Below, one piece after another: positions 1-47,631 of a stretch of 47,631 bases of DNA (the stretch's first letter is position 1; every line of letters starts with the position of its first letter). The stretch spans positions 1-47,631 of the forward strand of contig JAOPXU010000347.1 in assembly GCA_025964985.1 (NCBI GenBank). Direction: 5' to 3'. A program made the translations under genes and the position numbers. Source of the DNA: Nocardioides sp. GTDB taxonomy: Bacteria; Actinomycetota; Actinomycetes; Propionibacteriales; Nocardioidaceae. The notes below the pieces were generated by a model, which was not told the origin of the DNA, searched no databases, and saw only the letters and a program-made list of their open reading frames with translations.

Positions 1-1
1 C

Positions 2-1282
2 GTCGACGGCAGTGGCGGCGAGGTGCCCGACGGTGGCGCCGTACCCGGCGGCGCGACCGACCCGGGGGCCCCCGCAGCACCGCAGGCACCCGCCGACGGA
101 GCGCCGGAGGACGTGCCCGAGGCCAACGCCCCGGTCGGCGACGGCCCACAGGGCACCTGCGACGGCTTCGCCAACGGCCCCGGCGTCACCGACTCGACCA
201 TCACGATCGCCAACGCCTCCGACATCTCCGGGCCCGTGCCCGGCCTCTTCCTGTCGGCCCGCCAGGGCACGCAGGCCTTCGTCTCCTACTACAACGCCAC
301 CGAGAAGCTGTGCGGACGCTCGCTCAAGGTGATGGAGCTCGACAGCCGCGCCGACGCCGGCGCCGACCAGCAGGCCTACACCGAGGCCTGCAAGGACTCC
401 TTCGCCGCCGTCGGGTCGGTGTCCTCCTTCGACGCCGGCGGGGCCGCCACCGCCCAGTCGTGCGGGCTGCCCGACGTCCGGTCCTTCACCGTCACGCCGG
501 AGCGACAGGGCTGCACGACCTGCTTCGCGGCGTACTCGATCAGCTCGTCGAGCATCGCGGAGTCGCTGCCGAGGTACTGGGTGCAGAAGGAGCCCGAGGC
601 CAGCCAGAAGGTCGGCATCTTCTACGTCAACGTCGCCGCGGCCAAGACCAACGCCGAGTCGTTCTCGCGCGGCTTCGAGAAGGGCGGGATGGACGTCGAC
701 GTGGTGCAGGGCATCGAGACCTCGGAGTTCAACTACGTGCCCTACGTCGAGACGATGAAGAGCAAGGACCTCGACTTCATCATGTACTTCGGGCCCTACC
801 AGTTCGCGATCCGGCTGCAGAAGGCGATGCAGCAGCAGCAGTACAAGCCGAAGGTCTTCCTCGAGGACCCGACGATCTACGACGCCAACTACGTCTCGCA
901 GGCCGGCGGCGCGGGCGAGGACTCCTACGTCTTCTCGACCAACCAGCTCTTCGACAGCTCCAACGCCGAGATGAAGCTCTACCGCGCCTACCTCGAGCAG
1001 GTCGCCCCGGGCGCCGTCCCCAACTACTACGGCCTCTACGCCTGGTCGGCCACGCGGTTGTTCGTCGAGCAGGCGACCGCGCTCGGCGGCAAGCTGACCC
1101 GCGCCTCCCTGGTCGCCGCGCTGAGGAAGGTGAAGGGCTGGACCGGCAACGGCGTCCACGCGCCGATGTCGGTCGGCGCCAAGCAGACCTCGCCATGCGT
1201 GAAGATCATCCAGCTCAAGGGCGAGACCTGGCGGCAGGTCTCGCCCGGCGACTTCATGTGCGGCGGGCTGATCGGCACCTGA
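2..1282 (+). CDS. ABC transporter substrate-binding protein (type 1 periplasmic-binding fold, branched-chain amino-acid/Leu-Ile-Val type), 5' end outside window
   Basis: Open frame runs to the window start; Pro/Ala/Gly-rich linker then GVTDSTITIANASDISGPVPGLF...AFVSYYNA, typical of extracellular ligand-binding receptors. Confidence 0.75.
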   Translation, partial: VDGSGGEVPDGGAVPGGATDPGAPAAPQAPADGAPEDVPEANAPVGDGPQGTCDGFANGPGVTDSTITIANASDISGPVPGLFLSARQGTQAFVSYYNATEKLCGRSLKVMELDSRADAGADQQAYTEACKDSFAAVGSVSSFDAGGAATAQSCGLPDVRSFTVTPERQGCTTCFAAYSISSSSIAESLPRYWVQKEPEASQKVGIFYVNVAAAKTNAESFSRGFEKGGMDVDVVQGIETSEFNYVPYVETMKSKDLDFIMYFGPYQFAIRLQKAMQQQQYKPKVFLEDPTIYDANYVSQAGGAGEDSYVFSTNQLFDSSNAEMKLYRAYLEQVAPGAVPNYYGLYAWSATRLFVEQATALGGKLTRASLVAALRKVKGWTGNGVHAPMSVGAKQTSPCVKIIQLKGETWRQVSPGDFMCGGLIGT

Positions 1283-1329
1283 CCTGTCCGGGTGGAGCGG
1301 ATCGTGGGAGCCGCGCCTAGCGTCGGAGC

Positions 1330-1761
1330 ATGCGCTCCGCTCTCGGGCTCGGCACGGTCGTGGTGACCTGCCTGGCGACCGCGGGTCTGGCGTTCCTGGT
1401 CTCCCCGGGGACCGACCAGGCCGCGACCGCGGGTGCGACCGCCCAGGCGGGGCCGACGCAGGCCGCCGAGGCGTTCTGGGACCTGGCCGTCGAGGGCGAC
1501 TGCCGCGCAGCCAGCGAGCTCATGTGGTGGCCGGCCGACCGCGAGGCCCGGCAGCGCGCCTACGCCCGCATCTGCGCGTCGGCGCAGGCACCCGACGAGG
1601 TCGAGGTCGGCGAGCCGCGGCCCGGGGGCTCGACCGAGACGCCGTACGGCGCCACCGACCTGGTCGTCGTGCCGTTCGAGCTGCGGCGCGACGGCTCGGA
1701 GCCGGTCACCGACGAGCTGCGGATGGTCCGCGTCGACGGCGACTGGCTCGTCATCCGCTGA
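1330..1761 (+). CDS. hypothetical secreted/membrane-anchored protein
   Basis: ATG start, N-terminal hydrophobic segment (LGTVVVTCLATAGLAFLV), about 143 aa. Confidence 0.6.
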   Translation: MRSALGLGTVVVTCLATAGLAFLVSPGTDQAATAGATAQAGPTQAAEAFWDLAVEGDCRAASELMWWPADREARQRAYARICASAQAPDEVEVGEPRPGGSTETPYGATDLVVVPFELRRDGSEPVTDELRMVRVDGDWLVIR

Positions 1762-1773
1762 GCGGACGACGGG

Positions 1774-2406
1774 TCACTCGGGTGCGTCGGCCGAGAAGCC
1801 GTGCTGCAGGCACCACACGACGGCCTGCGAGCGGCTGGTCACGCCGATGCGGCGGTAGGCGCTGCGGATGTAGGTCTTGACCGAGTTGATCGAGAGGTAG
1901 CTACGCTCGGCGATCTCCTGGTTGCTCAGGCCCTGGGTGATCAGGGTGAGCACGTCGATCTCGCGCGGCGTCAGGCCTACGTCGTGGCCCAGGCGGTGCT
2001 CGACGGCCCGGGTGTCGGTCAGCACGACCACCCCGCCGTCGTCATCGGACTTGGTCGCCGAGAGCACGGCCGAGAGAAGCTGGTCGTCGTCGACCCCGAG
2101 GGAGAAGAAGCCGTCGGCCCCGCGGGCCAGCGCCCGGGAGGCGAGGTCGGGGCGCAGGTCCTGCGACACGACGAGGACGGCGGCCGAGGTCTCCTTGACG
2201 AAGTGCTCGAGGTCGGCGCCGTCGCCCTCGTGGAGGCCGATGGCGTCGTAGAGGATGACGTCGGGGTCCTCGACTCCGAAGCCGGTGCTGAGCTCCACGA
2301 CCCGCACCTCGGCGGGGTGGTGGTCCAGCATGGCGGCGAGGCCGGAGGCCACGACGTCGAGGGGACTGACGATCGCGACGCGGCTCGGGGAGTCGGTCAT
2401 GAGCAC
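1774..2406 (-). CDS. LuxR/NarL-type transcriptional regulator with degenerate receiver domain
   Basis: C-terminal HTH LTPREIDVLTLITQGLSNQEIAERSYLSINSVKTYIRSAYRRIGV; receiver-like N-terminus. Confidence 0.9.
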   Translation of the reverse strand: MLMTDSPSRVAIVSPLDVVASGLAAMLDHHPAEVRVVELSTGFGVEDPDVILYDAIGLHEGDGADLEHFVKETSAAVLVVSQDLRPDLASRALARGADGFFSLGVDDDQLLSAVLSATKSDDDGGVVVLTDTRAVEHRLGHDVGLTPREIDVLTLITQGLSNQEIAERSYLSINSVKTYIRSAYRRIGVTSRSQAVVWCLQHGFSADAPE

Positions 2407-2488
2407 AGTTCTAGACCATCCTGGCGTCGTGCGGGGCGACGTTCACCCGACCGGGTGATGACGGCAGGGTCGTTCGGACCCGGGGGCA

Positions 2489-3142
2489 TCAGGCGGCGAC
2501 GAGGCTCTCGAAGCCGTGCTGGACGCACCACACGACGGCCTGCGAGCGGCTGGTGACGCCGATGCGGCGGTAGGCGCTGCGGATGTAGGTCTTGACCGAG
2601 TTGATCGAGAGGTAGCTGCGCTCGGCGATCTCCTGGTTGCTCAGGCCCTGGGTGATCAGGGTGAGCACGTCGACCTCGCGCGGCGTGAGGCCGACGTCCT
2701 GGCCGAGGCGGGGGCCCGGGACCAGCGAGGCGACCGGGGCGACCCGGGTCCGGCCCGCGTCGGGACGGCCCACGCGGGCGGCGTCGAGGACGCCGGCGAG
2801 CAGCGCCTCGGCGTCGACGGCGACGTCGATCGAGGCATGGGCCCCGTGGGCCATGGCCTTGGCACCCAGCGAGGGGCGGAGCCCGTGACGCACGGCGACG
2901 ATGACGGAGCTGGTGGCCGCGACCAGGCGGTCGAGGTCGGAGTCGGAGCCGGCGATCCCGTCGGCGAGGGCGTGGGTGTCGAAGAGGACGACGTCGGGGT
3001 CGCCCTGGTGGCGGTCCAGGCGGGCGGCGTGGACGTCGACGACCTGCACCTCGTCCGGGTGGCCGGCGAGCATGCTCGTGAGGCCCTGCGCCACGGCCGC
3101 GAACGGGCTCACGACGGCGACGGTGATCGGGGAGGTGTTCAT
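2489..3142 (-). CDS. LuxR/NarL-type transcriptional regulator with degenerate receiver domain (paralog of preceding gene)
   Basis: Nearly identical HTH to 1774..2406; start chosen at MNTSPITVAVVSP. Confidence 0.9.
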   Translation of the reverse strand: MNTSPITVAVVSPFAAVAQGLTSMLAGHPDEVQVVDVHAARLDRHQGDPDVVLFDTHALADGIAGSDSDLDRLVAATSSVIVAVRHGLRPSLGAKAMAHGAHASIDVAVDAEALLAGVLDAARVGRPDAGRTRVAPVASLVPGPRLGQDVGLTPREVDVLTLITQGLSNQEIAERSYLSINSVKTYIRSAYRRIGVTSRSQAVVWCVQHGFESLVAA

Positions 3143-3283
3143 GTCTTCGACGATCTCCCGGGGGGCAACTGGTCTGGACACCCCAGCAGGTGGGTGGGCC
3201 AACTCCGTAGGGGTGAAAGAACGTGTTCGTCACCCGTCCGGATGGATGAGAGCCGTCCTGCCTGGGACAACATCGATGGAGTG

Positions 3284-4240
3284 ATGCTTCCTCGATCCCG
3301 CGGCGCCCTGAGCACCTGGCTCGTCGACCTCCTGCGCACCGACCCCCTCCAGGTCGACCCGGTCGGCACCCTTCCGCCGGCTTCCGACGGACGCGACGAC
3401 GACGCCATCTCCCTGTGGATCCTGCAGGAGCTGCACTACCGCGGGTTCGACGAGGTCGACGACCGTTGGGAGTGGCAGCCGACGACCATCGGCGTCCGCC
3501 TGCGGCTCGAGACCGTGCTCGAGCAGCGCCTGCGCGAGCGCTACGCCGCCGCCGACGTCCCGCGCACCGACGACCTGGTGGCCGACCTGCAGGACCTGGT
3601 CGCCGCCGACTCGGGCCCCTCGCTGGCCCGCCACGTCCAGAAGGACGGCTCGCGCGCCGAGACCGACACCCTGCTGAGGCAGCGCTCGGTCTACCACCTC
3701 AAGGAGGCCGACCCCACGAGCTGGGTCGTCCCGCGGCTGAGCGCGAAGCCCAAGGCCGCCCTGCTCGAGGTGCAGTTCGACGAGTACGGCAACGGCGATC
3801 CGGCCAAGCTCCACCACACCCTCTTCGAGCGCGGCCTCGTCGCCTCCGGCCTCTCCGCCGCCTACGGCGCCTACGTCGACGAGGCGATCACCGAGATCCT
3901 CGAGCAGAACAACGCGCTGTCGATGTTCGGCCTCCAGCGCCGCCTGCGCGGCGCCGCGCTCGGCCACCTCGCGGCGTTCGAGGCCACCAGCTCGATCCCC
4001 TCGCGCCAGCTGGCGCAGGGCCTGCGCCGCCTCGACTTCCCCGACGAGATGGCCGCCTACTACGACGAGCACGTCGAGGCCGACGCCGTGCACGAGCAGC
4101 TCGCCCTGCGCGACGTGTGCCTCGTGCTCGCCACGGAGGAGCCCGAGCTCACCGACGACGTCCGCTTCGGCGCCTGGGCCTGCCTCGACCTCGAGGGGCA
4201 GACCGCCGCCGCCGTCATCGACCTGTGGTCGGCCGCGTGA
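3284..4240 (+). CDS. iron-containing redox enzyme family protein (heme-oxygenase-like fold)
   Basis: ATG MLPRSRGALSTWL; E/D/H-rich helices ILQELHYRGFDEVDDRWEW, LSAAYGAYVDEAITEILEQNNALSMFGLQRRLRGAALGHLAAFE, YYDEHVEADAVHE. Confidence 0.7.
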   Translation: MLPRSRGALSTWLVDLLRTDPLQVDPVGTLPPASDGRDDDAISLWILQELHYRGFDEVDDRWEWQPTTIGVRLRLETVLEQRLRERYAAADVPRTDDLVADLQDLVAADSGPSLARHVQKDGSRAETDTLLRQRSVYHLKEADPTSWVVPRLSAKPKAALLEVQFDEYGNGDPAKLHHTLFERGLVASGLSAAYGAYVDEAITEILEQNNALSMFGLQRRLRGAALGHLAAFEATSSIPSRQLAQGLRRLDFPDEMAAYYDEHVEADAVHEQLALRDVCLVLATEEPELTDDVRFGAWACLDLEGQTAAAVIDLWSAA

Positions 4241-4452
4241 GAACCGACGGCTCCGAGCGGGACCAGAGCCCGCCGACCCTCACCCTGTGCCCCGGCGGCC
4301 CGATGATCGTGCGCGGCGACGTCGTCGTGCAGGACGAGAACGGCGTCCGGCACGCCAGCCACCGCGGGGTCTCGGCGGTCTGCCGCTGCGGCAAGTCGGC
4401 GCTCGCCCCCTGGTGCGACGGCACCCACAAGCTGCTGCCCGGCGGACGCTGA
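4237..4452 (+). CDS. CDGSH-type iron-sulfur protein
   Basis: CDGSH motif CRCGKSALAPWCDGTH; GTG start overlaps upstream stop (GTGA). Confidence 0.85.
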   Translation: MRTDGSERDQSPPTLTLCPGGPMIVRGDVVVQDENGVRHASHRGVSAVCRCGKSALAPWCDGTHKLLPGGR

Positions 4453-4465
4453 GCCGGCTTCACCC

Positions 4466-4594
4466 CACGTCGGTCGAGGAGGTCGCCCGCGACCGTCACG
4501 ACAGCGATCCGCCGCAGGGTCCGTGGCCGACCTGACGTGTACCTGCTGTTGTGTGGTCTCGTGACGGTTGCCAGCGCAACCTCCTCGACCAACA
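4466..4594. repeat. composite palindromic repeat element, copy 1
   Basis: CACGTCGGTCGAGGAGGTCGCCCGCGACCGTCACG ... CCGCAGGGTCCGTG ... TGGTCTCGTGACGGTTGCCAGCGCAACCTCCTCGACCAAC. Confidence 0.85.
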
Positions 4595-4599
4595 TGGGA

Positions 4600-4678
4600 A
4601 CCGGATGTGCAGTGCCAGCGTGGGACGGCGGCTAGGGACGTCCGGACCGGATGTGCGGTGCCAGCGTGGGACCGCGGC
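4600..4678. repeat. imperfect direct repeat (33-bp units, 46-bp period) between palindromic copies 1 and 2
   Basis: ACCGGATGTGC(A/G)GTGCCAGCGTGGGAC(G/C)GCGGC at 4600 and 4646. Confidence 0.8.
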
Positions 4679-4692
4679 ACGCGACGTACGCC

Positions 4693-4822
4693 CACGCTGG
4701 TCGAGGAGGTCGCCCGCGACCGTCACGAGACCAGTCCGCCGCAAGGTCCGTGGTCGACCTGACGTGCACCTGCTGTTGTGTGGTCTCGTGACGGTTGCTG
4801 CGCAACCTCCTCGACCGACGTG
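4693..4822. repeat. composite palindromic repeat element, copy 2
   Basis: CACGCTGGTCGAGGAGGTCGCCCGCGACCGTCACGAGACCA ... TGGTCTCGTGACGGTTGCTGCGCAACCTCCTCGACCGACGTG. Confidence 0.85.
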
Positions 4823-4834
4823 TGGTTGCTCCCG

Positions 4835-5467
4835 TCAGGTGCGGACGAGGCGGAGGACGACTCCGCGCGGCGCCGTACGACGGCCGCCGTCGGTCCAGTT
4901 GCCGGTCTCGAGCGCCTGCTCGGCGATCTCGTCGGCCTGGGCGTCGGTGCCGAGCTGGAGGAGCAGGCTCGCGCCGGGGGCGGTGCAGGGCACGGCGGTG
5001 GCGACGCAGCTGCGGGCGACGTCGAGGCCGACCGGGCCGCCGTCGATGGCGACCGTGGGGTCCTCGGGGTAGGTCGCGACCTCGTCGCTGGGGACCCAGG
5101 GCGGGTCGGCGAGCACGAGCGCGAACTGCTCGTCGGGGCGGACGGCGGCGGTGAGCTCGCTCTCCCGCACCTCGACCCGGTGCTCGATGCCCGCGCCCTC
5201 GGCGTTGAGCCGGGCGAAGGAGCAGGCGACGGGGTTGAGGTCGACGGCCACGAGCCGGCGCTGCGTCGCGGCGACGACGAGGAGCCCGATGTGGCCGGCG
5301 CCCGTGCAGAGCTCGAGGACCGGGCCCTCGGGCGCCGACTCGAGGAGCTCCACCGCCCACTGCGACTGCATCGCGGTCCAGGGGCGCGGCTCGAGCACCC
5401 GGTCGTCGTACTCGATGGTCAGGCCGTCGATGCGCACCGAGCGCCGGTCGTGAGAAGACACGTCCAC
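4835..5467 (-). CDS. class I SAM-dependent methyltransferase (HemK/PrmC-like)
   Basis: VLELCTGAGHIGLLVVAATQRRLVAVDLNP and ADPPWVPSDE (NPPY-like motif). Confidence 0.85.
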   Translation of the reverse strand: MDVSSHDRRSVRIDGLTIEYDDRVLEPRPWTAMQSQWAVELLESAPEGPVLELCTGAGHIGLLVVAATQRRLVAVDLNPVACSFARLNAEGAGIEHRVEVRESELTAAVRPDEQFALVLADPPWVPSDEVATYPEDPTVAIDGGPVGLDVARSCVATAVPCTAPGASLLLQLGTDAQADEIAEQALETGNWTDGGRRTAPRGVVLRLVRT

Positions 5468-5559
5468 ACCCTGTCGTGCCCGGGCCGGCGTGTCAGCCTG
5501 CCGAGGGGTGAAGGGGGCGATCGGTACGCGCGGTCCCGCGGGGTCACTACGATGGTGGG

Positions 5560-6201
5560 ATGCCGTCCCGACCCGTGCGTGTTGCGATCATCAACGACTA
5601 CGACATCGTCGTGGCCGGGATCGCCTCCGTGCTCGAGCCCTTCGCCGACCGCGTCCGGGTCGTCGAGCTCGACAGCCGGATGCCGGTCGTCAGCGACGTC
5701 GACGTCGTCCTCTACGACTCCTTCGGCCAGCCGCAGGGTGAGTCGATGGACGTCTCGGCCCAGGTGCAGGACGGCGAGGCCAAGGTCGTCGTCTTCAGCT
5801 GGAACACCGACGAGGAGCTCGTCTCGGCCGCCATCAAGGCCGGCGCCGTCGCCTACCTGCACAAGGGCATGGACGCCGAGGAGCTGGTAGCCGCGATCGA
5901 GGCGGTGCACTCCGGCGAGCAGATCCTGCCCGACGGCCAGCAGGAGGACGCCTTCGGACGCTGGCCGGGCGACGAGTTCGGGCTGAGCTCGCGCGAGTCC
6001 GAGGTGCTCGCCCTGATCTGCCAGGGACTGAGCAACCAGGACATCGCCGAGCGGGCCTTCCTCGGCATCAACACCGTCAAGACCTACATCCGCACCGCCT
6101 ACCGCAAGATCGGCGTCAGCAGCCGCACGCAGGCGGTGCTGTGGGGCATGTCCCACGGGTTCGAGCCCGACCGCCGGCGCGTCGTCGTCGAGACCGACTG
6201 A
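5560..6201 (+). CDS. LuxR/NarL-type regulator with degenerate receiver
   Basis: RVAIINDYDIVVAGIASVLEPFADRV...VVLYDSF...FGLSSRESEVLALICQGLSNQDIAERAFLGINTVKTYIRTAYRKIGV. Confidence 0.9.
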   Translation: MPSRPVRVAIINDYDIVVAGIASVLEPFADRVRVVELDSRMPVVSDVDVVLYDSFGQPQGESMDVSAQVQDGEAKVVVFSWNTDEELVSAAIKAGAVAYLHKGMDAEELVAAIEAVHSGEQILPDGQQEDAFGRWPGDEFGLSSRESEVLALICQGLSNQDIAERAFLGINTVKTYIRTAYRKIGVSSRTQAVLWGMSHGFEPDRRRVVVETD

Positions 6202-6207
6202 CGCCCC

Positions 6208-6885
6208 TCAGACCAGCGAGCCGGTCGCCCGCAGGTGCTCGGCGAGCGCCGCCGGCGTCTCGTGGACGGCGACCGCGCCGGCCTCGCGCAGCACGGCCTC
6301 GGTGATGCCGCCGGTCAGCAGGCCCACGCAGGGGATGCCCGCGTCGGCGGCGGCCCGCACGTCCCACACCGCGTCGCCGACCATCACGGCGCCGCGGCGT
6401 CCGGCGTCGTGGGAGGCCTGCTCGAGCGCCACCGACACCAGGTCGCCGGCCGGCTTGCTCGCCTCGGCGTCGGCCCCGCTCACGAGGTGACCGATGAGGC
6501 GCCGGGCGTCGCCGACCACGTCGAGGAGCCGTCCGGTCATCTCACGCTCGCTGGAGCTGGCCAGCACGATCTGGACGTCGTGGGCGGCCAGCGCCTCGAG
6601 CAGGTCGGCGGCACCCTCGGTGGGCACGATGCGGTCGAAGAGGTCGTCGAGGCGCTCGGGATGGCGGGCGCGGAGCTCGTCGCCGAGCGCCCGCTCGACG
6701 GCGTCGCCGGCGGCTGCGGCCACCAGCCGGTCGCCGCCCATCCCGATGAGCGGGTGCAGGCGGTGCGTCGGCACGTGCAGGCCGACGTCGCGGAACGCCT
6801 GCTGCCAGGCGAGCACGTGGACGTGGACGGAGTCGACGAGGGTGCCGTCGAGGTCGAGGACGGCGGTCCCGGGGGTCTCACGCAC
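6208..6885 (-). CDS. HAD-superfamily hydrolase (phosphatase)
   Basis: VLDLDGTLVDSVHVHVLAWQQAF; LASSSEREM; MVGDAVWDVRAAADAGIPCVGLLTGG. Confidence 0.9.
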   Translation of the reverse strand: MRETPGTAVLDLDGTLVDSVHVHVLAWQQAFRDVGLHVPTHRLHPLIGMGGDRLVAAAAGDAVERALGDELRARHPERLDDLFDRIVPTEGAADLLEALAAHDVQIVLASSSEREMTGRLLDVVGDARRLIGHLVSGADAEASKPAGDLVSVALEQASHDAGRRGAVMVGDAVWDVRAAADAGIPCVGLLTGGITEAVLREAGAVAVHETPAALAEHLRATGSLV

Positions 6886-7294
6886 CGGCGCGCGCCTGGA
6901 GCTCGGCGACCTCGGCGGCGAACCGGTCGGGGTCGGCCACGGTCAGCGTGGCCGCGGGGTGGCGCAGGCGCCCGGTGGGGTCGAGGACGGCCACGGGCTC
7001 GTGGAACGCGACGCAGGCGGCCGCGTCGCCGTTGGTCGCCATGGTGACGCCGCGGTCGGCGAAGGACAGGTGCGGGGGGCCGGCGGTCTTGAGGAAGCCG
7101 AACCCGCCCGTGCGGCGTACGTCGGCGACGTTGGCGAGCGGCGTGTGCAGCCGCCACAGCCCGAAGCGGACCCTCAGGCCCGTCGGGCCGAGCTCGACCC
7201 AGGCGGTCGATCCGGTGATGCCGAGAGCCAGGGCCGGGAGCCGGTAGGCCCGCGCAAAGGCGAAGTCGTGGCGGGTGGAGCCGGGGTCCGTCAT
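6878..7294 (-). CDS. hypothetical protein
   Basis: MTDPGSTRHDFAFARAYRLPALALG...; overlaps HAD gene start by 8 bp, same strand. Confidence 0.65.
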   Translation of the reverse strand: MTDPGSTRHDFAFARAYRLPALALGITGSTAWVELGPTGLRVRFGLWRLHTPLANVADVRRTGGFGFLKTAGPPHLSFADRGVTMATNGDAAACVAFHEPVAVLDPTGRLRHPAATLTVADPDRFAAEVAELQARAGA

Positions 7295-7305
7295 GGCGTC
7301 CGACG

Positions 7306-8028
7306 CTAGGCGGGGCCCGTCTCGTCCGAACCCCCTCGCCGGGTGAGGAGGTGCTCGTGGTGCTCGCGCACCATCGCGGCGGCGACGTCGCGGAGCTTGG
7401 TCTCGGTCGTCGCGCTGACGCGTGTCAGGTAGGCGAACGCGGTGTCCTCGTCGATGTCGAGGCGTTGCATCACGATGCCGAGGGCCAGGCCGATGACGGT
7501 GCGCGACTGCAGGGCGGCGTTGAGGTTCTCGATGCGCCGGGCGTGCCCCAGCGCGAGGCCGGCCTGGGCAGCGAAGAGCTCGGCGAGCTGCTCGGTCTCC
7601 TCGGGCAGCGCGTCGGTGGACCACAGCGCGAGGGCCCCGACGGGGCGCCCGTCGACGCGGACGGGCACGACGACGCAGGACCGGACGTCGAGGTCGACGG
7701 CCGCGGCCCTGACCCGCGGCCACCGGCGGTCCTCGGCCCACCGGTCCACGCGCACCCTCTCGCCGCCGCCCGCGACCGCCTGGAGGCACGGCCCCTCGCC
7801 GAGCTCGTGCTGCAGCGCGTCGAGCGCGCGGGCGACGTCGTCGGAGGCCACGGCCGTCGGCGCCCCGGCGCCGGCGGAGGCGACGGAGACGCCGACGTGG
7901 TCGACCAGCGGCACCGAGGCGCACGCGACCGAGACCAGTCGCTGCAGGGTGGTGTCGAGGTCCTCGAGGTCCGAGAGGTCCTGCGAGACCTGGGTGAGGG
8001 CAGCGACCACGTCGAGGGGTCGAGACAC
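7306..8028 (-). CDS. GAF and ANTAR domain-containing protein
   Basis: GAF-like core (LGEGPCLQAV...SCVVVPVRVDGRPVGALALWS) and ANTAR (ALQSRTVIGLALGIVMQRLDIDEDTAFAYLTRVSATTETKLRDVAAAMV); GTG start inferred. Confidence 0.85.
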   Translation of the reverse strand: MSRPLDVVAALTQVSQDLSDLEDLDTTLQRLVSVACASVPLVDHVGVSVASAGAGAPTAVASDDVARALDALQHELGEGPCLQAVAGGGERVRVDRWAEDRRWPRVRAAAVDLDVRSCVVVPVRVDGRPVGALALWSTDALPEETEQLAELFAAQAGLALGHARRIENLNAALQSRTVIGLALGIVMQRLDIDEDTAFAYLTRVSATTETKLRDVAAAMVREHHEHLLTRRGGSDETGPA

Positions 8029-8159
8029 AGTCGCTCCGTGGCACAGCACGACGGCCGACCGCGGGCCGCCGGCACGGGACGAAGTCGTGGTTGGGCTCCG
8101 CTCGAGGGCAGCCGGAACACTACCAGCGGGTGCCCGCGCCCCCTTCGGGTGAGGCCTCC

Positions 8160-8801
8160 TCAGACGCCGTGCGCGAGACCCCACAGGACGGCCTGGGACC
8201 GGCTGGACACGCCCATCTTGCGGTAGGCGGTGCGGATGTAGGTCTTGACCGAGTTGACCGAGAGGTAGAGGTCGTCGGCGATCTCGGCGTTGCTCAGACC
8301 CCGGCAGATGCCGCTGACGACGTCGCGCTCGCGTGGAGACAGCCCGCCGACCTCGTCGTGGTGGGACTCGCCCGGGACCGGGGTGCCCGGCAGGGACCGG
8401 TGCACCTGCTCGACGGTGAGGAGCAGGTCGCTGACCCCGATGCTGAGCGGCAGCACCCGCACGGCGCCGAGGGCCTGGGCCCGGGCCCGGGCGGGAGCGG
8501 CGGTGTCCCAGGTGAGGGCGACCCGCGGGCAGCCGGGGTCGACCGCGGCCGCCTCGGAGTCGGGGTCGAAGACGTCGACGTGGGCGCGACCGCGCGCGAC
8601 GTCGTCGAGCAGCTCGATGCGGTCCTGGTGGGGCTCGAGCAGGGCGACGAGGCCGGCACGCACGACCTCAGGCACGGACACCGAGACCCGGACGGGGTAG
8701 GCGCGCCGGGCCGCAGGGGGGACGGAGTGCAGCGTCGGCGAGGAGGGCGCGGCCTGCGTCGACGGCGGGGAGGGGGCGAGGGCGGGAAGGGGCGCGAGCA
8801 T
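8160..8801 (-). CDS. LuxR/NarL-type regulator with strongly degenerate receiver
   Basis: HTH LSPRERDVVSGICRGLSNAEIADDLYLSVNSVKTYIRTAYRKMGVSSRSQAVLWG. Confidence 0.88.
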   Translation of the reverse strand: MLAPLPALAPSPPSTQAAPSSPTLHSVPPAARRAYPVRVSVSVPEVVRAGLVALLEPHQDRIELLDDVARGRAHVDVFDPDSEAAAVDPGCPRVALTWDTAAPARARAQALGAVRVLPLSIGVSDLLLTVEQVHRSLPGTPVPGESHHDEVGGLSPRERDVVSGICRGLSNAEIADDLYLSVNSVKTYIRTAYRKMGVSSRSQAVLWGLAHGV

Positions 8802-8964
8802 CGGCCGGACCTTCGTGTGTGCGCCGACGGAGAGAGTCGGGATTGGACCCTGTCGACGTCTGTCCAGCCTACCGCCTTCCGGCGCCGAGTCGAGTCCTGC
8901 GGAACGGCGTTCTGCGCCGCCGCAGCGTCGATGCCCGGGGAGGTGTGCGCTCCGCGCGACCCCG

Positions 8965-9954
8965 TCAGGGGGCGGCGGCGCGCAGCTTGTCGAGCAGCGG
9001 CCCGGCCGCCTCGTCGAGGAACTGCTGCTGCAGCCGGTCGCCGACCTGGACCAGCGCGACGTCGGTGAACCCGGCCTCCCAGAACGCCGACGCGGCGTCG
9101 ACGATCTTGTCGAGGTCGGGGCCGCACGGGATCTGGTCGGCGACGTCGTCGGGTCGCACGAACTGCGACGCGCCCGCGAAGCCGGCCGGGGTCGGGAGGT
9201 CGGCGTTGACCTTCCAGCCGCCGGCGAACCAGCGGAACTGCTCGTGGGCGAGCGTCGTGGCCTCCTCGGCGTCCGGGCCCCAGCAGATGGGGATCTGGCC
9301 GACCGCGCGCGCACCGTCGCCGATCGTGGCCGTGCCGTCGGTCGCGTTCCAGGCCTCGACCAGGTCGGCGCGCGGCTCGACGGCGACGAGGTGGTCGGCC
9401 AGCGGGCCGAACGTCGAGATGGACCGCTCGCCCGAGACGGCGACGCCCAGCGGGACGGGCTGGTCGGGCAGGTCCCAGATGCGGGCGGACTCGACGTCGA
9501 ACCACTCGCCGCGGTAGTCGACCAGCTCGCCGGTGTGCAGCGCCCGGATGATCTCGATGGCCTCGACCAGCATCGCCTGCCGGGCGCCGACCGAGGGCCA
9601 GCGCTGGCCGACGACGTGCTCGTTGAGGTTCTCCCCGCTGCCCAGCCCGAGGGTGAAGCGGCCGTCGGAGAGCAGCTGCATCGTCGCTGCCTTCTGGGCC
9701 ACGACGGCCGGGTGGTAGCGCAGGGTCGGGCAGGTCACGTAGGTCATCAGGTCGACCCGCTCGGTCACCTGTGCGACGGCACCCAGCACCGTCCAGGCGT
9801 ACGGCGCGTGGCCCTGCTCGGCCAGCCAGGGCGAGTAGTGGTCGCTGGAGACCTCGAAGTCGAAGCCGACCTGCTCGGCCTGCTGGGCGTAGGAGACGAG
9901 CTGCTTGGGCCCGCTCTGCTCGGTCATCAGCGTGTAGCCGAAACGGGTGCTCAT
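8965..9954 (-). CDS. LLM-class (probably F420-dependent) oxidoreductase
   Basis: RFGYTLMTEQSGPKQLVSYAQQAEQVGFDFEVSSDHYSPW...GLGSGENLNEHVVG. Confidence 0.85.
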   Translation of the reverse strand: MSTRFGYTLMTEQSGPKQLVSYAQQAEQVGFDFEVSSDHYSPWLAEQGHAPYAWTVLGAVAQVTERVDLMTYVTCPTLRYHPAVVAQKAATMQLLSDGRFTLGLGSGENLNEHVVGQRWPSVGARQAMLVEAIEIIRALHTGELVDYRGEWFDVESARIWDLPDQPVPLGVAVSGERSISTFGPLADHLVAVEPRADLVEAWNATDGTATIGDGARAVGQIPICWGPDAEEATTLAHEQFRWFAGGWKVNADLPTPAGFAGASQFVRPDDVADQIPCGPDLDKIVDAASAFWEAGFTDVALVQVGDRLQQQFLDEAAGPLLDKLRAAAP

Positions 9955-10052
9955 CCCTCGACGCTCGCAGCGGCCCCCGCGACCGACATCACCCCTCGGC
10001 ATGAGTGCATCCGGGTCACGCCCCCGCGGCCCGTCTGCCAGGGTTGACCCCC

Positions 10053-10754
10053 GTGAGAAGTGCAGGACCGGGCGGAGCGCGCCCGTTGCGGGTGGCGATC
10101 CTCAACGACTACGAGATCGTCGTCGCCGGCATCGCCGCCGTGCTCGAGCCGTACGCCGACAGGGTGTCGGTCGTCGAGACCACGGCCGGTCTGCCCGTGG
10201 TCAGCGACGTCGACGTCGTCCTCTACGACACCTTCGCCCAGCGCCAGGTCGACGCGATGCCGATCGACGACCTCGTGCCCGACGACGCCCGGCTCGTGGT
10301 CTTCAGCTGGAACGGCGACGCGGCGCTGGTGGCTGCCTCGCTGGCCGCCGGCGCCTCGGGCTACGTGTCCAAGTCCAGCAGCGCGCAGGAGCTGGTCGAG
10401 GCCCTCGAGCGGGTGCGGGCCGGCGAGCGGGTGGTTCCCGACGACCTGCTCGTGGCCGAGGGGGACGTCGTACCGGCCGACCCCGACCACGGGGCCGACC
10501 ACGACCAGGAGCTGGGCCGGTGGCCGGGCGACGAGTTCGGGCTGAGTGCGCGCGAGTCGGAGGTGCTGGCCCTGATCTGCCGAGGGCTGAGCAACGAGGA
10601 GATCACCGCGCAGGCGTTCATCGGCATCAACACCGTCAAGACCCACATCCGCACGCTCTACCGCAAGATCGGGGTGGCCCGGCGCACGCAGGCGGTGCTG
10701 TGGGGCCACGCCCACGGGTTCGAGCCCGACCGCGGCCGGCGCGTCGAGGGCTGA
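10053..10754 (+). CDS. LuxR/NarL-type regulator with degenerate receiver
   Basis: RVAILNDYEIVVAGIAAVLEPYADRV...FGLSARESEVLALICRGLSNEEITAQAFIGINTVKTHIRTLYRKIGV. Confidence 0.9.
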   Translation: MRSAGPGGARPLRVAILNDYEIVVAGIAAVLEPYADRVSVVETTAGLPVVSDVDVVLYDTFAQRQVDAMPIDDLVPDDARLVVFSWNGDAALVAASLAAGASGYVSKSSSAQELVEALERVRAGERVVPDDLLVAEGDVVPADPDHGADHDQELGRWPGDEFGLSARESEVLALICRGLSNEEITAQAFIGINTVKTHIRTLYRKIGVARRTQAVLWGHAHGFEPDRGRRVEG

Positions 10755-10764
10755 GGACCGGCGC

Positions 10765-11208
10765 TCAGCGCACGGCGTCGAGGTGCTCCAGGGACTCCTG
10801 GAGGCTCTCGGCCACGAAGTCGCCGAGCTGGACCATCGAGGGCAGCGCGAAGCGCGCGGCGCCCAGCCGCGGGGTGAAGCGGGCCTCGTAGGTCACCTCG
10901 CTGCCGCCGGCCGGGGTCGCCCGGACGGTGAAGGTGTCGACCACCTCGAGGCCGGTGGCGTCGCCGCGCAGCTGCAGGCAGTGGCCCTCGACGTACTCGG
11001 TGACGACGTAGTCGACCTCGGTACGACGGCCGCGGAACTTGGCGACGTTGTGGTAGGTCGTGCCCACACCGCCGTCGCCGCTGAGGCGCTCGGTCGAGAC
11101 CGTTGGCGGGTCCCACTCCTCGGTGGTGGTGAAGTCGGCCAGGAACCGCCACACCGCCTGGGGCGACTGGTCGACGGTGATCGTGCGTTCCACGACGGGC
11201 ACGCGCAC
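10765..11208 (-). CDS. SRPBCC (START/Bet v1-like) family protein
   Basis: VERTITVDQSPQAVWRFLADFTTTEEWDPPT...VTYEARFTP. Confidence 0.8.
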   Translation of the reverse strand: MRVPVVERTITVDQSPQAVWRFLADFTTTEEWDPPTVSTERLSGDGGVGTTYHNVAKFRGRRTEVDYVVTEYVEGHCLQLRGDATGLEVVDTFTVRATPAGGSEVTYEARFTPRLGAARFALPSMVQLGDFVAESLQESLEHLDAVR

Positions 11209-11388
11209 AGCTCCTTCCGAGAGGGAGTTCCGGGTTCGGCTTGCCTTCCGACCATCGCCCCGCGGGCGCGACGGTGGCCGCACCCGCAGGGGTGGCGCAG
11301 GTCTGCCTAACCTCGGCGGTGGTCACTCGTTGGGGTGTCCGGGTGCCCAGGTGGGTGCCGGGCCCGTCGCTCTGAGAAGGGGGAGACC

Positions 11389-11787
11389 ATGTCCTACGGC
11401 GTCATGGCGTCGAAGAACGGCCAGCTGCTCGTCGAGACCCGACGGGTCGGCGACGGCGGTCGCACCGAGGCCGCTCTCGCGCGCTTCGCCGAGCGGCGCG
11501 GCCGCAACTGGAGCGTGGGCCGGTTCACCCTGACCCGCCTGCACCTGTCCTACCTGCCGGGGGCGTCCTCGCGCGGCGCCCCGGCGCTCAACATCGACCT
11601 GGCCGACATCGAGGGCGTCGAGATCGGGGAGGGCCGGGTGACCAAGACCGTGGGGATCCGCACCGCCACGCACGTGATGCGGTTCCGCTGCACCGGCGCC
11701 CCGGCGTTCGCGCAGGCCGTGGCCGCTGCCGCCGAGGAGGGCCGGCGCGCCAAGCGCACGACACCGCGGGGTCCGACCGCCCGCTGA
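11389..11787 (+). CDS. hypothetical protein
   Basis: ATG start preceded by GAAGGGGGAGA; coherent 132-aa ORF MSYGVMASKNGQLLVETRRV. Confidence 0.65.
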   Translation: MSYGVMASKNGQLLVETRRVGDGGRTEAALARFAERRGRNWSVGRFTLTRLHLSYLPGASSRGAPALNIDLADIEGVEIGEGRVTKTVGIRTATHVMRFRCTGAPAFAQAVAAAAEEGRRAKRTTPRGPTAR

Positions 11788-11803
11788 GGTCGGCCCGTCG
11801 ACC

Positions 11804-12736
11804 TCAGGCCAGGCGGGCGACCAGGGCCCGGCCGAGGTCGCGCCCCGAGCGCCAGGCCGTCTCGACCTTGGACGTCGCCCCCCAGCCGTCGCCACACGCC
11901 CCCACCAGCCCGGTCGGGGTGTCCTCGAGCAGGTAGGGCTGGTCGCGCTCTCCCGCCGGACGGGCCACGCTCCAGCGGTGCAGGTAGGTCTCGACCGGCT
12001 CGGTCAGGCCGAGCAGGTCCCGCAGCGCCGCGGTCATCGGCGCGGCTGCGGCCTGCGGCTCGAGCAGGTGCGGGGCGGCGTACGCCGGCGTGGAGTGGGC
12101 GACCAGCACGGGCGCGCCGTCGCCGCGACGCCGTCCGTCGTCGGCCACCCAGGACAGCACGTCGTGGTCGTTGACGAAGGCGCCGTCGAGGTCCCACGAG
12201 CGCTCCGGCCACCGGGCCGAGAGCGCCAGGACCGGCTCGAACTCGCGGTCGAGGCGGCGTCGTACGGCGTCGTGGGACGGGCCCTCGGGCAGCAGGCGGA
12301 CGGCCTGCGGGTCGGGCATCGCCAGCACGACCGCGGGCGCCTCGGGCAGGGCCTTGAGGTGGGTGCCGAGCTCGACGTCGAGGTCGGTCGCGAGGTCCTC
12401 GACCAGCGAGCGCAGCCCGCCGGCCGATCCCCAGCGCACCGGCCCGCTCTTGGTCTGCGGCTCGGCGTCCGGCGACAGCACGGAGAGCGTGTCGGTCCAC
12501 TGCCGGGCCAGCCCGCGGGTCTCCCAGTCGGCGACGACGGCTGCGAAGCCGTCGTCCTCGACCGTGAAGTACGACGCCCCGAGGTCGACGTAGCGTCCGT
12601 CGAGGCGACGCGACGACATCCGCCCGCCGACGCGGCGGCCGCGGTCGACGAGCCGCACCGCGACGCCTGCTGCCGCCAGCTCGCGCGCACAGGTCACGCC
12701 GGACAACCCCGCACCCACCACGACCACCGGTTCCAT
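11804..12736 (-). CDS. NAD(P)/FAD-dependent oxidoreductase (renalase/amine-oxidase-like)
   Basis: VVVVGAGLSGVTCARELAAAGVAVRLVDRGRRVGGRMSSRR dinucleotide-binding motif. Confidence 0.85.
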   Translation of the reverse strand: MEPVVVVGAGLSGVTCARELAAAGVAVRLVDRGRRVGGRMSSRRLDGRYVDLGASYFTVEDDGFAAVVADWETRGLARQWTDTLSVLSPDAEPQTKSGPVRWGSAGGLRSLVEDLATDLDVELGTHLKALPEAPAVVLAMPDPQAVRLLPEGPSHDAVRRRLDREFEPVLALSARWPERSWDLDGAFVNDHDVLSWVADDGRRRGDGAPVLVAHSTPAYAAPHLLEPQAAAAPMTAALRDLLGLTEPVETYLHRWSVARPAGERDQPYLLEDTPTGLVGACGDGWGATSKVETAWRSGRDLGRALVARLA

Positions 12737-12793
12737 GGCGCGATCCTGTCAGCCGGCGGGCCACCATCGGGGTGACCGGCCGCGCTGGCGGCG

Positions 12794-13861
12794 TCAGGCG
12801 GCGCGGCGGACCGGGCCGAGCCAGGCCTCGAAGCCGTCGGTGGTGCGCGACCAGGCTTCCGCAGCGGCCTCGTCGGGACGCAGCAGCAGGTCGTCGAAGG
12901 CGTCCTGGAGGTGGGCGGGCGGGTGCCCGACGCCGTGCAGGACGATCCGGGTGTGGCGGGCCTGGCGGCCCCACGGCCGGGAGCGGCCGACGCTGAGCTG
13001 GCCGCCGGCGCCGTCCCAGGCCAGGACATCGTCCGGTCGCGTCGGCAGCCAGAAGCAGCCGCGCGAGCGGTGCCGGCCACCGCCGAGCCGACCGAGGGAC
13101 TCGAGCAGCCGCGCCGGGTGGAAGGCCCGGTCGGAGCGCAGGTCGACGCGCCACGAGCACGGCGGGACGGGCGGCAGGTGGTGGGTGCGCGCGGGGTCGG
13201 TCCAGGCGCGGGTGCGGGCGTGGTCGTGCAGGCCGGCCAGGAGCCGCGCGCCGTCGAGCTGCGCGGTCGTGGCGGCGAGCAGGGCGTCGGGTCGGGCCAG
13301 GTCGACGAGCAGGGACAGGCCGCTCGCCTCGACGTGGCCGTGGACGGCGAGCGCGTCGGCGCCCTCGACGAGCGCGCACGCGACCTCGCCGACGCCACGC
13401 ACGTCCTCCTCGCTGGTCTGCAGCCCGCGCTCGACCAGCAGGTCGTCGCCGACGAGGTCCTCGACGAGGGTGGGGCCCGCGACCGCGGCGACGACCGCCG
13501 CGATCCGGAGGCGACGGCTCAGGCGGGTGTCGCCCTCGACGGCCGCGCACACCTGCTGGGCCGCGGCGCCGACGGGCAGGTGGGCCACGATGCTCGCCCA
13601 GCGCCCCTCGGCCGCGAGCCGGTCGAGGGTCGGGAGGACGTCCTCGCGGACGGCGCAGCCGACGCAGGCGTGCTCGAGGTCGATCTCCTCACGCTCGAGG
13701 ACGCCGGTGACGTCGCTGACCGTGCGCTGCAGCACGGCCCGCTCGACGTCGATGTGGTGACGGACCGCGACGGCGGTCGGCAGGTCGAACTGGAGCGAGA
13801 CCATGGTGGTGGCGAGGGCGTCGGGGTCGACACCGGTGAGCAGGACGACAGGGGTCCGCAC
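12794..13861 (-). CDS. COG0523/CobW-like protein resembling the mycobacterial ribosome-hibernation-recruiting factor MRF
   Basis: VRTPVVLLTGVDPDALATTMVSLQF...EHACVGCAVREDVLPTLDRL; canonical GxxGxGKT P-loop not visible; Zur-box-like palindrome immediately upstream. Confidence 0.65.
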   Translation of the reverse strand: MRTPVVLLTGVDPDALATTMVSLQFDLPTAVAVRHHIDVERAVLQRTVSDVTGVLEREEIDLEHACVGCAVREDVLPTLDRLAAEGRWASIVAHLPVGAAAQQVCAAVEGDTRLSRRLRIAAVVAAVAGPTLVEDLVGDDLLVERGLQTSEEDVRGVGEVACALVEGADALAVHGHVEASGLSLLVDLARPDALLAATTAQLDGARLLAGLHDHARTRAWTDPARTHHLPPVPPCSWRVDLRSDRAFHPARLLESLGRLGGGRHRSRGCFWLPTRPDDVLAWDGAGGQLSVGRSRPWGRQARHTRIVLHGVGHPPAHLQDAFDDLLLRPDEAAAEAWSRTTDGFEAWLGPVRRAA

Positions 13862-13886
13862 GGACACCTCCTGGGACGAGACCAAT

Positions 13887-13901
13887 TGAGAATGGTTCTC
13901 A
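13887..13901. promoter_or_regulatory. Zur-box-like palindrome upstream of MRF-like gene
   Basis: TGAGAATGGTTCTCA (6-bp arms, 3-bp centre), 25 bp upstream of the inferred GTG start; resembles the actinobacterial Zur consensus TGAAAATGATTTTCA. Confidence 0.75.
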
Positions 13902-14309
13902 TCTTTGCACGAGGGCGACGACCGCCGCCACCGCGCTCACCACCGCGAACGCGCACCGCACCCAGTCGACCAGCAGCAGCGTGCGGCGCAGGACGTCGGA
14001 CTCGGCGCGCAGGCGGCCGTGGATCGGCGCCGCGAACCCCGCCGTCGTCGCCAGCGCGCCCGCCGCCGCCGCGAGCGCCACCCAGCCGAGCACGCCCGGC
14101 CCGTCGGCGACCAGCACTCCCCCGGTGCCGACGAGTCCGGCGTACAGGAGGGCGACGAGGGGGACGATGCGCCGCGAGTGACGGCCGTGCGCGCCGTCCC
14201 AGGCGCTGCGCTCGACCTCGACCAGCGCGGGGTACACGAGCACGGTCACGGTGAGCTGGAAGCCCGCGTGGGCGGCGGCGACGAGCGCGAACGCGACGAG
14301 GGGGCTCAT
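13899..14309 (-). CDS. small multi-pass membrane protein, unknown function
   Basis: MSPLVAFALVAAAHAGFQLTVTVLVYPALVEV..., several hydrophobic helices. Confidence 0.65.
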   Translation of the reverse strand: MSPLVAFALVAAAHAGFQLTVTVLVYPALVEVERSAWDGAHGRHSRRIVPLVALLYAGLVGTGGVLVADGPGVLGWVALAAAAGALATTAGFAAPIHGRLRAESDVLRRTLLLVDWVRCAFAVVSAVAAVVALVQR

Positions 14310-15547
14310 GCCAGGGCGTCGATCACGGCGGCGGCGGCGCGGCGCCCGCTGACCAGCGCGCCCTGGATCGAGCCGGTGTCGCGGTGGTCGCCGCAGACGT
14401 AGAGACCGCCGCCGAGGCCGACCGGTCGGCGCGAGGAGTACGGCGCCGGCTGGGCGGGCAGCGCCCGCGGCACCTCGTGGCGGGCCACGACCTCCCACGA
14501 CGTCGGGTCGAGGCCGAGCAGGTCGGCGGCGTGCCGGCGCGCGCTCGCCTCGGAGGTGTCGCGGCCAGGCCCGAGCAGGGCCGAGGCCTCGACCAGGTGG
14601 CGGCCGAAGGGTGCGTAGCTCGGCGCGGCCTCCGACATCACCGCGCAGTTGACCAGCGGTCCGCCCGGACGGGTGCGGCCGTCGACGTGCAGCAGCCGCC
14701 CGCGCGGCGGCACGTCCTCGGCCGACCACCACGTCGTCACGACGCCCTTGGCCGGCGGGGCGTCGACCCCGGTGAGCGTGGTGGCCGCGACGCCGTCGGC
14801 GGCGACCACGACGGCACGCGCCGACAGGGTCTCCCCCGCCGCGTGCACCGACCGGCCCGCCACCGACTCGACCGGCGTCTCGAGCCGCACCGGCCGCGAC
14901 AACCGTGCGGCCAGCTGCTCCGGCAGCGCCTGCATCCCTCCATCCGGCACCCCCGGCACCCCGGTCACGAACATCCAGACCAGCAGCAGCGCGTAGTCGT
15001 CAGCGGTCGAGCCGTCGTCCTCGAGCAGCACGCCCGCCAGGAACCGGTCCAGCACCCGGCGCAGCAGGCCGTCGACCCCGGCGCGGTCGAGCGCCTCGAG
15101 ACGCGTGCGGTCCGGGCGCGCCTGCAGCACCGCCTCCAGCGGGCGACCGGGCCGCGGCACCGCCAGCGGACGCAGCCAGGAGGCCACCGCGGCCAGCTCG
15201 CGCGGACGTCGTACGCCGGCCGCGAGGCTCGACGGGACCAGCCCGGGCTCGCGCAGCGGGTGCCCCAGCCGGACCCGGCCGTCGTCGGTCGCCGCGACCA
15301 CCCCGGCCGCGAACGACTGCATGCCGAGCGCGTCGACGTCGACCACCCGTCGTACCTCGGGATAGGCGGGGTTGAGCAGCTGGAAGCCCCGGTCGACCTT
15401 GAACCCGTCGACCACGTCGGTGCGGATCCGCCCACCCACGGCGTCGGCCGCCTCCACGACGACCACCTCGAGCCCGGCGTCCTCCAGGGCGAGCGCGCAC
15501 CCCAGCCCGGCCAGACCGGCCCCGACCACCACCACGTCCGCGTCCAC
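14306..15547 (-). CDS. FAD-dependent amine oxidase/phytoene-desaturase-like oxidoreductase
   Basis: VVVVGAGLAGLGCALALEDAGLEVVVVEAADAVGGRIRTD; C-terminal YVCGDHRDTGSIQGALVSGRRAA; 4-bp overlap with next gene. Confidence 0.88.
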   Translation of the reverse strand: MDADVVVVGAGLAGLGCALALEDAGLEVVVVEAADAVGGRIRTDVVDGFKVDRGFQLLNPAYPEVRRVVDVDALGMQSFAAGVVAATDDGRVRLGHPLREPGLVPSSLAAGVRRPRELAAVASWLRPLAVPRPGRPLEAVLQARPDRTRLEALDRAGVDGLLRRVLDRFLAGVLLEDDGSTADDYALLLVWMFVTGVPGVPDGGMQALPEQLAARLSRPVRLETPVESVAGRSVHAAGETLSARAVVVAADGVAATTLTGVDAPPAKGVVTTWWSAEDVPPRGRLLHVDGRTRPGGPLVNCAVMSEAAPSYAPFGRHLVEASALLGPGRDTSEASARRHAADLLGLDPTSWEVVARHEVPRALPAQPAPYSSRRPVGLGGGLYVCGDHRDTGSIQGALVSGRRAAAAVIDALA

Positions 15548-15606
15548 GCCCGCACCCTCTCAGTCGCCGCGCCGCCCGAGGGTCACCCGGGTGGCGCGGC
15601 GCCACC

Positions 15607-15650
15607 CCACGTTGGTCGAGGAGCTCGCGCTGGCGAGCGTCACGAGACCA
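15607..15650. repeat. solitary left half (arm) of composite palindromic repeat
   Basis: CACGTTGGTCGAGGAGCTCGCGCTGGCGAGCGTCACGAGACCA. Confidence 0.8.
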
Positions 15651-15663
15651 CTCGACCTGAGCA

Positions 15664-15793
15664 CACGTTGGTCGAGGAGCTCGCGCTGGCGAGCGTCACG
15701 AGACCGATCTCCGCAAGGTCCGTGCGTACTCGACCAAGACCCTGCGGTCGATGGGTCTCGTGACGGTTCCTAGCGGAACCTCCTCGACCAACG
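15664..15793. repeat. composite palindromic repeat element, copy 3
   Basis: Left arm stem GCTCGC/GCGAGC, right arm stem GGTTCC/GGAACC; inner CCGCAAGGTC...GACCCTGCGG. Confidence 0.88.
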
Positions 15794-15803
15794 TTCGGTG
15801 AGC

Positions 15804-15937
15804 ACACGTCGGTCGAGGAGCTCGCGCTGGCGAGCGTCACGAGACCAACCACCGCAAGGTCTGTGCGGACCTGATCGTGAACCCTGCGGCCGGATGGTCT
15901 CGTGACGCTCCCTAGCGGGAGCTCCTCGACCGACGTG
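15804..15937. repeat. composite palindromic repeat element, copy 4
   Basis: Left arm stem GCTCGC/GCGAGC, right arm stem GCTCCC/GGGAGC; inner CCGCAAGGTC...ACCCTGCGG. Confidence 0.88.
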
Positions 15938-15961
15938 GGGTGGAGTCGAGCGGCCGGCTCT

Positions 15962-16390
15962 TCAGGACGAGGCGAGGAGCTTCTGGCACTCGGGGCAGGT
16001 GCCGAAGAGCTCGACGGTGTGGCTGACGTCGGCGTAGCCGTGCTGGTCGGCCTGGGCGGCGGCCCAGCGCTCGACGGCGGGGCCGGCGATCTCGACGGTG
16101 CGGCCGCAGTGGCGGCAGACGAGGTGGTGGTGGTGGCTCTGGCTGCAGCGGCGGTAGACGGCCTCGCCGCCGTCGGTCTTGACGGTGTCGACCTCACCGA
16201 GGTCGACGAGGGACTGCAGGGTGCGGTAGACGGTGGCCAGGCCGACGGACTCGCCGTCACGGCGCAGGTCCTCGTGGATCTCCTGGGCGGTGCGGAAGTC
16301 GTCGCTGGAGGTCATCGCGGCCTCGACGGCGCGCTTCTGACGCGTGGAACGGGTGCCGGACGCGGAGCGGGCGACGCTCTGGTCGTTCAC
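15962..16390 (-). CDS. zur: Fur-family transcriptional repressor, probable zinc uptake regulator Zur
   Basis: TRQKRAVEAAM..TAQEIHEDLRRDGESVGLATVYRTLQSL; HHHHLVCRHCGRT and CPEC zinc motifs; adjacent to Zn-transport genes. Confidence 0.88.
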   Translation of the reverse strand: MNDQSVARSASGTRSTRQKRAVEAAMTSSDDFRTAQEIHEDLRRDGESVGLATVYRTLQSLVDLGEVDTVKTDGGEAVYRRCSQSHHHHLVCRHCGRTVEIAGPAVERWAAAQADQHGYADVSHTVELFGTCPECQKLLASS

Positions 16391-16487
16391 GGATGGGTCC
16401 TCCGGGGTCGACGGAGGGACCACGGTACCGGGGCGCTGGCCGGCACCCGTCGTCCACAGCCGCGCGCCGGACACGGTGCGCTGCTAT

Positions 16488-16502
16488 CGATAATGGTGTT
16501 CA
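16488..16502. promoter_or_regulatory. weak candidate Zur-box overlapping the permease start
   Basis: CGATAATGGTGTTCA, 11/15 identical to TGAGAATGGTTCTCA upstream of the MRF-like gene. Confidence 0.4.
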
Positions 16503-17500
16503 CTACCGACGTGAGCACTCCGTCCCGGACCGACGCACCCGCCGTCGGACGCCGCCCGGTCGGCCAGGTCGAGCTGGTGGCCCTGGGCATCCTGGCGGTC
16601 CTCCTCGCCGGCCAGTGGCTGGTGCCGCTGCTCGACCACCCGTCGCTGTCGACGTGGAGCACGATCTTCGTCGCGATCGTCATCCAGTCGACGCCGTTCC
16701 TCATCGTCGGCGTGATCCTGTCGGCGGTCATCTCGGCGCTGCTCTCGGAGAAGGTGCTGCGCAAGGTCGTGCCGCGCAACCCGGCCCTCGGCGTCCCGGT
16801 CGCCGGCGTCGCCGGGATCGGGCTGCCCGGCTGCGAGTGCGCGGCCGTGCCGATCGCCGGGAGCCTGATCCGGCGCGGGATCGCCCCGGCGGTCGCGCTG
16901 ACGTTCCTGCTGGCGGCGCCGGCGATCAACCCGGCCGTCATGGTCTCGACCGCCGTGGCCTTCCCCGGCCAGCCGAGCATGGTGGTCGCGCGGTTCACCG
17001 CGTCGCTGCTCACCGCCGTGCTGGTCGGCTGGTGGGTGCTCTCGCGCGGCGCCCGACTGCCGATCACCAAGCGCCTGGAGGCGTTCGGGCCCGACATGAG
17101 CAGGCGCGAGAAGTTCGTGGAGACCGTGCGCCACGACTTCCTGCACGCCTCGGGCTTCCTGGTCATCGGCGCGATCCTCGCGGCCGGCATCAACACCTTC
17201 GTGCCGCGCGAGATCGTCGACACCGTCGCCGGGCAGGCCGTCCTCGGCGTGCTCACCCTGGCGCTCTTCGCCTTCCTGGTGGCGCTGTGCTCGGAGTCCG
17301 ACGCCTTCGTCGCCGCGAGCTTCACCGCCTTCTCCGACACCGCCAAGCTCGTCTTCCTCGTCGTGGGACCCGCGATGGACGTCAAGCTCGCCTCGATGGA
17401 GGCCGGCACCTTCGGCGGGCCCTTCGCCCGGCAGTTCGTGCCGGTCGTGGTCATGACCGCGATCCTCTCGGCCGTCGGCGTCGGGTGGTGGCTGCTGTGA
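16493..17500 (+). CDS. permease (COG0701/DUF318, YcgR-like)
   Basis: Multi-pass membrane protein with GCECAAVPI and CSESDAF motifs; alternative GTG start at 16511. Confidence 0.85.
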   Translation: MVFTTDVSTPSRTDAPAVGRRPVGQVELVALGILAVLLAGQWLVPLLDHPSLSTWSTIFVAIVIQSTPFLIVGVILSAVISALLSEKVLRKVVPRNPALGVPVAGVAGIGLPGCECAAVPIAGSLIRRGIAPAVALTFLLAAPAINPAVMVSTAVAFPGQPSMVVARFTASLLTAVLVGWWVLSRGARLPITKRLEAFGPDMSRREKFVETVRHDFLHASGFLVIGAILAAGINTFVPREIVDTVAGQAVLGVLTLALFAFLVALCSESDAFVAASFTAFSDTAKLVFLVVGPAMDVKLASMEAGTFGGPFARQFVPVVVMTAILSAVGVGWWLL

Positions 17501-18228
17501 GGTCGCTGCGCATGACGCGCCCCACCCAGGGCCTGCTGATGGCGTTCCTCGGCGCCGTGCTGATCCGGCTGTCCCTGACCGACGCCTACCTGCGCTACGT
17601 CACCACGTGGATGAAGTGGCCGATCCTCGTCAGCGGCGTGCTGCTCATCGGCCTCGCCGTGGGGCTGGTGGTCTCCGAGCGCAGCCACGACGAGGAGCAC
17701 GACGACGGGGACGACGGGCACGGCCACGGCGGCATCCCTCTCGTCACCTGGCTGCTCGTCCTGCCCGGGCTCGTCACCTTCGTCATCAGCCCCCCACAGC
17801 TCGGGTCCTACCTGGCCGAACGGCGTTCGGGCGAGGCCCAGGCCGTGGCCGAGCCGGCCGTGCTCTCCGACCTCGGGTCCGGCGACGTCGTGCCGGTCGA
17901 GGTCACCGAGTTCATCTGGCGCGCCCAGGACGGCGGCGAGACCCTCGAGGACCAGCCGGTGCAGCTGACCGGTTTCGTGTCCTACGACAAGGACGGCGAC
18001 TGGTTCGTCACCCGGATGACCATCGGCTGCTGCGCGGCCGACGCCCTGGGCTACCAGGTGCGCGTCGACGCCGGCGAGGACGTCGAGCGGCCGCAGCGCG
18101 ACCAGTGGGTCACGGTGACCGGCACCTACGCGAGCGGCACCGGGACCGGCGCCGACCTGCGCAACCCGCCGGCGATCGCCGCCACCGCGGTCGACCTGAC
18201 GAACGCACCGACCCAGACCTACGAGTGA
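17497..18228 (+). CDS. TIGR03943-like (YcgQ-like) membrane protein
   Basis: Two N-terminal TM helices, His/Asp-rich loop SHDEEHDDGDDGHGHGG, C-terminal MTIGCCAADALGYQV; GTGA overlap with permease stop. Confidence 0.8.
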   Translation: MRSLRMTRPTQGLLMAFLGAVLIRLSLTDAYLRYVTTWMKWPILVSGVLLIGLAVGLVVSERSHDEEHDDGDDGHGHGGIPLVTWLLVLPGLVTFVISPPQLGSYLAERRSGEAQAVAEPAVLSDLGSGDVVPVEVTEFIWRAQDGGETLEDQPVQLTGFVSYDKDGDWFVTRMTIGCCAADALGYQVRVDAGEDVERPQRDQWVTVTGTYASGTGTGADLRNPPAIAATAVDLTNAPTQTYE

Positions 18229-18237
18229 CCCCGCTAG

Positions 18238-18252
18238 TGAGAATGATTCTCG
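18238..18252. promoter_or_regulatory. Zur-box-like palindrome upstream of znuA
   Basis: TGAGAATGATTCTCG; core GAGAATGATTCTC is a 13-bp palindrome. Confidence 0.75.
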
Positions 18253-18273
18253 TTCTGATGTAGGCTCCGCTCC

Positions 18274-19197
18274 ATGAACCGCGTCCTCCTCACCGCCAGC
18301 ACGTCCCTCCTCGCCCTCGGCGCCCTGACCGCCTGCGGTTCCGACGACGCCGACGACGCCGGGTCCTCGACCGGCGGTGACCGGATCACGGTGGTCGCCT
18401 CGACCAACGTGTGGGGCGACGTGGCCGCAGCGGTCGGCGGTGACCTGGTCGAGGTCACCTCGGTGATCGACGACCCGTCGAAGGACCCGCACGAGTACGA
18501 GGCCGACGCCGACACCCTGCTCACCGTGTCGAAGGCCGACGTCGTCGTCGAGAACGGCGGCGGGTTCGACGACTTCATGGCCACGATGCTGTCGTCGGCC
18601 GACACCGACGCCCCCGTCGTCAACGCCTTCGACGTCTCCGGCAAGGAGGCGGCGGCGCCCGAGGGCACCGAGGTCAACGAGCACGTCTGGTACGACGTCC
18701 CGACGGTCGCCATGGTCGCCACCGAGATCGCGGCGCGGCTGGGCGAGGCCGACCCCGACAACGCCGACACCTACGTCGCCAACGCCGAGTCGTTCACCGG
18801 CGAGCTCGACGCCCTCACCGCCACCGAGGCCGAGCTGAAGACCGAGCTGAGCGGCACGCCCGTGGGCGTCACCGAGCCGCTGCCGGTCTACCTCGCCGAC
18901 GCCCTCGGCCTCGAGGACCAGACCCCGGAGGAGTTCGCCGAAGCCGTCGAGGAGGGCGAGGACGTCCCGGTCGCGGTGCTGCAGGAGACCCTCGGCCTCA
19001 TCGAGGACGGCGGCATCGACCTGCTGTTCTACAACGACCAGACGACCAGCCCGGTCACCGAGCAGGTCCGCGACGCCGCCGAGTCGGCCGGCGTCCCGGT
19101 CGTGCCGGTCAGCGAGATCCTGCCCGAGGGCGTCGACTACCTGACCTGGATGCGCGGCAACATCGACGCGGTGTCCGCCGCGCTGAGCGTCCAGTGA
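18274..19197 (+). CDS. znuA: zinc ABC transporter substrate-binding lipoprotein ZnuA-like
   Basis: Lipobox LGALTACGS; DPSKDPHEYE, NEHVWYDVPTV metal-ligand regions. Confidence 0.85.
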   Translation: MNRVLLTASTSLLALGALTACGSDDADDAGSSTGGDRITVVASTNVWGDVAAAVGGDLVEVTSVIDDPSKDPHEYEADADTLLTVSKADVVVENGGGFDDFMATMLSSADTDAPVVNAFDVSGKEAAAPEGTEVNEHVWYDVPTVAMVATEIAARLGEADPDNADTYVANAESFTGELDALTATEAELKTELSGTPVGVTEPLPVYLADALGLEDQTPEEFAEAVEEGEDVPVAVLQETLGLIEDGGIDLLFYNDQTTSPVTEQVRDAAESAGVPVVPVSEILPEGVDYLTWMRGNIDAVSAALSVQ

Positions 19198-19973
19198 GCG
19201 TCCTGTCGCTGCGCGGCGCCTCCCTCGAACTGGGGGGCCGCGAGCTGTGGAGCGGGCTCGACCTCGACATCGAGCCCGGCACGTTCGTCACCGTGCTCGG
19301 GCCCAACGGCTCGGGCAAGTCGAGCCTGGTCAAGGTGGCCCTCGGGATGCGCGCGCTGACCAGCGGCACCGCCGAGGTGGGCGGGCGCCCGGTGCGCCGC
19401 GGCGACCACCGCGTCGGCTACGTCCCGCAGCACCAGGGCTACGACGCCGACACCCCGCTGCGCGGTCGGGACCTGGTGCAGCTCGGCGTCGACGGCCACC
19501 GCTGGGGACTGCCGTCCCTGCGCCGCTCGGCGGTCGTGGCCGACCGGCTGCGCCAGGTCGAGGCCGAGCACCTGGGCGGCGTACGGCTCGGCCGCATGTC
19601 GGGCGGGGAGCAGCAGCGGGTGCGCATCGCGCAGGCCCTCGCCACCGACCCCGACCTGCTGTTGTGCGACGAGCCGCTGCTCTCGCTCGACCCGCGCCAC
19701 CAGGCCCGCGTCGTCGAGCTGCTCGACCGGCGCCGCCGTGAGCACGGCACCGCCGTGGTGTTCGTGACCCACGAGATCAACCCGGTGCTCGGCGTGACCG
19801 ACCTGGTGCTCTACCTGCGCGCCGGGCGCTTCGTCCTCGGCACCCCCGACGAGGTCCTGCGCAGCGACGTCCTGTCCTCCCTCTACGGCGCGCCCGTCGA
19901 GGTCGTACGACGCCGCGACCGGATCGCCGTCCTCTGCGACTGCGAGCCCGAGACCTGGACCGAGGCCGGCTGA
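19194..19973 (+). CDS. znuC: zinc ABC transporter ATP-binding protein ZnuC-like
   Basis: Walker A GPNGSGKSS, signature MSGGEQQRVRIAQAL, Walker B LLLCDEP. Confidence 0.9.
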   Translation: MSVLSLRGASLELGGRELWSGLDLDIEPGTFVTVLGPNGSGKSSLVKVALGMRALTSGTAEVGGRPVRRGDHRVGYVPQHQGYDADTPLRGRDLVQLGVDGHRWGLPSLRRSAVVADRLRQVEAEHLGGVRLGRMSGGEQQRVRIAQALATDPDLLLCDEPLLSLDPRHQARVVELLDRRRREHGTAVVFVTHEINPVLGVTDLVLYLRAGRFVLGTPDEVLRSDVLSSLYGAPVEVVRRRDRIAVLCDCEPETWTEAG

Positions 19974-20869
19974 TGGACCTGTCGGTGTCGGACTTCGTCG
20001 ACTTCAGCAACTACGGCGAGCTGCTGCCGCTGGTGCAGAACAGCCTGTGGGCCGGCGCCGCGCTCGGCCTGCTCGGCGGGCTCGTCGGGGTGTTCGTCAT
20101 CGCGCGCGACCTGCCGTTCGCGGTGCACGGCGTGAGCGAGATGTCGTTCGCCGGGGCCGCGGCCGCGCTGCTGCTCGGGGGCAGCGTGGTCGTCGGCTCG
20201 TTCGTCGGTTCGGTGGTCGCCGCCGCCCTGATCGCCGTGCTCGGGGCGCGGGCCCGCGAGCGCAACTCGGTCATCGGGGTGCTGATGCCGTTCGGCCTCG
20301 GCCTCGGCATCCTCTTCCTCGCGCTGTACGACGGCCGCTCGGCCAACAAGTTCGGCCTGCTGACCGGCCAGATCGTCGCCGTCGACGACGACCGCCTCAG
20401 CCTGATGGCCGGCACCGCCTTCGTCGTGGTCGCGGTGCTGGCGGTCATCTGGCGACCACTCATGTTCGCCAGCGTCGACCCTGACGTCGCCGCGGCCCGC
20501 GGCGTCCCGGTCGGGCTGCTGCACTGGGTCTTCATGCTGCTGCTGGGCTGCACGGTCGCCGTCGCGGTCCAGGTCGTCGGCGCCCTGCTGGTGCTGGCCC
20601 TGCTGTGCACGCCGGCCGCCGCCGCGAGCCGGGTCACGACCTCGCCGGTCCTGCTGCCGCTGCTGTCGTCGGCGTTCGCGCTGACCGCGATGCTCGGCGG
20701 CACGTTCCTGGCGCTGGGCACCGCGATCCCGATCAGCCCCTACGTCACGACGATCTCCTTCGCGCTCTACCTGGTGGCGCGGCTGGTCGGCCGACCGGAC
20801 GAGCGCGGCGAGCCGGCGACGGCGCCCGCTGAGCTCCCACGCCGGTCCCCGGCCGTGATGGGGGCCTAG
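19973..20869 (+). CDS. znuB: zinc ABC transporter permease ZnuB-like (ABC-3 family)
   Basis: Multi-pass ABC-3 family features (AVHGVSEMSFAGAAAALLLG; ALLVLALLCTPAAAASR). Confidence 0.88.
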   Translation: MDLSVSDFVDFSNYGELLPLVQNSLWAGAALGLLGGLVGVFVIARDLPFAVHGVSEMSFAGAAAALLLGGSVVVGSFVGSVVAAALIAVLGARARERNSVIGVLMPFGLGLGILFLALYDGRSANKFGLLTGQIVAVDDDRLSLMAGTAFVVVAVLAVIWRPLMFASVDPDVAAARGVPVGLLHWVFMLLLGCTVAVAVQVVGALLVLALLCTPAAAASRVTTSPVLLPLLSSAFALTAMLGGTFLALGTAIPISPYVTTISFALYLVARLVGRPDERGEPATAPAELPRRSPAVMGA

Positions 20870-20919
20870 CCGCACCGCGGCCGTCCGGTCGACGGCCGGG
20901 CGGCGTACCCTCCTGGACC

Positions 20920-21381
20920 GTGGCCTCCCGACGTGGTGCTGACCGCCGAGCAGTCGGCTGGTCCCTGGTCGGGCTCGTCGTGCTGGCGGTGCTCGTGGCC
21001 GGCCCGCGGGCGGGGTCGGAGCCCGAGGCCGCGCGCGAGGCGCCGCCGGCCTCGCCGCTGCAGCTGTGCGGGTCGCTGGAGCGGATGGCCGCCACCCGCG
21101 ACGACCTCGTCGACGGCTCCCCCACCACGACCATGCGCGACCTGCGTGCGGCGGCCAGCCGGGCCCGGTCGGTCGGCGCCCGCACCGAGGGTCTCGGCCC
21201 CCAGGCGCGGGCCGGGCTCGACTACTTCACCGGCCTGTTCCTGGCCCTGCCCGAGCAGCCGACGACCGAGCAGCTGCTGAGCTCAGGTGCCCCGGCCTCG
21301 GTCACCGACCAGGCCCACGCCGACGCCTTCGTCTCGTGGCTGCAGGGCACCTGCCCACAGGCCGGCGCTCCGGCGGCCTGA
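20920..21381 (+). CDS. hypothetical secreted/membrane-anchored protein
   Basis: GTG start, N-terminal TM (VGWSLVGLVVLAVLVAG). Confidence 0.55.
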   Translation: MASRRGADRRAVGWSLVGLVVLAVLVAGPRAGSEPEAAREAPPASPLQLCGSLERMAATRDDLVDGSPTTTMRDLRAAASRARSVGARTEGLGPQARAGLDYFTGLFLALPEQPTTEQLLSSGAPASVTDQAHADAFVSWLQGTCPQAGAPAA

Positions 21382-21516
21382 CCAGCCTGCGCCGGCTCGT
21401 GGACGACGCGCTCGAGCAGGCCGGCGAGACGCCCGAGCCGGCGGCACCCAGGGCACCGGCCGACCAGCAGGCGCTGGACGACCACCTCGCCGCGAGCTGC
21501 CCCGCCTGAGCGCTGC

Positions 21517-22755
21517 TCAGGCGGAGGTGGTCCCCGGCTCGAGCCGGGACCCGCCGGGCAGCACCGTCCCGGCCGGGACCGAGCACCCGCGACCGACGAT
21601 CGTGATGGCGTCGGAGTCGTCGAGGTCGGTGTCGGCCGAGCCGATCCGGGCGTCGGCGCCGATGTCGCAGCCGGTGTCGAGGATGCTCCGCTCGACCCGC
21701 GCCCCGGCGCGCACGACGGTGTCGGCGAACACCACGCTGTCGACGACCTCGGCCCCCGCCTCCACGACGGCGCCCGGACCCAGCACGCTGCGGCGTACGA
21801 CGCCCGCGACGGTCGACCCGGGGCTCACCAGGCTGTCGCTGACGACGGCGCCGTCGAGCACCCGCGCCGGTGGGCGCTGCGGCTGGTGGCTGATGATCGG
21901 CCAGCCGGGCACGTCGAGCACCCCGACGCCGTCGAGCAGCACGTCGCGGTGCGCGCGCAGGTAGAGGTGGGGCTGGCCGACGTCGCGCCAATAGCCGGGC
22001 AGCGAGTGCGCGACGGTGCGTCCGCGCTCGACCAGGCGCGGCAGCAGGTGCTCGCCGAAGTCGCCGATGCCGGTGTCACCGGCCTCGGCCCCGGCGCCGA
22101 GCTCGCGGTGCAGGTCGTCGAGGACGCCGGCGAGGACCGTCGGGTCGTAGGCGAAGATCTCGGCCGAGACGAGTCCCGAGGCGGGGTCGTCGGGCTTGTA
22201 GTCGAAGGCGGTGACCCGGCCGGTGTCGTCGATCGAGACGACGGCGTGGTCGCCGGCCTCCTCGACGTCGACCGCGGTGGTCACCACGGTGCACTCGGCC
22301 CCGGAGGCCAGGTGGGCGTCGACGAGCTCGGCGAGGTCGAGGCGGTAGACGTGGTCGGCGCTCATCACCAGCAGCACGTCGGGATCGAAGCGCTGCACCT
22401 GCGCGCGGATGCGGAACAGCTCGTCGGCGTTGCCCGTCGCGAAGCCCTCCTCGTCGAGGGAGCCGGTGCCCTGCTGCGGCATCAGCAGGCGCAGGCCGCC
22501 GTCGTTGCGGTCGAGGTTCCAGGGCCGCCCGTTGGCGACCTGCTCCTCCATCGTCGAGGCGAGGTACTGCACCGAGAGCCACACGTCGTCGATGCCGCTG
22601 TGGGCGAGGTTGGACAGCGGGAAGTCGACCAGCTGGTAGACGCCGGCGAACGGCAGCGCCGGCTTGGCGCGCTCGCGGGTCAGCACGTCCATGCGCGAGC
22701 CGGCCCCTCCGGCCTGGATGATCGCGAGGACTCTCGGACGCCGGTATGGGGCCAT
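21517..22755 (-). CDS. glucose-1-phosphate adenylyltransferase-family nucleotidyltransferase (GlgC-like)
   Basis: IIQAGGAGSRMDVLTRERAKPALPFAGVYQLVDFPLSNLAHSGI; C-terminal left-handed beta-helix-like repeats. Confidence 0.85.
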   Translation of the reverse strand: MAPYRRPRVLAIIQAGGAGSRMDVLTRERAKPALPFAGVYQLVDFPLSNLAHSGIDDVWLSVQYLASTMEEQVANGRPWNLDRNDGGLRLLMPQQGTGSLDEEGFATGNADELFRIRAQVQRFDPDVLLVMSADHVYRLDLAELVDAHLASGAECTVVTTAVDVEEAGDHAVVSIDDTGRVTAFDYKPDDPASGLVSAEIFAYDPTVLAGVLDDLHRELGAGAEAGDTGIGDFGEHLLPRLVERGRTVAHSLPGYWRDVGQPHLYLRAHRDVLLDGVGVLDVPGWPIISHQPQRPPARVLDGAVVSDSLVSPGSTVAGVVRRSVLGPGAVVEAGAEVVDSVVFADTVVRAGARVERSILDTGCDIGADARIGSADTDLDDSDAITIVGRGCSVPAGTVLPGGSRLEPGTTSA

Positions 22756-22772
22756 GAGGCATCGTTCCACGC

Positions 22773-23909
22773 GTGCTCCGCGCCGTCCTCGCCCTTCTGG
22801 TCGGTGTGCTGGTGCTCGGTCTGTACCTCGGCTGGCTGCACCAGCGACTCGTCGTCGCCCCGGAGCTGCCCCGGCCGTGGCGCCGCGTCGTCGACGCCGT
22901 GCTCGCCCTCGGCGTCGTCGCCTTCGTCGCCGCCGCGGCGCTCCTGCGCCAGGGCGACCCTGCCACCACGCGCCCGGTCGTCTGGGTGGGGATGACGACG
23001 CTGGCGGTGGCGCTCTACCTGACGATCGGCCTGGTCCTGCTCGGCCTCGTCGCGCTCGGCCTGCGCCTCGCCGGGCGCACCGCCGCCCGCACCCGCGTGC
23101 TGCGCACCGGCACCGCTGCGGTCGTCGTGCTGGCGCTCGCCGTGACGGCGTACGGCGTGGTGGCGGCGACGCGACCAGGCGTGCGCACGACCGAGGTGCG
23201 GGTCGCGGACCTGCCGGCGGAGCACGACGGGCTCCGGGTCGTGCTGCTGACCGACCTGCACGTGGGCGCCCTGCACGACGCGTCCTGGACCCGGGAGGTG
23301 GTCGACCTCGTCATGGCGCAGGAGCCCGACCTCGTGCTCCTCGGCGGAGACCTGGTCGACGGCCGACCGGGCGACGTCGCCGACTACCTGGACCCGCTGG
23401 CCGCCCTCGACGCACCCCTCGGCGTCCACGGCGTGATCGGCAACCACGAGCTCCTGACCGGCGACGACGACGCGCGCCGCTGGATCGAGGTCTACGAGGG
23501 CCTCGGCGTCGACGTGCTGGCCAACGAGTCCGTCGAGCTCGGCCCGGGCCTCGTGCTCGTCGGCGTCCACGACGCCACCGGCACCGGTGACCTCGCCCCC
23601 GACCCGGAGCGTGCCCTGGCCGGCGTCGACCCCGACGACACGCTGCTCCACCTCGCCCACGAGCCGCGCCAGGTCGAGGACCTGCCGCCCGGCTCGGGCG
23701 TCGACCTGCAGCTGTCGGGCCACACCCACGGCGGCCAGCTGTGGCCGGTGCACCTGCTCGTGGGCCTGACCGACCCCGTCGTCGCGGGCTACGACGCCGA
23801 CGTGGACGGCGTCCCCGTGCTCGTCAGCCGGGGGGTCGGCACGTCGGGCCCTCCCGCACGCGTCCTGGCCCCGCCCGAGGTCGACGTCGTCGTCCTGCGG
23901 ACCCGATGA
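22773..23909 (+). CDS. membrane-anchored metallophosphoesterase
   Basis: LLTDLHVGA, GGDLVDGR, GNHE, SGHTHGGQLWP motifs; N-terminal TM helices. Confidence 0.9.
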   Translation: MLRAVLALLVGVLVLGLYLGWLHQRLVVAPELPRPWRRVVDAVLALGVVAFVAAAALLRQGDPATTRPVVWVGMTTLAVALYLTIGLVLLGLVALGLRLAGRTAARTRVLRTGTAAVVVLALAVTAYGVVAATRPGVRTTEVRVADLPAEHDGLRVVLLTDLHVGALHDASWTREVVDLVMAQEPDLVLLGGDLVDGRPGDVADYLDPLAALDAPLGVHGVIGNHELLTGDDDARRWIEVYEGLGVDVLANESVELGPGLVLVGVHDATGTGDLAPDPERALAGVDPDDTLLHLAHEPRQVEDLPPGSGVDLQLSGHTHGGQLWPVHLLVGLTDPVVAGYDADVDGVPVLVSRGVGTSGPPARVLAPPEVDVVVLRTR

Positions 23910-23931
23910 CCACCCGTCGCCTGACCGCCCT

Positions 23932-25809
23932 GTGACCCGGACGGACCGGGACGAGGCCTGGGGCCCGAGCCGAGGAGACACCCCGGCGGGACACCACGAC
24001 GGCATGGCGGACGCGCTCACCCAGGCGGCGGCGGTCAACGAGCCCCGTCCCGTTCCTCACCCCGACGGAGACCTGGGCTGGGCTAGTCTCCCCCCGGGCC
24101 CAGCAACGGTCCGACACCGTCGTGCTCGCACCACGACCCTCCCGCCGCGGAGACCTCAGCCCGTGCCCGGTCCGCGCTCCACCCGCACGCCACCGCGTCA
24201 GGCGGAGGGCTCCTACGCCGCCCCGTGGTGGCTCTGGCAGGTGCCGACCGCGCTCTTCACCACGGCCTGCGCCCTGCTGCTGGTCGCCACCGACCGTCGC
24301 GTGCCCGTCGTGGTGGCCGCCGCCCTGGCCGTGGCGCTCGTGGTCGGGGTGTGCGTGGTGGGCGCGACCGGTCCGGCCGACCGGCGGGCCGGCGTCCTGC
24401 TGCCGGTGACCGACCTGGTGGCGGCGGCGCTGGTGCACGGCGCCGCGGGCCCCACGACCTGGTCGACGATCCTGCTCTGCGGGCTGCCGGTGGCCTGGCT
24501 GGCGTTCGCGTTCGGCGCCGTCGGCGCCGTGGTCGGGTGCGTGTCCGTCGTGGTCGTCGCGGTCGCGCCGTTCGTGGCGGGCAGCGACCTGCCGTCGACG
24601 TCGACCGGGTGGGCCGACGCGGTCGTGCCCGCGCTCGGCCTCCTCGTCATGGCGGTGGTGACCTACGGCGCCAGCCGCGGCCTGCGGGCGGCGCGGACCG
24701 AGCTGACCGCACGCACGGACGCGCTCGAGCTGCAGGTGCTCACGACCGCCGCCGTGCTCGAGGCGGTCGACGCCGCGGTCTGGGTCTTCGTGCCCGGTCG
24801 TGACGTGGTGCGCAACGACGCCGCGGCCCGCCTCGCCGACCGCAGCCGGTCGGCGGGCGGTGACCAGGTCTTCGGCCCCGACCGTCGTACGCCGGTCCCC
24901 CGGCACGAGCAGGCCCACGTGCGGGCGGTGCAGGGTGAGTCGTTCCAGGGCCTGCTGCACTGGGTGGGCCGGCCTGAGGACCAGGTGGCCGTGGTGTGCG
25001 CCGCGCACCAGATGCGCGACGACAGCGGCGCCGAGCGGGGGTCGGTGCTCTCGGCGTGGGACGCGACCGCGGTCCTCGACTCGATGCGGGTGCGCGAGGA
25101 GTTCCTCAGCACGGTCTCCCACGAGCTGCGCACCCCGCTCACCTCGATCATGGGCCACCTCGAGCTGCTCGAGGACCACCTCGCCGACGGTCCGCTCGAC
25201 CCCACGACCGGCCGGCGGCACCTGTCCGTCGCGCGCCGCAACGCGCTGACCCTCACCGACCGGGTCGAGCAGCTCCTGACCGCGGGCGACGGCACCGACA
25301 CGGGGTCGGTGCGCCCCGTGGTCATCGACGTCGCCGCGCTCGTGCGCGCCACCGTCGACCGCCACCGCGCGGGCGCGGCCCGCGCGCGGCTCGGGCTCGA
25401 CGTCGTCGGGCCCGCGACGCTGCTGGGCTGCGTCGACCCCATCGCCCTGGACCGGGTGCTCGAGAACCTGCTGACCAACGCCCTGAAGTACTCCGAGCGC
25501 GGCCGGGTGGTGGTCGACCTCGCCGCCCGGCCCGACCGCCCCGCCCGCCCCGACCGGGCCGCCGAGCTGGACGACGGCCCCACCGGCTTCGTGCTCAGCG
25601 TCAGCGACTCCGGCGCCGGGCTGCAGGAGCACGAGGCCCGCCACGTGTTCGAGCGCTTCTACCGTGCCGAGGCCGCCACCCGTGGGGTGGTGCCGGGCAT
25701 CGGCATCGGCCTCGCGGTGGTCAAGCAGCTGGTCGAGTCGCACGGCGGCACGGTGTCGGTCCGCAGCCGTCCGGGCGTCGGCACGACGTTCGTCGTCACC
25801 ATGCCCTGA
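23932..25809 (+). CDS. membrane sensor histidine kinase (PAS-like region, HisKA, HATPase)
   Basis: H box FLSTVSHELRTPLTSIMGHLELL; N box ENLLTNALKYS; VSDSGAGL, GIGIGLAVVKQLVESHGG; true start may be downstream of 23932. Confidence 0.85.
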   Translation: MTRTDRDEAWGPSRGDTPAGHHDGMADALTQAAAVNEPRPVPHPDGDLGWASLPPGPATVRHRRARTTTLPPRRPQPVPGPRSTRTPPRQAEGSYAAPWWLWQVPTALFTTACALLLVATDRRVPVVVAAALAVALVVGVCVVGATGPADRRAGVLLPVTDLVAAALVHGAAGPTTWSTILLCGLPVAWLAFAFGAVGAVVGCVSVVVVAVAPFVAGSDLPSTSTGWADAVVPALGLLVMAVVTYGASRGLRAARTELTARTDALELQVLTTAAVLEAVDAAVWVFVPGRDVVRNDAAARLADRSRSAGGDQVFGPDRRTPVPRHEQAHVRAVQGESFQGLLHWVGRPEDQVAVVCAAHQMRDDSGAERGSVLSAWDATAVLDSMRVREEFLSTVSHELRTPLTSIMGHLELLEDHLADGPLDPTTGRRHLSVARRNALTLTDRVEQLLTAGDGTDTGSVRPVVIDVAALVRATVDRHRAGAARARLGLDVVGPATLLGCVDPIALDRVLENLLTNALKYSERGRVVVDLAARPDRPARPDRAAELDDGPTGFVLSVSDSGAGLQEHEARHVFERFYRAEAATRGVVPGIGIGLAVVKQLVESHGGTVSVRSRPGVGTTFVVTMP

Positions 25810-25993
25810 GGCGGTCCTCCGCCAGAGCGCCGCGACGGGTTGCACCCCTGCGGGGCGAGACAACCGGGGGTCGCGTCGTGTGTGCTGGACGCACGCGTCA
25901 CGGGCCGGGCCCGTCCCGAGGTCGCCAGGCCCGGTTCCTCCAACCACGGGGGTGCCGGGCCGCCTCGGGGGTCTGGTCGGGTCCTGCCCCGGG

Positions 25994-27849
<1,856 letters not shown>

Positions 27850-27853
<4 letters not shown>

Positions 27854-28881
27854 GCCGGCGGCGCCTCGTCGATCGCGTCACCGGTCTCGGCGACCAGGCG
27901 GCGTACGAGCTCGGCGGCCTCGAGGGCGTCCTGCGCGGAGTCGGTGAAGCGGGCGGCGGCGTGGGGCCGGTCGTGCGCCTTCGCCTGCGCCGCCAGCTCG
28001 GTGTTGAGTGCGGCCTTCTCCTCCAGGCTGCGCAGCGCCATCCACAGCGCGCTCTCGACGGCCACGCTCTGCCGCGCGACCAGGCTGGCCGAGGACCAGG
28101 CGTGGCCGACGCGGCAGCGGAAGCGGCGCAGCGGGCCGTCGTCGATGCGCCACAGGGACCCCGCGCAGTCGGGGCAGCCGTAGCCGGCCGGGGTGCCGGG
28201 CCGGTCGTCGTCGTGCATGGCGTCGGGGTCGAGCGCGGCCATGGCCGCCTCCTGGGACAGCTGGGACGAGGGACCGGTGCGGGGCTGGGGGTGGCGCTCG
28301 CCGAGCCACTCGACGATCCGGGCGGGCATCTCGGCGACCGGGACGCCGGCGTCGAGGCCGACCGCGGCCGCGGCCTGGCGCGGCATGCTGTCGTAGAGCG
28401 CCTCGTCGGGGTCCTGCACGAGGCAGATGCCCCCGCGCTGGGTGACGGTGACAGCACCGGCGGCGCCGTCGTCGAGCGCTCCGGAGAGCACGATCGCCAG
28501 GCAGTCCTGCGCCCAGGACCGGGCCGCGGTGCGGAAGAGGACGTCGACGGCGGGGCGGTGGCCGTTCTCGCGCGGGCCCCGGGTGAGGACCACGACGCCG
28601 TCCTGGACGACGAGGTGGTGGTCGGGCGGGGCCACCAGCACCTGGCCGGCCTCCAGCACGTCGCCGTCGCGGGCGTGGCGGACCGGCAGCGGGCCGGCGC
28701 GGTCGAGGATCGCGGGCAGCGCGCTCGCGCTCGTCGACGGCACGTGGAGCACCACGAGGACAGGGGCGGGCAGGTCGGCCGGCAGCCCGGCGACCAGCCG
28801 TTGCAGGGCCTCCACGCCCCCGGCGGACGCGCCGACGACGACGAGGCCTTGGGGTTCGAGTACGTCGGGCACCGGGGTCAC
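27850..28881 (-). CDS. CheB-type protein-glutamate methylesterase (stand-alone, no receiver domain)
   Basis: VVVGASAGGVEALQRLV, VVLHVPSTSASALPAIL, PPDHHLVVQDGVV, LSGALDDGAAG, RCRVGHAWS. Confidence 0.88.
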
Positions 28882-28957
28882 CTCTCCAGGGGTTCGCTCT
28901 TGCGGCGGTGGGAGGGATGATGGGCGCAAGCCCGAAACCTCGTGAGGTGATGATCGC

Positions 28958-30298
28958 ATGAACGACGTCCGACCCGGTCCGGTGCCGTCACCGGACTCAG
29001 ACGGGCGGTCGACATCGTTGGCCGCTCCTGTGGGGACCGACAACGACGCCATCCGAGAGGTGCGTGAGTTCCTCGCCAGCCGCCTGGAGGTGGCCCGCCA
29101 GGGGGTCGACCCCGTGGCGGTCGACGCCCTCGTGCAGGACCTCGAGACGGCGTTCGAGGAGCTCAGCGTCGCCGAGGAGGAGGTCCGGGCCCAGCAGGCG
29201 CAGATCTCCGGGCTGCTCAGCGACCGCCGCGCCCGCCTGTGGCAGCAGGACCGGATGCTCTCGGTCATGCCCGTCCCGGTGCTGGCCACCGACGCTCTCG
29301 GCGTCGTGCGCACCGTCAACGCCGCCGCGGCCCGGATGCTGGACATGCAGGTGCGCCACGTGCTCGGCAAGCCGGTCCTGGCGCTGTTCGACCCGGCCGG
29401 CCGGCCCGCGCTGCGACGACACCTGGCCGCCCGCGACCCCGAGGGGTTCCAGTCCCGCGCGTCGCTGCTGCGCCGCGGCGGCCCGGCCCTGGAGGTCGAG
29501 GTCAACGTCACGCACGGCCCTCGCGAGGCCACCGGCCCGGCCCTCGACACCTGGATGCTGATGGCGTCCCCCGACGAGCAGCACGTCGCGCCGCACGCCC
29601 GCCTGCCCCAGGCCCTCGTCGACCTGGCCCGGCTCTCCACCGGTCGACTCACGGCGCAGGACCTGCTGACGGAGGTCGTGCAGGTCTGCGTGACGGCGCT
29701 CGGTGACGTCGACCTCAGCGTCAGCCTGGGGTCGCCCCTGGAGCCGACCGCCACGTCCGCCAGCTCCCTCACCGCCCAGCTCATGGACGGCGCCCAGCTC
29801 ATGTCGGCTGAGGGCCCGTGCGCGAGCGCCTTCCTCGACAACGCCACCGTCGCGACCGACGACATCAGCACCGATCCGCGCTGGCCCCGCCTCGCCCCGC
29901 ACGTGCCCGTGGGGGTCACCGGCGTGGTGGCGGTCCCCCTCGAGGTCGGCGACCAGCTCGTCGGCGCGCTCAACGTCTACCACCGCGACCCGGGCTGGCC
30001 CGACCGCACGCTCGAGTCGATCGAACTCCTCGCCGCCACCGTCGCCGCCGTGCTCTACGAGCGCACGGTGCACGCCGAGCTCGAGGGCCTCGCCGCCGAC
30101 ATGACGCGCGCCCTCGGGTCGCGCGCGGTGATCGACCAGGCCAAGGGCATGATCATGGCCGAGCACGGCCTCGACGCCGACGAGGCCTTCGCCTTCCTCA
30201 CCGCCGAGAGCAGCCGCTCCGGCACCAAGGTCCGCGAGGTCGCCCGGCGGATCGTCGCCCGGGCCCACGCCCTCGAGGACCCGGCCGCCGGGGCCTGA
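28958..30298 (+). CDS. PAS-GAF-ANTAR domain protein
   Basis: PAS-like VPVLATDALGVVRTVNAAAARML; GAF-like GVVAVPLEVGDQLVGALNVY; ANTAR ALGSRAVIDQAKGMIMAEHGLDADEAFAFL. Confidence 0.85.
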   Translation: MNDVRPGPVPSPDSDGRSTSLAAPVGTDNDAIREVREFLASRLEVARQGVDPVAVDALVQDLETAFEELSVAEEEVRAQQAQISGLLSDRRARLWQQDRMLSVMPVPVLATDALGVVRTVNAAAARMLDMQVRHVLGKPVLALFDPAGRPALRRHLAARDPEGFQSRASLLRRGGPALEVEVNVTHGPREATGPALDTWMLMASPDEQHVAPHARLPQALVDLARLSTGRLTAQDLLTEVVQVCVTALGDVDLSVSLGSPLEPTATSASSLTAQLMDGAQLMSAEGPCASAFLDNATVATDDISTDPRWPRLAPHVPVGVTGVVAVPLEVGDQLVGALNVYHRDPGWPDRTLESIELLAATVAAVLYERTVHAELEGLAADMTRALGSRAVIDQAKGMIMAEHGLDADEAFAFLTAESSRSGTKVREVARRIVARAHALEDPAAGA

Positions 30299-30314
30299 CG
30301 GGGCTCGAGCCGGA

Positions 30315-30358
30315 GCGTCATACGGGCTGGCCGCCGGGACCGCCGCGTCGTATGACGC
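30315..30358. terminator. inverted repeat between convergent ANTAR genes
   Basis: GCGTCATACG (30315-30324) and CGTATGACGC (30349-30358). Confidence 0.6.
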
Positions 30359-30364
30359 AGCGCC

Positions 30365-31072
30365 TCAGCGTTCGTCGTGGTCGAGCAGCACCCGCAGCAT
30401 CTCGGCGAGTCGGACCTGGGTGACCCCGGCGCGGGCGGAGGCCCGCTGGATCCGGTCGCGCGACTCCTCGACGTCGAGGTCGAGGCGTGCGGCGAGCAGG
30501 CCCACGGCGACGTCGACCCGGGCCGCCTCGCGCAGCACGTCGGGCGCCTGCTGGGCGGCCTTGCGGGTCTCGAAGGACAGGTCGGCGTTGGACACCGCGC
30601 CGGCGGCCCACGCCCCGAGCACCCCGGCCAGTGCCTCCTCGTTGCCCTCGAAGGCCTTGCGGGTGGCGGCGTAGACGTTGACCCCGCCGACGACCGTGCC
30701 ACGGTCGATGACCGGCATCGACAGCGTGCTGTGGACGCCGTGGGCGCGGGTGGCGTCGGCGAAGACGTGCCACTGGTTCTCGTCGAGCGAGGACTGGTCG
30801 TGGGTCTGCATCTCGTCGTCCTCGACGGCCTGCACGCAGGGGCCGCCAGCGAGGTACTGCACCGCGTCGAGCACCGCGATGTCGGTCTCGGAGGCCACCA
30901 GCGTCAGCGTCACGCCGTGGTCGATCATCGAGATGCTCAGCCCGACCACGTCGGGCACGATCGACCGCACCTGGTGACCGGTGCGCAGCAGCTGCTCGAG
31001 GAGCTCGTCGTCCTCGTGGTCGAGCTCGTTGATCGCCCGAGCGGTCTCGGGGATCGGCTTCAGGTCCTCCAC
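30365..31072 (-). CDS. GAF and (divergent) ANTAR domain-containing protein
   Basis: GAF-like GGPCVQAVEDDEMQTHDQ...HSTLSMPVIDRGTVVGGVNVYAAT; ANTAR-like ARVDVAVGLLAARLDLDVEESRDRIQRASARAGV; GTG start inferred. Confidence 0.8.
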   Translation of the reverse strand: MEDLKPIPETARAINELDHEDDELLEQLLRTGHQVRSIVPDVVGLSISMIDHGVTLTLVASETDIAVLDAVQYLAGGPCVQAVEDDEMQTHDQSSLDENQWHVFADATRAHGVHSTLSMPVIDRGTVVGGVNVYAATRKAFEGNEEALAGVLGAWAAGAVSNADLSFETRKAAQQAPDVLREAARVDVAVGLLAARLDLDVEESRDRIQRASARAGVTQVRLAEMLRVLLDHDER

Positions 31073-31139
31073 GGATGCTCCTTGCGCTGATGACGGGCGG
31101 GGTCCGGTACCCGGTCCCCCGCCCGTCACCGCAGGTCGC

Positions 31140-32327
31140 TCAGGGCTGGAAGACCACCTTGACCATGCCGTCCTCCTTGTCGCGGAAGGACTTGTAGGCG
31201 CCGGGCGCGTCCTCGAGCGGGAGTCGGTGGGTGGCGAAGGTGTCGACGCCGAGCACGTCCTCGTCGCGCTGCAGCAGCTCGAGGATGTCGTCGCTCCACC
31301 GGTGCACGTTGGCCTGGCCCTGGCGGATGACCAGCTGCTTGTCGAAGAGCTGGAGCATCGGCATCGGCGAGGCTGCGCCGCCGTAGACGCCCGAGATCGA
31401 GACCGTGCCGCCGCGTCGTACGGACTCGAACGCCGTGTAGAGCGCGTCGAGCCGGTCGGAGCCGGCGTTCTGCATGACCATCTCCTGCAGCTTCTTGGGC
31501 AGGAAGCGCAGCGACTTCTGGGCGGTCTCGGCCACCGGCGAGCCGTGCGCCTCCATGCCCACGGCGTCGATCACCGAGTCGGAGCCGCGGCCGTCGGTCA
31601 GGTCGCGCACGCGCTCGGGCACGTCGCTGCTGTCGATCTCGTTGGTGTCGATGACCTCGCCGCCGTGGGCGGTGACCCTGGCCAGCCGCTCCGGGACGCT
31701 GTCGACCACGATGACCCGCAGGCCCCGGTGCTTGGCGATGCGGGCGCACATGTCGCCGATCGGGCCGGCGCCCATGACGAGCAGGGTGCCGTCCTCGGGG
31801 GTGTCGGCGTACTCGACGGCCTGCCAGGACGTGGGCAGCACGTCGGAGAGGTAGAGGAAGCGGTCGTCGGGCGGGCCGGCGGCCACCTTGATCGGGAGCG
31901 TGTTGCCGAACGGCACGCGCATCGCCTCGGCCTGGCCGCCGGGCACCTGGCCGTAGAGCTTGGAGTAGCCGAACAGCGAGGCACCGGTGCCGTGCTCGCG
32001 GTTCTGGGTGGTCTCGCACTGGCTGTGCAGGTTGCGCGTGCACATCCAACAGGTGCCGCAGGAGACGTTGAACGGCACGACGACGCGGTCGCCGCGCTTG
32101 AGCGCGGTCACCTCGGGGCCGACGTCCTCGACGATGCCCATCGGCTCGTGGCCGACCACGTCGCCGGGCGTCATGAACGGCGTCAGCGGGTCGTAGAGGT
32201 GCAGGTCGGAGCCGCACAGACCGGTCGAGGTGATCCGGACGACGACGTCGGTCGGGTCCTCGATCCGGGGGTCCGGGACGTCGGTGACCTGCATGTCGGT
32301 GCGGCCCTGCCAGGTGACGGCTCTCAT
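31140..32327 (-). CDS. zinc-dependent alcohol dehydrogenase (formaldehyde-dehydrogenase-like MDR family)
   Basis: TGLCGSDLHLY, GHEPMGIVEDVG, CGTCWMCTRNLHSQCE, LVMGAGPIGDMCA. Confidence 0.9.
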   Translation of the reverse strand: MRAVTWQGRTDMQVTDVPDPRIEDPTDVVVRITSTGLCGSDLHLYDPLTPFMTPGDVVGHEPMGIVEDVGPEVTALKRGDRVVVPFNVSCGTCWMCTRNLHSQCETTQNREHGTGASLFGYSKLYGQVPGGQAEAMRVPFGNTLPIKVAAGPPDDRFLYLSDVLPTSWQAVEYADTPEDGTLLVMGAGPIGDMCARIAKHRGLRVIVVDSVPERLARVTAHGGEVIDTNEIDSSDVPERVRDLTDGRGSDSVIDAVGMEAHGSPVAETAQKSLRFLPKKLQEMVMQNAGSDRLDALYTAFESVRRGGTVSISGVYGGAASPMPMLQLFDKQLVIRQGQANVHRWSDDILELLQRDEDVLGVDTFATHRLPLEDAPGAYKSFRDKEDGMVKVVFQP

Positions 32328-32372
32328 CTGTTCTCCTTCTCGTGGTGCTGTGGATCGGTCTGGGGTGTGTCG

Positions 32373-33125
32373 CTACCGCGCGGCGACGGCGGCGGTGATC
32401 CGGTCCGGCACGACCTTGGCGACGGCGGCCGCCAGCCGGGTGCGCGGTGAGCCGGTGACGACCTGGTCGGCGCCGGACCGCATGGCCTCGTAGGCCTCGC
32501 GCGCCACCTCGGCGGCGTCGTCGTCCGACGGCTGCGCGTCTCGCGCGTCGGCGCCGGACGCGGTGTCGGCCGGGGCCGGCTGGGCCGAGGTCACGGTGAG
32601 GCCGCTGACGCGCACCTCGTGACGCACCGACGCGGCGTAGGAGTGCACGAACGCCGTCGAGGCGGCGTACGTCGCGTGGTGGGGTCCGGGCGGGGCGGCC
32701 GGCGACAGGAACAGCAGCCGGCCGTGCGCGCGCCGGACCAGGTCGGGCAGCACCAGCTTGGCCAGGTGCACCGTGGACCGCACGTTGGCGTCGACGACCC
32801 GCAGGTCGTCGTTCACCGGCACCTCGTGCTGGCGGCCGGGGGCGTCGGCACGGACGGTGAACGCGACCGCTTCCAGCAGCTCGGGCTGGTCGAGCACCAC
32901 CTGGTGCAGCTGCTCCACACCACCGGGGGCCGCCAGGTCGACGAGCGCGGCGACCACGGTGCCGCCCTCGGCGCGCAGCTCGGCCGCGACGTCGTGGACC
33001 TCCGGCTCGTCGGATGCGACCACGACGGCGTACCCGTCCTGGACGAAGCACCGGGCCAGCTCGGCCCCGACGCCGGTGGCGGCACCCGTGACCAGCGCGA
33101 GGCCGGGCACCCGGGACATGTCCAT
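32373..33125 (-). CDS. SDR-family oxidoreductase
   Basis: LVTGAATGVGAELARCFVQDGYAVVVASD; HATYAASTAFVHSYAASVRHE. Confidence 0.85.
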   Translation of the reverse strand: MDMSRVPGLALVTGAATGVGAELARCFVQDGYAVVVASDEPEVHDVAAELRAEGGTVVAALVDLAAPGGVEQLHQVVLDQPELLEAVAFTVRADAPGRQHEVPVNDDLRVVDANVRSTVHLAKLVLPDLVRRAHGRLLFLSPAAPPGPHHATYAASTAFVHSYAASVRHEVRVSGLTVTSAQPAPADTASGADARDAQPSDDDAAEVAREAYEAMRSGADQVVTGSPRTRLAAAVAKVVPDRITAAVAAR

Positions 33126-33217
33126 GCTGTCCGGTGCCCACTGCCCGCCCGCCGCCGCTCACCCTTGTGGGCGCACGCGCGCGGTAGTACCCGTTCCCGC
33201 TCCGGGCACCGGTGCCC

Positions 33218-34195
33218 ATGACCGACCCCACCACGCCCGACCCCCGTCCCGTCCTCGGTTGGTTCCTGTCGGCGGAGGAGTACTCCCCCGCCGAGCTGGT
33301 GGCCCAGGCGGTCGCCGCCGAGCGCGCCGGCTTCGACGCGCTGTGGGTCAGCGACCACTTCCACCCCTGGAACGACGAGCAGGGCCAGTCGGTGTTCGTG
33401 TGGGGGCTCATCGGCGCCCTGAGCCAGGCCTGCTCGCTGCCGGTGACCACCGCGGTCACGTGCCCGACCACGCGCATCCACCCGGCGATCGTCGCCCAGG
33501 CCGCCGCCACCGCCGCGGTGCAGCTCGAGGGTCGCTTCCGTCTCGGGGTCGGCACCGGCGAGGCGCTCAACGAGCACGTGCTCGGCGACCCCTGGCCGTC
33601 GTTCGACGTGCGGATGGAGAAGCTCGAGGAGGCCGTGTCGCTGATGCGCCGGCTGTGGGAGGGCGATTTCGTCACCACGCGCGGGCAGCACTACGAGGTG
33701 CAGAACGCCCGCATCTACACCCGCCCCGAGCACCAGATCCCGGTCTACGTCAGCGCCTTCGGCCCCAAGGCCCTCGAGGTCGCGGCGCGCATCGGCGACG
33801 GCTACTGCGGCACCGCCGACGACGCGGACCTCGTCAGCCGCTTCAAGGAGGCGTCCGGCGGCAAGCCCACCCAGGCCGGCGTCAAGGCCGCCTGGGCCCC
33901 GACCCGCGACGAGGGCGTCGACCACGCGCACCGCCTCTGGGCCCACTCGGCGTTCCCCGGCGAGCTGTCGCAGGTGCTGCCGTCGGTGCGCCACTTCGAG
34001 CAGGTCGCCTCGCTGGTCACCCGCGAGATGACGTCGGAGTCGGTCGTCGCCGGCCCCGACGTCGCCGACCACCTGACCCAGATGAGGTCCTACCTCGACG
34101 CCGGCTACGACGAGGTCTACGCCGCCTGCATGGGCCCGCACGCCCTCGAGATGATCGAGGCCTACGGACGCGAGGTGCTGCCCGAGCTGCGCTGA
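33218..34195 (+). CDS. LLM-class (probably F420-dependent) oxidoreductase, paralog of 8965..9954
   Basis: LGWFLSAEEYSPAELVAQAVAAERAGFDALWVSDHFHPW...LGVGTGEALNEHVLG. Confidence 0.88.
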   Translation: MTDPTTPDPRPVLGWFLSAEEYSPAELVAQAVAAERAGFDALWVSDHFHPWNDEQGQSVFVWGLIGALSQACSLPVTTAVTCPTTRIHPAIVAQAAATAAVQLEGRFRLGVGTGEALNEHVLGDPWPSFDVRMEKLEEAVSLMRRLWEGDFVTTRGQHYEVQNARIYTRPEHQIPVYVSAFGPKALEVAARIGDGYCGTADDADLVSRFKEASGGKPTQAGVKAAWAPTRDEGVDHAHRLWAHSAFPGELSQVLPSVRHFEQVASLVTREMTSESVVAGPDVADHLTQMRSYLDAGYDEVYAACMGPHALEMIEAYGREVLPELR

Positions 34196-34203
34196 GGCGC
34201 ACG

Positions 34204-34323
34204 CACACGTCGGTCGAGGAGGTCGCCCGCGACCGTCACACCGCAGGGTCCGCTCGACCGGACCACACGTCGGTCGAGGAGGTCGCCCGCGACCGTCACA
34301 CCGCAGGGTCCGCTCGACCGGAC
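34204..34323. repeat. two 60-bp tandem copies of palindromic-repeat left half-element
   Basis: CACACGTCGGTCGAGGAGGTCGCCCGCGACCGTCACACCGCAGGGTCCGCTCGACCGGAC repeated with exact 60-bp period, leading into a third copy. Confidence 0.92.
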
Positions 34324-34456
34324 CACACGTCGGTCGAGGAGGTCGCCCGCGACCGTCACGAGACCACATCACCGCAGCGTCCGTGCGCGAGGCGACCTGC
34401 GCCTGCGGTCAGTTGGTCTCGTGACGGTCGCCAGGGCGACCTCCACGACCGACGTG
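34324..34456. repeat. composite palindromic repeat element, copy 5
   Basis: CACACGTCGGTCGAGGAGGTCGCCCGCGACCGTCACGAGACCA ... TTGGTCTCGTGACGGTCGCCAGGGCGACCTCCACGACCGACGTG. Confidence 0.88.
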
Positions 34457-34547
34457 GGGACCGGTCGACGTACGACGTGGGGACCACTCGACGTACGACG
34501 TGAGGGACCGGTCGACGTACGCGTGCGGGACCGGTGGACGTACGACG
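34451..34547. repeat. 23-24 bp tandem repeat, four units
   Basis: GACGTGGGGACCGGTCGACGTAC / GACGTGGGGACCACTCGACGTAC / GACGTGAGGGACCGGTCGACGTAC / GCGTGCGGGACCGGTGGACGTAC. Confidence 0.88.
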
Positions 34548-34549
34548 GA

Positions 34550-35104
34550 CTACGCGCCCCAGCGTCGTACGACGTCGTCGGCGGTCAGGACCTCCTGGCG
34601 GTACTGGCGCTGCAGCCGGGTCAGGGCGTCGTCGTGCAGGGCCCAGTCGATCGAGGCGGTCGCGTCGCTGACGACGGTGACGGCGAGGTCGTGGGCGAAG
34701 GCGTCGACGGCGGAGGCGGCGATGCACGACTCGGTGGAGACGCCGACGAGCACGACGTGGCTGACGCCGCGCTCGCGCAGCAGGTCGGCGAGGTCGGTGC
34801 CGAAGAAGGCGCTGTCGCGGGTCTTGGTCACCCTGACCGCGCCCTGGGTGTCGAGGCCGGGGACGGGCTCGACGCCCTCGGTGCCGGCCATGACGGGGCC
34901 GCCGCCGTCCTCGGTCATCGAGAGGGTCCAGGTGCTGCCGGCGGGGTCGTGCTCGGTGCGCACCTCCACCACCGGTACGCCGAGCCGGACGGCCGCCTCG
35001 ACGAGGCGGTTGACGGCGGCGGTGAGATCGTCACGACAGCGCTCGAGCTCGTCGCTGCGGAAGTAGTCGCGCTGCATGTCGACCACCACGAGTGCCTCGC
35101 TCAT
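34550..35104 (-). CDS. isochorismatase-family (cysteine) hydrolase
   Basis: ALVVVDMQRDYF; VVLVGVSTESCIAASAVDAFAHDLAVTVVSDATAS. Confidence 0.85.
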   Translation of the reverse strand: MSEALVVVDMQRDYFRSDELERCRDDLTAAVNRLVEAAVRLGVPVVEVRTEHDPAGSTWTLSMTEDGGGPVMAGTEGVEPVPGLDTQGAVRVTKTRDSAFFGTDLADLLRERGVSHVVLVGVSTESCIAASAVDAFAHDLAVTVVSDATASIDWALHDDALTRLQRQYRQEVLTADDVVRRWGA

Positions 35105-35913
35105 GCCCTGACCCAGTCGTCTCCCTCGCGGCGCACGAGGCCGCGTCGTTCGAAGGCCGCCAACCAGCCGGCCATCGGCCAGGTACCCCAGCGCCGGCGG
35201 AAGAGCCGGCCGTTGCGCAGGATGTCGTCGAGGTGCTCGACCGGCGGGGAGCTCACCGAGTGGTGCTGGTGGTAGGCACGGGCCGAGCCGAGCCACCAGC
35301 ACTCGACGCCGGCGGCCTCGGCCTGCAGGGCGAGGTCGGTGTCCTCGCCGCCGTAGCCGACGTAGCCCTCGTGGAAGCCGCCGACGCGCTCCCAGGCCGC
35401 GGGGGTCGTGGCGAACGACAGCGACCAGAACAGCTCGGGCCGGGTGCAGCGCTCGGACTCGCCCGGGCCCGGCGCGGGGCGGGCGGGGTGCGGGTCGTCG
35501 AGGGGCACGAGCTCGGCGGGGTGGTGGACGGCGACGTCCTGGGGCAGGTAGGTCACCGGCCCCGACCAGAGCCGGTCGGGGTGCTCCGAGGCGGCGCGGG
35601 CGTAGGCATCGACGAGGTAGAAGCCGGCCAGGCAGTCGACGTCGAGCAGGACGACGACATCGGCGCCGCCGGCCACGGCGTGCTGGACCCCGAGGTTGCG
35701 GGCCGCGGCGAGCGGGAGGCCCTCGGGGCCGACCGCGATCGGGACGACCTCGCGGTGCAGGCCGCCGTGGTCGCTGCTGGTGATGACCGGGTCGCCCATG
35801 GCGACGACGTGGTAGGAGTCGGGGCGCCGGCTGCCCAGGGCGAGCGAGCGGTGCTGGCCGGCGAGATGGTGGTGCCGGCCGCGGGCGATCGTGACGACGG
35901 AGACGTGGGTCAT
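35101..35913 (-). CDS. family 2-like glycosyltransferase (galactosyltransferase-type)
   Basis: VSVVTIARGRHHHLAGQ, GADVVVLLDVDCLAG, VGGFHEGYVGYGGEDTDLALQ. Confidence 0.85.
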   Translation of the reverse strand: MTHVSVVTIARGRHHHLAGQHRSLALGSRRPDSYHVVAMGDPVITSSDHGGLHREVVPIAVGPEGLPLAAARNLGVQHAVAGGADVVVLLDVDCLAGFYLVDAYARAASEHPDRLWSGPVTYLPQDVAVHHPAELVPLDDPHPARPAPGPGESERCTRPELFWSLSFATTPAAWERVGGFHEGYVGYGGEDTDLALQAEAAGVECWWLGSARAYHQHHSVSSPPVEHLDDILRNGRLFRRRWGTWPMAGWLAAFERRGLVRREGDDWVRA

Positions 35914-36902
35914 GCGCCCGCGACGGTCCGGACGACGTCGGCGTAGCGCTCGACCGCGTGGCCGTCGCACCAGCCGGCCCAGGCACCGCCGTCGAGCGTG
36001 GCGGCCTTCTCGAGGGCCTCGTCGTCGGTGGGCCAGGAGTCGAGGACGACGGCCGGCCAGCCGCCGGCGCGCAGCTCGGCGCCGGTGGTGCGCTGCTCGT
36101 CGTGCGGTCGCTCCTGCGGTACGACGACCGCGGGTCGGCGTGCGGCGGCGGTCTCGGCCAGCGCGTTCTGGCCGGCGTGGGTCAGGACGACGTCGGCCTC
36201 GCGCAGCACCGACGACGGGTCCTCGACCCACTGGCCGCCCTCGGCGCCGAGCACGGTCCAGGACCAGTCACCGGACGGCGGGGTCACCGGGGCGTGGCCG
36301 CCGGCGCCCAGCAGCAGGACCGCGCGGCGCTCGGTGAGGCGCGAGGGCCGGGGCTCGCCGACCGCGAAGCGGGACAGCGCGCCCAGGCAGTGCAGGCGGT
36401 CCTTGAGCTGGTAGGGGACGCCCTGGAGCATGTCGTGGGCGCTGGGCGGCCAGAAGCCGACGAGCGCGTCGGCGACCTCGAAGCCCAGCTGGTGCGGGGC
36501 GTCGTCGCGGCGTCCGGGCAGCACCACCGACACGACCGGTACGCCGTGCAGGCGGGCCAGCAGCGTCATCTCGACCGAGACGTCGCTGACGATCGCGCGC
36601 GGGCGGGCCTGCTCGATCCAGGCCGACAAGGCGGCCGAGCGCGAGCGCAGGCCGTCGTGGTGCAGGGGCGCCCAGTGCAGCCGGCCGCGGGCGGTCGGGC
36701 AGGTGGGCTCGCCGTCGTCGTCGCGGGCGAGCTCGACCCAGTCGCCGTGCCACCCAGCCGGCCGGGGCAGGGACGACAGACCGGTCACCGACGGGCCGCC
36801 GGTGCTCGCGAGGTGCTCGGCGAGCGCCGTGGCGCGGTGCAGGTGGCCGCGGCCGACGTGGTGGACGTAGTAGCCGACGGTCGGCCCGACACCGGCGCTC
36901 AT
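35910..36902 (-). CDS. GT28/MurG-like (GT-B) glycosyltransferase
   Basis: VGYYVHHVGRGHLHRATALAEHLA; DVVLTHAGQNALAETAAARRPAVVVPQERPHDEQ. Confidence 0.8.
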   Translation of the reverse strand: MSAGVGPTVGYYVHHVGRGHLHRATALAEHLASTGGPSVTGLSSLPRPAGWHGDWVELARDDDGEPTCPTARGRLHWAPLHHDGLRSRSAALSAWIEQARPRAIVSDVSVEMTLLARLHGVPVVSVVLPGRRDDAPHQLGFEVADALVGFWPPSAHDMLQGVPYQLKDRLHCLGALSRFAVGEPRPSRLTERRAVLLLGAGGHAPVTPPSGDWSWTVLGAEGGQWVEDPSSVLREADVVLTHAGQNALAETAAARRPAVVVPQERPHDEQRTTGAELRAGGWPAVVLDSWPTDDEALEKAATLDGGAWAGWCDGHAVERYADVVRTVAGA

Positions 36903-37966
36903 GCCGCCACCGGTCCCCGGGCCAGGTCGGCGTAGCAGCGCTCGTAGTCGTCGACCATCCGCTCGACCGAGCAGGTCAGCTCGGCGTGGCGGCGCACGGC
37001 GGCGCGGTCGAGGCGACGGGCGGCACGCACGGCGACGGCGAGCGCGTCGATGTCGCCGGGCTCGACCAGGACGCCGGCCTCGGTGCCGACGACCTCCGGC
37101 AAGGCGCCGCGGGCGTAGCCGGCGACGGGGGTGCCGGACGCCATGGCCTCGGAGGCCACCAGGCCGTAGGGCTCGTCCCAGGCAGGCGTGACGACGGCGA
37201 CCGACGCGGCGCGCAGCAGGTGGGCGAGCTCGCGGTGGTCGAGGTGGCCGCGGTACTCGATGCCGCTGCCGAGCCGGGGCTCGACCTCGCGGCGGTAGTA
37301 GTCGCGGTCGTGGGCGGGGCCGACGAGCACGAGCGGGACGCCGGCGCGGCGGCAGGCGTCGATGGCCTCGTGGGGTGCCTTCTCGGGCACCAGCCGGCCC
37401 GACCACACGGCCGGTCCGCCGCCGCCGCCGTAGCGCCAGCGGGTCAGGTCGATGCCGTTGTGGATGACTTGGCTGCCGAGGACGTGCGACCAGGCGGTGG
37501 CGGTGAACTCGCTGACCGCGACGAACGACGACGCGTCGGGCCCGAGGTGGACCGCCGACTCGACGAACGGCAGCGGCGGGGTGTGCAGCGTGGTCAGGAT
37601 CGGCACCGGGACGGCCGGGGCCATGGCCACGGGCAGGTGGTGCAGGCTGTTGTTGTGCACGACGTCGAAGTCGTCGCCGCCGCTGCGGGCCAGCCGCAGC
37701 ATCAGGTCGAGGTAGGCGTGGTGCTCGGCCAGCCAGCCCGGCGAAGGCGCGCTCTGGTCGCTCATCGCCGCGTCGCTCACGGCGAAGGACGCCGGGGTGA
37801 TCAGGTCGACCGGCAGCGCGGGGTCCGACCCGGGCGCGGCGAACAGGGTCACCTGGTGGCCGCGGCGCACCAGGGCCGTCGCCAGCCCGTGCGTCATGGC
37901 CTCGAGGCCGCCGGCGAACGGCTCTCCGATGGGGAATCGGCTCGAGCCGACCAGGCAGATCCTCAC
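36899..37966 (-). CDS. family 4 (GT-B) glycosyltransferase
   Basis: PFAGGLEAMTHGLATALVRRGHQVTLFAAPG; VVTPAWDEPYGLVASEAMASGTPVAGYARGALPEVV. Confidence 0.9.
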   Translation of the reverse strand: MRICLVGSSRFPIGEPFAGGLEAMTHGLATALVRRGHQVTLFAAPGSDPALPVDLITPASFAVSDAAMSDQSAPSPGWLAEHHAYLDLMLRLARSGGDDFDVVHNNSLHHLPVAMAPAVPVPILTTLHTPPLPFVESAVHLGPDASSFVAVSEFTATAWSHVLGSQVIHNGIDLTRWRYGGGGGPAVWSGRLVPEKAPHEAIDACRRAGVPLVLVGPAHDRDYYRREVEPRLGSGIEYRGHLDHRELAHLLRAASVAVVTPAWDEPYGLVASEAMASGTPVAGYARGALPEVVGTEAGVLVEPGDIDALAVAVRAARRLDRAAVRRHAELTCSVERMVDDYERCYADLARGPVAA

Positions 37967-39084
37967 GCGCGTGCCTCCACGGCCGCTGCGTAGACGCGAT
38001 CGTGCAGGGCGGCCACCTGCGTGCGCTGACGACGACGCTCGGCCACCGTCGCACCGAACGCGGGTCGCTCCGCGTGGGCCCGGCGTACGGCGTCGGCGAG
38101 GGTGGCCGCGTCGAAGCGGTCCTCGTCGTGGGTGTAGGTCAGCACCGGGCCCTGCTCGGCGAAGTGGCCGCAGGTCGGTGCGATGACCGTGGTGTCCAGG
38201 TCGCGGCAGGCCTCGAGCCAGCCGGAGTGGGTACCGAAGCGGTAGGGCAGCACCGACACGTCGAGGCTGCCGAGGTAGTCGAAGAGACCGACGTCGCTGA
38301 GGTAGTCGTGGACCACCAGCTCGATCCGACCGGCGTGGGCCAGGTCCTGCACGAGGCGGGCCAGGTCGGCGTCGAAGCGGGGACCACCGGCCTCGAGGAC
38401 GTCGCGGTGGGCGTTGACCTGCAGCACGGCGTCGGGCAGGTCGGCGACCGCGTCGACGAGGGCCGGGAGCACGTCGTGCGGGGCCATCGAGGCCCGCAGG
38501 CTCTTGAGGTGCAGGCCGACACGGAACGGGTGCTCGCCGTGCGCCCGGCTGCGCACCTCGCGCGAGGCGCGGGCACCGCGCATCACCGGGAACGGGACGA
38601 CGTGCGGGTGCGGGACGACGGTGGCCTCACGGCCCCAGCGGCGCCGGATCTCCTCGGCGGCACCCGGGGTGAGGGTGACCAGCGCGTCGGCGGCCGGCAC
38701 CAGCACGTCGAGCTGCGCGTCGTGCTCGGCGCGGTCGAGGTGGTGGGGGTTGCGCAGGTCGTGGACGGTCTGCACGAAGGGGGTGCCGCTGTCGCGCAGG
38801 GCGGCGACGACGCGCTCGAGGTCGGCGGGGCTCCAGGCGTCGAAGCCGAAGTGGAGGTGGAAGACGTCGACCTGGTCGCGGTGCTGCTCGATCCAGCGGG
38901 GGTCGAGCATGGCCGGCGGCCACCACTGCGCGGCCGCGGGACGGCGTACGCCGAGGGGCGGCGGGTCGGGCAGTCGGACGGGACCGCCACCTTGCTCGGG
39001 GGCCAAGTGGCGCACGTAGACGTGGCCGGCGGGCACCGACGCCACCGTCAGTGCGCGCGGTGGCGCGGTGGGGGCGAGGGTCAC
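37963..39084 (-). CDS. GT-B-like glycosyltransferase
   Basis: VDVFHLHFGFDAWSPADLERVVAAL, TPFVQTVHDLRNPHH, TLTPGAAEEIRRRWG. Confidence 0.8.
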   Translation of the reverse strand: MTLAPTAPPRALTVASVPAGHVYVRHLAPEQGGGPVRLPDPPPLGVRRPAAAQWWPPAMLDPRWIEQHRDQVDVFHLHFGFDAWSPADLERVVAALRDSGTPFVQTVHDLRNPHHLDRAEHDAQLDVLVPAADALVTLTPGAAEEIRRRWGREATVVPHPHVVPFPVMRGARASREVRSRAHGEHPFRVGLHLKSLRASMAPHDVLPALVDAVADLPDAVLQVNAHRDVLEAGGPRFDADLARLVQDLAHAGRIELVVHDYLSDVGLFDYLGSLDVSVLPYRFGTHSGWLEACRDLDTTVIAPTCGHFAEQGPVLTYTHDEDRFDAATLADAVRRAHAERPAFGATVAERRRQRTQVAALHDRVYAAAVEARA

Positions 39085-39153
39085 CGGGTCGGGTACCCAG
39101 GACTGGGGAAGCGCATCGTCACCTGATCGGGTGATCGTGCGGGCGCCTGCGGC

Positions 39154-39426
39154 TCAGTGCTCACGCAGTGCCTCGAGGAGCTCGCCCTTGCGCATCGTCG
39201 ACCGGCCGTCGATGCCGATCTCGGCGGCGCGCCTGCGCAGGTCGTCGACCGTCCACTCGTCGTAGGACGGCGACGAGCCACCGCGCTGCCCGACGGCCTT
39301 CGCGCCGTCGCGGGCGGAGGCGTTGGCGATGCGCGCCGACTTCTCCTTGCTGTTGCCCTCGCGACGCAGGGCCTCGTACTTCTCGGGGTCCTTGACGCTG
39401 GGCCCGGGCTTGTCGGCTGCCGGCAC
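39154..39426 (-). CDS. small Rho-termination-factor-N/SAP-like domain protein
   Basis: SPSYDEWTVDDLRRRAAEIGIDGRSTMRKGELLEALREH; GTG start inferred. Confidence 0.75.
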   Translation of the reverse strand: MPAADKPGPSVKDPEKYEALRREGNSKEKSARIANASARDGAKAVGQRGGSSPSYDEWTVDDLRRRAAEIGIDGRSTMRKGELLEALREH

Positions 39427-39592
39427 GGTGCTCTCCTCTCGAGGGGGCTGGGGGTGTTCCTCATGCTCGTGCCGGACGACCAGGGCCACCACACGCGAGG
39501 GGGTGAGGGAGGGGGTGAAGCGAGGGGTGAGGGCGAGGGGCTGCGGGTACCGGTGCGCTCACCCGCCAGTCCCACACCAGCAGGAGGAACCC

Positions 39593-39787
39593 ATGCCACA
39601 CGAGCACGCGGCCGAGGCGTCGAGGCTCCAGGCCCCCGGCGTACCCGCGGAGGAGGGCGTCGACATGGCCGACGCCGCGAAGGAGGCGTCCGTGGCACCG
39701 GAGGAGAAGAAGAACCGCACCGACGGGGCCGACGGCACCGGCATCGCCGAGTCGGACCGCTTCCACGACACACCGGAGGACGGCTGA
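39593..39787 (+). CDS. small hydrophilic hypothetical protein
   Basis: ATG preceded by AGGAGGAAC; 64-aa charged/low-complexity protein. Confidence 0.6.
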   Translation: MPHEHAAEASRLQAPGVPAEEGVDMADAAKEASVAPEEKKNRTDGADGTGIAESDRFHDTPEDG

Positions 39788-39796
39788 GCCTGGACG

Positions 39797-39833
39797 CACC
39801 GGAGCCCCCGTCGTGTCGACGGGGGCTCCGGTG
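39797..39833. terminator. bidirectional hairpin between convergent genes
   Basis: CACCGGAGCCCCCGTCG-TGT-CGACGGGGGCTCCGGTG, 17-bp perfect stem. Confidence 0.85.
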
Positions 39834-39860
39834 CTCGAGCGGTGGTGCGGGGTCGAGACG

Positions 39861-40436
39861 TCAGCTGGTGGTCTCGGACTTCACATTCTGGGCCGAGGAC
39901 TGTCCCTCGTCCTTGACGTGCGCCGCGGCCTCCTGGCCGGTCTGCTTGACCTGCTGAGCGGACTCGGTGGCGCTGTCCTTGAGGCTCTGACCGACGTCGG
40001 TCGCGGCCTGCTTGGCGTCGGCCATGAGCGGCTGCGCCTGCTCCTGGACGGTCTCCTTGACCTGGACGGCGGCCTTCTGCTCGGCGCGGGTCGAGGGGAT
40101 CATCGCGGAGATGACCATGCCGAGGCCGAACGCCGCGACGCCAGCCGCGAGCGGGGCGCCCTGGTACTGCTGCTGAGCGGTGTCGGCTGCGTCGGACGCG
40201 GTGCCGCTGACCTTGTCGGTCAGCCCGGCACCGGTGCCCGAGGCCTTGTCGCCAGCGTGACGAGCGGTGCCGAGCGCCTTCTCACGCACGCCGAGCACCT
40301 TGGACCGGGTGGCCTGCTTCTTGCGGTCCACGATGGCCGCGGGGCTCACCTTGTCCTGCAGCTCGTCGAGGTGGGCCCCCAGACGGTTGCGGGACTCCTC
40401 GATGTCGTGGGTCAGCTCCTCTGTGCTTTCGCCCAT
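39861..40436 (-). CDS. DUF3618-like protein with one TM segment and amphipathic repeats
   Basis: STEELTHDIEESRNRLGAHLDELQDKVSP; long A/K/Q/D-rich helical tail. Confidence 0.75.
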   Translation of the reverse strand: MGESTEELTHDIEESRNRLGAHLDELQDKVSPAAIVDRKKQATRSKVLGVREKALGTARHAGDKASGTGAGLTDKVSGTASDAADTAQQQYQGAPLAAGVAAFGLGMVISAMIPSTRAEQKAAVQVKETVQEQAQPLMADAKQAATDVGQSLKDSATESAQQVKQTGQEAAAHVKDEGQSSAQNVKSETTS

Positions 40437-40879
40437 TGCGCATCCTCCTTCAGGGTCTGCTGCGTCTGAGGCAGCTGCGGGTTGGCCTTCTTCAGGTTCT
40501 TGCGACCGATCGACGCGAGCACGGCGGCGGCCACGCCCCAGAGCGCCGCCACGATGAAGGCAGCGAGCTCGAGGATGATGATGTTGTCGAGCAGCCACAT
40601 GAGGGCGATCGACAGGAACAGGATCAGCATGAAGGCGGAGAATCCCGCCGCGGCGAGCATGCCGGCACCCTTGCCGGCCTTGGTCGCCTCCTGCTTGAGC
40701 TCGGTCTTGGCGAGCTGCACCTCGGCGCGGAACAGGTCGCTCAGGTCCGAGGTGACCTCGCCGACGATCTCGCCGAGGCTGCGGGTCTCACCGGGACCGG
40801 CGTGGCTGCTGCCGGTCTGGGTGCCGCCGACAGCGTGCGAGCCGCCGGCCGTCCCGACGTTCGGGTCGATGCCGCTCAC
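40412..40879 (-). CDS. phage-holin-family/DUF1469-like membrane protein
   Basis: RSLGEIVGEVTSDLSDLFRAEVQLAKTELKQEATKAGKGAGMLAAAGFSAFMLILFLSIALMWLLD. Confidence 0.8.
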   Translation of the reverse strand: MSGIDPNVGTAGGSHAVGGTQTGSSHAGPGETRSLGEIVGEVTSDLSDLFRAEVQLAKTELKQEATKAGKGAGMLAAAGFSAFMLILFLSIALMWLLDNIIILELAAFIVAALWGVAAAVLASIGRKNLKKANPQLPQTQQTLKEDAQWAKAQRS

Positions 40880-41670
40880 GAGCCGGCTCCGGAGTACGGG
40901 CCTCCGGGCTGGGCCGGCGGGGTCTCAGGAGCGAGCGGGTCGAACGCCTGCGTCGGCGTCGGGTCGTACGTCGGGGTGCCCGGGGGCGACGACGGGGGCG
41001 GCGAGCTCGGGAAGCCCGACAGCGGGTCGCCCTCGGCCGTGCCGACGTTGCGTCCGGCCGACGTGCCCGGGGTGACCGGCGTGGCGAGGCCCGGGGTGCT
41101 GTAGCTCGGCGTGTCGCCGTAGGTCTCGCCGTAGGTCGGGGTGCCGGTGCCAGCGAAGCCGGACGTGGTCGGCTGGCTGGGCTGGCTGCTGGAGCCCGGG
41201 CCGCTCGGGGCGTCCTTGACGCCGCGGGCCACTCGACCGGCGACGACGCCGGCCACGAGTGCGCCGGCCAGGAACACGCCGGGACGACGCCGAGCGAAGT
41301 CGCGCACGTCCTCGAGCAGCTCGGTGGGCTCACGGCCGTCGAGGTACGACGTCAGCGAGCGGGCGTGCTGGGCGACCTCGCGGGCGACGTCGGAGGCCAG
41401 GCCTCCACTGCTGTTCTGGGCCATCTGGTCCAGGTCGTCGCCGAGGGTGCCGAGGGTGCTCACGAGCTTGTCGCGCTGCTGGCGCGACTGGTCGGAGACC
41501 TGCTCGGTCACCTGCGTGCGGGCCTCGCCGGCCAGCGACTTGGCCTGGTCCTTCGCTTCGCTCGCGACCTTGGCGGCCTCGCCCTGCGCGACGCCGGCCA
41601 CGTGCTTGCCCTCGTCGGCCGCGGTGGACGCGGCCGCTTGTGCCTTCTCCGTGGTGGGAGTGTCGGTCAT
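40876..41670 (-). CDS. hypothetical protein with LEA/apolipoprotein-like amphipathic helix region, TM-like segment and disordered tail
   Basis: AASTAADEGKHVAGVAQGEAAKVASEAKDQAKSLAGEARTQVTEQV...; P/S/T/G-rich C-terminus; 4-bp overlap with downstream gene. Confidence 0.7.
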   Translation of the reverse strand: MTDTPTTEKAQAAASTAADEGKHVAGVAQGEAAKVASEAKDQAKSLAGEARTQVTEQVSDQSRQQRDKLVSTLGTLGDDLDQMAQNSSGGLASDVAREVAQHARSLTSYLDGREPTELLEDVRDFARRRPGVFLAGALVAGVVAGRVARGVKDAPSGPGSSSQPSQPTTSGFAGTGTPTYGETYGDTPSYSTPGLATPVTPGTSAGRNVGTAEGDPLSGFPSSPPPSSPPGTPTYDPTPTQAFDPLAPETPPAQPGGPYSGAGS

Positions 41671-41722
41671 GGTGCCTCCTCTAGGTGTGGTGTGCCGGTG
41701 CCCGCGTCTCCGGCGATGACAC

Positions 41723-43327
41723 TCACCTGCGAAGGTGAGTCCGGTGGTGCAGCAGCGCGGCGCGGGCCGCGTTGTGGCCGGGGGCGCCGTGCACGCCGCC
41801 TCCGGGGTGGGCCGAGGCCGAGCCGAGGTAGAGACCGCGCACGCCCGTCTCGGGCCGGCCGAGCAGCGCCGGGACCGGCCGCAGCACGAGCTCCTGGTGG
41901 AGCTGCGCCGTACCTCCGTTGAGGGAACCGCCCACCAGGTTGGCGTTGCGCCGCTCGAGCTCGCGCGGTCCGAGGACGCGTCGCGAGATGATCCGCGAGC
42001 CGAAGCCGGGGGCCAGTCGCTCGATGCGCGCCTGGATGCGGTCGCCGAAGCGCTCGCAGTCGTCGCGGTCCCAGACGCCGCGGATGGTGCCGTCGCCGCC
42101 GTCGGTGACGGGGGCGTCGTCCTGGGGGACGTGGGTGTAGGCCCAGAACGACTCGGTGCCCGCCGGCGAGCGGCTGGGGTCGCTGGTCGTCATCTGGCCG
42201 GTGAGCAGGAACGGGTCGGCCGGGATGGTGTGGGCCGCGACCTGGGCCAGCGCCATCGCCATCTGGTCGACGGAGTCGGCGACGTGCACGGTGCCGGCGG
42301 CGTACGGCGGGGGCGAGGCCCACGGGACGGGGCCGTCGAGCGCCCAGTCGACCTTGACCGTGCCGGGGTCGAGCTCGAACGACTTCATGCCGCGGCGCAC
42401 GCGGGCCGGCACGTGCTCGTCGTCGAGCAGCCCGGTCCAGGACCCGCCGCCGCCGAAGAGGTGCAGCGCGGAGACGTCGGCAACGACCGCGCGCCGGGCG
42501 TCGTGGCGCTCGCCGTGCTCGGTCTCGACCGCGACGGCGCGACCGCCCTCGACCACGACCCGCGTGGCCTTGGTGGAGGTGCGCACCTCGCCGCCGACCG
42601 ACTCGAGCCGGCGGCGCAGGGCGCCGGCGAGCTGGCCGGCGCCGCCACGCGGCACCGGGAAGCCGACGGTCTGCCCGAGCATCGTCAGCAGCAGGCCGAA
42701 GACGCCGGAGCCCGGGGTGCCGATCGGGATGTCGGCGTGCCCGGCGTTGCCGCTGATGAGCAGGCCCGCGGCGTCGCCGCCGAAGCGGTGCCGCCCGATG
42801 GCCGAGGCCGGGGTGAGCAGGGTGCGCACGAGGTCGAGACCGCCGGCGGCGCGCAGCGCGGCGAGGACCCGCACGCCGGCGCGCACCGGCGGGAACGGTC
42901 CGGTGAGGCCGTCGACCAGCGGGCCGCCGATGCGGTCCCACATGGCGCACAGCTCGAGCCAGGCGGCGCCGTCGCCGGCGTGCTGGTCCTCCATCAGCCC
43001 GGCGGTGACGTGGCGGTCGCGGTGCAGGACCGCCCAGCGCCCGTCGGGCAGCGGGTGGCCGAGCACGGCCGGTGCGTGGCACCACTCGAGCCCGTGGTCC
43101 TCGAGCCGCAGCGGCGCGAGACCGGCCGAGAGGGGCGCGAGCGGGTAGAAGGCGCTGAAGGTGTCGTGGACGAAGTCCGGGTGGAGCTCGCTGTCGCTGC
43201 GCACGCCGCCGCCGACCTCGTCCTGGGCCTCGACGACCAAGACCGACCAGCCGGCGTCGGCCAGGTGGTTGGCCGCGACCAGCCCGTTGGGGCCGGCCCC
43301 GACGACGACGGCGTCGTGGGTGGTCAC
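41723..43327 (-). CDS. NAD(P)/FAD-dependent oxidoreductase (phytoene desaturase/CrtI-like)
   Basis: AVVVGAGPNGLVAANHLADAGWSVLVVEAQDEVGGGVRSD; C-terminal LYLGSASAHPGGGVHGAPGHNAARAAL. Confidence 0.9.
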   Translation of the reverse strand: MTTHDAVVVGAGPNGLVAANHLADAGWSVLVVEAQDEVGGGVRSDSELHPDFVHDTFSAFYPLAPLSAGLAPLRLEDHGLEWCHAPAVLGHPLPDGRWAVLHRDRHVTAGLMEDQHAGDGAAWLELCAMWDRIGGPLVDGLTGPFPPVRAGVRVLAALRAAGGLDLVRTLLTPASAIGRHRFGGDAAGLLISGNAGHADIPIGTPGSGVFGLLLTMLGQTVGFPVPRGGAGQLAGALRRRLESVGGEVRTSTKATRVVVEGGRAVAVETEHGERHDARRAVVADVSALHLFGGGGSWTGLLDDEHVPARVRRGMKSFELDPGTVKVDWALDGPVPWASPPPYAAGTVHVADSVDQMAMALAQVAAHTIPADPFLLTGQMTTSDPSRSPAGTESFWAYTHVPQDDAPVTDGGDGTIRGVWDRDDCERFGDRIQARIERLAPGFGSRIISRRVLGPRELERRNANLVGGSLNGGTAQLHQELVLRPVPALLGRPETGVRGLYLGSASAHPGGGVHGAPGHNAARAALLHHRTHLRR

Positions 43328-43779
43328 CGGAGCGAGTCGGCCCGGTTCTCGGCGATGAACGCGAGACGCTGCAGGGTCTCCACGTTGCGCACGCCGATCT
43401 GGAGGTCGCGCAGCGGCTTGGGCATCAGCTTGCCGGGCCCGGCGACGGCGTCCTCGGTGATCGTGACCTGGCAGCCCTCGGCGTGCGCCTCGATACGCAG
43501 GTCGACGTTGGCCTCGCCGACCGGCCAGCCGCGGGCACGCAGCAGCAGGTGGGACGGCGCGGTGGCCTCGAGGACCTCGGTGTTGTCGTCGATGAGGGCC
43601 GGCCAGACGCCGACCGAGTGGTGCAACTTGCTGCCGACCACCGGCCAGGCGTCGTCGACCTCGCGCATGCGGGAGGCGCCGACCACCCAGACCGGGTAGA
43701 GCCAGCCGTCGGACAGCACGTCCCAGACCTGCTGCGGGGTGGCTCGGACGACACGACGTCTAGTGCTCATGTCTCCCAA
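43324..43779 (-). CDS. SRPBCC family protein
   Basis: TRRRVVRATPQQVWDVLSDGWLYPVWVVGASRMREVD; 4-bp overlap with downstream FAD oxidoreductase. Confidence 0.85.
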   Translation of the reverse strand: MGDMSTRRRVVRATPQQVWDVLSDGWLYPVWVVGASRMREVDDAWPVVGSKLHHSVGVWPALIDDNTEVLEATAPSHLLLRARGWPVGEANVDLRIEAHAEGCQVTITEDAVAGPGKLMPKPLRDLQIGVRNVETLQRLAFIAENRADSLR

Positions 43780-43857
43780 CCCTCCAACGACCCGGCGGCG
43801 GCAGCCTCACCTCAGGAGGGGAACCGTGCCCCGCGGTCCGCTGGGTACCCAGGACGC

Positions 43858-44235
43858 ATGAGTGTCTGGGGAACGGGTCCGTTCGACAACGACGACGCCG
43901 CCGCGTGGAGCGACGACCTCGACGACCTCGACGGGGCCACCGAGGCCGCGGCGTTCGCCGAGCGGACGCTGCGCTCCGGCGACGAGCCGGGACGCGTGGT
44001 CGCCGCGGCGGCGTGGCTGGCCTCCGGGGTGCCCGGCGTGCCCGACCCGGTCGACGGACCGACCACCCCGCCGCCGACCCCCGACGCCGACCTGGCCGAC
44101 GCCGCGGCCGGTGCCCTCGGCACGGTGCTGGCCGACGACGAGTGGGCCCACCAGTGGTCCGACCCCGCGGAGCGCGAGGCCGTGCGCGCCTACGTGCGCA
44201 GCCTCATCGAGACGTGGGAGGTCACCATCGGATGA
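43858..44235 (+). CDS. DUF4259-like protein
   Basis: MSVWGTGPFDNDDAAAWSDDL signature. Confidence 0.85.
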   Translation: MSVWGTGPFDNDDAAAWSDDLDDLDGATEAAAFAERTLRSGDEPGRVVAAAAWLASGVPGVPDPVDGPTTPPPTPDADLADAAAGALGTVLADDEWAHQWSDPAEREAVRAYVRSLIETWEVTIG

Positions 44236-44269
44236 CGGCTCCCGCTGCGCACCTGGTAGTCACGTCCCT

Positions 44270-46105
44270 GTGACCGAGCCCTCCGACCTCCCCGTGGACC
44301 CCGTGGACCCCGTCGACCCCGTGGACCCCGTCGACCCCGTCCAGCGCGAGTGGGTCGACGCCGACGACCAGCCCCACCGCGCCCCCGACGCCACCGTGCG
44401 GCAGGTGCTCGCCGTGATGGGCGAGCCGCCCGCCGACCTCGAGAGCACTGCTCCGGTCGTGACGCGGCGCGGCCGCGCGACCGGCCTGCGCGGCGACGTA
44501 CGGCTGGAGGAGGGTGGGACCGCCCGGCTCGACGACGTCGTGCCCGACGACCTGCCGTTCGGCTACCACGTGCTCGTCGACGACGCCGGGTCCGAGCGGC
44601 GCCTGGTCGTCTCCCCCGGCCGGTGCTACGTGCCGCCGGTGCAGAGCTGGGGCTGGGCCGTGCAGCTCTACGCCGCCCGCTCGACGGGCAGCGCCGGCGT
44701 CGGTGACCTCGGCGACCTGCGCACCCTGCGCGAGTGGACCGAGCGGCTCGGCGGCGGGTTCCTCGTCGTCAACCCGCTGCACGCGGTCGCGCCCGTGCTG
44801 CCGCTGGAGACCAGCCCCTACCTCCCCGCGACGCGCCGCTTCCGCAACCCCGTCTACCTCCACGTCGACGAGGCACCGGCCCAGCCCGTCGAGGGCATCG
44901 ACCGCGACGCGGCCTGGACCCACAAGCTCGACGTCCTGCGCCGCCGCTTCGACGCGCGCACCGACGACGCCGGGTTCGACGCCTGGCGCTCCGAGCAGGG
45001 CACCCCGCTCGAGCACTTCGCCACGTGGTCGGTGCTGGCCGCCGAGCACGGCGGCGACTGGCACGCGTGGCCCGAGGAGCTGCACGACCCCGACGGCGAC
45101 GCCGTGCGCCGCCTGGTCGAGGAGCGCGGCGCCGAGGTCACCTTCCACGCCTGGCTGCAGTGGCTGCTGTCCGAGCAGCTGCGTGAGGCCACCGGCGACC
45201 TCACCGTCATCCAGGACCTGCCCATCGGCGTCTCCGGTGGCGGCGCCGACGCGTGGGCCTGGCAGGGCGTCATGGCCGACGGCATCACCGTCGGCGCACC
45301 GCCCGACGCGCTCAACACCGTCGGGCAGGACTGGGGCTCCCCGCCGTTCGTCCCGTGGCGGCTGCGCGCGGCCGACTACGAGCCGTTCATCCAGTCCGTG
45401 CGCGCCACCATCGCCGGCGCCGGCGGGCTGCGCATCGACCACGTCATGGGCCTCTTCCGCCTCTGGTGGATCCCGGACGGCTCCGGCCCGCAGGACGGCT
45501 GCTACGTCCGCTACGCCGCCGACGACCTGCTCGACATCGTCTGCCTGGAGTCGCACCGCGCCCAGGCCGTCGTCGTCGGCGAGGACCTCGGCACCGTCGA
45601 GGAGCACGTGCCCGAGGAGCTCGCCTCGCGCGGCATCCTGAGCTACCGCGTGCTCTGGTTCGAGGACGACGACCCCACCGAGTGGTCCGCGGGCTCGCTG
45701 GCCACCGTCACCACCCACGACCTGCCCACCGTCGCCGGCCTGTGGACCGGCTCCGACGTCGACGACCAGCTCGAGGCCTCCGACATGGCCGAGGACGACG
45801 TGCGGTCGGGACGCGAGGAGCTGCTCGAGCGCCTGCGCCGCGACGGGCTCGCCGACGACGCCACCCCGCAGGACGCCGTCGCCGCGGCGTACGCGCAGCT
45901 CGGCCGGGCGCCGTCGCTGCTGCTGTCGTTCTCCCTCGAGGACGCCGTCGCCGAGGAGCGCCGTCCCAACGTCCCCGGCACCACCGAGCGCGACAACTGG
46001 CGCGTCCCGCTGAGTGTCCCCGTCGACGAGCTCGACGGGCACCCGGGTCCGGAGGCGCTGCTGCGGGCGGCCGGGGTGCTGCGGGATTCACCGGCCGGCC
46101 GGTGA
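44270..46105 (+). CDS. malQ: 4-alpha-glucanotransferase
   Basis: GH77 signatures SWGWAVQLYAARSTGSAGVGDLGDLR, GVMADGITVGAPPDALNTVGQDWGSPPF, LRIDHVMGLFRLWWIP, VVGEDLGTV; GTG start. Confidence 0.92.
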   Translation: MTEPSDLPVDPVDPVDPVDPVDPVQREWVDADDQPHRAPDATVRQVLAVMGEPPADLESTAPVVTRRGRATGLRGDVRLEEGGTARLDDVVPDDLPFGYHVLVDDAGSERRLVVSPGRCYVPPVQSWGWAVQLYAARSTGSAGVGDLGDLRTLREWTERLGGGFLVVNPLHAVAPVLPLETSPYLPATRRFRNPVYLHVDEAPAQPVEGIDRDAAWTHKLDVLRRRFDARTDDAGFDAWRSEQGTPLEHFATWSVLAAEHGGDWHAWPEELHDPDGDAVRRLVEERGAEVTFHAWLQWLLSEQLREATGDLTVIQDLPIGVSGGGADAWAWQGVMADGITVGAPPDALNTVGQDWGSPPFVPWRLRAADYEPFIQSVRATIAGAGGLRIDHVMGLFRLWWIPDGSGPQDGCYVRYAADDLLDIVCLESHRAQAVVVGEDLGTVEEHVPEELASRGILSYRVLWFEDDDPTEWSAGSLATVTTHDLPTVAGLWTGSDVDDQLEASDMAEDDVRSGREELLERLRRDGLADDATPQDAVAAAYAQLGRAPSLLLSFSLEDAVAEERRPNVPGTTERDNWRVPLSVPVDELDGHPGPEALLRAAGVLRDSPAGR

Positions 46106-46110
46106 ATCCC
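46083..46110. terminator. 28-bp perfect palindrome containing the malQ stop codon
   Basis: GGGATTCACCGGCC|GGCCGGTGAATCCC. Confidence 0.7.
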
Positions 46111-46116
46111 TCACTC

Positions 46117-46158
46117 GGCCGATGAAGCTTCGTCGTCCAAGTACGGGCTTCATCGGCC
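46117..46158. terminator. second inverted repeat between convergent genes
   Basis: GGCCGATGAAGC (46117-46128) ... GCTTCATCGGCC (46147-46158), 12-bp perfect stem. Confidence 0.7.
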
Positions 46159-46173
46159 CAGCACCAGCGCGAC

Positions 46174-46605
46174 TCAGAGCCCCAGCCGGTCGCGCACGAC
46201 GTCCACGAGGCCCAAGTGGGTCACTGCCCAGACCGCGACGCCGGCGAGCAACAGCCCGCCGATCGTGACGACGGCCGAGCTCACGGGGTGCTGGCGGGCG
46301 TGGGCCCAGGCCTCGCGGGCCTTGCGCTTGAAGGTGTCGAAGAAGCGCTGAGCCCAGGCGAACTCGGTCGACCAGATCCACAGCCCGAGCAGGACCGGCG
46401 GGATGGTGAGCGGGCCGGGCAGCACGGCCAGCGCGACGCGGGCCGCGACGCAGAGCAGGCCGGCGACGAAGACGCCGATGCGCCACACCTGGGCCAGGCC
46501 CGGGCTCGAGCGCATCCGGTGGCGGAACCCGCCGTGCGGGACGTCGACGGAGCGTCCGAGGCCGTCGGTGCAGTCGGGGCAGGACTCGACGGTCGAGGTG
46601 GTCAT
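46174..46605 (-). CDS. TIGR02611-like/PGPGW-type small membrane protein
   Basis: VWRIGVFVAGLLCVAARVALAVLPGPLTIPPVLLGLWIWSTEFAWAQRFFDTFKRKAREAW. Confidence 0.75.
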   Translation of the reverse strand: MTTSTVESCPDCTDGLGRSVDVPHGGFRHRMRSSPGLAQVWRIGVFVAGLLCVAARVALAVLPGPLTIPPVLLGLWIWSTEFAWAQRFFDTFKRKAREAWAHARQHPVSSAVVTIGGLLLAGVAVWAVTHLGLVDVVRDRLGL

Positions 46606-46686
46606 CCGCACCGGTACCCGCGGCCGGCGCAGTCCTTCCCCCTTGAGGTCGGTGTCGCGATACCGGCTCCTTGTGACGCTGGGGCC

Positions 46687-47241
46687 ATGCCCACCGACCT
46701 CACCGGCAAGAAGATCGCGTTCATCGTCAACAACTCCGGCGTCGAGCAGCCCGAGCTGACCCGGCCCTGGGACGACCTCGGCGCGGCGGGGGCCACGACG
46801 ACGCTGATCGCCCCCGAGGCGGGCGAGGTCAAGGCGTTCAACAACGACGTCGAGCCCGGTGACACGTTCACCGCCGAGCTCGCCGTGTCCGACGCCGACC
46901 CGGCCGACTACGACGCCCTGGTCATCCCGGGCGGCACCACCAACGCCGACAGCCTGCGCCTCGACGCCAGTGCCGTCGCGTTCGTGAAGGCGTTCGCCGA
47001 GGCCGGCAAGCCGGTCGCGGCCATCTGCCACGGCCCCTGGATGCTCGTCGAGTCGGGCGTCGTCGAGGGCAAGACCCTGACGTCGTACGCCTCGCTGCAG
47101 ACCGACGTCCGCAACGCCGGCGGCAGCTGGGTCGACGAGGAGGCCTGCACCGACGACGCGAAGGGCTGGACCCTCGTCACCAGCCGCGACCCCGACGACC
47201 TCGACGCCTTCGTCGAGGCGGCCGCTGCCGCCTTCGCCTGA
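46687..47241 (+). CDS. DJ-1/PfpI-family type 1 glutamine amidotransferase-like protein
   Basis: GKKIAFIVNNSGVEQPELTRPWDDL; nucleophile elbow AICHGPWMLVE. Confidence 0.92.
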   Translation: MPTDLTGKKIAFIVNNSGVEQPELTRPWDDLGAAGATTTLIAPEAGEVKAFNNDVEPGDTFTAELAVSDADPADYDALVIPGGTTNADSLRLDASAVAFVKAFAEAGKPVAAICHGPWMLVESGVVEGKTLTSYASLQTDVRNAGGSWVDEEACTDDAKGWTLVTSRDPDDLDAFVEAAAAAFA

Positions 47242-47261
47242 CGCACACGACGCACTGCACC

Positions 47262-47393
47262 CACGCTGGTCGAGGAGGTTGCGCCAGCAACCGTCACGAG
47301 ACCAGACCCCCGCAGGGTCCGTGATCGACTCGAGCTGCAACTGCGGTCGAGTGGTCTCGTGACGGTCGCAGGGCGACCTGCTCGACCGACGTG
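47262..47393. repeat. composite palindromic repeat element, copy 6
   Basis: CACGCTGGTCGAGGAGGTTGCGCCAGCAACCGTCACGAGACCA ... CTGCGGTCGAGTGGTCTCGTGACGGTCGCAGGGCGACCTGCTCGACCGACGTG. Confidence 0.88.
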
Positions 47394-47532
47394 TGCGGAC
47401 GCCGTACCGGTGCGCAGGGCGACCTCCTCGACCGACGTGTGCGGACGCCGTACCGGTGCGCACGGCGACCTCCTCGACCGACGTGTGCGGACGCCGTACT
47501 GGTGCGCAAGGCGACCTCCTCGACCGACGTGG
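47373..47532. repeat. 46-bp tandem repeat (3 full units plus partial) carrying the outer end of the palindromic element
   Basis: GCGACCTCCTCGACCGACGTGTGCGGACGCCGTACCGGTGCGCACG at 47373, 47419, 47465 and partial at 47511. Confidence 0.93.
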
Positions 47533-47543
47533 GGTGCGGAGAG

Positions 47544-47631
47544 TCAGCCGGCGGAGCCGGGCTCGGCCATCTTGCGGTGCATGCCGGCCTTGACGCTGTC
47601 GGGCACGACCTTGCTGGCGGCGTCCTGGACG
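47544..47631 (-). CDS. C-terminal fragment of a gene running off the window, possibly SDR-like
   Basis: Reverse strand reads VQDAASKVVPDSVKAGMHRKMAEPGSAG*; AASKVVPD resembles the C-terminus (VAKVVPDRI) of the SDR at 32373. Confidence 0.4.
   Translation of the reverse strand, partial: VQDAASKVVPDSVKAGMHRKMAEPGSAG

What the first reader, a model, noticed from the sequence alone, without database searches (positions are those of the whole stretch)
4466..47532. Dispersed ~130-bp composite palindromic repeat family with covarying arm hairpins
Six full copies (4466-4594, 4693-4822, 15664-15793, 15804-15937, 34324-34456, 47262-47393) share one architecture: CACGTYGGTCGAGGAG-[hairpin]-CGTCACGAGACCA - CCGCANGGTCCGTG - variable centre - (ACC)CTGCGG in most copies - TGGTCTCGTGACG-[hairpin]-CTCCTCGACCRACGTG. 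The arm stems come in at least five versions that keep pairing: GGTCGC/GCGACC, GGTTGC/GCAACC, GCTCGC/GCGAGC, GGTTCC/GGAACC and GCTCCC/GGGAGC, with 2-4 nt loops. Compensatory change on both sides argues that the hairpin itself is maintained (as DNA or RNA). All copies are intergenic; three of four loci lie between convergent genes and the fourth lies downstream of zur. This resembles REP/BIME or MITE logic, but I recognise no named family and see no transposase or RAYT gene in the window.
Basis: partly seen in the sequence, partly recalled or inferred. Interest (0 to 1): 0.85.

Follow-up and report, generated by a model that had tools for sequence, protein, structure and literature searches.

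The report
REP-like hairpin repeats flanking HNH-nuclease genes
A short hairpin-forming DNA repeat is scattered more than a hundred times over some Nocardioides genomes, and in related species it clusters on both sides of multi-copy, DNA-damage-controlled HNH nuclease genes, which suggests that a nuclease other than the known REP transposase spreads it.

Summary
The repeat family is real. All six ~130-bp elements are at the stated places. Their arm (GGTCTCGTGACG-[hairpin]-CTCGACC) occurs 233 times in this incomplete Nocardioides genome against 0 for the reversed control; 104 of 105 arms examined are intergenic. Arm stems covary within and between species. Two of the four window loci are empty in a related species. 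The architecture is a REP doublet (REPIN/MITE-like): two inverted arms 47-50 bp apart around a conserved centre.

The classical partner, a RAYT (Y1 transposase), is absent from all 101 Nocardioides genomes sampled. Instead the arms go with multi-copy DUF222-HNH nuclease genes ("13E12 family") that carry LexA/SOS-like boxes. In this genome 7 of 9 HNH copies begin at one arm. In 80 named loci picked only for the HNH protein, a covariance model of this genome's arms gave 53 hits, all within 0.7 kb of the HNH gene, 49 oriented as in the 130-bp element. REP-like motifs are 14-23 times denser in intergenic DNA beside HNH genes than elsewhere.

Best reading: a REP/REPIN-like family whose autonomous partner is an HNH-endonuclease gene. 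The association is shown; that the nuclease moves the repeats is inferred. New variant of a known kind.

The parts
4466..4594 (+). 130-bp element, copy 1 (arms 4472-4505 and 4555-4590; left inner arm degenerate)
   Evidence: lies in an interval (4456-4821) absent at the same gene junction in G101
4693..4822 (+). 130-bp element, copy 2 (arms 4699-4732 and 4782-4816)
   Evidence: same empty site in G101
15607..15651 (-). solitary left arm, stem GCTCGC/GCGAGC
15664..15793 (+). 130-bp element, copy 3 (arms 15670-15705 GCTCGC, 15754-15789 GGTTCC); folds as outer stem, two side hairpins and inner stem
   Evidence: whole 15602-15950 interval missing in G101 and G044, replaced by a different REP pair in G081
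15804..15937 (+). 130-bp element, copy 4 (arms 15811-15846 GCTCGC, 15896-15931 GCTCCC)
   Evidence: z-score -12.9
34204..34323 (-). two 60-bp tandem repeats with truncated left arms (34212-34242, 34272-34302)
   Evidence: (family D8)
34324..34456 (+). 130-bp element, copy 5 (arms 34332-34365 and 34415-34450)
47262..47393 (+). 130-bp element, copy 6 (arms 47268-47303 and 47353-47387)
47394..47532 (+). three 46-bp tandem copies of the outer half of the right arm
   Evidence: family D9

Best explanation
The ~130-bp repeat is a REP-doublet (REPIN-like) non-autonomous element of Nocardioides. Each arm is a REP-like unit: a conserved outer stem GGTC/GACC around a local hairpin whose stem sequence is free to change as long as it pairs. 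Two arms in inverted orientation, 47-50 bp apart, make one element that as a single strand folds into a long stem with two side hairpins. The autonomous partner is most likely not a RAYT but the multi-copy DUF222-HNH endonuclease unit ('13E12 family') of the same genomes: arm (inner end facing in) - SOS-like box - HNH gene - right-hand end, often with further arms downstream facing back. Proposed working: when DNA is damaged, LexA releases the HNH gene; the nuclease recognises the folded arm in single-stranded or cruciform DNA and cuts near it; repair or copying then spreads both its own unit and the gene-less arm doublets into intergenic DNA. SHOWN: family, copy number, covariation, empty sites, absence of Y1 transposases, arms at the start of the repeated HNH unit, inverted arms flanking HNH genes, SOS-like boxes. 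INFERRED: that the HNH protein binds or cuts the arm, that it mobilises the doublets, and the strand chemistry.
For: (1) 233 arms in this genome, 27 of 101 genus members carry this arm version, 0 control matches. (2) Y1_Tnp absent in 101 of 101 genomes while control genomes ring. (3) Ten or so copies of a DUF222-HNH gene, 82-93% identical to one another, in this genome; 7 of 9 with a readable 5' side carry one arm at a fixed distance from the ATG, and similarity between copies starts at the arm's outer edge. The perfectly paired GCTTCC stem was seen only on HNH units among the arms fetched. (4) Other multi-copy families: arm at a fixed position in 11 of 12 (G044), 7 of 7 (G025) and 6 of 6 (G088) copies, each with its own species' arm version. 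(5) 80 named loci fetched only by HNH protein: REP-like motifs 2.99 per kb upstream and 1.87 per kb downstream of the HNH gene against 0.13 per kb in other intergenic DNA; intergenic regions with a motif 35/68, 16/58, 3/99 (Fisher 8e-14 and 1e-5); orientation 77:3 upstream, 30:8 downstream, i.e. inner ends face the gene as in the 130-bp element; reversed control 0. (6) Independent of that regular expression: a covariance model from this genome's arms finds 53 matches in those 685 kb, all within 666 bp of the HNH gene (15 loci, 8 genomes), 49 of 53 in the facing orientation. (7) SOS-like box upstream of 46/73 HNH genes against 51/517 other genes, p = 7e-23. (8) HNH catalytic residues invariant in 34 proteins.
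Against: No movement was observed and no binding or cleavage is known. Only 7 of 233 or more arms in this genome sit beside an HNH gene. The HNH unit shares one end with the 130-bp element; its right-hand hairpin is different. HNH relatives are in 249 of 346 genomes of the class, many without this motif, and several HNH families (G036, G081, Nocardioides sp. 1609) have few or no arms by this motif. A non-Y1 transposase in an unassembled part (89.7% complete, 426 contigs) is not excluded. No target duplication could be read because the nearest genomes are only about 80% identical.
Confidence: 0.5

Rival explanations
1. The arms are landing pads or homing sites: DUF222-HNH units insert at existing REP-like repeats, as some insertion sequences do, and the repeats themselves are spread by something else.
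For: HNH proteins are often site-specific homing nucleases; REPs are known targets of insertion sequences (PMC1525189). Flanking arms face the gene just as the arms of a doublet do, as if the gene sat between them.
Against: The arm belongs to the repeated unit: similarity starts at its outer edge in this genome and in G088, at a fixed distance from the gene, and one stem version was seen only with HNH units here. No right arm follows the unit in this genome (DN lists empty).
Confidence: 0.22
2. Mobilisation by an unseen transposase of another kind (an ordinary MITE of a DDE element), or of a Y1 type too distant for Pfam.
For: 130-bp length, 40-bp inverted ends, dispersed copies and empty sites fit a MITE. 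The assembly is incomplete.
Against: No Y1 match even at E = 10 here or in the genus. Stem sequences free to change but paired do not fit a duplex-binding DDE transposase. The doublets share an end with the HNH unit. 17 REP-rich class members from five families all have HNH relatives and none has Y1_Tnp.
Confidence: 0.15
3. Cis-acting RNA or DNA element: the arms are kept as transcription terminators or insulators (shielding an SOS nuclease from read-through, or ending convergent transcripts), and copying is incidental.
For: Intergenic, some excess between convergent genes, strong hairpins, placed upstream of HNH promoters.
Against: No T-runs; orientation beside HNH genes is nearly fixed although the hairpin is almost symmetric; empty orthologous sites show the junctions work without it; tandem and truncated copies look like amplification debris.
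Confidence: 0.1
4. The covariation is mutational: hairpin-templated correction (quasipalindrome template switching) keeps arms palindromic without selection on structure.
For: Stem changes are always symmetric; tandem copies keep identical arms while their centres differ (C95, C111).
Against: It explains pairing but not the fixed 47-50-bp spacing, the conserved outer flanks or the link with HNH genes.
Confidence: 0.03

Closest known systems
REPIN / RAYT system (Bertels and Rainey 2011, PMC3116915)
   Same: Short palindromic units in inverted doublets of fixed spacing, intergenic, high copy number, species-specific versions, linked to a nuclease gene that carries the same unit at its end.
   Different: No RAYT (Y1 HUH transposase) in the genus; the linked gene is a multi-copy DUF222-HNH endonuclease, not a single-copy Y1 gene; the element has its own conserved directional centre.
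GTAG- and CGTC-tagged REPs, 'REPtrons' (PMC3733652)
   Same: Palindromes in head-to-head pairs; that survey notes that CGTC REPs seem to lack a dedicated transposase, so an orphan REP class was already known.
   Different: No actinobacteria or Nocardioides are named in that paper's text; a CGTC beside the stem occurs here but overlaps it; a candidate partner gene is offered here.
REP13E12 / 13E12 family (DUF222-HNH) of Mycobacterium tuberculosis
   Same: Repeated DUF222-HNH genes (PMC10589994, citing Gordon 1999) with LexA control (PMC4181829).
   Different: There the name means a repeated gene; no link to REP-type palindromes was found in the papers searched.
ERIC/IRU and other MITEs (own knowledge)
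   Same: About 130 bp, imperfect palindrome, intergenic, no gene inside.
   Different: Sequence unrelated; here the arms hold local hairpins that vary independently.
IS200/IS605 elements
   Same: Asymmetric mobile unit with a hairpin at each end, as in the HNH unit.
   Different: Nuclease is HNH, not Y1; chemistry unknown.

Membership tests
REPIN (RAYT-mobilised REP doublet) | short palindromes in inverted doublets with fixed spacing | tested here: met
   34 of 35 doublets with 47-50 bp between arms
REPIN (RAYT-mobilised REP doublet) | high copy number, extragenic | tested here: met
   233 arms; 104 of 105 intergenic
REPIN (RAYT-mobilised REP doublet) | RAYT (Y1 HUH transposase) gene in the genome, flanked by the same REP | tested here: not met
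   PF01797: 0 of 101 genus genomes; none here even at E = 10; controls ring
CGTC/GTAG-tagged REP | unpaired GTAG or CGTC at one end of the stem | tested here: inconclusive
   CGTCAC follows the left hairpin, but its first C pairs in the stem
MITE | terminal inverted repeats | tested here: met
   about 40-bp inverted ends (I16)
MITE | target-site duplication | tested here: inconclusive
   empty sites found, but flanks too diverged to read junctions
MITE | ends shared with an autonomous element | tested here: inconclusive
   HNH unit shares the left end only
13E12 family (linked gene) | DUF222 plus HNH domain, multi-copy | tested here: met
   HNH over cut-off in three proteins, DUF222 in one of five by Pfam and in L109; 15 matches in this genome
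13E12 family (linked gene) | LexA/SOS control | tested here: met
   SOS-like box sequence in 46/73 against 51/517; expression not tested
Rfam RNA families | match above gathering score | tested here: not met
   0 matches
IS200/IS605 | Y1 TnpA | tested here: not met

The most novel reading that the evidence does not exclude
A second, RAYT-independent solution to the REP problem: DUF222-HNH endonucleases act on folded REP-like hairpins and spread them, with their own genes, under SOS control, across Nocardioides and perhaps other actinobacteria. The long-unexplained 13E12/DUF222 genes would then be the selfish partner of a palindromic repeat family.
Probability: 0.42. Interest if true: 0.86.

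Novelty: new variant of a known kind. Interest (0 to 1): 0.74.

Why it matters
REPs are among the most abundant bacterial repeats, and the only known partner enzyme is the Y1 transposase RAYT; REP classes without one were an open question (PMC3733652). DUF222-HNH genes are among the most numerous genes of unknown purpose in actinobacteria, including the 13E12 family of mycobacteria. If the two belong together, one hypothesis addresses both: a mobile unit with an SOS-controlled HNH nuclease whose end is a REP hairpin. It is directly testable with a cleavage assay and a damage-induction experiment.

Tried and rejected
Rfam scan: nothing. Y1_Tnp/RAYT in own genome, genus and class: absent in Nocardioides. 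Pfam DUF222 as a probe finds only 1 of the HNH genes here, so protein queries were used. I first suspected a full-length transposon in G058 where two arms lie 1.17 kb apart; one arm proved to lie inside a DUF222-HNH reading frame, which opened the lead. Plasmid and phage records: no match to the element. Right-hand hairpin of the HNH unit: no more stable than sequence downstream of other genes, so I do not claim it as a structured end. AlphaFold model of the HNH protein (pLDDT 83) and Foldseek: only weak matches to McrA/HNH nucleases, no known fold for the DUF222 part; PDB by sequence: nothing significant. Class-level count correlation between HNH and REPs: the search scored at most five candidates per genome, so copy numbers were not usable; only presence/absence was used. 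An intergenic control was needed because HNH genes sit in long intergenic regions; it was done and the enrichment stayed.
Full report
What is there. The six elements stand at the stated coordinates. Each is [arm]-centre-[arm inverted]. One arm reads, from the inside outwards, GGTCTCGTGACG-stem-loop-stem-CTCCTCGACC-RACGTG. In the whole assembly (4.48 Mb, 426 contigs, 89.7% complete) the exact pattern GGTCTCGTGACG-N8..24-CTCGACC occurs 233 times and its reversed control never. From 152 kb around about half of these places I collected 105 arms, which include one low-quality match at C20:7124, and 35 doublets. Arm spacing is 47-50 bp in 34 of 35. The centre has its own inverted repeat and a direction (CCGCAGGGTCCGTG...CACCTGCGGT), and doublets occur in both orientations. 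All but one of the 105 arms lie outside called genes; the gene pairs around them are 18 same-direction, 11 convergent and 2 divergent (own simple codon-based gene caller).

Structure. Among 34 distinct 36-nt arms of this genome, 97.6% of pair cells are standard pairs (shuffled 86.0 +/- 1.2) and 42 cells carry changes on both sides (shuffled 18.8 +/- 2.3; slid controls 2-16), at stem pairs 2, 4 and 5. In a second set, mostly from other species, changes on both sides appear at five of six stem pairs and one outer pair, 39 cells against 11.9 +/- 2.4. The shuffles do not model relatedness, so these are not probabilities. Folded as DNA single strands, the six full elements have z-scores from -4.0 to -12.9; copy 3, whose two arms have different stems, folds into an outer stem, two side hairpins and an inner stem. 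So the unit that is kept is the local hairpin, not perfect symmetry of the whole.

It is an insertion. At the junction of the CDGSH-protein gene and the methyltransferase gene, G101 aligns with the window up to 4455 and again from 4822 with a gap of only 2 bases in between, and the two elements are absent. At the zur junction G101 and G044 lack the window's 15602-15950 segment, while G081 holds a different REP pair there, with GAGACA...TTCC arms. The relatives are about 80% identical, too far to read target duplications.

Partner gene. REPs are expected to go with a RAYT. Pfam Y1_Tnp finds none in this genome (even at E = 10) nor in any of 101 genomes of the genus, while control genomes ring. 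Following an arm in G058 that lies inside a reading frame led to DUF222-HNH genes. This genome has about ten copies, 82-93% identical to one another. Seven of the nine copies with a readable 5' side carry exactly one arm (stems GCTTCC four times, GGTCGC three times) at a fixed distance from the start codon; copies resemble each other from the outer edge of the arm (CCGCACCNCACGTYGG) to shortly after a GC-rich hairpin beyond the stop codon, and their flanks differ outside. So the arm is one end of a repeated, presumably mobile, HNH unit.

Generality. A scan of GTDB genomes with an HNH protein profile gave 80 named loci, chosen with no regard to repeats. There, REP-like motifs (GGTYTCG-N4..30-CRACC) number 80 in 26.8 kb of intergenic DNA upstream of the HNH gene, 38 in 20.3 kb downstream, and 4 in 30.3 kb of other intergenic DNA; reversed control 0. 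Orientation is 77:3 upstream and 30:8 downstream, inner ends facing the gene. Loci from one genome are not independent; at least 15 genomes contribute upstream motifs. As an independent check, a covariance model built from this genome's arms alone found 53 matches in the 685 kb, every one within 666 bp of the HNH gene, 32 of 35 upstream and 17 of 18 downstream in the facing orientation, in 15 loci of 8 genomes. The two 700-bp flanks are 16% of that sequence.

SOS link. A LexA-type box (CGAAC-N4-GTTCG, up to 2 mismatches) lies upstream of 46 of 73 HNH genes and 51 of 517 other genes (p = 7e-23). In M. tuberculosis the 13E12 genes are reported LexA targets (PMC4181829), and REP13E12/HNH/DUF222 is a recognised repeat (PMC10589994).

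Wider distribution. In 346 genomes of the class, 17 genomes from five families have at least 100 motif matches and at least ten times their control; all 17 have an HNH relative, none has Y1_Tnp (57 of 346 have it overall). HNH relatives are present in 249 of 346, so presence alone is weak evidence. In the genus sample all 27 genomes with this arm version have five or more HNH matches, and none of the 14 genomes with fewer than five has it.

How it may work. Shown: a hairpin end shared by gene-less doublets and HNH units, facing arms around HNH genes, SOS-like boxes, no Y1 enzyme. Inferred: the HNH protein acts on the folded arm and so spreads both. The main rival is that HNH units home into existing arms; fixed distances, similarity beginning at the arm edge and the HNH-specific stem favour the arm being part of the unit, but strain-level empty sites are needed. 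A terminator role may be added on top and is not excluded.

Novelty. No paper in the searched library ties DUF222-HNH genes to REP-type palindromes; that library lacks most subscription journals, so priority is not certain. The repeat works like a REPIN; it is not filed as one because the defining RAYT was tested and not found.

Noticed in passing
window 26371-26618: Run of 21-bp direct repeats inside a minus-strand gene (25994-27853) for a CheR-methyltransferase/PAS protein; they encode a heptad-like coiled-coil linker between the domains.
   Followed up: partly
window 1774-2406, 5560-6201, 8160-9314, 10005-10754: Several paralogous LuxR/GerE-type response regulators within 9 kb on both strands, with 71-89% identical DNA stretches that could recombine.
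   Followed up: partly
L092:4846-4880 (G058): An arm lies in frame inside a DUF222-HNH gene, in the linker before the HNH domain, without breaking the reading frame.
   Followed up: partly
L091:1174-1771 (G000 contig 343): Tandem array of four 130-bp elements plus a fifth left arm with a period of about 141 bp, GGTTCC left arms and GCTCGC right arms throughout.
   Followed up: no
G391, G399, G367, G323, G475: Genomes of four other actinobacterial families with 100-432 REP-like motifs and no Y1_Tnp; G391 has only one HNH match, so it may test or break the HNH model.
   Followed up: no
L278:5790-9497 (G044) against window 43770-44338: In N. rubriscoriae an HNH gene flanked by arms lies in a 3.7-kb segment where the window has 0.57 kb, with another gene inserted beside it; G101 has 4.3 kb of other sequence at the same place.
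   Followed up: partly
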